A stretch of DNA of 44,085 nucleotides from Alistipes sp. Its GTDB lineage: Bacteria > Bacteroidota > Bacteroidia > Bacteroidales > Rikenellaceae. Position numbers and translations under genes: made by a program. Shown one piece after another: positions 1-44,085 of the stretch. The DNA lies in the NCBI GenBank assembly GCA_017520545.1, contig JAFXFM010000024.1, forward strand, positions 1 through 44,085, written 5' to 3'. The notes beneath the pieces are model-generated. The model was not told the origin of the DNA, did not search any database, and worked only from the letters and a program-made list of their open reading frames with translations. Position 1 is the stretch's first letter. Each line of letters begins with the position of its first letter.

Positions 1-130
1 CCTCCATTCGGTTGTGAACAATATCGCCCAACGAGGCCATGCTACCGCTCTGCAAAGCCTGCTCCGCCTCGTTGATTGCCCGCACTACGCCAAAGCAAAA
101 CCCCGAATGTTCGTCAATCTCAACACGCAT
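1..130 (-). CDS. ispH: IspH, 4-hydroxy-3-methylbut-2-enyl diphosphate reductase (5' part only)
   Basis: Only the first 43 codons are in the window, read leftward from ATG at 130-128. The start MRVEIDEHSGFCFGVVRAI contains the GFCFGV motif with the first of three cysteines that bind the iron-sulfur cluster in IspH, and GDIVHN follows, with a conserved active-site region His. IspH performs the last step of the MEP isoprenoid pathway, giving IPP and DMAPP. The gene runs off the left edge, so the rest cannot be judged. Its start lies 5 bp from a heptamer repeat array, and no clear TAnnTTTG box is seen on this strand upstream. Confidence 0.93.
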   Translation of the reverse strand, partial: MRVEIDEHSGFCFGVVRAINEAEQALQSGSMASLGDIVHNRME

Positions 131-135
131 ACAAA

Positions 136-294
136 CGGAAAACTGAAAACGGAAAGCGGAAAACTTTTAGTTTTTTCGGTTTTTGCTTGGAGTGAGAAAA
201 CGGAAGCGACGCCAAACCGAGTGCAAAGCGGGCTTGCACGCTATGCCGAGGTGCGAAGGAGCAAAAGCCTGCGCAGCAGGATTAAAACGGAAAA
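136..294 (+). repeat. Dispersed intergenic element, copy 1
   Basis: Begins with four heptamers (CGGAAAA, CTGAAAA, CGGAAAG, CGGAAAA at 136-163), then CTTTTAG, a T-rich stretch and a TTGCTTGGAGTG segment. The core holds a hairpin GTGCAA/TTGCAC near 220-240. A second hairpin CCTGC-GCA-GCAGG near 268-280 is followed by ATTAAAACGGAAAAC. The same order of parts recurs at 26209-26360 and, partly, at 27752-27815 and 35894-36105. It fills the gap between ispH and the BspA-like gene. No convincing protein is encoded. Confidence 0.85.
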
Positions 295-339
295 CATTAC
301 AAAACCGCTTAAACTTTTGCGACTTTCTGAACAAGTTGC

Positions 340-347
340 TATATTTG
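340..347 (+). promoter_or_regulatory. Bacteroidetes -7 box for the BspA-like gene
   Basis: TATATTTG matches TAnnTTTG and lies 42 bp before the ATG at 390. No good TTTG -33 box is seen at the usual distance. Confidence 0.6.
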
Positions 348-389
348 CGGTGATTATCCGTCGAACAAATAACAAGATACCAAATATCT

Positions 390-2561
390 ATGAAGAGACT
401 ATTTCTACTACTATTCGCTTTGCTGCCGATGATAGTGTCAGCACAGAATTCAACCTCCGACAACAATGTAATACGGTACACAACTACCGATAACGAGGTG
501 CTAAATACGGAGTTTGTTTGGAATGCGAACTTAATCTCTAACACCTATGCAGATGGACAAGGTATTATGATACTCGATAAACCTATTACTTCGATTGGAT
601 ACAGAGCATTCAACGACTGCACCTAGCTAAAAAGTATTAAAATTCCGAATGGCGTTACTTCGATTGAAGGTAGCGCATTCTCCGGTTGCACCTCGCTGTC
701 AAGTTTTTATGGAAAATTTGCATCGGAAGACAATCGTTGTTTGATAAAGGATGGAGTATTGTTAGCATTCGCCCCTAGTGGATTAACCGAATATACAATT
801 CCTAATAGTGTTACTAAGATTGGATGGGGTGCATTCGACGGTTGCACCTCGCTGAAAAGTATTACTATTCCTAATGGCGTTACTTCGATTGGGAAGTGGG
901 CATTCTCTGGTTGCACTTCGCTAGCAAGCATTACAATCCCGAACCGTGTTGCTGAGATTGGAGAGGATGCATTCGACGGTTGCACCTCGCTGAAAAGTAT
1001 TACTATTCCTAATGGCGTTACTTCGATTGGGAAGTTGGCATTCTCTGGTTGCACCTCGCTAACAAGTATTACTATTCCTACTAGCGTTACTGAGATTGGA
1101 GAGAAAGTATTCTACGGTTGCACCTCGCTGAAAAGTGTTAAAATTCCTAATAGCGTTACTGAGATTGGAGGGGGTGCATTCTCGGGATGCACCTCGCTGA
1201 CAAGTGTTACAATTCCGAATAGCGTTACTTCGATTGAAAGTTCTGCATTCGAAGATTGCACCTCGCTGACAAGTATTACAATTCCGAATAGTGTTACTAA
1301 AATTGGATCTGAGGCATTCTCCGGTTGCACCTCACTGACAAGTATTACAATTCCGAATAGCGTTACTTCGATTGAAAGTTCTGCATTCGAAGATTGCACC
1401 TCGCTACCTGTAATAGATGGACTACAATACGCTGATACATATTTGGTAGGAGCGGTATACAGAGCACGTACATCATATTCAATAAGAAAAGGAACAAGAT
1501 TTATTGGATCTAATGCATTCCAAGATTGCACTGCGCTGACAAGTATCAAGATTCCTAATAGCGTTATTTCGATTGGAGATGTTGCTTTCTACGGCTGCAC
1601 TTCACTAATAAGTATTTCTATTCCTAATAACGTTACTTGGATTGGATATGAAGCATTTTCGGGTTGCACTTCACTGAAAAGTGTTACAATTTCCGATAGC
1701 GTTACCGAGATTGGAAGTTCTGCATTTTCGGGTTGTTCAAATCTCAAATCTGTATATATTTCAGATTTAGCATCGTGGTGCAAAATTGATTTTATGTACG
1801 ACGAATTTTTTCACGATAGCAATCCACTATCGAATGGTGCAGAATTATACCTAAATAATCAAAAAGTTGTAGATTTAGTTATTCCTTCTGATATTACAGC
1901 GATAAAAGATCGCGCATTTAATAATTGTAGTAGCCTCAAAAGTGTAACAATCTCTGATAGCATTACTTGGATTGGATATGAAGCATTCTGTAATTGTTAC
2001 AATCTAACAAATGTGACCATACCCGATAGTGTCAAACAAATTGGAGAATACGCATTCGCGAAATGCGAGAAACTAAGCACTATTAGCATATCCAATAAAG
2101 TTGCAGACATTGAGCCTAATGCATTTATTGATTGCTCGTCATTGCCCATTATTGACGATATAAGATATGCCGGTGTATGTTTGGTAGAAGTTGCTAATAA
2201 AAGCCTATCTTCATATAAAATTCGAAAAGGAACTCGCATTATAGGTGCCTACGCGTTCGCTGATTGTAAACAGATGAAGAGCCTTGTAATTCCTGACAGT
2301 ATTACTTCGATTGGCGAATGCGCATTCTCTCAATGTAATTCAATGGAAAAACTCTATTGTCGATCTTTAACACCGCCATATGCAGCATTCGCAGAATACG
2401 AAGGCGGATTTCGTAATGATATTTGGCATTCATGGGAACCATTTAATGATACATTTGTCTTAAAGACACTGATTTGTGTGCCACGAGCATCGGTGACGGT
2501 ATATAAAACCACAGAGAATTGGAAATGGTATGCAGACAATATCGTTGGCTACGACTTTTAA
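390..2561 (+). pseudogene. BspA-like leucine-rich repeat surface protein, interrupted by an amber codon
   Basis: One open frame of 724 codons broken only by TAG at 624-626 (codon 79). The stop falls in a repeat where other copies read TGC ACC TCG CTG and this one reads TGC ACC TAG CTA, so a single C-to-A change (TCG to TAG) explains it. Before it lie a signal peptide (MKRLFLLLFALLPMIVSAQ) and the usual N-terminal region. After it the frame resumes (next start-like codon TTG at 741) with about 21 repeats of 23 residues in all, consensus [18 protein letters not shown].GC, and the common C-terminal tail with [10 protein letters not shown]. BspA-type TpLRR proteins are secreted or surface proteins involved in adhesion. 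Either a recent pseudogene, a phase or strain variant, a readthrough case or a sequencing error. TAG is a normal stop in other genes here. Confidence 0.8.
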
Positions 2562-2586
2562 ACAGAAAATTGCGCAATTTAATAAC

Positions 2587-2670
2587 GGCAAGTAAGGGCA
2601 AGTAAGGGCCATTAAAGGCTAATAAGGGTATGCGCTTTTCTTTACTAGCCGTTACTAGCCATTAGCTACC
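2587..2670. repeat. Inverted pair of decamer arrays
   Basis: Four 10-nt units in a row, GGCAAGTAAG, GGCAAGTAAG, GGCCATTAAA, GGCTAATAAG (2587-2626), are followed by units of the same family on the other strand (TTTACTAGCC, GTTACTAGCC, ATTAGCTACC, 2641-2670). The arrangement could fold as a long imperfect hairpin just after the BspA-like gene. Confidence 0.8.
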
Positions 2671-2720
2671 CTTAATCTGTTGCGCCGTGACAACCCTCGG
2701 AGTCCGCACAACAGACACCA

Positions 2721-2758
2721 CCCTCGGCAGAGTTTCTATTCTGCGGAGGGTTGTTTTT
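2721..2758 (+). terminator. Rho-independent terminator-like hairpin
   Basis: CCCTC-G-GCAG, a ten-base loop, then CTGC-G-GAGGG and TTGTTTTT. It lies 160 bp after the BspA-like stop codon, between the two decamer array pairs. Confidence 0.6.
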
Positions 2759-2781
2759 AAGGGCGGGGAGATTGTTGGAAT

Positions 2782-2900
2782 GGTTTGTAAGGGCTAATAG
2801 TGGCTAGTAAGGGCAAGTAAGGTAAGCGACAATAACACACAAATAAATTCTTTACTCGCCCTTAATGGCCTTTACTTGCCGTTAATAGCCCTTATTGCTA
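2782..2900. repeat. Second inverted pair of decamer arrays
   Basis: Forward units GGTTTGTAAG, GGCTAATAGT, GGCTAGTAAG, GGCAAGTAAG (2782-2821). Reverse units TTTACTCGCC, CTTAATGGCC, TTTACTTGCC, GTTAATAGCC and a weaker fifth unit (2851-2900). With the first pair this fills most of the 466-bp gap 2562-3027; no gene is visible there. Confidence 0.8.
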
Positions 2901-2977
2901 ATAGGCATCATTCAACGCCGGCCGTCATTTTTTTCAAAAATTCTCAACTCTTAATTATAATTTTTCGTTTTTTTTGT

Positions 2978-2985
2978 TATATTTG
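2978..2985 (+). promoter_or_regulatory. -7 box for the sensor kinase operon
   Basis: TATATTTG (TAnnTTTG) 42 bp before the ATG at 3028. The upstream side is T-rich with no clear TTTG. Confidence 0.55.
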
Positions 2986-3027
2986 CAAAATATAAAAGGC
3001 GTGTAAAACCTTAAACAAAACCTAAAT

Positions 3028-4074
3028 ATGTTGAGAATTAAGACAAAAGAGGCCGGTTCGTGGCTTATCGGAGCTGTGGCAGGAGTGTGCGCAATGGTTA
3101 TTACTTTGCTGACACTCAATCTCCAAGAGTTGTGGTGGGTGGTAATTATAGCCACCGTCGGAACATTTGTGGGCGTTTCGCTCTTTGCGTTACTCATTAT
3201 GACCAAATATGTGGCGTACAAGTTGCGCCCCGTATACTCGATGGTATTTTCGCGCGATGTTCACACTGCGGAGCTGCTCGACGAGTTGAAGGATAAGCGC
3301 GTGGAGAACATCTCGCAGGAGCTCTCATCGTGGGCAGAGGATAACGACAAGGAGATTGCTCGCTTGAAGGACGTGGAGAAGTTCCGCAAACAGTACCTCG
3401 GAAATGTTGCTCACGAGTTAAAAACCCCTGTATTCAACATTCAGGGCTATATTTCGACCCTGCTCGATGGCGGCATTGACGACGAGATTATAAATCGCAA
3501 ATATCTCGAACGCGCCGAGAAGAGCGTAAATCGTATGATAAACATCATTCGCGACCTCGACACCATCTCGTCGCTCGAAAACGATATGGAGATGATGAAG
3601 TCGGAGAGTTTCGACATCGTGGCTCTCGCCAAGGAGATTGCCGAGCAGTGCGAAATGGAGGCTGCAAAGAAGAATATCACTATCACTGTGAAGTTTGCGC
3701 AAAATCTACCTTCGCGTTTCTGGGTTTCGGCGGATAAGTTCTACATCGGTCAGGTGCTCGAAAACCTCATCATCAACGCTATACGCTACGGCAAAGAGGG
3801 TGGAATGGTTAAGCTCGACTTCCGCGATATGCTCGACAAAATTTTGATTGAGGTGGAAGACAACGGCATCGGCATCGCCAAGAGCGACGCACCACGCGTC
3901 TTCGAGCGCTTCTACCGCACCGACACAGGTCGTTCGCGCGAACAGGGTGGCACCGGACTCGGCTTGGCTATCGTTAAGCACATTGTCGAGGGGCACGGTG
4001 AGCGCGTATCGGTACGCAGCGAATTGGGCGTAGGCTCGACATTTACATTTACACTTAAAAAAGTAGAGTTATAA
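3028..4074 (+). CDS. Membrane sensor histidine kinase (PhoR-like)
   Basis: 348 residues. Two membrane helices with a very short loop fill residues 12-60, so there is almost no outside sensor domain. The kinase core follows: H-box HELKTP with His near residue 129, N-box NLIINAIRYG, G1 DNGIGI, F-box FERFYRTD and G2 GTGLGLAIVKHIVEG. It should autophosphorylate on His and pass phosphate to a response regulator, but no regulator gene is in the window. It heads an operon with lgt, 3 nt downstream. The short sensor part suggests it reads a membrane or partner-protein signal. Start: the first ATG, 42 bp after a -7 box. The family is clear; the stimulus is unknown. Confidence 0.93.
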   Translation: MLRIKTKEAGSWLIGAVAGVCAMVITLLTLNLQELWWVVIIATVGTFVGVSLFALLIMTKYVAYKLRPVYSMVFSRDVHTAELLDELKDKRVENISQELSSWAEDNDKEIARLKDVEKFRKQYLGNVAHELKTPVFNIQGYISTLLDGGIDDEIINRKYLERAEKSVNRMINIIRDLDTISSLENDMEMMKSESFDIVALAKEIAEQCEMEAAKKNITITVKFAQNLPSRFWVSADKFYIGQVLENLIINAIRYGKEGGMVKLDFRDMLDKILIEVEDNGIGIAKSDAPRVFERFYRTDTGRSREQGGTGLGLAIVKHIVEGHGERVSVRSELGVGSTFTFTLKKVEL

Positions 4075-4077
4075 GGT

Positions 4078-4956
4078 ATGAATTTTCTGACGGTAGTTTG
4101 GGATTTCGACCCCACACTCATCAACATCGGTGGGTTTGAAATCCGCTGGTACTCATTGACTTGGGTTGCTGCACTCCTCTTCGGAGGTTGGTTATTCTCC
4201 TATTTCTGCAAGCGTGAGGGCAAGCCACAAGAGGTTTCGGATACGGCATTTTTATATATTGCCCTCGGCACTATCATTGGCGCCCGCGTAGGACACTGCC
4301 TATTCTACGAACCTATGGAGTATCTGCGCGAACCGTGGAAAATCATCACAGGTATTCGCGACGGAGGTCTTGCCAGCCACGGAGCCACTATAGGCATCTT
4401 GCTTGGCATCTGGCTCTCGTCGCGCAAGAACAAAGTTTCGGTATGGTGGACAGCCGACCGCCTTGGCATTATCGCCCCATTGAGCGGCGCAATGATTCGC
4501 TTTGGCAACCTCTTCAACTCGGAGATTATCGGCAATCAGACAACTATGCCGTGGGGATTTAAGTTTATGCGTCTCTATCCGAATTGGCCCGTAGACAAAG
4601 TACCTGCGTGCCACCCGACACAACTCTACGAGGCGTTGTGCTACATCATCTGCTTCATCGTTTTGTTCCTACTATACCGCAACACCAAGATCGCCAAACG
4701 CGAAGGCTTCATCTTTGGTGCAGCATTGGTAGGCATCTTCCTGCCACGATTCTTTATCGAGTTCGTGAAGATTAACCAGGTAGCATTCGAGGAGGGTATG
4801 ACGCTCAATATGGGACAATGGCTCTCGGTGCCATTCGTACTGGTAGGCACCGCCGTAATGATATGGTCGTGGTATCGCTATAAGGGCGAGCCAGTAGCAG
4901 CACAGAGTGCGCCAAGTGTCAAAACCCCTAAAAACAAGCGACACTTCAAGAAGTAA
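4078..4956 (+). CDS. lgt: Prolipoprotein diacylglyceryl transferase
   Basis: 292 residues, polytopic inner membrane enzyme with about seven helices. It moves diacylglycerol from phosphatidylglycerol to the lipobox cysteine of prolipoproteins, the first step of lipoprotein maturation. Lgt hallmarks are visible: GGLASHGATIGIL with the essential His, the IRFGNLFNSEIIG version of the Lgt signature, and HPTQLYEA. The C terminus after residue 270 is a basic tail (KTPKNKRHFKK). Many genes here encode proteins with lipoboxes that would be its substrates (for example the products from 7558, 11452, 24374, 41949 and 44002). Its stop TAA shares one base with the next ATG (TAATG), so translation is probably coupled. 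Confidence 0.95.
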   Translation: MNFLTVVWDFDPTLINIGGFEIRWYSLTWVAALLFGGWLFSYFCKREGKPQEVSDTAFLYIALGTIIGARVGHCLFYEPMEYLREPWKIITGIRDGGLASHGATIGILLGIWLSSRKNKVSVWWTADRLGIIAPLSGAMIRFGNLFNSEIIGNQTTMPWGFKFMRLYPNWPVDKVPACHPTQLYEALCYIICFIVLFLLYRNTKIAKREGFIFGAALVGIFLPRFFIEFVKINQVAFEEGMTLNMGQWLSVPFVLVGTAVMIWSWYRYKGEPVAAQSAPSVKTPKNKRHFKK

Positions 4957-5930
4957 TGAAACAGCAGATTGATAATCTCATAGCCAACTTACTCCTCGAC
5001 GAGGGCGAAGTGTTTTTACCAAAGGTAGGAACACTCATCTTGTATCGCCACGCAACAAAGAGACTCTCTTCGTCGAAGATGCAACGCTCCTTCCGAGAAC
5101 TACGACTCACAGCCGAGAAGCGAGGCGTGAATATCGCTCTGCATATCGCAAAAATAGCCTCCATATCGGAGGAGCGTGCCACCGACATCTACACCGAATG
5201 GTTCGAGCAGTCGATGCGCAACGAGGTTTTAAGCATTGGAGGCGTATGCATCATCAAAGATGGCAAGATAGAAACAGACAATACATTTGAGAATATGGCA
5301 AATCCGAAGGGACGCAATGTTATCGAGATAAATCCGCGTCCAAACTACCTTATATATATATTGCTGGGAGTGCTTATTGGGCTTATTTTGGGCGCCTACG
5401 GTTTCTACCACTATGCAAGTGGCTCGTTCGACAATATGCTCAAAGGGCAGACAATAATTCCAACCTCGGAGGTATTGACAGAGGCTTCGAGCGAGAAGAC
5501 AACACCTGCCGAGGCAGATGTTGTAGCCGAGCCTGCAACCACCACAGAGCAACCTGCCGATGAAGTAGAAAAGGGGGCGAAAGATGTTGTCGAGCAAACC
5601 ACAGAACAGACCACAGAGCCTATGGCAGTGGAGTCGGCAGAGTCTAAGGCCGAACCGAGTGCCAAGGCGGAGATTACAAAGTTAAAGAGGGGTTATAGTT
5701 ATGCCGTATGGGGAGTATATCGAGAGTTGAAGAACGCCGAGGAGGCTATCGAGTGGCTATCGGAAAAGTTCCCCGATTTGAAGGGTAATATCTATCGTCA
5801 CGGCGAACGATACTATATGGTTACGTTGTTTGAATATCCTTCGCGTTCGAAGTGTCAGCAGAAAGTCGCAGCGTGGAAGAGAGAGCATCGTAACAGTTCC
5901 CGAAATGTGTGGGTACACACCCAATCATAG
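4956..5930 (+). CDS. HU-like domain / transmembrane / SPOR-like protein
   Basis: 324 residues. Residues 1-120 resemble the HU-like (CCDC81-type) domain found in Bacteroidetes membrane proteins (for example FLPKVGTLIL). One membrane helix follows (YLIYILLGVLIGLILGAYGFY), then a long acidic Thr/Glu-rich linker (about 170-235), then a SPOR-like end with YSYAVWGVYRELKNAEEAIE and YYMVTLFEYPSRSKC. SPOR domains bind denuded septal peptidoglycan, so the protein may link the cytoplasmic face to the cell wall at division sites. That role is inference. It overlaps lgt by one base and is followed 9 nt later by the GtrA gene. Family assignment comes from pattern, not from a search. Confidence 0.75.
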   Translation: MKQQIDNLIANLLLDEGEVFLPKVGTLILYRHATKRLSSSKMQRSFRELRLTAEKRGVNIALHIAKIASISEERATDIYTEWFEQSMRNEVLSIGGVCIIKDGKIETDNTFENMANPKGRNVIEINPRPNYLIYILLGVLIGLILGAYGFYHYASGSFDNMLKGQTIIPTSEVLTEASSEKTTPAEADVVAEPATTTEQPADEVEKGAKDVVEQTTEQTTEPMAVESAESKAEPSAKAEITKLKRGYSYAVWGVYRELKNAEEAIEWLSEKFPDLKGNIYRHGERYYMVTLFEYPSRSKCQQKVAAWKREHRNSSRNVWVHTQS

Positions 5931-5939
5931 GAGTTTTTT

Positions 5940-6416
5940 ATGTCGCTCTCTGCACTTATAGGCAAAGCAATAGACCTACTATATTTCAAACCTCTGCAAA
6001 AGTTTCTTTCGCAGCAGGTGTTTCGCTATTTGATGTGTGGTGGAATAACCGCGCTCCTCGATGCGATATGGTACTATATCACCTACCATTATATCGTCTG
6101 CGAACGTATAATAGACCTCGGTTTCGTAGCCATATCACCACACATTGCAGCACTTTGCGTGGTGTTTCCAATAACCTTCTTCACCGGTTTTTGGCTCAAT
6201 CGCAACGTGGCGTTCCGAGTAACACACATCGGCTCACTACCTCAATTAGCTAAATATGCCCTTACCGTAGTAGGTTCGATATTGCTCAACTATGTATCAA
6301 TGAAGTTACTGGTGGAGCAGTGCTATATTTGGGCGACACCGGCGAAGATTCTCACCACGATAATTTGTGCCGTATATAGTTTCCTTGCAGGACGATACTT
6401 TACATTTAGAGGATAA
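5940..6416 (+). CDS. GtrA family membrane protein
   Basis: 158 residues with four membrane helices. The pattern VFRYLMCGGITALLDAIWYY near residue 30 and the end FLAGRYFTF are typical of GtrA, a small family tied to flipping or moving lipid-linked sugars for cell-surface polysaccharides. No glycosyltransferase gene lies next to it, so the sugar is unknown. It is the last gene of the operon 3028-6416. No clear terminator was found before the promoter at 6445. Confidence 0.88.
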   Translation: MSLSALIGKAIDLLYFKPLQKFLSQQVFRYLMCGGITALLDAIWYYITYHYIVCERIIDLGFVAISPHIAALCVVFPITFFTGFWLNRNVAFRVTHIGSLPQLAKYALTVVGSILLNYVSMKLLVEQCYIWATPAKILTTIICAVYSFLAGRYFTFRG

Positions 6417-6444
6417 TTTTTTCGTATATATCCGATATTTTCCT

Positions 6445-6452
6445 TATATTTG
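6445..6452 (+). promoter_or_regulatory. -7 box for the gene at 6482
   Basis: TATATTTG (TAnnTTTG), 29 bp before the ATG. A TTTTTT run sits about 20 bp upstream. Confidence 0.6.
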
Positions 6453-6481
6453 CATAAGTCTAACTCTAAATTTCATACACT

Positions 6482-6931
6482 ATGAAAAAGTCATTATTAT
6501 TATTCATCTCTATACTCGCTCCATTTTTTGCATTGGCGCAGGGAAAGGTTTACAATAACAACGATAAATTAATCTATAAATACGACGGCAAGAAGTTATA
6601 TTTGGAAGATAAGGAGTCGGGCAACTGGAAGGCGACAATGCGTTACGACAATGGCAAGATATATCGATTGAACTCCAAAGGAGAGGAGGTTTTGATGATG
6701 ACCTTCAATGGTCGTGAAATCTTCAATGAATCGGACACCGAAACGCCAATAGCCCTTTTTGACGGCACATACGCCTACTTCGGTAGCAAAGTAGATCCGA
6801 ACGCAATAATAGGAGTAATGAAAGACGGGTACTATTACCGAGGCGAAACGGTCGATCCTAAAAAGTTGCTATTCCACGTGGAGGGAGATATTCCCATTGC
6901 GATGCTATTGTTCCTTAATATGGCAAGATAG
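6482..6931 (+). CDS. Secreted protein of unknown function
   Basis: 149 residues. A clear signal peptide (KKSLLLFISILAPFFALAQ) ends in ALAQ, a common Bacteroidetes signal peptidase I site. The mature part looks beta-rich, with short repeated strand motifs ending in Tyr or Gly (LIYKYDGKKLYLED, ATMRYDNGKIYRL, YAYFGSK, DGYYYRGE). The order suggests a small beta-sheet fold that reports or binds something in the periplasm, but I do not recognise a named family. It has its own promoter and stands between an operon and a tRNA gene. The stop TAG is followed by 130 bp holding the tRNA promoter. Confidence 0.8.
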   Translation: MKKSLLLFISILAPFFALAQGKVYNNNDKLIYKYDGKKLYLEDKESGNWKATMRYDNGKIYRLNSKGEEVLMMTFNGREIFNESDTETPIALFDGTYAYFGSKVDPNAIIGVMKDGYYYRGETVDPKKLLFHVEGDIPIAMLLFLNMAR

Positions 6932-7003
6932 TGTACCGAAACAGGCATCATCTCACAAAAAAAGGACATCGTAACGGAGATTATCAAATTTTATCAAAAT
7001 AAT

Positions 7004-7034
7004 TTTGTTTTATTGCGGAAAAGAGTTACCTTTG
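7004..7034 (+). promoter_or_regulatory. Promoter of tRNA-Ser
   Basis: TTTG at 7004-7007, a 19-bp spacer, then TACCTTTG at 7027-7034. This fits the full Bacteroidetes consensus, 28 bp before the tRNA. Confidence 0.8.
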
Positions 7035-7061
7035 CACACCTTTTCAGGGTTACAGCACTAC

Positions 7062-7148
7062 GGAGAGTTGGGTGAGTGGCTGAAACCAGCAGTTTGCTAA
7101 ACTGCCGATATCGTAAGGTATCCACTGGTTCGAATCCAGTACTCTCCG
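7062..7148 (+). tRNA. tRNA-Ser(GCU)
   Basis: Acceptor arm GGAGAGT (7062-7068) pairs with ACTCTCC (7141-7147), and the discriminator base is G, as expected for serine. The anticodon arm GCAGT-TTGCTAA-ACTGC shows anticodon GCT, reading AGC and AGU. The T-arm is CTGGTTCGAATCCAG. There is a long variable arm, as in class II tRNAs. CCA is not encoded. It has its own promoter and a strong terminator 7 nt downstream. Confidence 0.96.
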
Positions 7149-7155
7149 CAAAATT

Positions 7156-7184
7156 AGACAGCAGTTTTCTGCTGTCTTTTTTTT
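7156..7184 (+). terminator. Terminator of tRNA-Ser
   Basis: Perfect hairpin AGACAGCAG-TTTT-CTGCTGTCT followed by seven T. Confidence 0.92.
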
Positions 7185-7500
7185 GCGGAGAGTACAGCGT
7201 GTTACCCTCCCCCTAAATCCCCCTCCTGTGAAGGGGACTTACTTATCGCAAAATTCAGACGACAGTTTTTGCTGTCGTTTTTTTGCTTGGTTTTAATGTC
7301 TATCTCTCATCTTTTGCTCTGCGCAAACCTGCGACGACCGTTCGAATCCTAGGTGGGTTGAAAAATAGTAAATCGTCATTGCGAGGAGCAAAGCGACGTG
7401 GCAACCTTCCCTTATTATGTCTAAGGGAACTCGGTCAGTCGGGGGGGGGGCGTGGCTGAGTCGTCCTACACTTTTTACAACTTTTATATGTGATTTTTGA
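7185..7500. repeat. Gene-free stretch with repeat fragments and a G10 tract
   Basis: Holds a CCCTCCCCCTAAATCCCCC segment (7204-7222), the second terminator, a T-loop-like GTTCGAATCC at 7340-7349, a REP-like palindromic word starting CGTCATTGCGAGGAG at 7374-7406, and a run of ten G at 7441-7450. No coding frame is credible. The C-rich and CATTGCGAGGAG words are of kinds seen in many bacterial intergenic regions. Confidence 0.65.
7260..7284 (+). terminator. Second terminator, a diverged copy of the tRNA terminator
   Basis: CGACAG-TTTTTG-CTGTCG then seven T. It is preceded by CGCAAAATTCAGA, close to the CGCAAAATTAGA found before the first terminator. So the tRNA 3' end plus terminator seem to have been duplicated and then worn away. 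Confidence 0.75.
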
Positions 7501-7510
7501 AAAAAATCAT

Positions 7511-7518
7511 TATCTTTG
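7511..7518 (+). promoter_or_regulatory. -7 box for the OmpH-like gene
   Basis: TATCTTTG (TAnnTTTG), 39 bp before the ATG at 7558. An upstream in-frame TTG (7516) lies inside this box and is therefore not the start. Confidence 0.65.
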
Positions 7519-7557
7519 TGCGATATGTTGTTAAACCGTAAAAAATCTATAAACACT

Positions 7558-8193
7558 ATGAGAAAATTTTTTATCGCAGCATTGGCAGTTTTGACACTTG
7601 CAGGCTGCAAGGAGAAGAAAGCAGCCGAGGCTGAGCAGACCACCAACAGCGAAACTACAGAGGTTACAACCAGCGAAGTTAAAACTCCGGAGGGTGAATA
7701 TGTTTTCGTTGATGTAGCCTATGTAATCGGCCAGAGCGATATCGTAAAGACCGAGGGCAAGAAGCTCGAAGAGAAGGGCAAGACTCTCGAAGAGAAGGGT
7801 CAAAAGCTCCAAGATAAGTTCGCAAAGGGCGAACAGGGCGTTCAGTACGAGATGCAGAAGTTGAACGAGAAGTATCAGAAGGGATTGATCACAACTCGCG
7901 ATGCCGAAGCTAAGCAGGAGGAGTTACAGAAGCGTATGGCATACTTGCAAAATCAGGCTCAGAAGGAGTTGCCTGCATTCCAGAAGGAGATGGGCGAGTT
8001 CCAAGAGGAGATGGCTGTATTCAACAACCGCGTAAATGACCTTATCTTGCGTGCTGTACAGGCTATCAACGCCAACAAGAAATACAAGATGGTTATAAAC
8101 TCTTCTGCTGTTCTCGATTACGACAAGTCGTACGACATCACCGGTGCAGTTCTCTCCAAGGTGAACGAGTTGTACAAGGCCGACAAGAAATAG
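7558..8193 (+). CDS. OmpH/Skp-like periplasmic lipoprotein
   Basis: 211 residues from ATG 7558. The signal MRKFFIAALAVLTLAGC ends in a lipobox (LAGC), so it is probably lipid-anchored, unlike classic soluble Skp. After a Thr/Glu-rich linker come the OmpH features: a short strand (YVFVDVAYVIGQSDI), a long charged coiled coil (about 60-165: EEKGKTLEEKGQKLQDK, MAYLQNQAQKELPAFQKEM), and a closing region with YKMVINSSAVLDYDKSYDIT. Skp family proteins are trimeric chaperones that hold outer membrane proteins. It lies 49 nt before cdaA, probably in the same transcript. Confidence 0.85.
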   Translation: MRKFFIAALAVLTLAGCKEKKAAEAEQTTNSETTEVTTSEVKTPEGEYVFVDVAYVIGQSDIVKTEGKKLEEKGKTLEEKGQKLQDKFAKGEQGVQYEMQKLNEKYQKGLITTRDAEAKQEELQKRMAYLQNQAQKELPAFQKEMGEFQEEMAVFNNRVNDLILRAVQAINANKKYKMVINSSAVLDYDKSYDITGAVLSKVNELYKADKK

Positions 8194-8242
8194 CAGTTTT
8201 TTCTACACGACATTAATAGGGTTGTCAAAGTAGTATAGCACT

Positions 8243-9016
8243 ATGGGATTTATTCCATTCACTTTTATAGACTTTCTCGATATTCTGCTTGTAGCGGGGC
8301 TACTATTCATTGTTTACAAGGCAATGAAGGGTACAAATGCTCCGTATATTATGGTAGGTATCGTAATGATCTACCTCGTTTGGGTGATAGTGAAGGCGCT
8401 CAATATGGAGTTGCTCTCGACCATTCTTGGACAGATTATAAGCGTAGGAGTAATTGCATTACTCGTGATATTCCAACCCGAGTTGCGCCGTTTTCTCTTC
8501 ACACTCGGTATGCGACAGAAGGAGTTGGACTTCATCACCCGATTTTTGTCGATACAGCGCAAACATAGCAGCACTAACACCTCGCCAATCGTATCAGCTT
8601 GCAAGGATTTGAGCGAGGATAAAGTCGGTGCGCTGATAGTTTTCCGCCGCAAGGACGATCTCCAATTTATTATCGAGGGTGGAATTGCACTCGATGCAAC
8701 AATCACGATGTCGCTCATCAAGAACATCTTCTTTAAAAATGCCCCTCTGCACGACGGTGCAGTGGTGATTGAGAACAACCGCATCATAGCGGCGAAGTGC
8801 ATACTTCCCGTTACGCAGAGCAACGTTCCAAAGAGTTACGGAACACGCCACCGCGCAGCAATCGGACTCAGCGAGATGACCGACGCCGTGGTCTTGGTAG
8901 TATCGGAGGAGACCGGAGCAATAAGTATTGTAAAGGGCGGAAAGATAATGTCGAAGATTGACCCGCAGAAGCTGCAATCGGCATTAAAGCAGGCCCTCGA
9001 CGAGAGTGAAGAGTAG
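8243..9016 (+). CDS. cdaA: Diadenylate cyclase, CdaA type
   Basis: 257 residues. Three N-terminal membrane helices (about 10-80) are followed by the DAC (DisA_N) domain. The catalytic motifs are intact: DGA at residues 171-173 (APLHDGAVVI) and RHR at 202-204 (GTRHRAAIG). It joins two ATP into cyclic di-AMP at the membrane, a messenger controlling potassium and osmotic balance and envelope state. In many relatives cdaA follows folP; here it follows an OmpH-like gene. The DUF1846 gene begins 22 nt later. A TrkH potassium transporter, a type of c-di-AMP target in other bacteria, is encoded 13 kb away. Confidence 0.95.
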   Translation: MGFIPFTFIDFLDILLVAGLLFIVYKAMKGTNAPYIMVGIVMIYLVWVIVKALNMELLSTILGQIISVGVIALLVIFQPELRRFLFTLGMRQKELDFITRFLSIQRKHSSTNTSPIVSACKDLSEDKVGALIVFRRKDDLQFIIEGGIALDATITMSLIKNIFFKNAPLHDGAVVIENNRIIAAKCILPVTQSNVPKSYGTRHRAAIGLSEMTDAVVLVVSEETGAISIVKGGKIMSKIDPQKLQSALKQALDESEE

Positions 9017-9038
9017 AGACAAAAAACCTTTATTCGCT

Positions 9039-10502
9039 ATGAGGAAGGGATTCGATAACGAGAAATATCTCAAAATACAGTCTGAGCAGATTAAGAAGCG
9101 TATTGCACAGTTTGGCGACAAGTTGTACTTGGAGTTTGGCGGTAAGTTGTTCGATGACCACCACGCAAGTCGCGTCTTGCCCGGATTTCAGCCTGACAGC
9201 AAGTTGCAGATGCTTTTGCAGTTGAAGGACGAGGCTGAGATGATTCTCGTAATCAGCGCATTGGACATTGAGAAAAACAAAATGCGAGGTGATTTGGGTA
9301 TCACCTACGACGAGGACGTTTTGCGACTACGCGGCATCTTCGAGAGTTTAGGGCTCTGCGTAAGTGGAGTAGTCATAACCCACTACAACGGTCAGGCAAG
9401 TGCCGACGCCTACCGCAAACGATTGGAGCGTCAGGGCATAAAAGTGTATTACCACTACACTATCGAAGGATATCCTCACGACGTGGCTCTTATCGACTCG
9501 GACGAGGGTTTCGGAAAGAACGACTACGTCGAGACTTCACGTCCGTTAGTATTCGTAACGGCTCCGGGTCCGGGCAGTGGCAAGATGGCTGTATGTCTGA
9601 GCCAACTCTACCACGAAAACAAACGAAACATCAAGGCGGGGTATGCCAAGTTCGAGACCTTTCCGGTTTGGAACCTCCCGTTGAAACACCCTATAAATAT
9701 CGCCTACGAGGCTGCTACCGCCGATTTGAATGACGTCAATATGATTGACCCGTTCCACTTGGAGGCGTATGGCACAGTGGCTTCGAGCTACAATCGCGAC
9801 ATCGAGATTTTCCCCGTATTGAACACTCTGTTCGAGGCGATTTATGGCGAAAGCCCATACAAGTCGCCTACCGATATGGGTGTTAATATGATAGGTTTCT
9901 GCCTTGACGACGAGGAGGTATGCTGCGCAGCAGCGATGGACGAGGTTATTCGTCGCTACTACTACGCGCTCTGCAACCTTGCTCAGAAGGGCGAAAACGA
10001 GAACGAGGTGAGCAAGTTATCGCTTATTATGAAGCAGGCGAAACTCACCACAGCACATCGCAAGACTACCGTAGCGGCTAACGAGCGCAAAGAGCGCGAT
10101 GGTGTGCCTTGTTCGGCTATCGAATTGCAGGACGGCACAATTATTACGGCAAGTACAAGTTCGCTTTTAGGTCCAAGCGCAGCTCTTTTGCTCAATGCAG
10201 CAAAGCATTTGGCAGGCATTCCACACAACGTAAAGCTCATTCCCGAGCAGATGATTAAGCCTATACAAAAGACGAAGGTTGGCTTGTTGCACGGCGGCAA
10301 TCCGCGTCTTCACACCGACGAGGTTTTGGTGGCATTGTCGATGTTGAGCATCACCGACGAAAACTGCCGTATGGCGCTCGAGCAGCTACCTAAGCTCGAT
10401 GGTTGTCAGGTACACTGCACCGTAATGCTGAGTGAAGTCGATCACAAGATATTCAAGAAGTTGGGCGTAGGTCTCACCTGCGATCCAGTGGCAAAAGAGT
10501 AA
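9039..10502 (+). CDS. DUF1846 family protein
   Basis: 487 residues from ATG 9039 (MRKGFDNEKYLKIQSEQI). A GTG 33 nt upstream is in frame but overlaps cdaA, and family members normally start at the chosen Met. The conserved stretches KLYLEFGGKLFDDHHASR, APGPGSGKMAVCLSQLYHEN, GVNMIGFCLDDEEVC and LLHGGNPRLHTDEVLVALS match DUF1846, a well-conserved cytosolic family of unknown role. The APGPGSGK segment looks like a phosphate-binding loop, so nucleotide binding is possible (inference). It is likely cotranscribed with cdaA. Confidence 0.9.
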   Translation: MRKGFDNEKYLKIQSEQIKKRIAQFGDKLYLEFGGKLFDDHHASRVLPGFQPDSKLQMLLQLKDEAEMILVISALDIEKNKMRGDLGITYDEDVLRLRGIFESLGLCVSGVVITHYNGQASADAYRKRLERQGIKVYYHYTIEGYPHDVALIDSDEGFGKNDYVETSRPLVFVTAPGPGSGKMAVCLSQLYHENKRNIKAGYAKFETFPVWNLPLKHPINIAYEAATADLNDVNMIDPFHLEAYGTVASSYNRDIEIFPVLNTLFEAIYGESPYKSPTDMGVNMIGFCLDDEEVCCAAAMDEVIRRYYYALCNLAQKGENENEVSKLSLIMKQAKLTTAHRKTTVAANERKERDGVPCSAIELQDGTIITASTSSLLGPSAALLLNAAKHLAGIPHNVKLIPEQMIKPIQKTKVGLLHGGNPRLHTDEVLVALSMLSITDENCRMALEQLPKLDGCQVHCTVMLSEVDHKIFKKLGVGLTCDPVAKE

Positions 10503-10535
10503 ATCTAAGCTGATAATTTAGAGTGGAGAGTTTTG

Positions 10536-10576
10536 AAGTGCCCCCAAAAGTTTCGTAAAAACTTTTAGGGGCACTT
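10536..10576. terminator. Long hairpin between convergent genes
   Basis: AAGTGCCCC pairs with GGGGCACTT, and inside that AAAAGTTT pairs with AAACTTTT around a small CGTA loop. It sits between the DUF1846 gene and the leftward gene ending at 10598. T-runs are weak on both sides, so it may stop transcription in either direction or protect RNA ends. Confidence 0.65.
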
Positions 10577-10597
10577 CGATTGGAGCTGCTTGATGTT

Positions 10598-11452
10598 TTA
10601 TTTTCGATAGACGATTATTCTTTCGGTCATTGATATTGGTATCACACTTTCGTTCTTATATTTAACACGTTCGACCCAATTACCTTGCGAGTCGTATTTG
10701 TAGAGGTATTTACCATTCTGCAAGCCGTTGCGATTATAATCAACTACCTCTATCAGTTTATCCTGCGAATCGTATTTTCCTATTCGTTTCTCTCTCAACA
10801 AGCCGTTACTGTTGTATTTCGCCTCCTCTATCTTATTGTCCATCGAATCGTATGTGTAGAGATATTTCTCTATCAGCGAGCCGTCACTGTTGTATTCGGC
10901 CTCCTCTATTATATTGTCCATCGAGTCGTATTTGTAGAAGTATTTACCACTCAGCGAGCCGTCGCTGTTGTATTCAGCGATCTCTATCAGTTTATCCTGC
11001 GAGTCGTATTTGTTGAGCAATCTACCACTCAGCGAGCCATCGGTGTTGTAAACAGCTATCTCTATCAGTTTGCCCTGCGAGTCGTATTCGCCGAGTAATT
11101 TAAACAACAACGTACCGTCGTGGTTATAATGAGCCTCTTCTATCTCATTGCCTTTCGAGTCATATTTGTAGATAGTTTTCTCTTTCAGCGAGCCGACACG
11201 GCTGTATTTAGCTTCCTCTACAACATCGCCATTCATATTGAATTTATATACCACTTTATCAGCAACTCTTTTTTTGACAATCTCACCATATTTTTCGGTA
11301 AGATTATCATATTTGGTAATTGTAATACTATCGATATCGCCATATAGAGGGCAATCAAAATCGTCATACCAACCGAATCTTTCGGGAGCTGTTGTACACG
11401 AAGTAGCAACAAGCAATGCCACCAATGCTGCAAATAAAAATGATTTTTTCAT
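10598..11452 (-). CDS. Lipoprotein with seven 26-residue YD-type repeats
   Basis: 284 residues. The signal MKKSFLFAALVALLVATSC gives a lipobox (ATSC), so the protein should be lipid-anchored. From about residue 90 to 270 it has seven repeats of 26 residues with consensus KYDSQDKLIEIAEYNSDGSL followed by six residues such as SGKYLY. Such YD-like strands form beta-solenoid or RHS-like sheets, as in MORN-like and other Bacteroidetes antitoxin or surface repeat proteins. The DNA repeats with a 78-bp period, so copy number could change by slippage. Single gene with its own promoter. Function unknown. Confidence 0.82.
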   Translation of the reverse strand: MKKSFLFAALVALLVATSCTTAPERFGWYDDFDCPLYGDIDSITITKYDNLTEKYGEIVKKRVADKVVYKFNMNGDVVEEAKYSRVGSLKEKTIYKYDSKGNEIEEAHYNHDGTLLFKLLGEYDSQGKLIEIAVYNTDGSLSGRLLNKYDSQDKLIEIAEYNSDGSLSGKYFYKYDSMDNIIEEAEYNSDGSLIEKYLYTYDSMDNKIEEAKYNSNGLLREKRIGKYDSQDKLIEVVDYNRNGLQNGKYLYKYDSQGNWVERVKYKNESVIPISMTERIIVYRK

Positions 11453-11477
11453 AGCTGACTTAGATTATTATTTTACT

Positions 11478-11509
11478 CAAAGTTAGCAACTATTTCCCAA
11501 ACAAGCAAG
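11478..11509 (-). promoter_or_regulatory. Promoter of the repeat lipoprotein
   Basis: On the minus strand, TAACTTTG (11485-11478) with CTTG 20 bp upstream (11509-11506). It is 26 bp from the ATG. Confidence 0.6.
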
Positions 11510-11551
11510 AATCTCCAATTACTATCTAAACATTACTAACTACTCTCTAAT

Positions 11552-11577
11552 AAAAACCCCGAGCTCATCACTCGGGA
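11552..11577 (-). terminator. Terminator of the DUF418 gene
   Basis: Minus strand: CCCGAG, loop TGATGAG, CTCGGG, then G and TTTTT. It lies just past the stop at 11584. Confidence 0.85.
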
Positions 11578-11583
11578 TTTTCA

Positions 11584-12765
11584 TTATTTCTTGCCTATCC
11601 ACGTAAGTTTGCGCCACACCATCTCGAATGGTCCGTGCGAGTAGCGTGAGAGCCACCAACGACTAAACGCATACTGCAACGCTACACACACCATACCCAT
11701 CAGAAAACTCGATGCGTGCCCCGAATGGCGAAACATTCCGAGTCCCCAATTATAGAACACGAAACCACCTATAATCGACTGCAAGAGGTAGTTGGTAAGA
11801 CTCATCTTGCCGTATGGAGCAATTTTAGCGAGGAAATTTCGCGCCGAGGTGCGATAGTAGAGTAGCACAACGCCCGAAACATAGAACATTGTCATCGAGA
11901 GATTTTTCCACATATTGAGCAACTCGTATAGGCTCTTATATGCGCAACCATCACCCCTTAACTCCTTTGCTCCCTGCGAGAGTGGCAAAAGGAAGAAGAA
12001 TGCGCACAATGCCGCAACAATCACCTTTTTCCAAACCTCGACATTGTTGCCCTCATCGTAGAACAAACGTTTGCGACCGAGGTAGATGCCGAGCAAGAAT
12101 AGGAATATCGTCTGCGTCATTCGTCCGTGCTCGATTGCCCACGTAAAGTTCACAAGCGAGCCATAACGGAGATTTGCAAGCATTACATCAATGAACGAGC
12201 CACTCGACTGTGCAGGTTTTATCGCTGCAAAGAGCTCCTTCGAGCCAAGATTTAGCGCCTCGGTTGTGGGATCAATCAAACCCTTAACAATATAAAACAG
12301 CTCTATCGGTTGCAGCGCAAAGAAGATCATCGCCGCCACCAATACCTTATTATTCGCGCGTATGAACGGCACTACAAGCACTCCGCACACAGCATATACG
12401 GTGAGGATATCGCCATTGTAGAACACGAGGTCGAAGAGTCCGAAGAGGAACAACAGCACCATACGCCACAAGAAGCGAAGGCGAAAATCCTTGCCTTGTT
12501 GCGCCTGATTATCGTGCTGGATAAAGAAGCTCAAACCGAAGAGCATCGAAAATATCGCATACATCTTGCTCGCCAAGAGGAAGAATGTATTTTTCCAGAC
12601 TCCGTCGTTGAGTGCCGCCATAAATTTGTTCGACGCCTCGGGGAACTCGTAGAAGTTGAGTTGTTCGATAAAGTGAATCAGCACAATGCCGCCAATTGCT
12701 ATACCTCTCAAGATGTCGGCAACATCAATGCGCGTGTTGGGTTTAAGTGAGGGTGCGTACGCCAT
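11584..12765 (-). CDS. DUF418 family membrane protein
   Basis: 393 residues from ATG 12765; an in-frame TTG two codons upstream is less likely. About ten membrane helices. The start RIDVADILRGIAIGGIVLIH is the typical opening of the YeiB/DUF418 group (related to acyltransferase-3-like membrane proteins), and the end HGPFEMVWRKLTW is the DUF418 signature. Members are thought to move or modify small substrates across the inner membrane, but no activity is established. It stands alone, with a strong terminator after it and a 111-bp gap before it. Confidence 0.9.
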   Translation of the reverse strand: MAYAPSLKPNTRIDVADILRGIAIGGIVLIHFIEQLNFYEFPEASNKFMAALNDGVWKNTFFLLASKMYAIFSMLFGLSFFIQHDNQAQQGKDFRLRFLWRMVLLFLFGLFDLVFYNGDILTVYAVCGVLVVPFIRANNKVLVAAMIFFALQPIELFYIVKGLIDPTTEALNLGSKELFAAIKPAQSSGSFIDVMLANLRYGSLVNFTWAIEHGRMTQTIFLFLLGIYLGRKRLFYDEGNNVEVWKKVIVAALCAFFFLLPLSQGAKELRGDGCAYKSLYELLNMWKNLSMTMFYVSGVVLLYYRTSARNFLAKIAPYGKMSLTNYLLQSIIGGFVFYNWGLGMFRHSGHASSFLMGMVCVALQYAFSRWWLSRYSHGPFEMVWRKLTWIGKK

Positions 12766-12808
12766 TTGCAAATTAAAATTCCGTAAATATCCTATTATAC
12801 AATATCAT

Positions 12809-12841
12809 TAAAATAATAAAAGCGATTAAAGAAATCGCTTT
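12809..12841 (-). terminator. Terminator of the DUF2795 gene
   Basis: AAAGCGATT at 12819-12827 pairs with AATCGCTTT at 12833-12841. On the minus strand the hairpin is followed by TATTATTTTA. Confidence 0.8.
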
Positions 12842-12842
12842 C

Positions 12843-12870
12843 ATTGCCAACTGACAATTTGTAATTGCCA
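12843..12870 (-). repeat. Heptamer array, four units
   Basis: Units on the plus strand: ATTGCCA, ACTGACA, ATTTGTA, ATTGCCA. The 28-bp size and four-unit plan match the arrays at 136, 26209, 27788, 31129, 33304, 35894 and 36435, though the unit sequence differs. Confidence 0.7.
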
Positions 12871-12876
12871 ATTAAA

Positions 12877-13098
12877 CTAATACTCCTCCTCGTTAAAGAA
12901 GAAATCTTCCTTCGAAGGGTAGTCGGGCCAAATCTCTTCCATACTCTCGTATGCCTCGCCGTCGTCCTCAATCTCTTGGAGATTTTCAATTACTTCGAGC
13001 GGTGCTCCCGAGCGAGTTGCATAGTCGATCAACTCATCTTTGGTTGCTGGCCAAGGTGCATCTTCCAATTTCGATGCAAGTTCAAGTGTCCAATACAT
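12877..13098 (-). CDS. DUF2795 family small acidic protein
   Basis: 73 residues, starting MYWTLELASKLEDAPWPATK and ending with a Glu/Phe-rich tail (EDFFFNEEEY). The motif WPATKDELIDYATRSGAPLEVIENL is the DUF2795 core, a short helical domain nearly invariant across Bacteroidetes. Function unknown; the acidic, compact nature suggests a cytosolic binding partner. It has its own promoter and terminator and is not part of the large operon upstream. Confidence 0.92.
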   Translation of the reverse strand: MYWTLELASKLEDAPWPATKDELIDYATRSGAPLEVIENLQEIEDDGEAYESMEEIWPDYPSKEDFFFNEEEY

Positions 13099-13143
13099 AA
13101 GTTATTATATTTTAATTTGTTAATGTTCGCTGTTTTGCGGGTG

Positions 13144-13151
13144 CAAAAGTA
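13144..13151 (-). promoter_or_regulatory. -7 box of the DUF2795 gene
   Basis: Minus strand TACTTTTG (TAnnTTTG), 45 bp from the ATG, with CTTG about 20 bp further upstream. Confidence 0.6.
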
Positions 13152-13213
13152 TAAAAAATTTTGAATATACAAGCAGTTGCATATATATTTTTATCAAACC
13201 CACTATTTTCATC

Positions 13214-14758
13214 TTACTCCATACGAGTCGCAACACTGAAATACTCCTTACCAAATTGGTCTGTAGCAACGATTCTAATCTCGGCATCTGCGCGTTGTGG
13301 CTTATACTCGAAAAAGTGATAAGTATTTGCAGTATTCAAAAATTTGAATTTTTTGATTCCATTACCAGTATTCTCGCGCATCTCGTCGTAGAGTGGGTCC
13401 TTAGCACGAATTCTCGACAACTGAGGTTTAGACACCTTTGCGCCATTCTCATATACTTCGAATCGCCAATCTGGGTGCCAATCCCATACATTCAAGCGGA
13501 TAACCTGTTCGCCATTCTTATTGACTAAACCTTTATTATATAAGCGGAACTTCTGCTCAGCGTGGTCGGTGAAATTCACACTCTCGCGAGCCGTCAAAGC
13601 ACCATTATTGAAATCATAGCGAGTGAATGTAGCCGGAGAACCGTCGTTACATAGCGGATAGTACCACCACGAGCCCGATACCGAAGGATGGATATACTCG
13701 GTAGTATTTGGATAATTTGCAACCTTCACCGCTTCGGATTGATGATTGTGTCCGGAAAGAATTGTCATAGGCAAATTGTACGAAGCATAGTTCGACACGA
13801 TTTCGTCTGCATTATGCTTCGCCTTGCCACCTAAATATCGACGATACGAAGGGCAGTGCCAAGCAAATACGATATGCTTTGTATTCTTAGGCATCAACGC
13901 TGCATCCTGCTTTACCCAATCTATCTGGTCTTGCGTAAAACGCACCTCGTAGTTGCGATCCTTGCCCTCCGATTTATGGTTGCAGTACTTCACATTATCG
14001 AGCACAACATAATGCACACCTCCAATATTAAAAGAGTAGTAGGTTGGACCAAAAACCCTCATATACTCCAATTCTGCCTCGGTGTCGTCGTCATCGAAGA
14101 TATCTCGTGCCTTCATATCGTGCTCGTGATTACCGATTGCCGTGAATGTCTGTATAGGCATTCCACTACGCTCACACACCTCAACAAAGTTATCCAAGTC
14201 ACCACCATAGCGACTCCAATGCGATTCGTTACTCATATCGCCGAGATTGAGTCCATAGACCTTCGTTCCCGACGGCAGTTTCGATACATAGTCGCGCAAT
14301 GTCGCCATATAGGTGCGAGCAAAAGTTGCTGAGTCCAGCTCACCCACCGGATTGCTCAGCGGCATCTCGCGCAGAGGCTCATTTCGCGTCATACATCTGT
14401 TGCGAACATGGATATCAGCCGAAACGATAAGATGATACTTAGACTGATCCACCGTCTTCAACGAGAAGTTATACTCGCGCTGCTTTGGGTGCAATGGACG
14501 ATAGAAATCGGGCATAAAGCCACGCAATGTAGGCACCTCATAGCCCGAAGGTACCGAGATATAGACAAAATGTGAGCGTTGATTATCAGTCTTTAACTTA
14601 TAAGCACCACTCTTGTCGGTGAGAGTTGTTCGGATACCATCGGTAACAACCACACCCTCTATGCCTTGTCCATCACATACAACTCTACCACGAACAGTTG
14701 CCGCCTCGGCTGCAAATACGACCACAATAAGAGTCAAAAGAGTTAATAATCTTTTCAT
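13214..14758 (-). CDS. Secreted calcineurin-like metallophosphoesterase
   Basis: 514 residues from ATG 14758 (MKRLLTLLTLIVVVFAAEA, signal peptide); an upstream alternative start would overlap the adenosyltransferase gene. Residues 20-100 form a carboxypeptidase-regulatory-like N-domain (VRGRVVCDGQGIEGVVVTDG). The metal site follows: SADIHVRN, LNLGDMSNE, IGNHEHD, FAWHCPS and GHNHQSE give the Asp/Asn/His set of the family. A C-terminal beta domain (about 380-514) matches the MetallophosC type. It probably hydrolyses phosphoesters in the periplasm; the substrate is unknown. Last gene of the nine-gene leftward run, 14 nt after the adenosyltransferase gene. Confidence 0.9.
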   Translation of the reverse strand: MKRLLTLLTLIVVVFAAEAATVRGRVVCDGQGIEGVVVTDGIRTTLTDKSGAYKLKTDNQRSHFVYISVPSGYEVPTLRGFMPDFYRPLHPKQREYNFSLKTVDQSKYHLIVSADIHVRNRCMTRNEPLREMPLSNPVGELDSATFARTYMATLRDYVSKLPSGTKVYGLNLGDMSNESHWSRYGGDLDNFVEVCERSGMPIQTFTAIGNHEHDMKARDIFDDDDTEAELEYMRVFGPTYYSFNIGGVHYVVLDNVKYCNHKSEGKDRNYEVRFTQDQIDWVKQDAALMPKNTKHIVFAWHCPSYRRYLGGKAKHNADEIVSNYASYNLPMTILSGHNHQSEAVKVANYPNTTEYIHPSVSGSWWYYPLCNDGSPATFTRYDFNNGALTARESVNFTDHAEQKFRLYNKGLVNKNGEQVIRLNVWDWHPDWRFEVYENGAKVSKPQLSRIRAKDPLYDEMRENTGNGIKKFKFLNTANTYHFFEYKPQRADAEIRIVATDQFGKEYFSVATRME

Positions 14759-14772
14759 ATTAGGTATTAAAT

Positions 14773-15324
14773 TTACGGACGCCACAAAACTTCCTCTGCA
14801 TCAAGACGTTCCGAAATTGTACGACATAGGGCATAGAGGTAATCCGAGAGGCGATTCATCACTATCAACAGGCGTGCATCTATCTCGTGGTTTTCTGCTG
14901 CTTCGATAGCCCTACGCTCGGCACGTCGGCACACTGTACGACAGATATGACAAAGCGACGCCAATTCGCAACCACCCGGAATAGTGAAATTCTCAATCGG
15001 CTTCAACTCCGCCTGCATCGCATCGATACGCCCCTCCAACCAAGCGATATCCTCATCGGTTAGGTGTGGCACTCTATCTGCGCAATCCTCACCGAGAGCC
15101 AACAGCGAACAAGTGGTCATCAGCATCGAACAGATACGACGACAATCATCAACGTATGCCACCAATGCAGCCTCGTGTGCCATCTTATCCGCCAAATAGG
15201 CTATATGCGCCTGCAATTCGTCGGCTGTTCCGTACGCCTCAACGCGCACATCTGTTTTGCGTACGCGCTCGCCACTAATAAGCGATGTACGCCCCTTGTC
15301 CCCACCTTTTGTATAGAGTTTCAT
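14773..15324 (-). CDS. Cob(I)alamin adenosyltransferase, PduO type
   Basis: 183 residues. YTKGGDKGRTSLISGERVRK at the N terminus is the ATP-binding signature of PduO-type adenosyltransferases; VEAYGTADELQAHIAYL and CRTVCRRAERRAI complete the family pattern. It transfers adenosyl from ATP to cob(I)alamin, making adenosylcobalamin for enzymes such as methylmalonyl-CoA mutase. No other B12 genes are near. Its ATG overlaps the stop of the upstream gene by four bases (ATGA). Confidence 0.94.
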   Translation of the reverse strand: MKLYTKGGDKGRTSLISGERVRKTDVRVEAYGTADELQAHIAYLADKMAHEAALVAYVDDCRRICSMLMTTCSLLALGEDCADRVPHLTDEDIAWLEGRIDAMQAELKPIENFTIPGGCELASLCHICRTVCRRAERRAIEAAENHEIDARLLIVMNRLSDYLYALCRTISERLDAEEVLWRP

Positions 15325-15824
15325 AAACGATAGTGTTGTTTTGGCAATCTGTTGTTAAAGAAGAGAATGTAGCCGCGATTATCGACCGTAGTACATTGAT
15401 GCATCGCAATAAGTTCCTTAACGCAATTTTGGCGTTCGCGCGTAAGGTATGGCTGGCAAATCGCCAACGTTACGCCCTTCGCCTTCGCCTCGTTGTACGC
15501 CGCGCATAGTTGCTCGGTAGGGTAGACCTCCAAGAGTATCGACAGGTCGCCTCCGACCTCGTTTATCGAGTAGTTATGCCCCTCGATATGGACGAGGAGG
15601 TTATGCAATTGTCTTGCTCGCTTCTCTTTCAGCCCTTCACCAACAAGTCTATCATAGAGCGATGTGCCCGAATTTTCGATAAGATTCTTCGGCATAAAGA
15701 CCTTACGCACCAACGAATAGACAAACGGCGAATGAACACCGTGTCCCTTATGGTGCTTCATACGCGAAAGTCTGTTGCCGAGCAACAGCAATCTGCGACC
15801 GAGATTACGACCACTATACTTCAT
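15321..15824 (-). CDS. Short methyltransferase-like protein (HGVHSPF family)
   Basis: 167 residues. It begins like a Bacteroidetes family of class I SAM-dependent methyltransferases (KHHKGHGVHSPFVYSLVRKV) and ends like it (YILFFNNRLPKQHYRL). However, the middle is about 60-90 residues short, and no glycine-rich SAM loop is obvious (only INEVGGDLSILLEVYP). It may be a reduced member that lost catalysis or a related non-catalytic protein. The open frame is intact and its ATG follows the flavoprotein stop tightly (6-nt gap), so it is probably translated. Function unknown. Confidence 0.65.
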   Translation of the reverse strand: MKYSGRNLGRRLLLLGNRLSRMKHHKGHGVHSPFVYSLVRKVFMPKNLIENSGTSLYDRLVGEGLKEKRARQLHNLLVHIEGHNYSINEVGGDLSILLEVYPTEQLCAAYNEAKAKGVTLAICQPYLTRERQNCVKELIAMHQCTTVDNRGYILFFNNRLPKQHYRL

Positions 15825-15830
15825 TGTGCC

Positions 15831-17114
15831 CTATTTTTTCAATAATCCCGCCAAGTGTCCTGTCGAGAAGGCGATTTGGAGGTTGTAACCACCCGTATTC
15901 GCATCTACGTCGAGAACCTCACCGGCAAAATACATACCTTTAACTTTCAACGACTCCATTGTATATTCGTTCACCTCCGAGCAACTTACGCCACCTGCGG
16001 TAACCACCGCGTACTCGAATGGAGCATAGTCCGAAATTGGAAATGACCAACCCTTCAACACCTTGATAAGTCGCTCGAACTCCTTATCCGACACCTTCGA
16101 GATATAGAGGCGTGAATGGACGTCCAACTCCTTACAGATAGGCACCACAAGCGGCTTCGGTACCAATCGGCGTACCAACTCGGCAAAGAAGTCCTCGGGG
16201 CGCATCTCGGCAACCTCGCGTTTGATACGCTCGCGCAGGATATCCTCGGTTAGAGCAGGTTTCAAATCGAGTTCTATCTTAACACTCTTCTCGTCGAGCA
16301 ATGCATCGACTGCATCGCGACTTAAACGAAGGATTACCGCTCCCTCCAAACCTCTATCCGAGAAGGACATCTCGCCGAACTCCTCGCGCACCATCTCGCC
16401 CGCCACAAACAATCGGGCATTTATATTTTTGAGCCATACATTCTTAATATACTCAATCTGTGGGTGGTTCGACACAAGTGGCGTCAGCGAAGGTCGCACC
16501 GACTCAACGGTGTGTCCTACGCGGTCTGCAAATGTGTAGCCGTCGCCCGTAGAGCCGGTAGCAGGGTAAGACACTCCACCCGTAGCGATAATCACATTCG
16601 CTACCTCGATTTTGCGAATGAAGCCTCGCTTGTTCATATACTTCACACCATAGACCTTGCCGTCCGAAACCAAAATCTCAGTTACACGGCTATGACACTG
16701 AATATCCACCTCGTAGTCGCGGCAATAGAACTCCAAGGCGTTGGCGATATCTGCCGCCTTGCCACTTTCAGGGAAAACACGCTCGCCACGCTCGGTAACG
16801 AGCTTTACGCCCATACGCTCAAAGAAACGCATCGTGGCACGATTGGTAAATTCCGACATCGCAACCTTCAACCACTCGCCATTCGTGCGCACATTCTCTG
16901 CAAACTCCTCTACGGAGCGGGCATTTGTCAAATTACAACGTCCTTTACCCGTAATACGCACCTTACGCGCAGGCTTCTCCATCTTTTCAAGCAGTAGAAC
17001 CTTCTTGCCTGTGCGAGCCGCCGTACCTGCCGCCATCAATCCTGCTGCACCGCCTCCTATAACAACCACATCGTAGTATGGGTGCGACAATCCAATCTCC
17101 ATTGTTTCCTCCAT
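15831..17114 (-). CDS. BaiN/HI0933-like FAD-dependent oxidoreductase
   Basis: 427 residues. The dinucleotide fold VVVIGGGAAGLMAAGTAA binds FAD, then KVRITGKGRCNLTN, the hallmark of the HI0933/BaiN family, and the late motif TAGGVSCSEVN with AGEVLDVDANTGGYNLQIA. The family holds FAD and NAD(P); BaiN members are linked to bile acid reduction in some gut bacteria, but most are uncharacterised, so the substrate is open. Two starts are possible: ATG 17114, used here, and ATG 17102, which has a GGAGG just upstream. The HAD gene lies 18 nt before it. Confidence 0.9.
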   Translation of the reverse strand: MEETMEIGLSHPYYDVVVIGGGAAGLMAAGTAARTGKKVLLLEKMEKPARKVRITGKGRCNLTNARSVEEFAENVRTNGEWLKVAMSEFTNRATMRFFERMGVKLVTERGERVFPESGKAADIANALEFYCRDYEVDIQCHSRVTEILVSDGKVYGVKYMNKRGFIRKIEVANVIIATGGVSYPATGSTGDGYTFADRVGHTVESVRPSLTPLVSNHPQIEYIKNVWLKNINARLFVAGEMVREEFGEMSFSDRGLEGAVILRLSRDAVDALLDEKSVKIELDLKPALTEDILRERIKREVAEMRPEDFFAELVRRLVPKPLVVPICKELDVHSRLYISKVSDKEFERLIKVLKGWSFPISDYAPFEYAVVTAGGVSCSEVNEYTMESLKVKGMYFAGEVLDVDANTGGYNLQIAFSTGHLAGLLKK

Positions 17115-17132
17115 CTATCTCAATTTTTCTTC

Positions 17133-17735
17133 TTATCCGTAAATAACCTTTCGCAACGCCTCACACGCCTCTTCGGGGTTTCGGCGGTCGAAGTGGAACG
17201 GAGTGATACCGAGCTCCTCGGCAACCTCAACGTTGTCATAGCGGTCGTCAATAAATATAGTTTCGGCAGGATTCAAATTGCAATGGTCGAGCAGATATTG
17301 ATATACCCTTTTATCGGGCTTGCCAAGATGCACCTCGCACGACACCACTTCGTAATCGAAATAGTCGAATACCGGCAATTTGCGCAGAAATTCGATATAC
17401 TCCCTCGACATATTCGAAAGTACATACAACTTATATCCGCGCTCCTTCAACTCCTTAATAAGGCGCACCGTAGGCTCCACCTCCTCCTGCAACGAGATGG
17501 CGTAGAGCATATGTTCTTTGGCGGTTTCGACACTACAATTGCGATACTTTGCCACCGCAGCAGCCGTTTCGTCAATCGTACGAACGCCGAGGTCGTACTC
17601 CACCCAAAACGATGGTACGCACTTCATATCGGGCCCAAAAACGAAACTAAAAAACTCGCCAAGTTTCTCGGCAAAACTCCTCTCGTTGTGTGCAACTACA
17701 ACACCTCCGAGGTCGAAAACTATATTTTTAAGCAT
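17133..17735 (-). CDS. HAD family hydrolase (YihX-like)
   Basis: 200 residues. Motif I is FDLGGVV with the nucleophile Asp; the second Asp of DxD is replaced by Gly, as in the YihX-like subgroup (FDLGGV/FDLGNV). Motif II is VLSNMS, motif III is LGKPDKR and motif IV is FIDDRYDN. The four-helix cap lies between motifs I and II, as in subfamily IA. YihX of E. coli removes phosphate from alpha-glucose-1-phosphate. Being 5 nt after a GH31 glycosidase gene, it may act on a sugar phosphate (inference). Confidence 0.9.
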   Translation of the reverse strand: MLKNIVFDLGGVVVAHNERSFAEKLGEFFSFVFGPDMKCVPSFWVEYDLGVRTIDETAAAVAKYRNCSVETAKEHMLYAISLQEEVEPTVRLIKELKERGYKLYVLSNMSREYIEFLRKLPVFDYFDYEVVSCEVHLGKPDKRVYQYLLDHCNLNPAETIFIDDRYDNVEVAEELGITPFHFDRRNPEEACEALRKVIYG

Positions 17736-17740
17736 ACTCT

Positions 17741-20380
17741 TTACTGTTTTGTTAGCAATGATTTCACTCTCGCGCGGAACTCAGGCGAAAGCTTCTCCAT
17801 CTTATCAATCTCCGCCATACACTCCGACAGAGCCTTGTAGTAAGTGTCTATATTCTCGTGGATATTCTGCGGATACTCCATAATAAAGTTTGGAGTCTGC
17901 GACACATTCATATAGAAATCAGGTAACATCGCACTCGAATCGATATATTTTGCATAAGCCTCCTTAAATTCGGCTGTGAGCGACACGCAACGATTTACTA
18001 TGCCCTGTACGCCATACAGCTTATCCTGCTGTGCCATATCGCCCTCAAAAAACTCCACCTCAACGGTACAACCCTTCTTATTGTCAATCTCGCCTATGAG
18101 GATATATGGTGCCAGCGTATAACCATCATAACCCCACTCGCCAATCTCGGCATAACGAGCATACTTCAACTCGCGGCCATCGACACGAACGCTCTTTGGA
18201 GGGTAGTTTGCAGGCAGGCGCAACTCATACGATGTCGTTGCTGTTGCACCCTCATACGAGCCCTGACGCGGAGCGATAGTGATAACAACCTTATTGCCCT
18301 CTGTGCGTTTTTTTACATTTATCGTAGCGTAGGCGGTAGAGTAGTCCTTCGACTTGCCGTCGTCCTCGTAGATTGTGGTTTCGCCATCACCTCCCGGAAC
18401 AAAGGTTAGGACGTATGAGTTAATAGTTTGTTGCAGATTGCGCACCGACTTCGGATACATCGGAATAATCGAGCCCGCCTTTGCAAAATATGGGTTTTCA
18501 CCAAGCGTACAGTGAATCTCTACCTCAGCGTCGCTACCCTTATACATCTTTCCGCTAACCATATTGTACCACATCTCGCCCTCTGGTAACCAGACCTTTC
18601 GTGTTGCCAAACCTGTAACCTTATCGGCAGGGGTGATAATCGAAGCGACAAGCAGATTATCGCCAAACATATACTGCGACTTTGACAAGTAGGCTAAATC
18701 GTGCTCCGGATAGGAGTAGTACATCGGACGGCACATCGAGACACCGGTATCGAATGTTTGACGAGCCGCAGCATAGATATACGGCACAAGAGCGTAACGC
18801 AAGTGCATTGTAGCACGCATATCGAGCATATGGTTAGGGAACTGCCAAATACGTCGCTCGATGGTACGGTCCTTCGAGCAGTGAGTCTTAAATATAGGAG
18901 TAAACACGCCATTCTGCAACCAACGCAGATATAACTCCGGATCAACCTCGTTCTTATCCTCTTTGTGGAAATAGTGTCCTCCGATATCGTGTCCCCAATA
19001 ACCATAACCTACATTCGATGCCGTCGGTGTAAACCAATGGATAAACTGCAACGACTCCCAACAGATGTAGGTATCGCCCGAAAATCCAACCTGATAACGA
19101 TGCGAACCAAGACCTCCCCAACGATGATAAATCATTGGTCGCTCGTTGCCCTTCTCTGCCATATGGTGGTCGAAAGTGTGATTGAGCCAGAAAGTGTTGC
19201 TCAACCCCTCTACGTACTTGCTTGTTGGCCACTGTTGCCAATCGAGCCACCAAAAATCGACACCCTGTTTCTCGATAGGACCAAGTACAGTCTCAAAATA
19301 GGCGTCAGCCCACTTCTGCTCCGACATCTTATATGGAACGCTCTTGCCTTCATCTTTCCAGCCATAACGCTCGACAAAGCGCTTGTATGGCTCCTCGTAA
19401 GGTTGAATACCCGAAGCAGGGTGGAGGTTGAGCGATGTTTTCAGATTCTGTTTCTTGCACCACGCAAAGAAGTTCTCGGGCGATGGGAATAGTTGCTTCT
19501 TCCAAGTGTAGCCTGTCCAACCCACGCGCTGACCATACTCATCTTTCTTAGGGTTTTTGCTGGTCAATCCCCACGTCTCGTTCCAATCCATATCGATAAT
19601 CAGCACATCGAGCGGAATGTCCAACGAGCGCATAGTCTCAACCAAGTCGCGCAACTCGTTGTCCGAGTATTGCCAATAGCGACTCCACCAATATCCGAAC
19701 GAGTACTTCGGAGGCAACGGAATATCGCCAGCAACACGAGTATAGTCTTTCAAAGCCTTTGTATATTCGTGGCCGTATGCAAAGAGGTACAAATCGAGTC
19801 TATCGCCCTTAGGACGACTCTCAACCCACTGTTTCCAGTGCGAATCGACCGGCACAAAGAGATGTCGTTCGGAATCATCTATAACCGCCCAACCACTGCG
19901 CGAAAGCAAACCCTGCTCCATCGAGCTGCGTCGTTTGTTGCTTCTCGGATTATCCTGCGAGCCGTAGTAGCGGTCGAGCGTACGAGTAGTACCCATCAGA
20001 TTTTGTGTGTCCTTATCGCCATAGTGCCATACAACCCTCTTTCCTGCAACTAATATCTCTGCCGAAAGGTTCTCTGCCGAGAACTTTTCGCCCTTAACGT
20101 AGGTGAGTGTTACATTCGACGTTGTTATAGTTACCTTCGAGCGTGTTTGACGCACCTTGAACTGCGGCACCTCCAACTTACGATTTACGAAGATCAATGT
20201 CGCTCTATCCTCGAACTTTCCGTCCGCGCTCCACTCCATACGAATCATCTGCGGAGTAAGCACCGTAAAACGAGCATTTCCTGCTACTACTTGCGCCTTC
20301 TCATCTGCCTTCGGGCAGTTTTCCGCCAAAGCAAACATCGGCAACAAAATCGTTGCAACTGCGATAAATAATCTCTTCAT
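17741..20380 (-). CDS. Secreted glycoside hydrolase family 31
   Basis: 879 residues with a signal peptide (MKRLFIAVATILLPMFALA). Order: N-terminal beta domain, (beta/alpha)8 barrel from about 215, C-terminal beta domains (DUF5110-like) and a helical tail of about 90 residues. Catalytic landmarks: PLDVLIIDMDWNETWG, the nucleophile region DFWWLDWQQW and GHDIGGHYF with the acid/base Asp. GH31 enzymes release alpha-linked glucose or xylose. The WLDWQQ form occurs in Bacteroidetes alpha-glucosidase/xylosidase-like members, but the linkage is not predictable here. It has no SusC/D partners nearby. The helical tail is unusual. One base separates it from the upstream gene. Confidence 0.93.
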   Translation of the reverse strand: MKRLFIAVATILLPMFALAENCPKADEKAQVVAGNARFTVLTPQMIRMEWSADGKFEDRATLIFVNRKLEVPQFKVRQTRSKVTITTSNVTLTYVKGEKFSAENLSAEILVAGKRVVWHYGDKDTQNLMGTTRTLDRYYGSQDNPRSNKRRSSMEQGLLSRSGWAVIDDSERHLFVPVDSHWKQWVESRPKGDRLDLYLFAYGHEYTKALKDYTRVAGDIPLPPKYSFGYWWSRYWQYSDNELRDLVETMRSLDIPLDVLIIDMDWNETWGLTSKNPKKDEYGQRVGWTGYTWKKQLFPSPENFFAWCKKQNLKTSLNLHPASGIQPYEEPYKRFVERYGWKDEGKSVPYKMSEQKWADAYFETVLGPIEKQGVDFWWLDWQQWPTSKYVEGLSNTFWLNHTFDHHMAEKGNERPMIYHRWGGLGSHRYQVGFSGDTYICWESLQFIHWFTPTASNVGYGYWGHDIGGHYFHKEDKNEVDPELYLRWLQNGVFTPIFKTHCSKDRTIERRIWQFPNHMLDMRATMHLRYALVPYIYAAARQTFDTGVSMCRPMYYSYPEHDLAYLSKSQYMFGDNLLVASIITPADKVTGLATRKVWLPEGEMWYNMVSGKMYKGSDAEVEIHCTLGENPYFAKAGSIIPMYPKSVRNLQQTINSYVLTFVPGGDGETTIYEDDGKSKDYSTAYATINVKKRTEGNKVVITIAPRQGSYEGATATTSYELRLPANYPPKSVRVDGRELKYARYAEIGEWGYDGYTLAPYILIGEIDNKKGCTVEVEFFEGDMAQQDKLYGVQGIVNRCVSLTAEFKEAYAKYIDSSAMLPDFYMNVSQTPNFIMEYPQNIHENIDTYYKALSECMAEIDKMEKLSPEFRARVKSLLTKQ

Positions 20381-20381
20381 A

Positions 20382-21881
20382 CTATTGTTGTTTTGTTATT
20401 TTGATTTCCATCTCGGCATCAACCGCCTTCAAAGCAGCCTCAACAGCCTCGGCACTCGATATACCGACAAATGCTCCTACCACAAACGTCGAACCCGAAC
20501 GAGAGATCGTGTAGTCGCTCTTGTGTAAGGCAAGAACCCTCTTCACATCGTCCGAAAGCACTGCAACGCCCGAAATTTCGATATTGTATTGATTTGGAGA
20601 TTCGAGCATATCTTCGAGCGTAGGGTAGTAGTCGCCATCAACCCACACTGCAACAACGGGTGTTCTAATACCTCTCTCTTTGAGCATCTCCAATGCCTTT
20701 TGCGCCTCCTTCTCGGTGCGGAAACCGCCTGCAAAATAGGAGTACTCACCCGAATCGCTGTCGTAGATATAGGAGATAGGTGCAGCGCCACGCAACGACG
20801 ATATGCTTATCTTCTTCTTTTGCTTTGCTATGCGGACACGATAGACTGTACCATAATCCTCAACCTCGGTTTTCGGTATAGAGTTACTCGAACTATATCT
20901 CGACGGACTCTCTATCTTCACATCCTCGTAACGAATAAAATTGCGACGCGACAACGAAAGCTCCGCAAGGCGATAATTCACCCCTTCCAACTCCGCAGCA
21001 ACTACGTTCAGCGAGTCGCGCGATATAGTGAGTTGAAGATGCGAAGCGATCTCTATCTCGTATTTGGTAAGCGCCCTCTTGCGCACAACATACTCCATCA
21101 AGGCATCGGAACTATACTTGCCGTTAGACTCCTCAACTTCACGTTTTGCACGCGCCAATACCTCGGCAGACATATTCAAAATCGAATGGTTACCATCCTG
21201 CTCCATAAGTTTTTGGTAGAGATAGCTCTTATTGCTGAAAATTGGCGACCACGTTGCCGCAATTGCAGCGTTCAACTTCAACATCTCCGTCTGCTTTGTC
21301 TTAAAGAGTAGTGCCACGCTGTCTGCTTGTGCCTTGGTCGGAACCTCCATATACCGTGTGTGCAACGCAAGCAACTTTGCATACTCCACAAGATACTCAT
21401 CAACCAACTTTACAACCTCCTGCTCCTGCTCTTGCGACTCCTGCAACAAGAGGTAATCTCCGTGCATCAAATTCTTCAAAAAGTAGCCGTTTGCCACCAG
21501 GTTAGGCTTTATCGGAATACTATCCGCAACAACGGTATCCCTCTTCTCGACGACCACAACTTTCGTCTTGCGATGCTCATCTGCCGCCTTAACTGCCGCT
21601 TCGTAGGCTTTCAGCTCCGCCTGTGCATCTCGCTTTGACAACTTGGCAACCACCGCCTCGTACTGTGCTTGCAGAGTTGCAAACTGCCTCTCCAACTCCA
21701 ATATCTTCGGAGTAAGAGCCTTGCGTTTATCCCTATTTTGAGCATAATCGTTGCGATACTGCTCCAACACATCTGCCACCGAGTCGCGTACAAATCCTGC
21801 ACGCTCCAACTCCTCGACCGTTTGCGCCTGAGCACCAATGCCACACATCAACGCCGCCACAAATACAACTATTCGTTTCAT
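20382..21881 (-). CDS. Secreted coiled-coil protein with SPOR-like end
   Basis: 499 residues from ATG 21881, which overlaps the trkH stop (ATGA); a GTG two codons earlier is less likely. The signal peptide MKRIVVFVAALMCGIGAQAQ is followed by charged helical segments (about 50-130, 150-290) rich in Glu, Lys and Ala. Then comes a segment with YSYFAGGFRTEKEAQKALEM and VVAVWVDGDYYPTLEDM, which resembles a SPOR domain. It might sit in the periplasm and touch peptidoglycan. No named family recognised. Coupled to trkH and the GH31 gene. Confidence 0.75.
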   Translation of the reverse strand: MKRIVVFVAALMCGIGAQAQTVEELERAGFVRDSVADVLEQYRNDYAQNRDKRKALTPKILELERQFATLQAQYEAVVAKLSKRDAQAELKAYEAAVKAADEHRKTKVVVVEKRDTVVADSIPIKPNLVANGYFLKNLMHGDYLLLQESQEQEQEVVKLVDEYLVEYAKLLALHTRYMEVPTKAQADSVALLFKTKQTEMLKLNAAIAATWSPIFSNKSYLYQKLMEQDGNHSILNMSAEVLARAKREVEESNGKYSSDALMEYVVRKRALTKYEIEIASHLQLTISRDSLNVVAAELEGVNYRLAELSLSRRNFIRYEDVKIESPSRYSSSNSIPKTEVEDYGTVYRVRIAKQKKKISISSLRGAAPISYIYDSDSGEYSYFAGGFRTEKEAQKALEMLKERGIRTPVVAVWVDGDYYPTLEDMLESPNQYNIEISGVAVLSDDVKRVLALHKSDYTISRSGSTFVVGAFVGISSAEAVEAALKAVDAEMEIKITKQQ

Positions 21882-23320
21882 CGCCACATTCTAATAAACA
21901 AGAACTGAATAAATCCAAATATCTCCAAACGGCCCATAAGCATCAGTATCGAACCCTGAAACTTCAAGATGGTTGGTATCTCGGCGTAGTTGCTCATCGA
22001 ACCAACCTCTCCAAATCCGGGTCCTACATTGCCCACGAATGCCACCGACGAAGAGAATGCCGTAAGCAAATCCATTCCGAAGAGGGTACTCGTCAATGTT
22101 CCACACAAAATCAGCGCGAAGTAGGTCGTCATAAAGAGTGTTACGGTATTTATCTGTCGGTCGTCTTGCAACATACCGTCCAAACGGATACGAATAACGG
22201 CTCCCGGGTGCTGTTGTCCACGCAAGCGGGCCATTAATAGTTTGAAGTAGAGTAGAACTCTATCGACCTTAATACCACCCGATGTTGAACCGGCACAACC
22301 ACAGATGATAGACACTATAATCAGTATGATGACAGCAAACGGCGTCCATTGCGTGGTATCTGCCGTAGCAAAGCCCGTAGTTGAGATGAGCGACACCACC
22401 TGAAATACCGATTGACGCAACGACGTGAGGATATTGGTGTATGTGCCCGATAAGTAGAGGCTTGCACCTATCAACAGCGTTGCAAGTGTAATTATCACGA
22501 CATAGATACGCACCACCTCCGAACGGAAGATATTATTCGCCTTGCGTGCTATGGTCGCATAGAGAAGTCCGAAATGGAGGCTCGATAGGAACATTACAAC
22601 AATCAATATCCACTCGATAAGAGGGCTATCGTAGAAACCTACGCTCGTATTTTTGGTTGAAAATCCACCCGTGGCGCACGCCGACATTGTGTGATTCAGC
22701 GCATCGAACCAGCGCATACCCGCCAATTTCAGTAATACGGTAAAAATTATGGTCATACCGATGTAGATGCACAACAGAATTTTGACAACCATCTGCGTAC
22801 GGTAGCGGTAGTTATCTCTCGCCAACGACGACATCTCAATACTCGACAGCGCCATCTTATTTGTTCCGAGCGAGGGCAAAATCAACAACGCAAACATCAC
22901 TACGCCGACACCACCAATCCAGCAGGTTGCCGAGCGCCAAAAGAGCAGACCTTGTGGCAGAGCCTCAACGTCGGTAAGAATTGACGCGCCCGTAGTGGTA
23001 AAACCCGAAACACTCTCGAACCAAGCATTCGAGAAGGTAAACTCTCCGCCCCAAATAAGGTAGGGGAACATTCCCACCACACACGACACCAACCACGAGC
23101 CTACAACAATCATAAAGCCCTCTTTGGTGGTTATACCCTCCGACTTGGGGACAAATATCATCGGAAAGACGCCGAGCAACAGCGTCAGCAGCGCCGACAG
23201 CAATAACGGGTAGAATCCATCATCGTGCGACACAAACGAGATACCCGCCGACACAGCCATAAAGGCAGATAGGCAGAGCATCACCGTACCCACATATCTC
23301 AAAATAACAGTAAATCGCAT
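21878..23320 (-). CDS. trkH: TrkH-type potassium uptake channel subunit
   Basis: 480 residues. About ten membrane helices with four pore-loop repeats: SGFTTTGAS, CATGGFST, ISTTGFATAD and NVGPGFGEVG, each with the selectivity-filter glycine of Trk/Ktr proteins. It forms the K+ pore in the inner membrane and usually works with a cytosolic TrkA/KtrA gate. No trkA gene is next to it here; instead a 4HB/HAMP membrane protein lies 1 nt upstream. The stop TGA overlaps the next ATG. Confidence 0.95.
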   Translation of the reverse strand: MRFTVILRYVGTVMLCLSAFMAVSAGISFVSHDDGFYPLLLSALLTLLLGVFPMIFVPKSEGITTKEGFMIVVGSWLVSCVVGMFPYLIWGGEFTFSNAWFESVSGFTTTGASILTDVEALPQGLLFWRSATCWIGGVGVVMFALLILPSLGTNKMALSSIEMSSLARDNYRYRTQMVVKILLCIYIGMTIIFTVLLKLAGMRWFDALNHTMSACATGGFSTKNTSVGFYDSPLIEWILIVVMFLSSLHFGLLYATIARKANNIFRSEVVRIYVVIITLATLLIGASLYLSGTYTNILTSLRQSVFQVVSLISTTGFATADTTQWTPFAVIILIIVSIICGCAGSTSGGIKVDRVLLYFKLLMARLRGQQHPGAVIRIRLDGMLQDDRQINTVTLFMTTYFALILCGTLTSTLFGMDLLTAFSSSVAFVGNVGPGFGEVGSMSNYAEIPTILKFQGSILMLMGRLEIFGFIQFLFIRMWR

Positions 23321-23321
23321 C

Positions 23322-24188
23322 TTACTCCTGCTTTAAGTTAGACTTCGAGGCATTTATCAGATGCTCGATATTATCGTTCAGGCTCTTCACCTCATCAATC
23401 ATCGTAACCTTGGTTTTGTATGGAAGTTTGAATGAGAGGTAGTCCGACAACGCCTTATTTATGCCCACAATCGGCTTCACGGCGTAGATGTACAAGAAGT
23501 AGTAGAGCATCAGCACAATCGCAATCATCACCGCCAACGAAATCAACACGGGCATAACCGAGCGATAGGCATTATTCGACAACTGCTCGGTATGCGGCGC
23601 CAACTCCGTCTCGGCAACGGTAGAGTAGTGGTCCACCAACTTTAAAAAGTGGTTATACGCAGGCTCATAGTTCTCTTTAAACCATTTTTTGCCATCCACC
23701 GGCTGCTCGACAACCTCCACAACGGCCGTTGCCGCCGACTTTACCGCAGGCTTCGCGCCAAGCGAGTCCGCTCCATTGCCCATTGTTGCCTCCGCGACCT
23801 TCACCTTCACTACCGAGCTATAACCATCGGCAAGTTGTTGCAATTGAACCGCCACCTTTGCCAACGAGTCGAGGCTCGCGACCACCGCAGCCGAGGCTCC
23901 CTTACGCGCCGACGTTATCTGCGAGTCAATGGCTTTCGCCGCCTTGCCACACGCCATTTTTTGCGCTTCGTCGCCAAGTATAGCGACATCAATCATCGCC
24001 CTATTATGGTTGTAGGCGGCACTCAACAGCCCCTTTGCAACTTTCATCTCACTGCCACTCATCGTAAGCACTTTGCCTGTATCGGCACTCAAATTGCTCA
24101 ACTCGAACAGCGATATAACTCCCGACACCGTAAGCAGCGCCACAACGCTCAAAAATGCTACCGTAACTCTCTTTCCAAGACCTTTCAT
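23322..24188 (-). CDS. Membrane protein with four-helix-bundle sensor and terminal HAMP-like segment
   Basis: 288 residues. Helix 1 (about 8-30) is followed by a helical outside domain like 4HB_MCP (Met/Ala/Lys-rich helices; Ala/Val-rich linker near 140-160), then a second membrane helix (VMPVLISLAVMIAIVLMLYY). Last is a HAMP-like piece: AVKPIVGINKALSDYL with the usual Pro, and IDEVKSLNDNIEHLI with the DE and helix 2. HAMP normally feeds a kinase, cyclase or chemotaxis domain, but the protein ends 10 residues later. So the output may go to a partner, possibly TrkH next door (inference). First gene of the operon. Confidence 0.8.
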   Translation of the reverse strand: MKGLGKRVTVAFLSVVALLTVSGVISLFELSNLSADTGKVLTMSGSEMKVAKGLLSAAYNHNRAMIDVAILGDEAQKMACGKAAKAIDSQITSARKGASAAVVASLDSLAKVAVQLQQLADGYSSVVKVKVAEATMGNGADSLGAKPAVKSAATAVVEVVEQPVDGKKWFKENYEPAYNHFLKLVDHYSTVAETELAPHTEQLSNNAYRSVMPVLISLAVMIAIVLMLYYFLYIYAVKPIVGINKALSDYLSFKLPYKTKVTMIDEVKSLNDNIEHLINASKSNLKQE

Positions 24189-24225
24189 ATACTGAATAAA
24201 AAATTGTTATCTCTGTATCAACTTA

Positions 24226-24233
24226 CAAAGGTA
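24226..24233 (-). promoter_or_regulatory. -7 box of the 24188-13214 operon
   Basis: Minus strand TACCTTTG, 37 bp from the ATG at 24188. No clear TTTG at the -33 position. Confidence 0.6.
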
Positions 24234-24314
24234 GTAAAATTTGGTAGATTTTTAATTAAAAATTAAAAAATATAGCAGAAAAAGCACGATATACCAATAA
24301 TTTCCTCTTAAATG

Positions 24315-24346
24315 CTTGTTTTTCAACAGTTTTTTTTTTATTTTTG
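24315..24346 (+). promoter_or_regulatory. Promoter of the gene at 24374
   Basis: CTTG at 24315-24318, 20-bp spacer, then TATTTTTG at 24339-24346, 27 bp before the ATG. Confidence 0.65.
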
Positions 24347-24373
24347 CACTACAAACCAAAAAGGTAGAGCAAT

Positions 24374-24856
24374 ATGAAAAAGTTTATGCGTCTTTTATCG
24401 CTATGTGCGATAGTATTGGGATTTACATCTTGCGAAAAATATGACCTCGAAATTGCCGATCTTGTCGGCACTTGGCAGAAGTCCAGAGTAAGAGTAGAAA
24501 CAAACACCACCTTATACGAAAGACTGATCTTCCAGAACGACGGAGTATTCTACATCGAAACGGAAGAGATTCGTAACGACAGCAACAACAGCGCAACAGA
24601 TAATGGCACCAATACTCGTTGCGAGGGTTGCGTAGAAGACGACGGCATTGTAGGCGCGTCGTGGCTACGAGGCACATACACCCTCGACGACGATCTGCTC
24701 TATCTGACATACAAAGATTTCGATGCCGAAGAGGAATCCACAACTGCCTACAAAATTTCGATACGCAAAAACACACTCAAAATGACCAACGCCGAGGAGT
24801 TGGAAAAGATGAAGCGGAAATATGTAACTTCGGTTACCTACACCAAAGTTCAATAG
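24374..24856 (+). CDS. Lipocalin-like lipoprotein
   Basis: 160 residues. The lipoprotein signal MKKFMRLLSLCAIVLGFTSC ends in a lipobox (FTSC). The mature start IADLVGTWQKSRVRVETN followed by alternating strands (YERLIFQNDGVFYIET, GTYTLDDDLLYLTY) fits the lipocalin-like small beta-barrel proteins common in Bacteroidetes. CEGCVEDD in the middle has two cysteines that could form a disulfide or bind metal. It stands alone with its own promoter and terminator. The ligand is unknown. Confidence 0.82.
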   Translation: MKKFMRLLSLCAIVLGFTSCEKYDLEIADLVGTWQKSRVRVETNTTLYERLIFQNDGVFYIETEEIRNDSNNSATDNGTNTRCEGCVEDDGIVGASWLRGTYTLDDDLLYLTYKDFDAEEESTTAYKISIRKNTLKMTNAEELEKMKRKYVTSVTYTKVQ

Positions 24857-24861
24857 AATAG

Positions 24862-24888
24862 AGAGGGGCGACATTGAATCGCCCCTCT
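24862..24888. terminator. Bidirectional terminator-like hairpin
   Basis: AGAGGGGCGA pairs with TCGCCCCTCT around CATTGAA. It lies between the convergent lipoprotein gene and mtaB, 2 nt from the mtaB stop codon. Confidence 0.8.
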
Positions 24889-24890
24889 TC

Positions 24891-26183
24891 TTATCGTATT
24901 ATCTCGCCCAAAACATCTGTCGAAGGCTCAACATCGAGCAGTCGCACCTTGACTATCTGATTGATACACTTCCTATCGTAAGGCACTTTGACTTTCAGGT
25001 AGTTACTCGTAAATCCCGTCATCATTCCGCCTCGCATTGTACTCTCGAAAAGCACCTCCTCAGTAGAGCCTACATAGCGTTTACAGAAGTCGTAGTGACA
25101 ACGATTGCTCAACTCCTCCAAACGCTTTGCACGCGCCATCGAAACCTCGGGCGACACCTTATCGGGGAAATTCACTGCCGGCGTGTTTTCTCGTTCCGAG
25201 AACGGGAATATGTGCAAGAATGACGGCTTGATCTTTGCGAGGAAGTTGTAGCACTCCTCAAACTCCGCCTCGCCCTCGCCCGGAAAACCGGTTATAACAT
25301 CAATTCCGATAAAGGCATCGGGCATAGCGTGACGTACCGCATTTATGCGCTCCTCGAACTTTTCGACCGTATAGCGACGACGCATTAAACCAAGCACTTT
25401 ATTCGAACCGCATTGGATAGGGATATGGAAGTGGTGCTGAAACTTTGGCGACGAGGCGCAAAACGCTATTATCTCGTCAGTTAGGAGATTTGGCTCTATC
25501 GAAGAGATGCGGTATCGCTCGATACCTTCAACCTCGTTTAAAGCCCTCAACAAATCAAGAAAGCTTTCGCCAGTAGTACGACCAAAATCGCCCGTATTAA
25601 CACCCGTGATAACTATCTCTTTTTGACCGCCGCGAGCAATCTCCTCCGCCTGCTTTACCGCCTCGGAAATAGGGGTATTTCGACTTGCTCCGCGAGCATT
25701 GTGAATAGTGCAGTAAGAACAGCAGTAATCGCACCCGTCCTGCACCTTCAAAAAGGCACGCGTACGGTCGCCACTCGAAAAGGCGGAAAAGAACGAAGTT
25801 ATCTCGTCAGTTTCACACGAAAAGACCTTTGTTTTGCCTCGTTCGGTCAGTTGAAGCACTTGTTTATATGTTTCGCCTTTATCGTTGTTACACAACACAA
25901 TATCCACACCATCAATTTCGGCAATTTCGTATGGTTTCAACTGCGCATAACAACCCGTAACCGCAATAATTGCATCGGGGTTTCGGCGATGAATTTTGCG
26001 GATAAGATTGCGACATTTTTTGTCCGCTTGTGCCGTTACCGAGCAGGAGTTTATAATCGAAATATCGGCATCCTCATTTGTGCCCACACGCACAAATCCG
26101 CCCGCCTCAAATTGACGAGCCAATGTCGAACTCTCGGAGAAATTCAACTTGCAACCGAGCGTATGGAAATTAACCTTTCTCAT
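24891..26183 (-). CDS. mtaB: tRNA t6A37 methylthiotransferase MtaB
   Basis: 430 residues from ATG 26183. A longer in-frame reading to 26279 only translates a repeat array and is rejected. The UPF0004 domain carries three cysteines for the auxiliary cluster (C11 in LGCKLN, C47 in NSCSVT, C78 in TGCYAQ). The radical SAM cluster is CxxxCxxC at C151, C155, C158. Motifs SSIEPN and HFHIPIQCGS and a C-terminal TRAM part follow. It adds methylthio to t6A37 of tRNAs reading ANN codons. The group MtaB, rather than MiaB or RimO, is suggested by FHTLGCKLN. Possible leaderless transcript: the -7 box is 9 bp from the ATG. Confidence 0.92.
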   Translation of the reverse strand: MRKVNFHTLGCKLNFSESSTLARQFEAGGFVRVGTNEDADISIINSCSVTAQADKKCRNLIRKIHRRNPDAIIAVTGCYAQLKPYEIAEIDGVDIVLCNNDKGETYKQVLQLTERGKTKVFSCETDEITSFFSAFSSGDRTRAFLKVQDGCDYCCSYCTIHNARGASRNTPISEAVKQAEEIARGGQKEIVITGVNTGDFGRTTGESFLDLLRALNEVEGIERYRISSIEPNLLTDEIIAFCASSPKFQHHFHIPIQCGSNKVLGLMRRRYTVEKFEERINAVRHAMPDAFIGIDVITGFPGEGEAEFEECYNFLAKIKPSFLHIFPFSERENTPAVNFPDKVSPEVSMARAKRLEELSNRCHYDFCKRYVGSTEEVLFESTMRGGMMTGFTSNYLKVKVPYDRKCINQIVKVRLLDVEPSTDVLGEIIR

Positions 26184-26191
26184 ATTCGGCA

Positions 26192-26199
26192 CAAAGATA
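26192..26199 (-). promoter_or_regulatory. -7 box of mtaB, very near the start codon
   Basis: Minus strand TATCTTTG at 26199-26192; the ATG begins at 26183. The -33 side is made of the CGGAAAA heptamer array (read as TTTTCCG). Confidence 0.65.
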
Positions 26200-26208
26200 G
26201 TGATAAAA

Positions 26209-26360
26209 CGGAAAACGGAAAGCGGAAAACGGAAAACTTTTAGTTTTTCGTTTGGAGTGGAAAGCGGAACCGACGACAAACCGAGAGCAGAGGGCGCTTG
26301 CGCACTTTGCCGAGGTGCGAAGGAGGAAAAGACTGCGAAGCAGGATTAAAACGGAAAACT
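26209..26360 (+). repeat. Dispersed intergenic element, copy 2
   Basis: Four heptamers CGGAAAA, CGGAAAG, CGGAAAA, CGGAAAA (26209-26236), then CTTTTAGTTTTTCG and TTTGGAGTGG. The core has CGAGAGCAGAGGGCGCTTGC and hairpin CTGC-GAA-GCAG, and it ends GGATTAAAACGGAAAAC. Same order as copy 1, with about the same length. The stem in the middle differs (GCGC/GCGC here). Confidence 0.85.
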
Positions 26361-26367
26361 TTTTTGA

Positions 26368-26477
26368 TGACATTGAATGACAATTTTGATAGGGAGGGTG
26401 TAAGCAGTCAGTAGACTGCGCTATCATTGAACGCCATTCTATGTCATTAAGGGCGAAGCCCGAATGCCATTTAATGC
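26368..26477. repeat. Degenerate decamer words
   Basis: Units such as TGACATTGAA, TGACAATTTT (26368-26387), CATTGAACGC, CATTCTATGT, CATTAAGGGC (26425-26454) and CATTTAATGC (26468-26477) are spaced mostly by 10 nt. The match is weaker than in the other arrays. Confidence 0.5.
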
Positions 26478-26490
26478 CACGCCATACACA

Positions 26491-26510
26491 GGGTATCGTT
26501 TTCGATACCC
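26491..26510. repeat. Perfect 8-bp stem palindrome
   Basis: GGGTATCG-TTTT-CGATACCC, in the gap after the Sel1 gene. It could be an operator or an RNA hairpin. Confidence 0.6.
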
Positions 26511-26528
26511 ACGAGGGCGGAGGGGAGC

Positions 26529-26554
26529 AAAAAAAAGCGACCAGAAGGTCGCTT
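26529..26554 (-). terminator. Terminator of the Sel1-repeat gene
   Basis: Minus strand: AAGCGACC, loop TTCT, GGTCGCTT, then a T run (plus-strand A at 26529-26536). Confidence 0.9.
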
Positions 26555-26575
26555 AATCTACGCATAAAACGCTGA

Positions 26576-27604
26576 TTACCAAACTACTCCCATATCGTTA
26601 AGTCTTAGTTTCGCATCGGTATAATTTTGCTCAGCCGCCTTACGATACCACGTTATCGCCTCGTCGCGATTTGGCGTTACACCTTGACCCTTCTCGTAAC
26701 ATTGACCCAACATATATTGCGACTTAGCATCTCCCTGCTCGGCATACTTGCGAAACCATTTTACTGCTTCGGTGTAATTTTTAGCAATACCATACTTTCC
26801 TTCATAGTAACAACTTGCTAAAAGACTCAGCGCTTTCCAACTTCCATTTTCAGCAGCCTTTTGCCACCACTTTAAAGCCTCAACACTATTCTTTGTTAAG
26901 CCCAGGCCTTCGCAGTAACACACTCCTAAAGCGTGTTGCGCCGAGGCGTATCCCTGCTCGGCAGCCTTGCGATACCATCTTACTGCCTCAACATAGTCTT
27001 TGATTACACCGCTGCCACTGTAGTAGCACGAACCTAATCTATATTGCGCCTCGGCAAGCCCCAGCTCGGCAGCCTTATGAAAGAATTTTACTGCCTCGGC
27101 ATAGTTCCTGGTTACACCCTTACCAGTAAGGTAGCACAGGCCTAAAACATTTTGCATCTTGGCGTCGGCGGGATCATCCTCGGCAACCTTACGAAACCAC
27201 CTTACTGCCTCTGCATAGTCTCTGGTTACACCCCTACCATTGTAGTAGCAATATCCGAGATCGTATTGCGCTTCGGCAAACCCCTGCTCCGCAGCCTTGC
27301 GAAACCATTTTACTGCCTCGGTATAGTCTTTGGTTACACCCCAAAGACCACTTTCGTAACATCTGCCCAATAGGTATTGCGCCTCGGCCACACCTCGCTC
27401 CGCAGCCTTGCGAAACCATTTTACTGCCTCGGCATAGTCTTTGGTTACACCCTGACCACTTGCGTAACATCTGCCCAATTTGTATTGCGCCTCGGCCACA
27501 CCTCGCTCCGCCTGAGCTTTCAACTCGTTGATATTTTGAGCCGAGAGCGAAAGTGGCATCAATAGGCCGGCAATCGCCACCAAAAGTTTAGCATAAAGCA
27601 TCAT
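26576..27604 (-). CDS. Secreted Sel1-repeat protein
   Basis: 342 residues. The signal peptide (LLVAIAGLLMPLSLSAQ) is followed by about eight Sel1 repeats of 36-38 residues. Consensus AEAQYKLGRCYASGQGVTKD then YAEAVKWFRKAAEQG. Sel1 repeats are TPR-like helical pairs that form a curved solenoid for protein contacts. The signal peptide points to the periplasm or surface. The genomic repeats are similar in DNA too (CCTTGCGAAACCATTTTAC occurs several times), so unit number may vary between strains. Own promoter and terminator. Two Met at the start; the first is used. Confidence 0.92.
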   Translation of the reverse strand: MMLYAKLLVAIAGLLMPLSLSAQNINELKAQAERGVAEAQYKLGRCYASGQGVTKDYAEAVKWFRKAAERGVAEAQYLLGRCYESGLWGVTKDYTEAVKWFRKAAEQGFAEAQYDLGYCYYNGRGVTRDYAEAVRWFRKVAEDDPADAKMQNVLGLCYLTGKGVTRNYAEAVKFFHKAAELGLAEAQYRLGSCYYSGSGVIKDYVEAVRWYRKAAEQGYASAQHALGVCYCEGLGLTKNSVEALKWWQKAAENGSWKALSLLASCYYEGKYGIAKNYTEAVKWFRKYAEQGDAKSQYMLGQCYEKGQGVTPNRDEAITWYRKAAEQNYTDAKLRLNDMGVVW

Positions 27605-27645
27605 ATTGTCGAATGTTTAAGTTTACTATTGTAGTTATTCAATCG

Positions 27646-27676
27646 CAAATATAGCGATTTATTCAGAAAGCACAAA
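27646..27676 (-). promoter_or_regulatory. Promoter of the Sel1-repeat gene
   Basis: Minus strand TTTG at 27676-27673, 19-bp spacer, TATATTTG at 27653-27646. A full consensus match. Confidence 0.75.
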
Positions 27677-27695
27677 ATTGCGCAAAATAATTAAG

Positions 27696-27815
27696 GGTTA
27701 TTAAAGGTAATTAAACACCCCTATTCCCTCCTATAATAGCACAACTCAAAAGTTTTCACCCTCCAAGCGAAAACCGAAAAACAAAAGTTTTCCGCTTTCC
27801 GTTTTCCGTTTTCCG
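27696..27815 (-). repeat. Two decamers and a partial reversed copy of the dispersed element
   Basis: GGTTATTAAA and GGTAATTAAA (27696-27715) are decamer units. From 27752 to 27815 the minus strand reads the four heptamers (plus strand TTTTCCG, CTTTCCG, TTTTCCG, TTTTCCG at 27788-27815), then CTTTTGTTTTTCGG and CGCTTGGAGGGTGAAAAC, matching the first half of element copy 1. The hairpin core and the GCAGGATTAA end are missing. Confidence 0.75.
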
Positions 27816-27824
27816 ATTTTTTAT

Positions 27825-27832
27825 TATATTTG
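27825..27832 (+). promoter_or_regulatory. -7 box of znuB
   Basis: TATATTTG, 20 bp before the ATG at 27853. The -33 position (27802-27805) is TTTT from the heptamer array, spacer 19. Confidence 0.6.
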
Positions 27833-27852
27833 TGCGTTATATTTAGGTAGAG

Positions 27853-28698
27853 ATGGATTTTTTAGCTGACATACAACAATATCAGTTTCTGTCGAACGCC
27901 CTGATTGCGTGTATTCTTTCGGGCATAACTTGCGGAATTATTGGCACATACATCGTCGCAAAGCGTATGGTGTTCCTCTGCGGAGGTATTACGCACGCTT
28001 CGTTTGGTGGTCTGGGCATCGCGTTGTACCTAAACGCCAACCCCATACTTGGAGCAACAATTTTTGCCATTCTCTCAGCCCTCGGCATCGAATGGAGCAA
28101 CTCCCGCTCGAAAATTCGTCCCGACTCGGCAATAGGTATGGTGTGGGGTGTAGGTATGGCGATAGGTGCGCTCTTCATTTCGCTCCGCCCGGGCTACACA
28201 TCGGGCGATATGGCAAATTTCCTATTCGGAAACATTCTGACCGTAACCGACGGTGATATCATCGCACTTGCTGCACTCGCTATCGTGCTGATAGTCGGCG
28301 CCTTGCTTTGGCACCGACAGATAATGTTCGTAGCCTTCGACCGCAACTTTGCCGAGGTGTCGGGCATATCGGTAAAGTTGATAAACTACGCAATGGCGGT
28401 CGTTACGGCAATTACAATCGTCTTTTCGATACGCACAATGGGCATCGTACTGCTTATTTCGTTGCTCACGATGCCGGTAGTTTCCGCCAACATCTTATTC
28501 AAAGATTACAAGCGCATTATACCCGCCTCGGTATTGATAGCCATTTTGGCAAGCATTGCCGGCCTTTGGTTCAGCTACCACACCGACGCACCGTCGGGTC
28601 CGGCAATAATTTTCATACTCACTTTGGCATTTTTAACAATAAAATTGTTATCTTTGTCTGTTAAACGATTGAAACGCACAAAAACAAAGGCTGCATAA
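27853..28698 (+). CDS. znuB: Zinc/manganese ABC transporter permease, ZnuB-like
   Basis: 281 residues with about eight membrane helices. Typical ABC-3 family motifs: IVAKRMVFLCGGITHASFGG near residue 40, GMVWGVGMAIGALFI, GNILTVT and SIRTMGIVLLISLLTMP. It forms the metal path in the inner membrane and needs an ATPase and a binding protein. None is adjacent: the matching znuA and znuC are at 41949-43582. The next gene (LptF/G) begins 6 nt after it. The promoter lies right after an inverted element copy. Confidence 0.9.
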   Translation: MDFLADIQQYQFLSNALIACILSGITCGIIGTYIVAKRMVFLCGGITHASFGGLGIALYLNANPILGATIFAILSALGIEWSNSRSKIRPDSAIGMVWGVGMAIGALFISLRPGYTSGDMANFLFGNILTVTDGDIIALAALAIVLIVGALLWHRQIMFVAFDRNFAEVSGISVKLINYAMAVVTAITIVFSIRTMGIVLLISLLTMPVVSANILFKDYKRIIPASVLIAILASIAGLWFSYHTDAPSGPAIIFILTLAFLTIKLLSLSVKRLKRTKTKAA

Positions 28699-28704
28699 TC
28701 AGTA

Positions 28705-30186
28705 ATGAAAAAGATACATAAGTTAGTTTTAAAAGCGTACCTCGGGCCACTCGTGCTGACTTTCTTCATCATCTTGTTTATCCTGATGATGAACTTCGTA
28801 TGGCGCTATATCGATGAGCTGGTCGGCAAGGGCTTGGATCCTTGGGTAATTGCCGAACTCTTGGTGTACGCCACAATAAATATGATTCCTATGGGTTTAC
28901 CGTTGGCGATTTTGTTGGCAACGATTATGACTATGGGAAATCTCGGTGAGAATCACGAACTTTTGGCGATGAAGTCGGCAGGAATGTCGCTTATGCGCAT
29001 TATGAAGCCTCTGTTTTGGGTTATCGGCATTGTGTCGATAGGCTCATTCTTCATAGTGAACGACCTTGTGCCTTACGCCAATAAAAAGATGTTTGCCACG
29101 CTTTACGACATCAAGCAACAGCGACAGGCTCTCGAATTTCAAGACGGACTCTTCTTCAACGGCATCGAGGATATGAGTATCCGCGTGGATAAGCAAGATC
29201 CCGAGACAAAGCTGCTCACCAATATCCTTATTTATGATAACCGTTCCCGCAATGGAAATATGACAACCACGCTCGCCGATTCGGGATATATCCGTTTATC
29301 GGAGGATAAGCGCTACCTGCTTGTATCGCTCTATAACGGTGCGACCTACGAACAATCACGCAACTATCAGTGGTATACTAAAAGTTCGATGCGTCGCCAC
29401 AAGTTTGCGCATCAGGAGGGTAAAATTCCGATGACAGGTTTCGACTTCCAACGTAGCGACGAGCAGATGTTTGGCAACAATAGCCAGACTATGGATATCG
29501 ACGATTTGCAACGAAATATCGACTCGCTGGACCTGTTGGTGAGCAACCTCACTACAACCGCCTACACTCCATTGTTGCGTGAGCAGATATTCGCCCGAGA
29601 CCCCGATGGGGTAGCACCAATCGACTCGATTGTTGTAGACCGCTCGGCGAAGGTGCGCAAGGCAAATTTCGTCGATTCTATTCCTAAACTAAACACTCGC
29701 AGCAAGGATAAAGTCTACGAAAATGCACTTCGCTCGGCGCGTAGTTCTCGAAATATGTTCTCCTTCGACGAAGGTAGCTCGAAGGAGGCTCTGAATCAAC
29801 TCTACCGAAGCAAGAACGAGTGGCACAGAAAACTCACATTACCCGTCTCGATTTTAATTTTCTTCCTTATCGGTGCGCCTATCGGAGCGATTATCCGTAA
29901 GGGAGGTTTGGGTATGCCGTTAGTTATTTCGGTAGCCTTCTTCATCATCTACTACATCATCTCCATATCGGGCGAGAAATATGCCAAGGAGGGAGAGTGG
30001 AGTTCGTTGCTCGGAATGTGGATTTCGGCAATGATACTGACGCCATTGGCAATATATCTGTCGGGCAAAGCTAATAGCGACTCACCACTTCTCGACCTTG
30101 ATTGGTATGCCGGACGCATAAAGAACTTCCGCGACAAGATGAAGGCAAAGTGGGAGGCAAGAAAGGCTCAAAAAGTTAAGAATTAG
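28705..30186 (+). CDS. LptF/LptG family permease (YjgP/YjgQ)
   Basis: 493 residues. Three membrane helices (about 13-120), a large periplasmic part (about 125-385, jellyroll type), then three more helices (LPVSILIFFLIGAPIGAIIRKGG to about 460). The GLDPWVIAELLVYATINMIP and GENHELLAMKSAGMS motifs are typical. The family extracts lipopolysaccharide from the inner membrane together with LptB. Whether this copy is LptF or LptG, or works as one fused type as in many Bacteroidetes, cannot be told from sequence alone. Possibly cotranscribed with znuB and fmt (6-nt gaps). Confidence 0.93.
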   Translation: MKKIHKLVLKAYLGPLVLTFFIILFILMMNFVWRYIDELVGKGLDPWVIAELLVYATINMIPMGLPLAILLATIMTMGNLGENHELLAMKSAGMSLMRIMKPLFWVIGIVSIGSFFIVNDLVPYANKKMFATLYDIKQQRQALEFQDGLFFNGIEDMSIRVDKQDPETKLLTNILIYDNRSRNGNMTTTLADSGYIRLSEDKRYLLVSLYNGATYEQSRNYQWYTKSSMRRHKFAHQEGKIPMTGFDFQRSDEQMFGNNSQTMDIDDLQRNIDSLDLLVSNLTTTAYTPLLREQIFARDPDGVAPIDSIVVDRSAKVRKANFVDSIPKLNTRSKDKVYENALRSARSSRNMFSFDEGSSKEALNQLYRSKNEWHRKLTLPVSILIFFLIGAPIGAIIRKGGLGMPLVISVAFFIIYYIISISGEKYAKEGEWSSLLGMWISAMILTPLAIYLSGKANSDSPLLDLDWYAGRIKNFRDKMKAKWEARKAQKVKN

Positions 30187-30192
30187 CATTTT

Positions 30193-31161
30193 ATGACAGC
30201 AAAAGATATTCGCATAGTATTTATGGGCACCCCCGAATTTGCGGTGCCTTCGTTGAGAGCACTGGTCGATGGTGGCTACAATGTTGTGGGCGTAGTTACG
30301 ATGCCTGACAAGCCGGCAGGACGCGGTATGCACTTGCAAGAGAGCGACGTAAAACGCGCCGCCAAGGAGTTGGGAATCAAGACTATTCTCCAGCCCGAAA
30401 AGTTGCGCGACGAAGCATTTTTGGAGGCTCTGCAAGCCTTGCAACCCGATTTGGGTATTGTCATAGCATTCCGAATGTTACCAGAGGTGGTCTGGGCAAT
30501 GCCGCGCTTCGGAACATTCAATCTTCACGCCTCACTACTGCCCGAATATCGTGGCGCAGCACCTATAAATTGGGCTATCATAAATGGCGACAAGGAGAGT
30601 GGCAACACCACCTTTCTCCTTAACCACGAAATAGACAAAGGTGCTATAATTGGTCAGCAACGTACACCTATCGGCGACGAGGAGTGCGTGGGCGAGTTGT
30701 ATGACCGCCTAATGACTATGGGAGCCGAACTCGTAGTGGAGAGTGTCGAAAAAATTGCGTCGGGCAATATCGAGCCAATAGAGCAACCGCAGGAGGATAC
30801 AAATTTGCGCCCTGCACCAAAAATTTTCAAGGATATGTGCGAGGTGGATTGGAGCGGAAATGGCACACAGATTGTCAATTTCGTACGCGGTCTGTCGCCC
30901 TATCCCGCAGCTTGGAGTACACTACAACGTGGCGACGAGGAGTTTTTGGTGAAGATTTTCAGGGCTCGTTTCGAGGAGAAGGCTCACTCGGCAAAGGTTG
31001 GCACAATCTTCACAGACAACAAGACATTCGTCAAGGTGGCGTGTGCCGATGGCTTGGTTGCAATCGAGGAGTTGCAGGTGGCAGGCAAAAAACGTATGGC
31101 AGTACGCGATTTATTATTGGGATATCAAATGCAGAATGCAAAATTCAAAATGCAGAATTAA
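30193..31161 (+). CDS. fmt: Methionyl-tRNA formyltransferase
   Basis: 322 residues. The N-terminal formyltransferase fold has [12 protein letters not shown], the catalytic Asn/His in [20 protein letters not shown] and the Asp in [12 protein letters not shown]. The C-terminal OB-like domain begins near 205 ([22 protein letters not shown]). It formylates initiator Met-tRNA using 10-formyl-THF. The last ten residues ([10 protein letters not shown]) are encoded by a heptamer repeat array, so the gene end seems overwritten by the repeat. Usual length is about 310, so the tail is extra. Confidence 0.95.
31129..31156 (+). repeat. Heptamer array, four units, at the end of fmt
   Basis: ATGCAGA, ATGCAAA, ATTCAAA, ATGCAGA. 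Coding in this instance, and it ends 5 nt before the fmt stop. Confidence 0.75.
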
Positions 31162-31183
31162 TATAGTTGCTTTACTTGACATC

Positions 31184-31199
31184 GTAAATGATTATTTAC
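31184..31199. promoter_or_regulatory. Inverted repeat upstream of serC
   Basis: GTAAAT-GATT-ATTTAC, 21 bp before the serC ATG. It could bind a regulator; no TAnnTTTG box is visible near it. Confidence 0.4.
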
Positions 31200-31219
31200 A
31201 CTATAAAAACAATAAAGCT

Positions 31220-32293
31220 ATGAAAAAGCACAATTTCAGCGCGGGACCTTCTGTATTACCAGAGGTTGCACTCGAAAACGCAGCAAAAGCGATTTTTGAC
31301 TTTAACGGTACCGGCATTTCGGTACTTTCGTATTCACACCGCAGCAAGGAGTTCGAGGCGGTATTGGCAGAGGCAAAGGCTCTCTTCCGCGAGTTGCTGA
31401 ATATCCCTGAGAATTACAAAATTTACTTCGTAGGTGGTGGAGCCAGCACACAGTTCTTCCATATTCCCGCAAACTTCCTCGGAAAGAAGGCGGGTTATGT
31501 AAATACGGGCGTTTGGACAAAGAAGGCCATCAAAGAGGCGAAGTATTATGGCGAGGTAGAGGTTGTCGCATCGAGCGAGGATAAGAACTTCTCGTACATT
31601 CCGAAGGGCTTTGAGATTCCGAGCGACTTGGACTACTTATATATCTGCTCGAACAACACTATCTACGGTACTGAATATAAGGTGGATATGGATTGTCCTG
31701 TACCATTGTTTGCCGATATGTCGTCGGATATATTGAGCCGTCCTGTCGATGTTTCGAAGTACGCCCTCATCTATGGTGGCGCACAGAAGAACCTCGCACC
31801 TGCGGGCGTTACCTTCGTAATTGTACGTGAGGATATGCTCGAAAAGGTGGTTCGTCCGTTGCCAACAATGATGAATGTTAATACCCACGTCGAGAACGAC
31901 TCGATGTTCAACACGCCTCCGGTATTCCCAATCTTCGTGTTGAACGAGACGTTGAAGTGGTTGAAGTCTATCGGTGGCGTCGAGGAGATGTATCGTCGCA
32001 ACGTGGAGAAGGCAGAGATTCTCTACAACGAAATCGAGCGCAACTCGTTGTTCCGTCCAACCGTAGCGAAAGAGGATCGTTCGTTGATGAATATCTGTTT
32101 CGTGATGACCGAAGGCAACGAGGATTTGGCACCTGAGTTCTTGGAGTTTGCCAAGGAGCGCGGTATGGTGGGTATCAAAGGACACCGTCTTGTAGGAGGC
32201 TTCCGTGCTTCGTGCTACAACGCTTGTCCGAAGGAGTCGGTAGAGGCTCTCGTGGCTTGTATGCAGGAGTTTGAGCAGTTGAAAACAAAGTAA
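31220..32293 (+). CDS. serC: Phosphoserine aminotransferase
   Basis: 357 residues from ATG 31220 ([20 protein letters not shown]). Class V aminotransferase: [23 protein letters not shown], the PLP lysine in [11 protein letters not shown], and [14 protein letters not shown] near the end. It converts 3-phosphohydroxypyruvate to phosphoserine. A longer in-frame reading starting in fmt is rejected because it would be read through a repeat. It is followed 4 nt later by serA, so the two phosphorylated-serine steps are coupled. Confidence 0.95.
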
Positions 32294-32297
32294 CCAT

Positions 32298-33296
32298 ATG
32301 GCAACTATCGTTCCATACACCTTCGAGAAGAAGGAGGAAAAGATTGTACACTTTACATCATTGATTAAGGGTATGAAAGTTCTTATTGCAACCGAGAAGC
32401 CGTTTGCTCGCGAGGCGGTAAACGGCATTAAAGAGATTTTGCAGGCGGCAGATTATGAGGTCGTACTGCTCGAAAAATATACGGATAAGGGCGAGTTGCT
32501 CGCTGCCGTAGCCGATGTCGATGCACTTATTGTGCGTAGCGACAAGGTTACCAAGGAGGTGTTGGAGGCTGCCAAGAACCTCAAAATCGTTGTTCGTGCC
32601 GGCGCAGGCTTCGACAACGTTGATTGTGAGGAGGCAAAGCAGCGCGGTGTCGTGGTGATGAACACCCCGGGTCAGAACTCGAACGCTGTGGCGGAGTTGG
32701 CACTCTGCTTTATGGTCTACATATCGCGCAATCAGCTCACTCCGGGCACAGGACACGAGCTCATTGGCAAGACCCTCGCAATTCACGCCTACGGAAACGT
32801 TGGCAAGTTGGTCGGTCGCAAGGGTAAGGCTCTCGGTATGAACGTCATCGCCTACGATCCATTTATCTCGGACGCTGCGGTATTCGAGGCTGATGGGGTA
32901 GAGAAGGTCGATTCGGTGGAGGAGTTGTACCGTCGCGCCGACTTCCTGTCGTTGCATATTCCTGCAACGCCACAAACAAAGGGCTCAATCGGTTACGACC
33001 TTGCAATGTCGATGCCGAAGGGTGCTACGCTCGTAAATACCGCCCGCAAGGAGGTCATTGACGAGGTGGGCTTGGCGAAGGCTATGGAGGAGCGTGAGGA
33101 TTTACACTATATCACCGACGTTGCTCCCGATGCTGCTGCGGAGTATGCCGAAAAGTTTGGCAAGCGCTACTTCGGAACACCGAAGAAGATGGGTGCCGAG
33201 ACTGCCGAGGCAAATATCAACGCAGGTTTGGCGGCTGCACGACAGATTGTAGATTATTTCGTAAACGGCGTTACACGCTTTCAAGTAAATAAATAA
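32298..33296 (+). CDS. serA: D-3-phosphoglycerate dehydrogenase, Lys-type
   Basis: 332 residues from ATG 32298. A second ATG at 32373 (MKVLIATEKPFAREAV) matches the usual start of shorter family members, so the first 25 residues are uncertain. NAD-binding Rossmann segment AIHAYGNVGKLVGRKGKALG, Arg in NTARKEVIDE, and the end TPKKMGAETAEANINAG. Most PGDHs have TPHIGAST there, with a catalytic His; Lys is in its place, as in the type IIIK enzymes described for Entamoeba and Bacteroidetes. No ACT domain, so it is probably not serine-inhibited in the E. coli way. Confidence 0.93.
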   Translation: MATIVPYTFEKKEEKIVHFTSLIKGMKVLIATEKPFAREAVNGIKEILQAADYEVVLLEKYTDKGELLAAVADVDALIVRSDKVTKEVLEAAKNLKIVVRAGAGFDNVDCEEAKQRGVVVMNTPGQNSNAVAELALCFMVYISRNQLTPGTGHELIGKTLAIHAYGNVGKLVGRKGKALGMNVIAYDPFISDAAVFEADGVEKVDSVEELYRRADFLSLHIPATPQTKGSIGYDLAMSMPKGATLVNTARKEVIDEVGLAKAMEEREDLHYITDVAPDAAAEYAEKFGKRYFGTPKKMGAETAEANINAGLAAARQIVDYFVNGVTRFQVNK

Positions 33297-33303
33297 AAGG
33301 CTT

Positions 33304-33331
33304 TTAGCCATTGGCCATTAGCCATTAGCTT
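33304..33331 (+). repeat. Heptamer array, four units
   Basis: TTAGCCA, TTGGCCA, TTAGCCA, TTAGCTT between serA and the DUF1015 gene. Confidence 0.7.
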
Positions 33332-33342
33332 TCTTTATAACT

Positions 33343-34578
33343 ATGGTAAAAATTAAACCATTCAAAGGTATTCGCCCACCGAAGGAGTTGGCGCACGAGG
33401 TGGCATCGCGCCCATACGACGTATTGAACTCAGCAGAGGCGAAGGCAGAGGCCACAGAGCGCTCACTGCTCCACATTATAAAACCGGAAATTGACTTTGA
33501 GCCTATCGCCGACGAGCACTCGCAGGAGGTTTACGATAAGGCGGTGGAGAACTTCGCAAAGTGGCGCAACGAGGGTTGGTTGCTGCAAGATGGCGAAGAG
33601 CACTACTACATCTACGCCCAGACAATGGACGGTCGTACGCAGTATGGTCTTGTAATGTGCTGCCATTTCGAAGATTACCTCTCGGGGGCAATCAAGAAAC
33701 ACGAACTCACTCGCACCGATAAGGAGGAGGACCGTATGCACCACGTACGCAACCAGAAGGCGAATATCGAGCCCGTATTCTTCGCATATCCCGACCATAA
33801 GGATATCGACGCAATCGTGGCAAAGGTTATCGCATCGGAGCCTGAATACGACTTCGTTGCAGAGGACGGCTTCGGACACACTTTGTGGGTAGTACCAAGT
33901 GAGTACAACGACCAGATAACCGCCATTTTCGACACTATTCCTGCGTTGTATGTTGCTGATGGACACCACCGTACGGCTGCGGCAGCGCGTGTGGGAGCGG
34001 AGTGCAAGAGCAAGAATCCGAACCATACGGGCGAGGAGGAATACTGCTACTTCTTGGCTGTTACGTTCCCAGAATCGCATCTCCGCATCATCGACTACAA
34101 CCGCGTAGTGCGCGATTTGAACGGCTTGAACGAGAAGGAGTTCCTCGCAGCTTTATCAGAGGATTTTGTGGTCGAGAAGGAGGGTAAAGAGATTTACAAG
34201 CCGAATGCTCTGCACAACTTCTCGATGTACTTGGCAGGCGAGTGGTACAGCCTCACAGCAAAAGAGGGCAGATATAACGATGCCGACCCGATTGGTGTCT
34301 TAGACGTTACGATATTATCCAACTTGGTATTGGATAAAATTCTCGGTATCAAAGATTTGCGCACATCAAAGCGCATAGACTTCGTGGGAGGTATTCGCGG
34401 TCTTGGCGAGTTGCAACAGCGTGTTGATTCGGGCGAAATGAAGGTTGCTTTTGCGCTCTATCCGGTTTCGATGCGCCAACTCATCGACATAGCCGATACG
34501 GGCAACATTATGCCTCCGAAGACCACGTGGTTCGAACCGAAATTGCGTTCGGGCGTTGTAATACATTCATTTGAATAA
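33343..34578 (+). CDS. DUF1015 family protein
   Basis: 411 residues. Starts MVKIKPFKGIRPPKELAHEV and has HELTRTDKEEDRMHHVRNQKAN and YVADGHHRTAAAARVGAE. The DGHHR motif resembles the ParB-like/SerK nucleotide-binding fold. The serC-serA-DUF1015 order is common in Bacteroidetes, suggesting a job linked to serine or phosphoserine, possibly a serine kinase-like activity (inference; no demonstrated reaction known to me for this member). It follows serA by 46 bp with a heptamer array between. Confidence 0.92.
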   Translation: MVKIKPFKGIRPPKELAHEVASRPYDVLNSAEAKAEATERSLLHIIKPEIDFEPIADEHSQEVYDKAVENFAKWRNEGWLLQDGEEHYYIYAQTMDGRTQYGLVMCCHFEDYLSGAIKKHELTRTDKEEDRMHHVRNQKANIEPVFFAYPDHKDIDAIVAKVIASEPEYDFVAEDGFGHTLWVVPSEYNDQITAIFDTIPALYVADGHHRTAAAARVGAECKSKNPNHTGEEEYCYFLAVTFPESHLRIIDYNRVVRDLNGLNEKEFLAALSEDFVVEKEGKEIYKPNALHNFSMYLAGEWYSLTAKEGRYNDADPIGVLDVTILSNLVLDKILGIKDLRTSKRIDFVGGIRGLGELQQRVDSGEMKVAFALYPVSMRQLIDIADTGNIMPPKTTWFEPKLRSGVVIHSFE

Positions 34579-34587
34579 CAACAGACG

Positions 34588-35904
34588 ATGAAACGACTTC
34601 TTTTAACCATAGCGACAGTGGCAATTGCCCTGTCGCTATTGGCTCAAACACCAAAACATACCGAGTGGAAGTTCTCCACAAAACGCACCGAGAAATATCT
34701 TGAAAATGGCGTGTATAAAGCCTCGACAGGCAAGGGCTCTATCAATTTTGTCGGCAAGAAGGCGACAGCTACAGTCGGAGTCAAAAGGGGATATCCGGCA
34801 GCCGAGAATACCCGCAAGGGCGACTATTGGTTGATGACTATTCCCGTCGAAAATCTCAAAGCGGGAACGGCAATAGATTTATGGTTGCCATTCCTCGCAG
34901 AGCCGAGCGACGAGCCTCACACCTTCACCTTCGAGTATCTCGATGACGGAAAGTGGCGGCCTGTAACTCCTGCCAACAAAAGCGGAGCTAACTGTACCTC
35001 GACAACATCGAAGAGTTGGCCTCGTATGCTTTGGCACACCATACGCCTCAACAATGGTGTACGAAGTGGCAACGTGCTGTTGCGCCTACGCCTCTGCGAC
35101 AAGAGGGTAGAGAAGTGTTCGCTATATGGCGGCACCTCGGGACAAGCACCGAAAATCGCCATTCTCGACGAGCAGATTCCGAGCGACACTACGCGCATAT
35201 TATTTATAGGTAACAGCTACACCTACTACAACCTCTATCCTATGCAGTTGAAAGAGTTGGCGTGGTATGAAGGACATTACCTCGATTGCGCCCTCTATTT
35301 CCACGGAGGTTACTCTATGAAGCGGCATCTTGCAGACCACGTCTCGCGCGAAACGGTCGAATTGGGCGGCTTTGATTATGCCTTCCTTCAAGGCCAGAGT
35401 ATCTCATCGCTCCGTATCGGCACCTCTGCCGACCAAAATGTAGTAGGAGAGATGGGTAAAATGGTTGATAGAGTTAAGAAATTCAGTCCAAAGGCAAAGT
35501 GTATTATAGAGATGACTTGGGGGCGCAGAGATGGCGATAACGCTACCAAGTCGAAAGCCTTACAGGATATCAAAACGGCACACCCAGAGTACTTTGAGAG
35601 CTATGAAGCTATGCAAAAGGTTATCACAGCCAATACTACTGCAATTGCTCAGAAGTTGGGCGTTGGACTCTCGCCTGTGGGTGTAGCGTGGAAGATTGTT
35701 CGACGTGAACGCCCCGACATCGAGTTGTATGTTAGGGACGGCTCGCACCCATCGGACGCGGGTTCGTATCTCGCAGCCGCAGTGGGTTATCTGACGCTCT
35801 TTAAGGAGCCATTCAAAGCGGATACACCCGTGCGCCTCGACCCCGAAGTTGCACGCTATCTGCGCAGCGTAGCCGAAAGGGTAGTATTGAAAGCGGAAAA
35901 CTGA
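34588..35904 (+). CDS. Secreted SGNH-like hydrolase with N-terminal beta domain
   Basis: 438 residues. Signal peptide (LLLTIATVAIALSLLAQ). Residues 25-200 form a beta domain of carbohydrate-binding type. Then comes an SGNH-like domain: block I IGNSYTYYN (Ser nucleophile candidate, with GNS in place of GDS), LQGQSISSLR, and block V DGSHPSDAGSYLAA with Asp/His. This layout matches DUF4886/SGNH sugar esterase-like proteins. The last four residues KAEN and the stop TGA lie in a CGGAAAA heptamer array. Substrate unknown. It starts 9 nt after DUF1015 and may ride on the serine operon. Confidence 0.85.
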   Translation: MKRLLLTIATVAIALSLLAQTPKHTEWKFSTKRTEKYLENGVYKASTGKGSINFVGKKATATVGVKRGYPAAENTRKGDYWLMTIPVENLKAGTAIDLWLPFLAEPSDEPHTFTFEYLDDGKWRPVTPANKSGANCTSTTSKSWPRMLWHTIRLNNGVRSGNVLLRLRLCDKRVEKCSLYGGTSGQAPKIAILDEQIPSDTTRILFIGNSYTYYNLYPMQLKELAWYEGHYLDCALYFHGGYSMKRHLADHVSRETVELGGFDYAFLQGQSISSLRIGTSADQNVVGEMGKMVDRVKKFSPKAKCIIEMTWGRRDGDNATKSKALQDIKTAHPEYFESYEAMQKVITANTTAIAQKLGVGLSPVGVAWKIVRRERPDIELYVRDGSHPSDAGSYLAAAVGYLTLFKEPFKADTPVRLDPEVARYLRSVAERVVLKAEN

Positions 35905-36105
35905 AAGCGGAAAACGGAAAACTGACGTAGCGGAGCGAGAGCAGAGGGCAAACTTGTTTGCACTATGACGAGCCGCAAGGAAGAAAAGACTGCAAAGCAG
36001 GATTAACGGAAAACTGACGCAGCGGAGCGAGAGCAGAGGGCAAACTTGTTTGCACTATGACGAGCCGCAAGGAAGAAAAGAGTGCAAAGCAGGATTAACG
36101 GAAAA
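35894..36105 (+). repeat. Dispersed element, copy 3, with a 92-bp tandem duplication
   Basis: Four heptamers (35894-35921) are followed by two tandem 92-bp units (35922-36013 and 36014-36105). They differ at two positions that I can see (gtag/gcag and gactgc/gagtgc). Each unit has GCAAAC-TT-GTTTGC, CGAGCCGCAAGG and CTGC-AAA-GCAGGATTAACGG. The second unit has GTGC instead of CTGC in the last stem. The array also holds the end of the SGNH gene. Confidence 0.88.
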
Positions 36106-36112
36106 CTGATAG

Positions 36113-36143
36113 AAAAAGTGCGAAAATTTTTCGCACTTTTTTT
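36113..36143 (+). terminator. Terminator after the SGNH-like gene
   Basis: AAAGTGCGAAAA pairs with TTTTCGCACTTT, then more T. A strong stem right after the element copies. Confidence 0.9.
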
Positions 36144-36146
36144 GTT

Positions 36147-36181
36147 TTGACACAAACTGTCAAAACAGCCCCATACCTTTG
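36147..36181 (+). promoter_or_regulatory. Promoter of the zinc-ribbon gene
   Basis: TTGACA at 36147-36152, 21-bp spacer, TACCTTTG at 36174-36181, 39 bp before the ATG at 36221. Confidence 0.6.
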
Positions 36182-36220
36182 TATCGTGAAAGTAAATTAA
36201 AACCTTAAAATTATACTATT

Positions 36221-36430
36221 ATGGGAACAGGACACACTATCAGATGCAAGCATTGCGGTACGGAGTTTATGCACCTCACAGGCTTGGGATTTATGGGATT
36301 TGATTGCGAGAACGGCTTTTGCCACATCGAAACCGAAACGGCAATTCGCTGTCCGCAGTGTATGAAGCGATTGAACTACACAGAGGAGGAGTTCAAAGAG
36401 CAGGTTGTTGGACACATTTGCTGGGACTAA
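36221..36430 (+). CDS. Small zinc-ribbon-like protein
   Basis: 69 residues. Two CxxC pairs (CKHC near 9-12; CPQC near 44-47), plus CENGFC in between and a late HIC, fit one or two small zinc-binding knuckles. No signal peptide. Zinc ribbons of this size often bind nucleic acid or a protein partner; no named family recognised. Own promoter; a heptamer array starts 5 nt past the stop, then the recA promoter. Confidence 0.75.
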   Translation: MGTGHTIRCKHCGTEFMHLTGLGFMGFDCENGFCHIETETAIRCPQCMKRLNYTEEEFKEQVVGHICWD

Positions 36431-36434
36431 ACAA

Positions 36435-36462
36435 CGGAAAGCGGAAAACTGAAAACGGAAAA
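36435..36462 (+). repeat. Heptamer array, four units, before recA
   Basis: CGGAAAG, CGGAAAA, CTGAAAA, CGGAAAA. The rest of the dispersed element is absent here. Confidence 0.78.
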
Positions 36463-36517
36463 CTATTTTCAAATCATTTTTTTTACTTGCTATTGCATCA
36501 ATTTCCGAAAAAATTCT

Positions 36518-36525
36518 TAACTTTG
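36518..36525 (+). promoter_or_regulatory. -7 box of recA
   Basis: TAACTTTG (TAnnTTTG), 63 bp before the ATG. No clear SOS-type operator was recognised. Confidence 0.55.
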
Positions 36526-36587
36526 AGGAAAGTTTTTTCCTTTGGAAAAAGAGATTAGAACGAAACAAATAATAAAAAGAATATACT

Positions 36588-37595
36588 ATGAGCGAAGTAA
36601 CAACACAGAATGCCGAAAAGATGAAGGTCTTGCAGGCGGTAATGGCGAAGATCGAGAAGGACTTCGGCAAGGGTTCGATTATGAAGATGTCGAACGACAA
36701 CGTAGAGAACGTTCCGGTAATTCCTACCGGCTCAATAACTCTCGACGTGGCACTCGGAGTGGGTGGCTACCCAAAGGGACGAGTAATCGAGATTTATGGA
36801 CCCGAGTCGTCGGGTAAGACAACTCTCGCAATTCACGCTATTGCCGAGGCGCAGAAGGCAGGCGGTATTGCAGCATTTATCGATGCGGAGCACGCATTTG
36901 ACAGTTTCTATGCGCAAAAGTTGGGCGTGGACGTGGAAAACCTCCTCGTTTCGCAGCCCGACAATGGCGAGCAGGCACTCGAAATTGCCGACTCGCTGAT
37001 TCGTTCGAGCGCAATCGATATTATCGTAATCGACTCGGTAGCAGCACTTACGCCAAAGGCTGAAATCGAGGGCGAGATGGGCGACTCGAAGATGGGCTTG
37101 CAGGCTCGATTGATGTCGCAAGCATTGCGTAAGCTTACCGCAAGCATCGCCAAAACCAAGACCGTATGTATCTTCATCAACCAGTTGCGCGACAAAATTG
37201 GCGTGGTTTATGGCAACCCTGAGACTACAACGGGTGGTAATGCATTGAAGTTCTACGCCAGCGTACGTATCGACATTCGTCGCACCTCGGTTATTAAGGA
37301 CGGCGAAGAGCAACTCGGTACGCGCACCCGCGTGAAGGTCGTAAAGAACAAGGTGGCTCCTCCGTTCAAGAAGGCAGAGTTCGATATTATGTTCGGCGAG
37401 GGAATCTCAAAAATTGGCGAAATTCTTGATTTGGCAGTAGATTACGAGATTATCAAGAAGTCGGGCTCGTGGTTCTCTTATGGAGAGAAGAAGATTGGCC
37501 AGGGACGCGACGCTGTGAAGGAGTTGCTCACCTCGGACAAAGCTTTGTGCGATGAGATTGAAGCGAAGCTCCGCGAGGCAATGACAAAGAAATAG
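36588..37595 (+). CDS. recA: Recombinase RecA
   Basis: 335 residues, a normal length. Walker A GPESSGKT at residues 71-78, Walker [16 protein letters not shown], the L2 region [20 protein letters not shown] and the filament motif [21 protein letters not shown]. It forms filaments on single-stranded DNA for homologous recombination and the DNA damage response. It stands alone, with its own promoter and a hairpin after it. Recombination between the many short repeats seen nearby would depend on it. Confidence 0.98.
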
Positions 37596-37619
37596 GCGGG
37601 CTTTGCACCCACAAAAAGC

Positions 37620-37670
37620 GAGAGTAGTGTACCGCTTCGGCGGTACCGCTCTCTATATTGGTTTTTAGAG
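37620..37670 (+). terminator. TTCG-loop hairpin between recA and rsh
   Basis: GAGAG and CTCTC enclose GTACCGC-TTCG-GCGGTAC, followed by TATATTGGTTTTTAG. It may end recA transcripts or act in the rsh leader. Confidence 0.7.
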
Positions 37671-37679
37671 GTATAGGTT

Positions 37680-39875
37680 ATGAGTTATACTGCGGAAGAC
37701 GAAAAATTGATTAACGAGGCTTGGGAAAAGCTTTGCGAATCGTGCAAGAAAATATGCAAGAACGAAGAGGGCTGGGACCGCATTAAGCGTGCCTACTTCC
37801 TTGCAAAAGAGGCTCATTCGGGCATACGACGTCGCTCGGGCGAGCCATATCTGCTCCACCCGATAGCTGTAGCGCAGATTTGCGTTGACGAGATTGGCTT
37901 GGGCGTAAAATCGGTTGTCGCGGCACTCCTGCACGATGTGGTAGAGGATACCGACTATACGGTCGAGGATATCGAGCACATCTTCGGACCAAAAATTGCA
38001 TCGATGGTCGATGGTTTGACCAAGATGTCGGGAGTATTCAATGCCGATACGTCGGAACAGGCGGAGTATTTCCGCAAGGTATTGCTCACCCTCTCGGACG
38101 ATGTTCGCGTGATTCTCATCAAAATTGCAGACCGTCTGCACAATATGCGAACATTGCAGTATATGCCTCTGAATAAGCAGATTAAAATCACAGGCGAAAC
38201 AATATACCTCTTTGCTCCATTGGCGTACAGACTCGGCTTGTATCCGATAAAAAGCGAGTTGGAGGATCTATGTATGAAGTATCGTTTTCCCGAGGAGTAT
38301 CAGAGAATTAGCAGTCTGATCTCCGAGAGTGCCGGAAAACGCCAGGAGTATATTGACCAATTCTGCAAACCAATTATCGCGGCTCTCGACCGCAACAACA
38401 TCAAATACGAGATTTCGGGACGCATAAAGAGCGTCTATTCGATATGGACAAAGATGCAGCGCAAACAGATACCTTTCGAAGAGGTTTACGACCTGTTCGC
38501 TATTCGCATTGTACTCCAAACCAAAGCCGATGATGACGAGAAGAGTATGTGTTGGCAGATCTACTCCAACATCACGGATATTTATGCACCGAAGCAGGAC
38601 CGTTTGCGCGATTGGATATCTATGCCAAAGGCGAATGGTTACGAGGCTTTACACTCGACGGTGATGGGTCCCGACGGACACTGGGTAGAGGTACAGATTC
38701 GCACACAGCGTATGGAGGATATCGCCGAGCGAGGATTTGCGGCTCACTGGAAGTATAAGAAGGCGACGCTTTCGCAAAATGACGACGCCTTCGACACGTG
38801 GTTGAAGAAGATTCGCGATGCATTGAATAGCCCAACGGAGAGTGCCGTAGAGTTCCTCGACAACTTCAAACTGTCGCTCTACACCTCCGAGATTACCGTA
38901 TTTACGCCAAAGGGCGAGCAACGCCAACTTCCGAATGGAGCCACTGCGCTCGATTTCGCATACGACATCCACACCAAGGTTGGCGACCACGCTATTGGAG
39001 CGAAAATAAACCATAAAATAGAGCCCATAACCAAGCCATTGAAGTGGGGCGACCAGATTGAGATTATCACAGCCGATAGCGCAAAGCCAAAGGCTGAGTG
39101 GCTCGAAATAGTATCGACCACCAAGGCGAAGCAGAAAATCACGGCCTTCTTGAAGCGCGAACAGCAGAACAACATCGAAAATGGCATAACGCTTTTCGAG
39201 AGTAAATTGGCAGAACACAACGTCGCAATTAGCGGTAGGGTGTTGCGCAAAGCGATGCAGGCGTATGGCTGCAAAAATAAGGACGAATTTTACAGCCACA
39301 TCGGTGCGGGTATCATCTCGTTAGACAACATCGAAAAGGTTCTAAAATCCTCCTCTACAAGCAAATTATTGAAATTCTGGAAACTGCGACAGGCGGAGGA
39401 TGACGATATTGAAGAGAACAACGAGCAAAAACCGGCTATCGAGGAGAGCTTTACGATTGCTACGTGCTGCAACCCTTTGCCGGGCGACAACGTCGTGGGC
39501 TTCCGCGACCCTTCGACAAATCGAATAATCGTTCATAAAGCGACCTGCGACGAGCTCAATCGCCTCGCATCGCAATATGGCAAGAATATAATCAAAGAGA
39601 AGATTCGCTGGGAGCAGCATAAAACTACCGCCTACCTCACGACCATCGAAATTCGCGGCATCGACCGTATGGGCCTACTCTCGGATATCACCCATATCGT
39701 CTCGGACGATTTCAGTATCAATATGCGAGAGATTCACCTGCGCAGCCACGATGGTATTGTCGAGGGCAAGATAAGTCTCTACGTGCAGAGTGCGGATGCT
39801 CTCTATGCCGTGATGGATAAATTCCGCCAAATGAAAGGCTTTGAGAGTGTCAAGCGAATAGAGAATAATGAGTAG
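37680..39875 (+). CDS. RelA/SpoT homologue, (p)ppGpp synthetase/hydrolase
   Basis: 731 residues. HD hydrolase domain at about 40-190 with the metal pair in LLHDVVED (His85, Asp86). Synthetase domain follows with GRIKSVYSIWTKMQRK and NGYEALHSTV, then TGS (ITVFTPKGEQRQLPNGATALDFAYDIH) and a C-terminal ACT domain. The domain order matches bifunctional Rel/Spo proteins that make and destroy (p)ppGpp. The HD residues are intact, so hydrolysis is likely. The leader contains the TTCG-loop hairpin. It follows recA by 84 bp and is followed by a 163-bp gap before the HIT gene. Confidence 0.95.
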   Translation: MSYTAEDEKLINEAWEKLCESCKKICKNEEGWDRIKRAYFLAKEAHSGIRRRSGEPYLLHPIAVAQICVDEIGLGVKSVVAALLHDVVEDTDYTVEDIEHIFGPKIASMVDGLTKMSGVFNADTSEQAEYFRKVLLTLSDDVRVILIKIADRLHNMRTLQYMPLNKQIKITGETIYLFAPLAYRLGLYPIKSELEDLCMKYRFPEEYQRISSLISESAGKRQEYIDQFCKPIIAALDRNNIKYEISGRIKSVYSIWTKMQRKQIPFEEVYDLFAIRIVLQTKADDDEKSMCWQIYSNITDIYAPKQDRLRDWISMPKANGYEALHSTVMGPDGHWVEVQIRTQRMEDIAERGFAAHWKYKKATLSQNDDAFDTWLKKIRDALNSPTESAVEFLDNFKLSLYTSEITVFTPKGEQRQLPNGATALDFAYDIHTKVGDHAIGAKINHKIEPITKPLKWGDQIEIITADSAKPKAEWLEIVSTTKAKQKITAFLKREQQNNIENGITLFESKLAEHNVAISGRVLRKAMQAYGCKNKDEFYSHIGAGIISLDNIEKVLKSSSTSKLLKFWKLRQAEDDDIEENNEQKPAIEESFTIATCCNPLPGDNVVGFRDPSTNRIIVHKATCDELNRLASQYGKNIIKEKIRWEQHKTTAYLTTIEIRGIDRMGLLSDITHIVSDDFSINMREIHLRSHDGIVEGKISLYVQSADALYAVMDKFRQMKGFESVKRIENNE

Positions 39876-40038
39876 GGTATAGCAAGAGTCATTATATCGA
39901 AAAATGCGACAAATCGAACATTTTACGTAGGCTCTATATTCTATACCATTAACCCTCTGTTAAGCAGCATACCCAAACAGTAGAGCAGCACAGTAGGGGA
40001 GAGAGCAAAAATTCGCAACCGATATAAACAATAGGTAT

Positions 40039-40425
40039 ATGGCAACAATTTTTTCACGTATTATAGCCGGGGAGATTCCTTGCTATAAGGTCGCCGAGAA
40101 CGACCGTTATTTTGCATTTCTCGACATCAATCCTCTCGCCAAGGGGCACACTCTCGTTGTTCCTAAACAGGAGGTGGATTACCTCTATGATCTCGATGAC
40201 GATACTTTGCAGGGAATGATACTCTTTGCAAAGCAGATTGCACAAAAAATCAAGTCATTTAGCGGCTGTAACAAGGTTGCAACGGTGGTTTTAGGGCTCG
40301 AAGTGCCCCACGCACACATCCATTTAATCCCGATGAACAGCGAAAAAGACGTCGATTTCAGCCGCGAGAAGCTCGTTTTGACGCCAGAAGAGTTCTCGGA
40401 AATAGCATCGGCATTGGCAGAGTAG
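40039..40425 (+). CDS. HIT family nucleotide hydrolase
   Basis: 128 residues. N-terminal IFSRIIAGEIPCYKVAEND and the histidine triad PHAHIHLIP (His91, His93, His95) define HIT (HINT group) proteins, which hydrolyse AMP-linked substrates. FAFLDINPLAKGHTLVVPK is typical. The size is normal. No clear promoter box was found upstream. The stop lies before the long AT-rich region. Confidence 0.93.
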   Translation: MATIFSRIIAGEIPCYKVAENDRYFAFLDINPLAKGHTLVVPKQEVDYLYDLDDDTLQGMILFAKQIAQKIKSFSGCNKVATVVLGLEVPHAHIHLIPMNSEKDVDFSREKLVLTPEEFSEIASALAE

Positions 40426-40458
40426 GGGAGTTGTTAATAACCCCGTAAATATCTAATA

Positions 40459-40488
40459 TGCAGGGTAATAGATTGTTATTATCCTGCA
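40459..40488. repeat. Strong 12-bp-stem hairpin
   Basis: TGCAGGGTAATA pairs with TATTATCCTGCA (one G-T) around GATTGT, 34 bp past the HIT stop. There is no long T run after it. Confidence 0.65.
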
Positions 40489-40608
40489 TTAATTATATAC
40501 ATATTTAACATAATATATAAAAATTCCCTGCACAATAGATTAGTGGGGTAGGGGAGAGTTCAATTTATCATCAATTTTTCTAAAAATCCGCTCTGGACAC
40601 CCATCATA

Positions 40609-40709
40609 TTTACAATTGTAAACACATACACAACTGTATAAGTCGAGAATTTATTACATTTGTAAACATATCTTTATACTGCGAACTGTTAACAAATTAC
40701 ATTTGTAAC
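40609..40709. promoter_or_regulatory. Distal cluster of TTTACnnTTGTAAA sites
   Basis: Perfect palindrome TTTACAATTGTAAA (40609-40622), then ATTACATTTGTAAA (40653-40666) and ATTACATTTGTAAC (40696-40709); a weaker one lies near 40626-40641. The latter two also contain TACATTTG, a -7-like box. Spacing between sites 1, 2 and 3 is 44 and 43 bp, about four helical turns. Confidence 0.65.
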
Positions 40710-40987
40710 ATCGCAGAATAGTGCCTACATAGGGCATTTTGACGCTATTTCACCGATGTACATTTATTGAATTGCTATATATTTTATACCTAATTATTAA
40801 GTAGTTACAGATTTTACATAAAGTTATTTATCTCTAATTTACTATATTTAACCCCATAATGTACCTATTAACCCACATTTAACAAAACACATAGCAATAT
40901 AAACGTAATAATCAGCATTTTACACTTTATTATATAAAGTAAAACAAAATACAAGCAGGCTTTGTGTTTTTATCAGATATTGAGCTA

Positions 40988-41037
40988 TTAACATTTGTAA
41001 CAGTTATTAACAATTATTAACACTTTACATTTGTATA
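40988..41037. promoter_or_regulatory. Proximal cluster of the same sites
   Basis: TTAACATTTGTAAC (40988-41001) and TTTACATTTGTATA (41024-41037), spaced 36 bp, with a TTATTAACA direct repeat between them. Confidence 0.6.
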
Positions 41038-41043
41038 GTTTTA

Positions 41044-41079
41044 TTTGTTTATTTGGTAAATTCTATTTACCTTTGTAAA
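41044..41079 (+). promoter_or_regulatory. XRE gene promoter with overlapping operator
   Basis: TTTG at 41044-41047, 20-bp spacer, TACCTTTG at 41068-41075. The palindrome TTTACCTTTGTAAA (41066-41079) covers the -7 box, so a protein bound here would block transcription. The ATG is at 41091, with GAAGAG just before it. Confidence 0.7.
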
Positions 41080-41090
41080 AACTCGAAGAG

Positions 41091-41504
41091 ATGGACAAAA
41101 AACTACGTATTTTGATGCAAAATGAGAATCTCACAGCAAGTAAGCTTGCAGAAATTCTCGAAATTAAACCCGCAGCGGTATCTCATATTTTGAGCGGACG
41201 CAACAAGCCAAGCTTCGAACTGATTTGCAAAATTGTCAATCGTTTTCCGCAGATCAATCCTTACTGGCTACTCGGAGATGCCGAAGAGATGCTTAATCAA
41301 AATGCGAAAATTCAAACATCGGAGAACAATTCCGAAATGGGAAGAAATCTCTTCAATCTGGAAGCCAAAAACGAGGCTGTTCCGGAGGTTCCGAAAATCT
41401 CGGACAACATCATATCGGCTCCATCTTCTCGCTCCGATATCGAAAAAATTATAATCGTCTATAACAACCAAACCTTCGAGGAGTTGAGACCAAAAAAATC
41501 ATAG
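41091..41504 (+). CDS. XRE family DNA-binding regulator
   Basis: 137 residues. Helix-turn-helix in residues 17-42 (ASKLAEILEIKPAAVSHILSGRN then KPS), followed by FPQINPYWLLGDAEEML, the form of a Bacteroidetes XRE group. Residues 65-115 are a flexible linker; the C-terminal DIEKIIIVYNNQTFEELRP resembles the tail of relatives. It probably binds the repeated palindromes upstream, one of which covers its own -7 box, so it likely represses itself (inference). No partner genes are adjacent. A strong terminator follows. Confidence 0.9.
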   Translation: MDKKLRILMQNENLTASKLAEILEIKPAAVSHILSGRNKPSFELICKIVNRFPQINPYWLLGDAEEMLNQNAKIQTSENNSEMGRNLFNLEAKNEAVPEVPKISDNIISAPSSRSDIEKIIIVYNNQTFEELRPKKS

Positions 41505-41527
41505 GGTAGTCGGACTACCCTTTTTTT
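41504..41527 (+). terminator. Terminator of the XRE gene
   Basis: GGGTAG-TCGGA-CTACCC then TTTTTTT, overlapping the stop region. Confidence 0.9.
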
Positions 41528-41948
41528 ATACCTTATTATATATAGGTGCAATTTTGTGGTCTTTGCCCCTGAATATCCTCTTTTGTGAGCTAAAATTTGC
41601 GAGTAATCCCTCGTGCAAAATAAAATATGCCATTCTCAGCGAGTTAAACTTGCGGCATTTTGCGCTGTAATGCACTGATATTCACATTGTATAGCATACG
41701 GGCAACGGTTGCAAAAATATATTTCTTCTAAACACAAATCTGCAAAAACTCGAAATTATTTCTATCTTTGTAATCGAAATGGGTCTGATGTAGCAAAATG
41801 TTCGCAGCAACATCAAAAATTGGCAAAAAGATTTATGTGTGTTACAACAACAATTTGCGACAGCACCTCTACTGCACTACCCTCCTCTTGTTGGGTGTGC
41901 AATATGTATATTATGTTAAATTTTATTTAGGTATATTTTAAATTACTT
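41528..41948. other. 421-bp gene-free leader region before znuA
   Basis: It contains paired segments TTTGCGAG/CTCGTGCAAA (around 41595-41620), ATGCC/GGCAT enclosing GCGAGT-TAA-ACTTGC (around 41628-41660), a GCAACGGTTGC palindrome near 41702, the TATCTTTG box at 41763 and a GATGT/ACATC hairpin near 41787-41814. I cannot assign it to a known riboswitch or element. Confidence 0.5.
41763..41770 (+). promoter_or_regulatory. -7 box likely used by znuA
   Basis: TATCTTTG (TAnnTTTG), 179 bp before the ATG, giving a long leader with the hairpin near 41787-41814. No good -33 match. Confidence 0.5.
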
Positions 41949-42827
41949 ATGGTTATCACTAAATTACAACGATTTACGACTATACTTATCGTTATCATTA
42001 TTTCTGCACTGATTGTAAGCTGTGGTAAGCGCAAAATAACTATCGAGAATCGCGTAATTGTATCGATTGCGCCATTGAAGCCGCTTGTTGAAGGCATCTT
42101 AGGCGACGACTTCGAGGTTGTTGTGCTTGTTCCGCAAGGTGCATCGCCCGAAACTTTCGAACCTACGCCAAAGCAATTGCGCGAGGTCGAATCGGCACGA
42201 TTTGTATTCGGTACAGGATTGCTCGAATTTGAGCAGGAACTAATCCATCGCGTTGCTCGTAATGAACAGATTATCAATCTATCACAAGGAATTGACGTGA
42301 TTGCTGGAAGCTGTTCTCACGCCCATCATAAACACTCGCACGATCATACCCACGGCATCGACCCTCATATATGGTGTTCGCCAAAATCGCTTCTTAAGAT
42401 GACGCAAAACATCTACTCGGCCATCACTACCGAAATGCCCGACTCGATGAAATATAAAATGACATATAACGATCTGTATATCAAGATAGCGGATCTTCAC
42501 AAGGAGGTTGCAGACAAATGTTGGAAAGAACCTCACACCGCCTTTATGATATACCACCCTGCCCTCACCTATCTTGCTCGCGATTACGGACTTAAGCAGA
42601 TAGTTATCGAGAATGAGGGCAAAGAGCCTAGCGCAAAACACATTGCCAATATCATCGAGCAGGCACGTCAAAAGGGCATAAAGTATGTATTCTACCAGTC
42701 GGAGTTTCCTGCATCGTCGGTGGAGATAATATGCAAAGATATCAACGCTACTGCCGTAGAAATCAACCCATTAGCCGAGGATGTTGTCGAAAATATCCGC
42801 CATATTACAACTCTAATAACCGAGTAA
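41949..42827 (+). CDS. znuA: Zinc-binding lipoprotein ZnuA-like
   Basis: 292 residues. The signal MVITKLQRFTTILIVIIISA leads to a lipobox ending at Cys25 (IVSC). Cluster A-I fold with VIVSIAPLKPLVEGILG, a His-rich loop at 124-135 (HAHHKHSHDHTH) and GIDPHIWCSP and MIYHPALTYLARDYG with metal ligands. The first usual ligand site (GASPHT in many) reads GASPETFEPTPKQL, with Glu in place of His. It delivers Zn(II) to the ABC permease. Paired with znuC 2 nt downstream. Leader is long (see 41528-41948). Confidence 0.93.
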   Translation: MVITKLQRFTTILIVIIISALIVSCGKRKITIENRVIVSIAPLKPLVEGILGDDFEVVVLVPQGASPETFEPTPKQLREVESARFVFGTGLLEFEQELIHRVARNEQIINLSQGIDVIAGSCSHAHHKHSHDHTHGIDPHIWCSPKSLLKMTQNIYSAITTEMPDSMKYKMTYNDLYIKIADLHKEVADKCWKEPHTAFMIYHPALTYLARDYGLKQIVIENEGKEPSAKHIANIIEQARQKGIKYVFYQSEFPASSVEIICKDINATAVEINPLAEDVVENIRHITTLITE

Positions 42828-42829
42828 CA

Positions 42830-43582
42830 ATGGAGCCTGTTGTTTCGCTAAAAAACGTAAGTGTGAAGTATGACGATACGGTAGCATTAGAGGGTGTGTC
42901 GCTCGACGTCTACCCCGACGACTTTTTGGGCATTATTGGTCCGAATGGAGGTGGTAAAACAACCCTTGTAAAGGCGATTTTAAGCACCGTTCCGCACTCC
43001 GGAGAGGTCGAGTACTCCCCTACCCTTTCTACGCAGGGGCATCGGCTTATAGGCTACTTGCCACAGCAATCCGACTTTGATCGCTCGTTCCCAATTTCGG
43101 TTATCGAGGTTGTAATGTCGGGATTACAGGCAGAAAAGGGTCTTTTCTCACGCTACACAGCAGCCGACCGCAAACGGGCTATGAAGTTGCTCGAGATGGC
43201 AGGTATTGAGGCTATCGCCGAGCGTCAAATCAGCGAAATATCGGGCGGACAGATGCAGCGTGCTCTACTCTGCCGTGCAGTAATTTTAGAGCCTAAATTG
43301 CTTATTTTGGACGAGCCGACCAACTTTGTGGACAACCAATTCGAAAACGAATTATACACGCTTTTACGTCGCCTAAATGAGCGTATGGCAATAGTTATGG
43401 TATCGCACGACTTGGGCACGATAACAAGCGTCGTAAAGAGCATTGTTTGCGTCAATCGCACCGTACATCGCCACGACTCGAACGTCATAACCGCCGAGCA
43501 GTTGGAGAACTACCACTGCCCTATTCAGATTATCTCGCACGGGCACGTTCCTCACACCGTATTGGGGCATCACAATCACTAA
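42830..43582 (+). CDS. znuC: Zinc ABC transporter ATPase ZnuC-like
   Basis: 250 residues from ATG 42830; an upstream in-frame start inside znuA is rejected. Walker A GPNGGGKT at 37-44, signature SGGQMQR, Walker B LLILDEP, and SHDL with the H-loop His. The end is His-rich (ISHGHVPHTVLGHHNH), which could bind zinc. It powers uptake through a ZnuB-like permease. The only such permease in the window is encoded at 27853-28698. Hairpin after the stop. Confidence 0.93.
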   Translation: MEPVVSLKNVSVKYDDTVALEGVSLDVYPDDFLGIIGPNGGGKTTLVKAILSTVPHSGEVEYSPTLSTQGHRLIGYLPQQSDFDRSFPISVIEVVMSGLQAEKGLFSRYTAADRKRAMKLLEMAGIEAIAERQISEISGGQMQRALLCRAVILEPKLLILDEPTNFVDNQFENELYTLLRRLNERMAIVMVSHDLGTITSVVKSIVCVNRTVHRHDSNVITAEQLENYHCPIQIISHGHVPHTVLGHHNH

Positions 43583-43589
43583 AAAACAA

Positions 43590-43614
43590 AGGCTAACCCA
43601 TTGAAGGTTAGCCT
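43590..43614. terminator. Bidirectional terminator
   Basis: AGGCTAACC pairs with GGTTAGCCT around CATTGAA. A-rich on the left, so it is stronger for the leftward gene. Confidence 0.8.
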
Positions 43615-43636
43615 ATTTCATTGGTGTAGAACCACC

Positions 43637-44002
43637 CTACTCGGTAAATTCCACGATTGTACCTGTAGCTGTGTAGATATTGCGCATATAGAATGGAGGC
43701 AAACCAACAATCGCGTGCTTGACGTTTATATTTATAATGGTCTGCGAGCCTTTGAGGTTTGCAGCTTTGTACATCTCGGCAACAGCGTTTGCACGAACCG
43801 AGTGCTTCGACAAACCACCAATACCCAAAATCATAGTAGCCTTTGCGTGGCCCTCGGCGTGGCCGATAACCTTGAAGTTCTTTTGCGAAAGCACAACTTG
43901 CGTCTGCGAGAGATTTTTGTTCTCGGTCTGATACATATGTGTTGCACAGCCGGTAAACATCATTGCACCCAAAACGAGTGCCAACATAACGAGTTTCTTC
44001 AT
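43637..44002 (-). CDS. DUF6567-like lipoprotein
   Basis: 121 residues from ATG 44002 (MKKLVMLALVLGAMMFTGC, lipobox). Upstream in-frame Met codons at 44029 and 44026 exist, but the signal peptide fits 44002 better. The mature part FKVIGHAEGHAKATMILGIG and SQTIININVKHAIVGLPPFY resembles the small lipoprotein family I recall as DUF6567, found in Bacteroidetes (family name from memory). Function unknown. It converges on znuC; a hairpin lies between. Confidence 0.75.
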   Translation of the reverse strand: MKKLVMLALVLGAMMFTGCATHMYQTENKNLSQTQVVLSQKNFKVIGHAEGHAKATMILGIGGLSKHSVRANAVAEMYKAANLKGSQTIININVKHAIVGLPPFYMRNIYTATGTIVEFTE

Positions 44003-44085
44003 CGACGTTTCGGAGGAGGGCTTCATCAATTGTCTTGACCTTACAACAGGACGTGTATTTCAGTACGACGAGGACTGCGAGCTTA

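Follow-up and report, generated by a model that had tools for sequence, protein, structure and literature searches.

The DNA of Alistipes sp. contains a mobile double-hairpin unit of 79–88 bp, which runs from CCGACG to G(A/G)TTAA with the layout CCGACG-HP1-AA-HP2-AA, where HP1 and HP2 are two adjacent hairpins, and which represents a new family of small non-autonomous mobile hairpin repeats. The mobility of the unit is close to certain, and on balance it appears to be a small non-autonomous element with the two hairpins as its sole content. The window, that is, the whole 44,085-bp stretch of DNA that was analyzed, contains four units, two single ones and a tandem pair (Table 1).

Table 1. Units and target sequences in the window (R1, covariance model of the unit)
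Feature	Position	Strand	Description
Target module left of unit 1	136..205	+	heptamer array and T-rich/TTGGAGTG segment
Mobile double-hairpin unit 1	206..285	+	80 bp, GCGACG...GGATTAA; HP1 206-262, HP2 268-280; R1 match, E 3.7e-17
Target heptamer right of unit 1	286..295	+	AACGGAAAAC
Target module left of unit 2	26209..26269	+	heptamers and T-rich/TTGGAGTG segment
Mobile double-hairpin unit 2	26270..26349	+	80 bp, CCGACG...GGATTAA; HP1 26270-26326, HP2 26332-26344; R1 match, E 1.0e-18
Target heptamer right of unit 2	26350..26360	+	
Target module without unit	27752..27815	-	heptamers and T-rich segment; inverted relative to 26209-26269
Heptamer array left of unit 3a (target)	35889..35921	+	unit-free version present in genome G005
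Mobile unit 3a	35922..36006	+	85 bp, CTGACG...GGATTAA; HP1 35922-35983, HP2 35989-36001; R1 match, E 8.5e-12
Single heptamer between units 3a and 3b	36007..36013	+	CGGAAAA
Mobile unit 3b	36014..36098	+	tandem copy of 3a, one heptamer apart; HP1 36014-36075, HP2 36081-36093; R1 match, E 2.0e-10
Heptamer array without unit	36432..36461	+	orthologous array of genome G080 has a unit after the base matching 36446

The preliminary description of this DNA had listed copies of an element at 136-294, 26209-26360 and 35894-36105. Their CGGAAAA-type heptamers, the central hairpin stem that differs between copies and stays paired, and the CTGC-nnn-GCAG stem followed by GGATTAA are all found in the sequence, as is the T-rich segment with a TTGGAGTG-like sequence in the first two copies and in a reversed partial one. 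The copy at 35894-36105 is, however, two tandem units 92 bp apart (98% identity across this period, repeat pair D10), and the proposed extent, from the heptamers to GGATTAA, takes in target as well as element, the unit itself running from CCGACG, GCGACG or CTGACG to TTAA. Among the sites listed, the surrounding repeat varies by genome and by site, which places the CGGAAAA heptamers and the T-rich segment outside the element, in the target. The constancy of the right end is partly by construction, since the search pattern required TTAA. The reversed partial copy, seen as inverted pairs I1, I2 and I4 in the repeat comparison of the window, is better read as a target module that is free of a unit; the R1 scan of the own genome gave no match there, and another unit-free module like that at 136-205 is found in locus L010, adjoining an occupied one. 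The array at 36432-36461 had been overlooked. Within the window, GCNNNGCAGGATTAA with at most one mismatch occurs 4 times against 0.26 expected and CGGAAARCGGAAA with at most two mismatches 19 times against 2.7 expected, and none of 100 shuffles reaches either count.

The stems are under selection for structure. Both sides change in 17 of 20 pairs, 97.6% of the cells are paired, and 0 of 500 shuffles match this, which is in line with the dispersed, non-coding family with covarying stems proposed at the outset. The loop of HP1 is mostly of the CTTG type and that of HP2 is a triloop among the sites listed, and the ends, CCGACG and GRTTAA, form no terminal inverted repeats by eye. The folding strand is the CCGACG...TTAA strand: among 122 cores it folds better than the complementary strand in 112 with RNA parameters and in 118 with DNA parameters, and it carries 31 G-T cells versus 11 A-C cells. 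Folding stability as DNA is unremarkable in two of three window units tested (z −0.09 and −0.28). Some units fall within called ORFs (5/33 in the own genome and 18/129 in relatives with ORFs of 100 aa; 45/171 with ORFs of 80 aa), which may be explained by crude ORF calling.

An RNA-mediated route, in which the transcribed unit folds and a trans-acting reverse transcriptase copies it back at a nick beside TT/AA, with the terminal AA of the unit base-paired to TT in the target, would agree with the strand preference computed for RNA and with the excess of G-T cells, although DNA parameters favor the same strand. It would also agree with a weak gene-direction bias, as units are codirectional with tandem genes in 69 cases versus 40 (p 0.007, ORFs of 80 aa), or 61 versus 28 with ORFs of 100 aa (12 versus 8 in the own genome, 49 versus 20 in relatives). 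However, this bias is absent from the own genome by itself (13 versus 12), and arrays without a unit show the same lean, which is not significant (47 versus 38). For RVT_1, the own genome gave a single partial match of 30 bits, just above the cut-off, in a frame whose distal, C-terminal part we take to be nitrilase-like and which presumably resembles a defense-type reverse transcriptase. Movement through RNA is considered unlikely.

The insertion junction was read at 143 sites drawn from 222 nhmmer matches, leaving out partial matches starting past model position 3, flanks shorter than 60 bp, duplicates, 2 matches without a recognizable left end and 26 without G[AG]TTAA (including variant HP2 ends). 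The inserted sequence is the unit alone, placed immediately 3′ of an AA at nearly every site, with A at −2 in 100% and at −1 in 96% (6 sites have no A at −1). At 88 of these sites the same heptamer resumes in phase (score of at least 0.85) with zero offset and at none with an offset of ±1, while 200 shuffles of the right flank gave a mean of 23.7 in-phase sites and a maximum of 35; the other 55 sites show no heptamer phase at this score. Phase at period 7 is kept around window units 1 (L009, score 1.0) and 2 (L001, score 0.86). The targets comprise many unrelated period-7 arrays (most sites), 9-mer arrays, other palindromic repeats and other units, giving nested units (L037, L038 and L043), and units also form head-to-tail chains, e.g., L102.

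The AA at both ends of the unit fits either no target duplication or a 2-bp AA duplication, and nothing longer was seen of the flanking target duplications that had been suggested as a check. A 7-bp duplication, which would leave an in-phase heptamer on both sides, was rejected, as four further sites that continue 9-mer arrays (L081, L154, L159 and L170) keep period 9 across the unit. It is further contradicted by the non-array matches to empty versions of L074 with the right flank of L082 and of L030 with the right flank of L165, and by some empty orthologues, in which the array is already present. The four 9-mer sites also show up at period 7 with an offset of −2.

Recombination of duplex DNA at a 2-bp AA core by an IS110-type or large-serine-type enzyme, with the unit as a minimal substrate, would account for the AA on the left and the pattern-required TTAA on the right, for the lack of a longer duplication and for the head-to-tail chains. 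IS110 transposase is, however, absent from the own genome and present in only 5 of 101 genus genomes, and covarying hairpins are not expected of the substrates of such enzymes, so that this route appears distinctly unlikely.

Mobility is seen from comparison of orthologous sites. A syntenic counterpart elsewhere (both flanks aligned, identity below 98.5%, gap below 500 bp) was found for 48 unit sites and was empty for 33, occupied for 17 and of both kinds for 2; the occupied counterparts are largely reciprocal pairs, counted from both sides, and some of the “empty” ones differ also in the array or in other sequence. The window differs in occupancy in each direction: the site of units 3a and 3b is empty in G005 and G080, and one site that is empty here is occupied elsewhere. 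When the unit is removed, lengths become equal, with one mismatch at the join, both for L156 against L273 of the own genome and for L160 of G080 against window position 36446. Core identity of at least 0.962 links 307 site pairs, in 157 of which the near flanks are dissimilar on both sides, and one 85-bp core is shared without any difference by a TGCAAAA array in another genome and four CGGAAAA-type sites of the own genome.

Passive spread, in which recombination or slippage between similar heptamer arrays carries along units that are not mobile themselves, could draw on the abundance of variable arrays (109 period-7 arrays in 444 kb) and on the tandem pair one heptamer apart. It is hardly credible, since identical or nearly identical units with the same ends lie in unrelated arrays and in non-array targets, one unit may lie within another, and the non-array AA sites already contradict it.

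The own genome contains 75 covariance-model matches (E ≤ 0.01), which bears out the expectation of further copies, and units are present in 67 of 101 genus genomes, the own included. At most 46 candidates were scored per genome in this survey, and per-genome counts of 44–46 are therefore lower bounds; one search for units scored 40 of 139 candidates. Across the order, 10 of 343 other genomes gave 1–5 weak matches, with 13 candidates per genome scored under strict filters, and three genomes of another genus of the same family gave no match. The hosts are gut bacteria related to Alistipes. An Rfam scan of the window returned tRNA only, and that of six unit-bearing loci (E ≤ 1) returned tRNA and a below-threshold mir-3003 match in L024 (2317-2388), away from the unit; Rfam and the open PMC literature thus agree with the earlier view that the repeat belongs to no named family.

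The loci fetched contain no visible autonomous copy in which the two ends enclose a gene. By pattern, 6 of 184 right-end motifs are without a left partner: three belong to the nested units L037, L038 and L043, one has a variant left end (L053), one is located where its locus ends (L162), and one is a lone right half (L120) with no left-end-like motif in 2.46 kb upstream. Left-end motifs without a right partner number 56 of 244, and by eye these are mostly ordinary coding matches, the rest being nested, variant or cut units.

The TnpA_REP-type transposase that had been put forward as a possible mobilizer is not supported, as a Y1 transposase is absent from the own genome and present in 1 of 101 genus genomes. 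A REP-type element, mobilized by TnpA_REP (RAYT) or an IS200/IS605 enzyme whose Y1 gene is now lost or external, would have shape-conserved hairpins, an AT-rich right end like the target and no long target duplication, as observed here. Y1 genes are frequent elsewhere in the order (133 of 198 genomes), and loss of the reptron is described for E. coli in the cited passages of PMC6006769. Nevertheless, identical units lie at different sites within a genus where 100 of 101 genomes are without Y1, and a subset of 31 of the Y1 loci found gave no R1 match at E ≤ 10. GTAG is found within 6 nt of either end in none of 143 cores, while it occurs inside 29. Lagging-strand bias is also absent, the local GC skew being positive on the unit strand for 15 of 33 own units and 57 of 119 units of relatives, although this test is weak because local skew tracks gene direction (correlation 0.53 and 0.57). 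A lost or external Y1 transposase is quite improbable as the explanation.

No candidate for the enzyme that moves the units was thus found among the Y1 and IS110 transposases of the genus genomes. The preferred reading, held with slightly better than even confidence, is insertion of single-stranded DNA that is recognized by its shape. An enzyme supplied in trans would recognize the folded single strand through its variable stems, conserved purine-rich mismatches, terminal C-G foot and GAGGAAAAG linker, and would join the unit ends at AA, by analogy with the Y1 transposases that act on REP and IS200/IS605 hairpins. It would differ from any Y1 or IS110 enzyme detectable in these genomes.

The unit resembles GTAG REPs and REPINs, which depend on TnpA_REP, in being a short, high-copy, non-autonomous palindrome with compensatory stem changes and no long target duplication. 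It differs from them in its length of 79–88 bp, its two unlike hairpins and the lack of a terminal GTAG, as well as in the near absence of Y1 genes from the genus and the absence of units beside those examined. Like IS200/IS605-derived (PATE-like) elements, the unit inserts 3′ to a short target with zero offset, with a 2-bp AA duplication possible. An A-rich stretch before HP2 can pair with the TT of TTAA in some folds, while HP1 starts right at the left junction, where the guide that lies upstream in IS200/IS605 ends would have no space. Classical MITEs differ in that the unit has no terminal inverted repeats by eye and no duplication longer than AA.

Porphyromonas gingivalis is likewise a member of the Bacteroidales. 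Its BrickBuilt MITE, as presented in the cited part of PMC4596501, is a minisatellite of 23 nt that has small inverted-repeat ends; it is similarly intergenic and combines tandem repeats with a MITE, whereas the ends of the present unit are not inverted repeats and the tandem repeat belongs to the target. Direct repeats of period 7 such as TAACTGA, described as mostly intergenic (PMC4679880, relevant passages), are likewise heptanucleotide arrays. Those of the present genomes consist of many different heptamers, which differ at orthologous sites and receive insertions of a hairpin unit. The cited sections of PMC3733652 describe CGTC-tagged REPs from Bacteroidetes and other phyla, which reportedly lack a dedicated transposase as well and in some cases lie inside other palindromes. 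As characterized in those sections, however, they are single stems of 8–9 bp with loops of 4–5 nt, tails mostly fitting CCA and mainly head-head dimers, in contrast to the two hairpins, CTTG-type loop and triloop, TTAA end, head-to-tail chains and AA target of the present unit.

Specialists would not expect a target rule of this kind, with units concentrated in heptamer arrays that have many different sequences. Bacterial hairpin repeats, to our knowledge, are mostly either linked to a Y1 transposase or lacking in demonstrated mobility. Here mobility is visible in occupied and empty orthologous sites, in nesting and in identical units in unrelated targets, within a genus that is almost free of Y1, so that the mover of orphan hairpin repeats, such as CGTC REPs and organellar double hairpins, becomes testable in one group.

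The mitochondrial double-hairpin elements, reportedly described by Paquin in 2000, are said to share the double-hairpin shape. Yeast GC clusters, according to the cited passages of PMC4478555, are tiny mobile non-coding sequences with a short direct repeat, AG or ACT, and a mobilizer that is not established. The likeness of the unit to both is one of architecture and behavior alone (tiny, non-coding, mobile; PMC4478555, same passages), and those elements are organellar, while the present units reside in a bacterial chromosome, mostly in heptamer arrays. It may tentatively be suggested that the unit is a bacterial counterpart of the mitochondrial double-hairpin elements. It would then be a minimal mobile nucleic acid with a conserved two-hairpin shape as its only content, which would be moved by an undescribed class of trans-acting enzyme or an undescribed process and would use period-7 arrays of arbitrary sequence, turning over fast at gene borders, as landing pads.

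The repeated unit of the window, a core of 79–88 bp running from CCGACG to GRTTAA and containing two hairpins (HP1, then HP2), is a double-hairpin element, mobile but non-autonomous, that inserts after AA. The preliminary description had included the heptamers in its extent, but among the matches listed the core stays constant while the flanking short repeat changes, being CGGAAAA, TGCAAAA, AATTAAG, TTGTGAA, TTGAGAA, AGACGAG or GGCCAAT, or a 9-mer such as TAACGCCCC. The boundaries were analyzed on 222 hits (201 distinct, 173 loci), of which 143 distinct sites (33 from the own genome, i.e. the assembly of this contig, and 110 from others) are recognisable at both ends and have 60 bp of flanking sequence, the right-end TTAA being part of the search pattern. 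The base at -2 is A in 143/143 sites and that at -1 in 137/143. When the core is removed and the flanks are joined, the same heptamer continues in phase (≥85% across the junction) with zero offset at 88 of the 143 sites, as against a mean of 23.7 and a maximum of 35 when right flanks are shuffled among sites (200 times); at an offset of +1 or -1 it does so at 0/143, and a 9-mer array is continued across the unit in 4 more sites. This continuation shows that the net insertion equals the core. A 2-bp target duplication, compatible with AA at both unit ends, is possible.

Inspection and repeat searches of the window confirm the dispersed copies. The third consists of two tandem units, and the reversed partial copy has the heptamers and T-rich segment and carries nothing else. 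A repeat-rich gene sits between inverted target modules (a heptamer array plus T-rich segment, with or without the unit); in the match from the relative G080 the flanking genes are just 29 bp apart, so the interval 26209–27815 is missing there. Other repeats of the window are included in the table.

Features and their coordinates (window positions unless a locus, L, is named)
Feature	Position	Details
Units, + strand	206–285; 26270–26349
Tandem units, + strand	35922–36006; 36014–36098	period 92 bp = 85 bp unit + single heptamer CGGAAAA
Reversed heptamers and T-rich segment	27752–27815
Additional heptamer array	36432–36461
Repeat-rich gene	26576–27604	target modules within 26209–27815
Divergent intergenic spot	26206–27853; L320–L326	CTCTCAA L320; GTTGAGA/TCTCGTC L323; AAAATGC L325; AATTGAG-like L324; none L326
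Ten-base GGCAAGTAAG-like repeats	2580–2887	inverted copy 232 bp off
69 bp and 78 bp repeats inside large ORFs	586–2326 and 10688–11245
Unit-hosting palindromic repeat	L145 5290–5580; L095, L112, L133, L155, L163, L171
RT-like frame	L234 1507–3255 (G000:C20)	in-frame stop, nitrilase-like C-terminal part

Further copies are found throughout the own genome (1.93 Mb, 24 contigs): a DNA search with 26209–26360 as query gives 67 pieces at E ≤ 10, and R1, a covariance model built from 24 diverse cores, gives 75 places at E ≤ 0.01, a number that falls to 48 at E ≤ 1.6e-9; some of them are unit chains at contig ends. Across the genus, with up to 46 candidates per genome scored, R1 matches at E ≤ 1e-4 occur in 67 of 101 genomes, own counted; among other genomes of the order they occur in 10 of 343, with 1 to 5 apiece. 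A pattern scan of named genomes gives at least 99 stretches, and the 80 matches listed come from Alistipes and Rikenellaceae MAGs, with 4 labelled Bacteroidaceae and 1 uncultured Bacteroidales; the hosts given in their titles are ruminants. The viral contigs searched gave no match. The preliminary description gave no named family, and literature searches of open PMC papers likewise turned up no account of the unit.

Mobility is evident from orthologous sites, from near-identical units in different targets, from nested insertions and from the range of target types. Among 214 distinct unit sites in the DNA fetched, 48 could be paired with a syntenic site in a different genome by alignment of the two flanks (<98.5% identity). 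At least one counterpart is empty for 33 and at least one occupied for 17, both kinds existing for 2; occupied pairs are mostly counted twice, once from each side, and several empty counterparts are inexact, the array being also altered or absent. L156 from a relative matches own L273 in exact length once the unit is removed, with one mismatch at the join. Likewise, the unit in G080 and L160 follows the base matching 36446 of the additional window array, compared over 36435–36461, with length exact and a single mismatch at the join. The relatives G005 and G080 are without the tandem pair and keep heptamers at the spot. L143 and own L265 differ by the presence of the unit and also in the heptamers. 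Near-identical units (core identity ≥0.962) form 307 site pairs; the 25-bp flanks are unlike each other (<0.55) both left and right of the unit in 157 pairs and alike (≥0.8) both left and right in 8; an identical 85-bp core is shared by L077 (a TGCAAAA array in another genome) and own L026, L027, L031 and L036. Nested insertions are present in L037, L038 and L043, where a unit lies in front of another unit's GCC, and in L038 CGCCAA is still present on the other side. Own L034 and L180 are an orthologous site occupied in both, with different unit subtypes and heptamers.

Period-7 arrays of many different heptamers number 109 (3,206 bases) in 444 kb of own DNA (L265–L284 plus the window), against a mean of about 1 in two Markov shuffles, with 0–14 arrays at each of the remaining periods between 5 and 12 (period 5: 14, shuffles 9). 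They make up 0.7% of this DNA, yet 22 of the 33 own sites (88/143 overall) are heptamer-phased; 20 of the 109 arrays adjoin one of the 33 units. Different heptamers at orthologous intergenic spots across genomes indicate that the arrays turn over too. At the divergent spot the array differs by relative and lies just upstream of what we take to be Bacteroidetes -7 boxes. A second dispersed palindromic repeat (~150 bp, AAATCGG...AAATTTTG...CAAAATTTACC...CGATTT) hosts the unit at one fixed point in seven places, and the six other host loci have just 105–252 bp in common with L145 of 5 kb compared; it occurs without the unit in L281 (own) and L137. A third target repeat, GTCCCCCTTTGCCAAAGGGGGATTTAGGGG, is unit-bearing in L074 and empty beside the unit of L082.

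The stems covary, as the preliminary description had suggested. In the RNAalifold consensus of 24 sequences, compensatory changes are seen in 12 of the 20 pairs, and among 111 distinct sequences aligned to R1 both-side changes occur in 17 of 20 pairs, compared with 6.9 (sd 1.4) in shuffles, 0/500 of which reach 17. In this alignment, whose fitting to the structure favours the structure, paired cells are 97.6% vs 86.4% shuffled and the covariation score is 0.294 vs 0.101; in slid structures pairing drops to 25–43%. At the foot of HP1, C1-C2 pair with GG of AGGAGG, and T at position 2 can accompany GGAAG (window 35922). HP2 stems among the matches listed are mostly CCTGC/GCAGG, and also CCCTC/GAGGGG, CCGCC/GGCGG, GACC/GGTC and others. 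In L016, L017, L020, L028, L029, L039 and L042 the unit is a variant, GCCGCGATTAAG...GCGGTGAAGCCCGAAGGGCAA, that has one more stem on the outside; it is often chained ahead of a standard unit, and several of these copies are near contig ends. Stability alone is modest, with mean z of -2.2 (RNA) and -2.0 (DNA) for 60 cores and, for window units, -0.09, -0.28, -2.12 (DNA) and -0.44, -2.78, -1.45 (RNA). On the unit strand, G-T cells number 31 vs 11 for A-C, and this strand is stabler than its complement in 112/122 cores with RNA parameters and 118/122 with DNA parameters. The difference exceeds what composition gives, its mean in 60 cores being -5.3 vs -2.5 kcal/mol in their shuffles (RNA) and -3.3 vs -1.1 (DNA). 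The G-T excess and the stability indicate that the folded strand, as ssDNA or RNA, is most likely CCGACG...TTAA.

The TnpA_REP-type transposase proposed as a candidate mobiliser was not found in the own genome: Y1_Tnp, the family of REP/IS200/IS605 systems, has 0 members there and is present in 1/101 genus genomes and in 133/198 order genomes. A search of the 31 Y1 loci listed (L174, L235–L264) with R1 gave no match up to E = 10. IS110 is not in the own genome and is found in 5/101 genus genomes, and in the loci fetched no unit copy enclosing a gene was seen. Unit strand does not follow local GC skew, which itself tracks gene direction; relative to genes, units show a weak lean towards the direction of transcription (69 to 40, p 0.007; own genome alone 13 to 12). 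The RT-like frame of L234 presumably resembles a defence RT, and the adjoining ORF looks, in our estimation, ThiF-like.

A putative enzyme acting in trans most likely recognises the unit in folded, single-stranded form. The unit's likeness to REP and IS200/IS605 ends lies in recognition of shape, probable for the unit, and in clean insertion, observed for it, while it departs from that family in both tag and transposase. Closest in kind are the CGTC REPs, which are reported to lack a transposase (PMC3733652), and the GC clusters and double-hairpin elements of organelles (PMC4478555).
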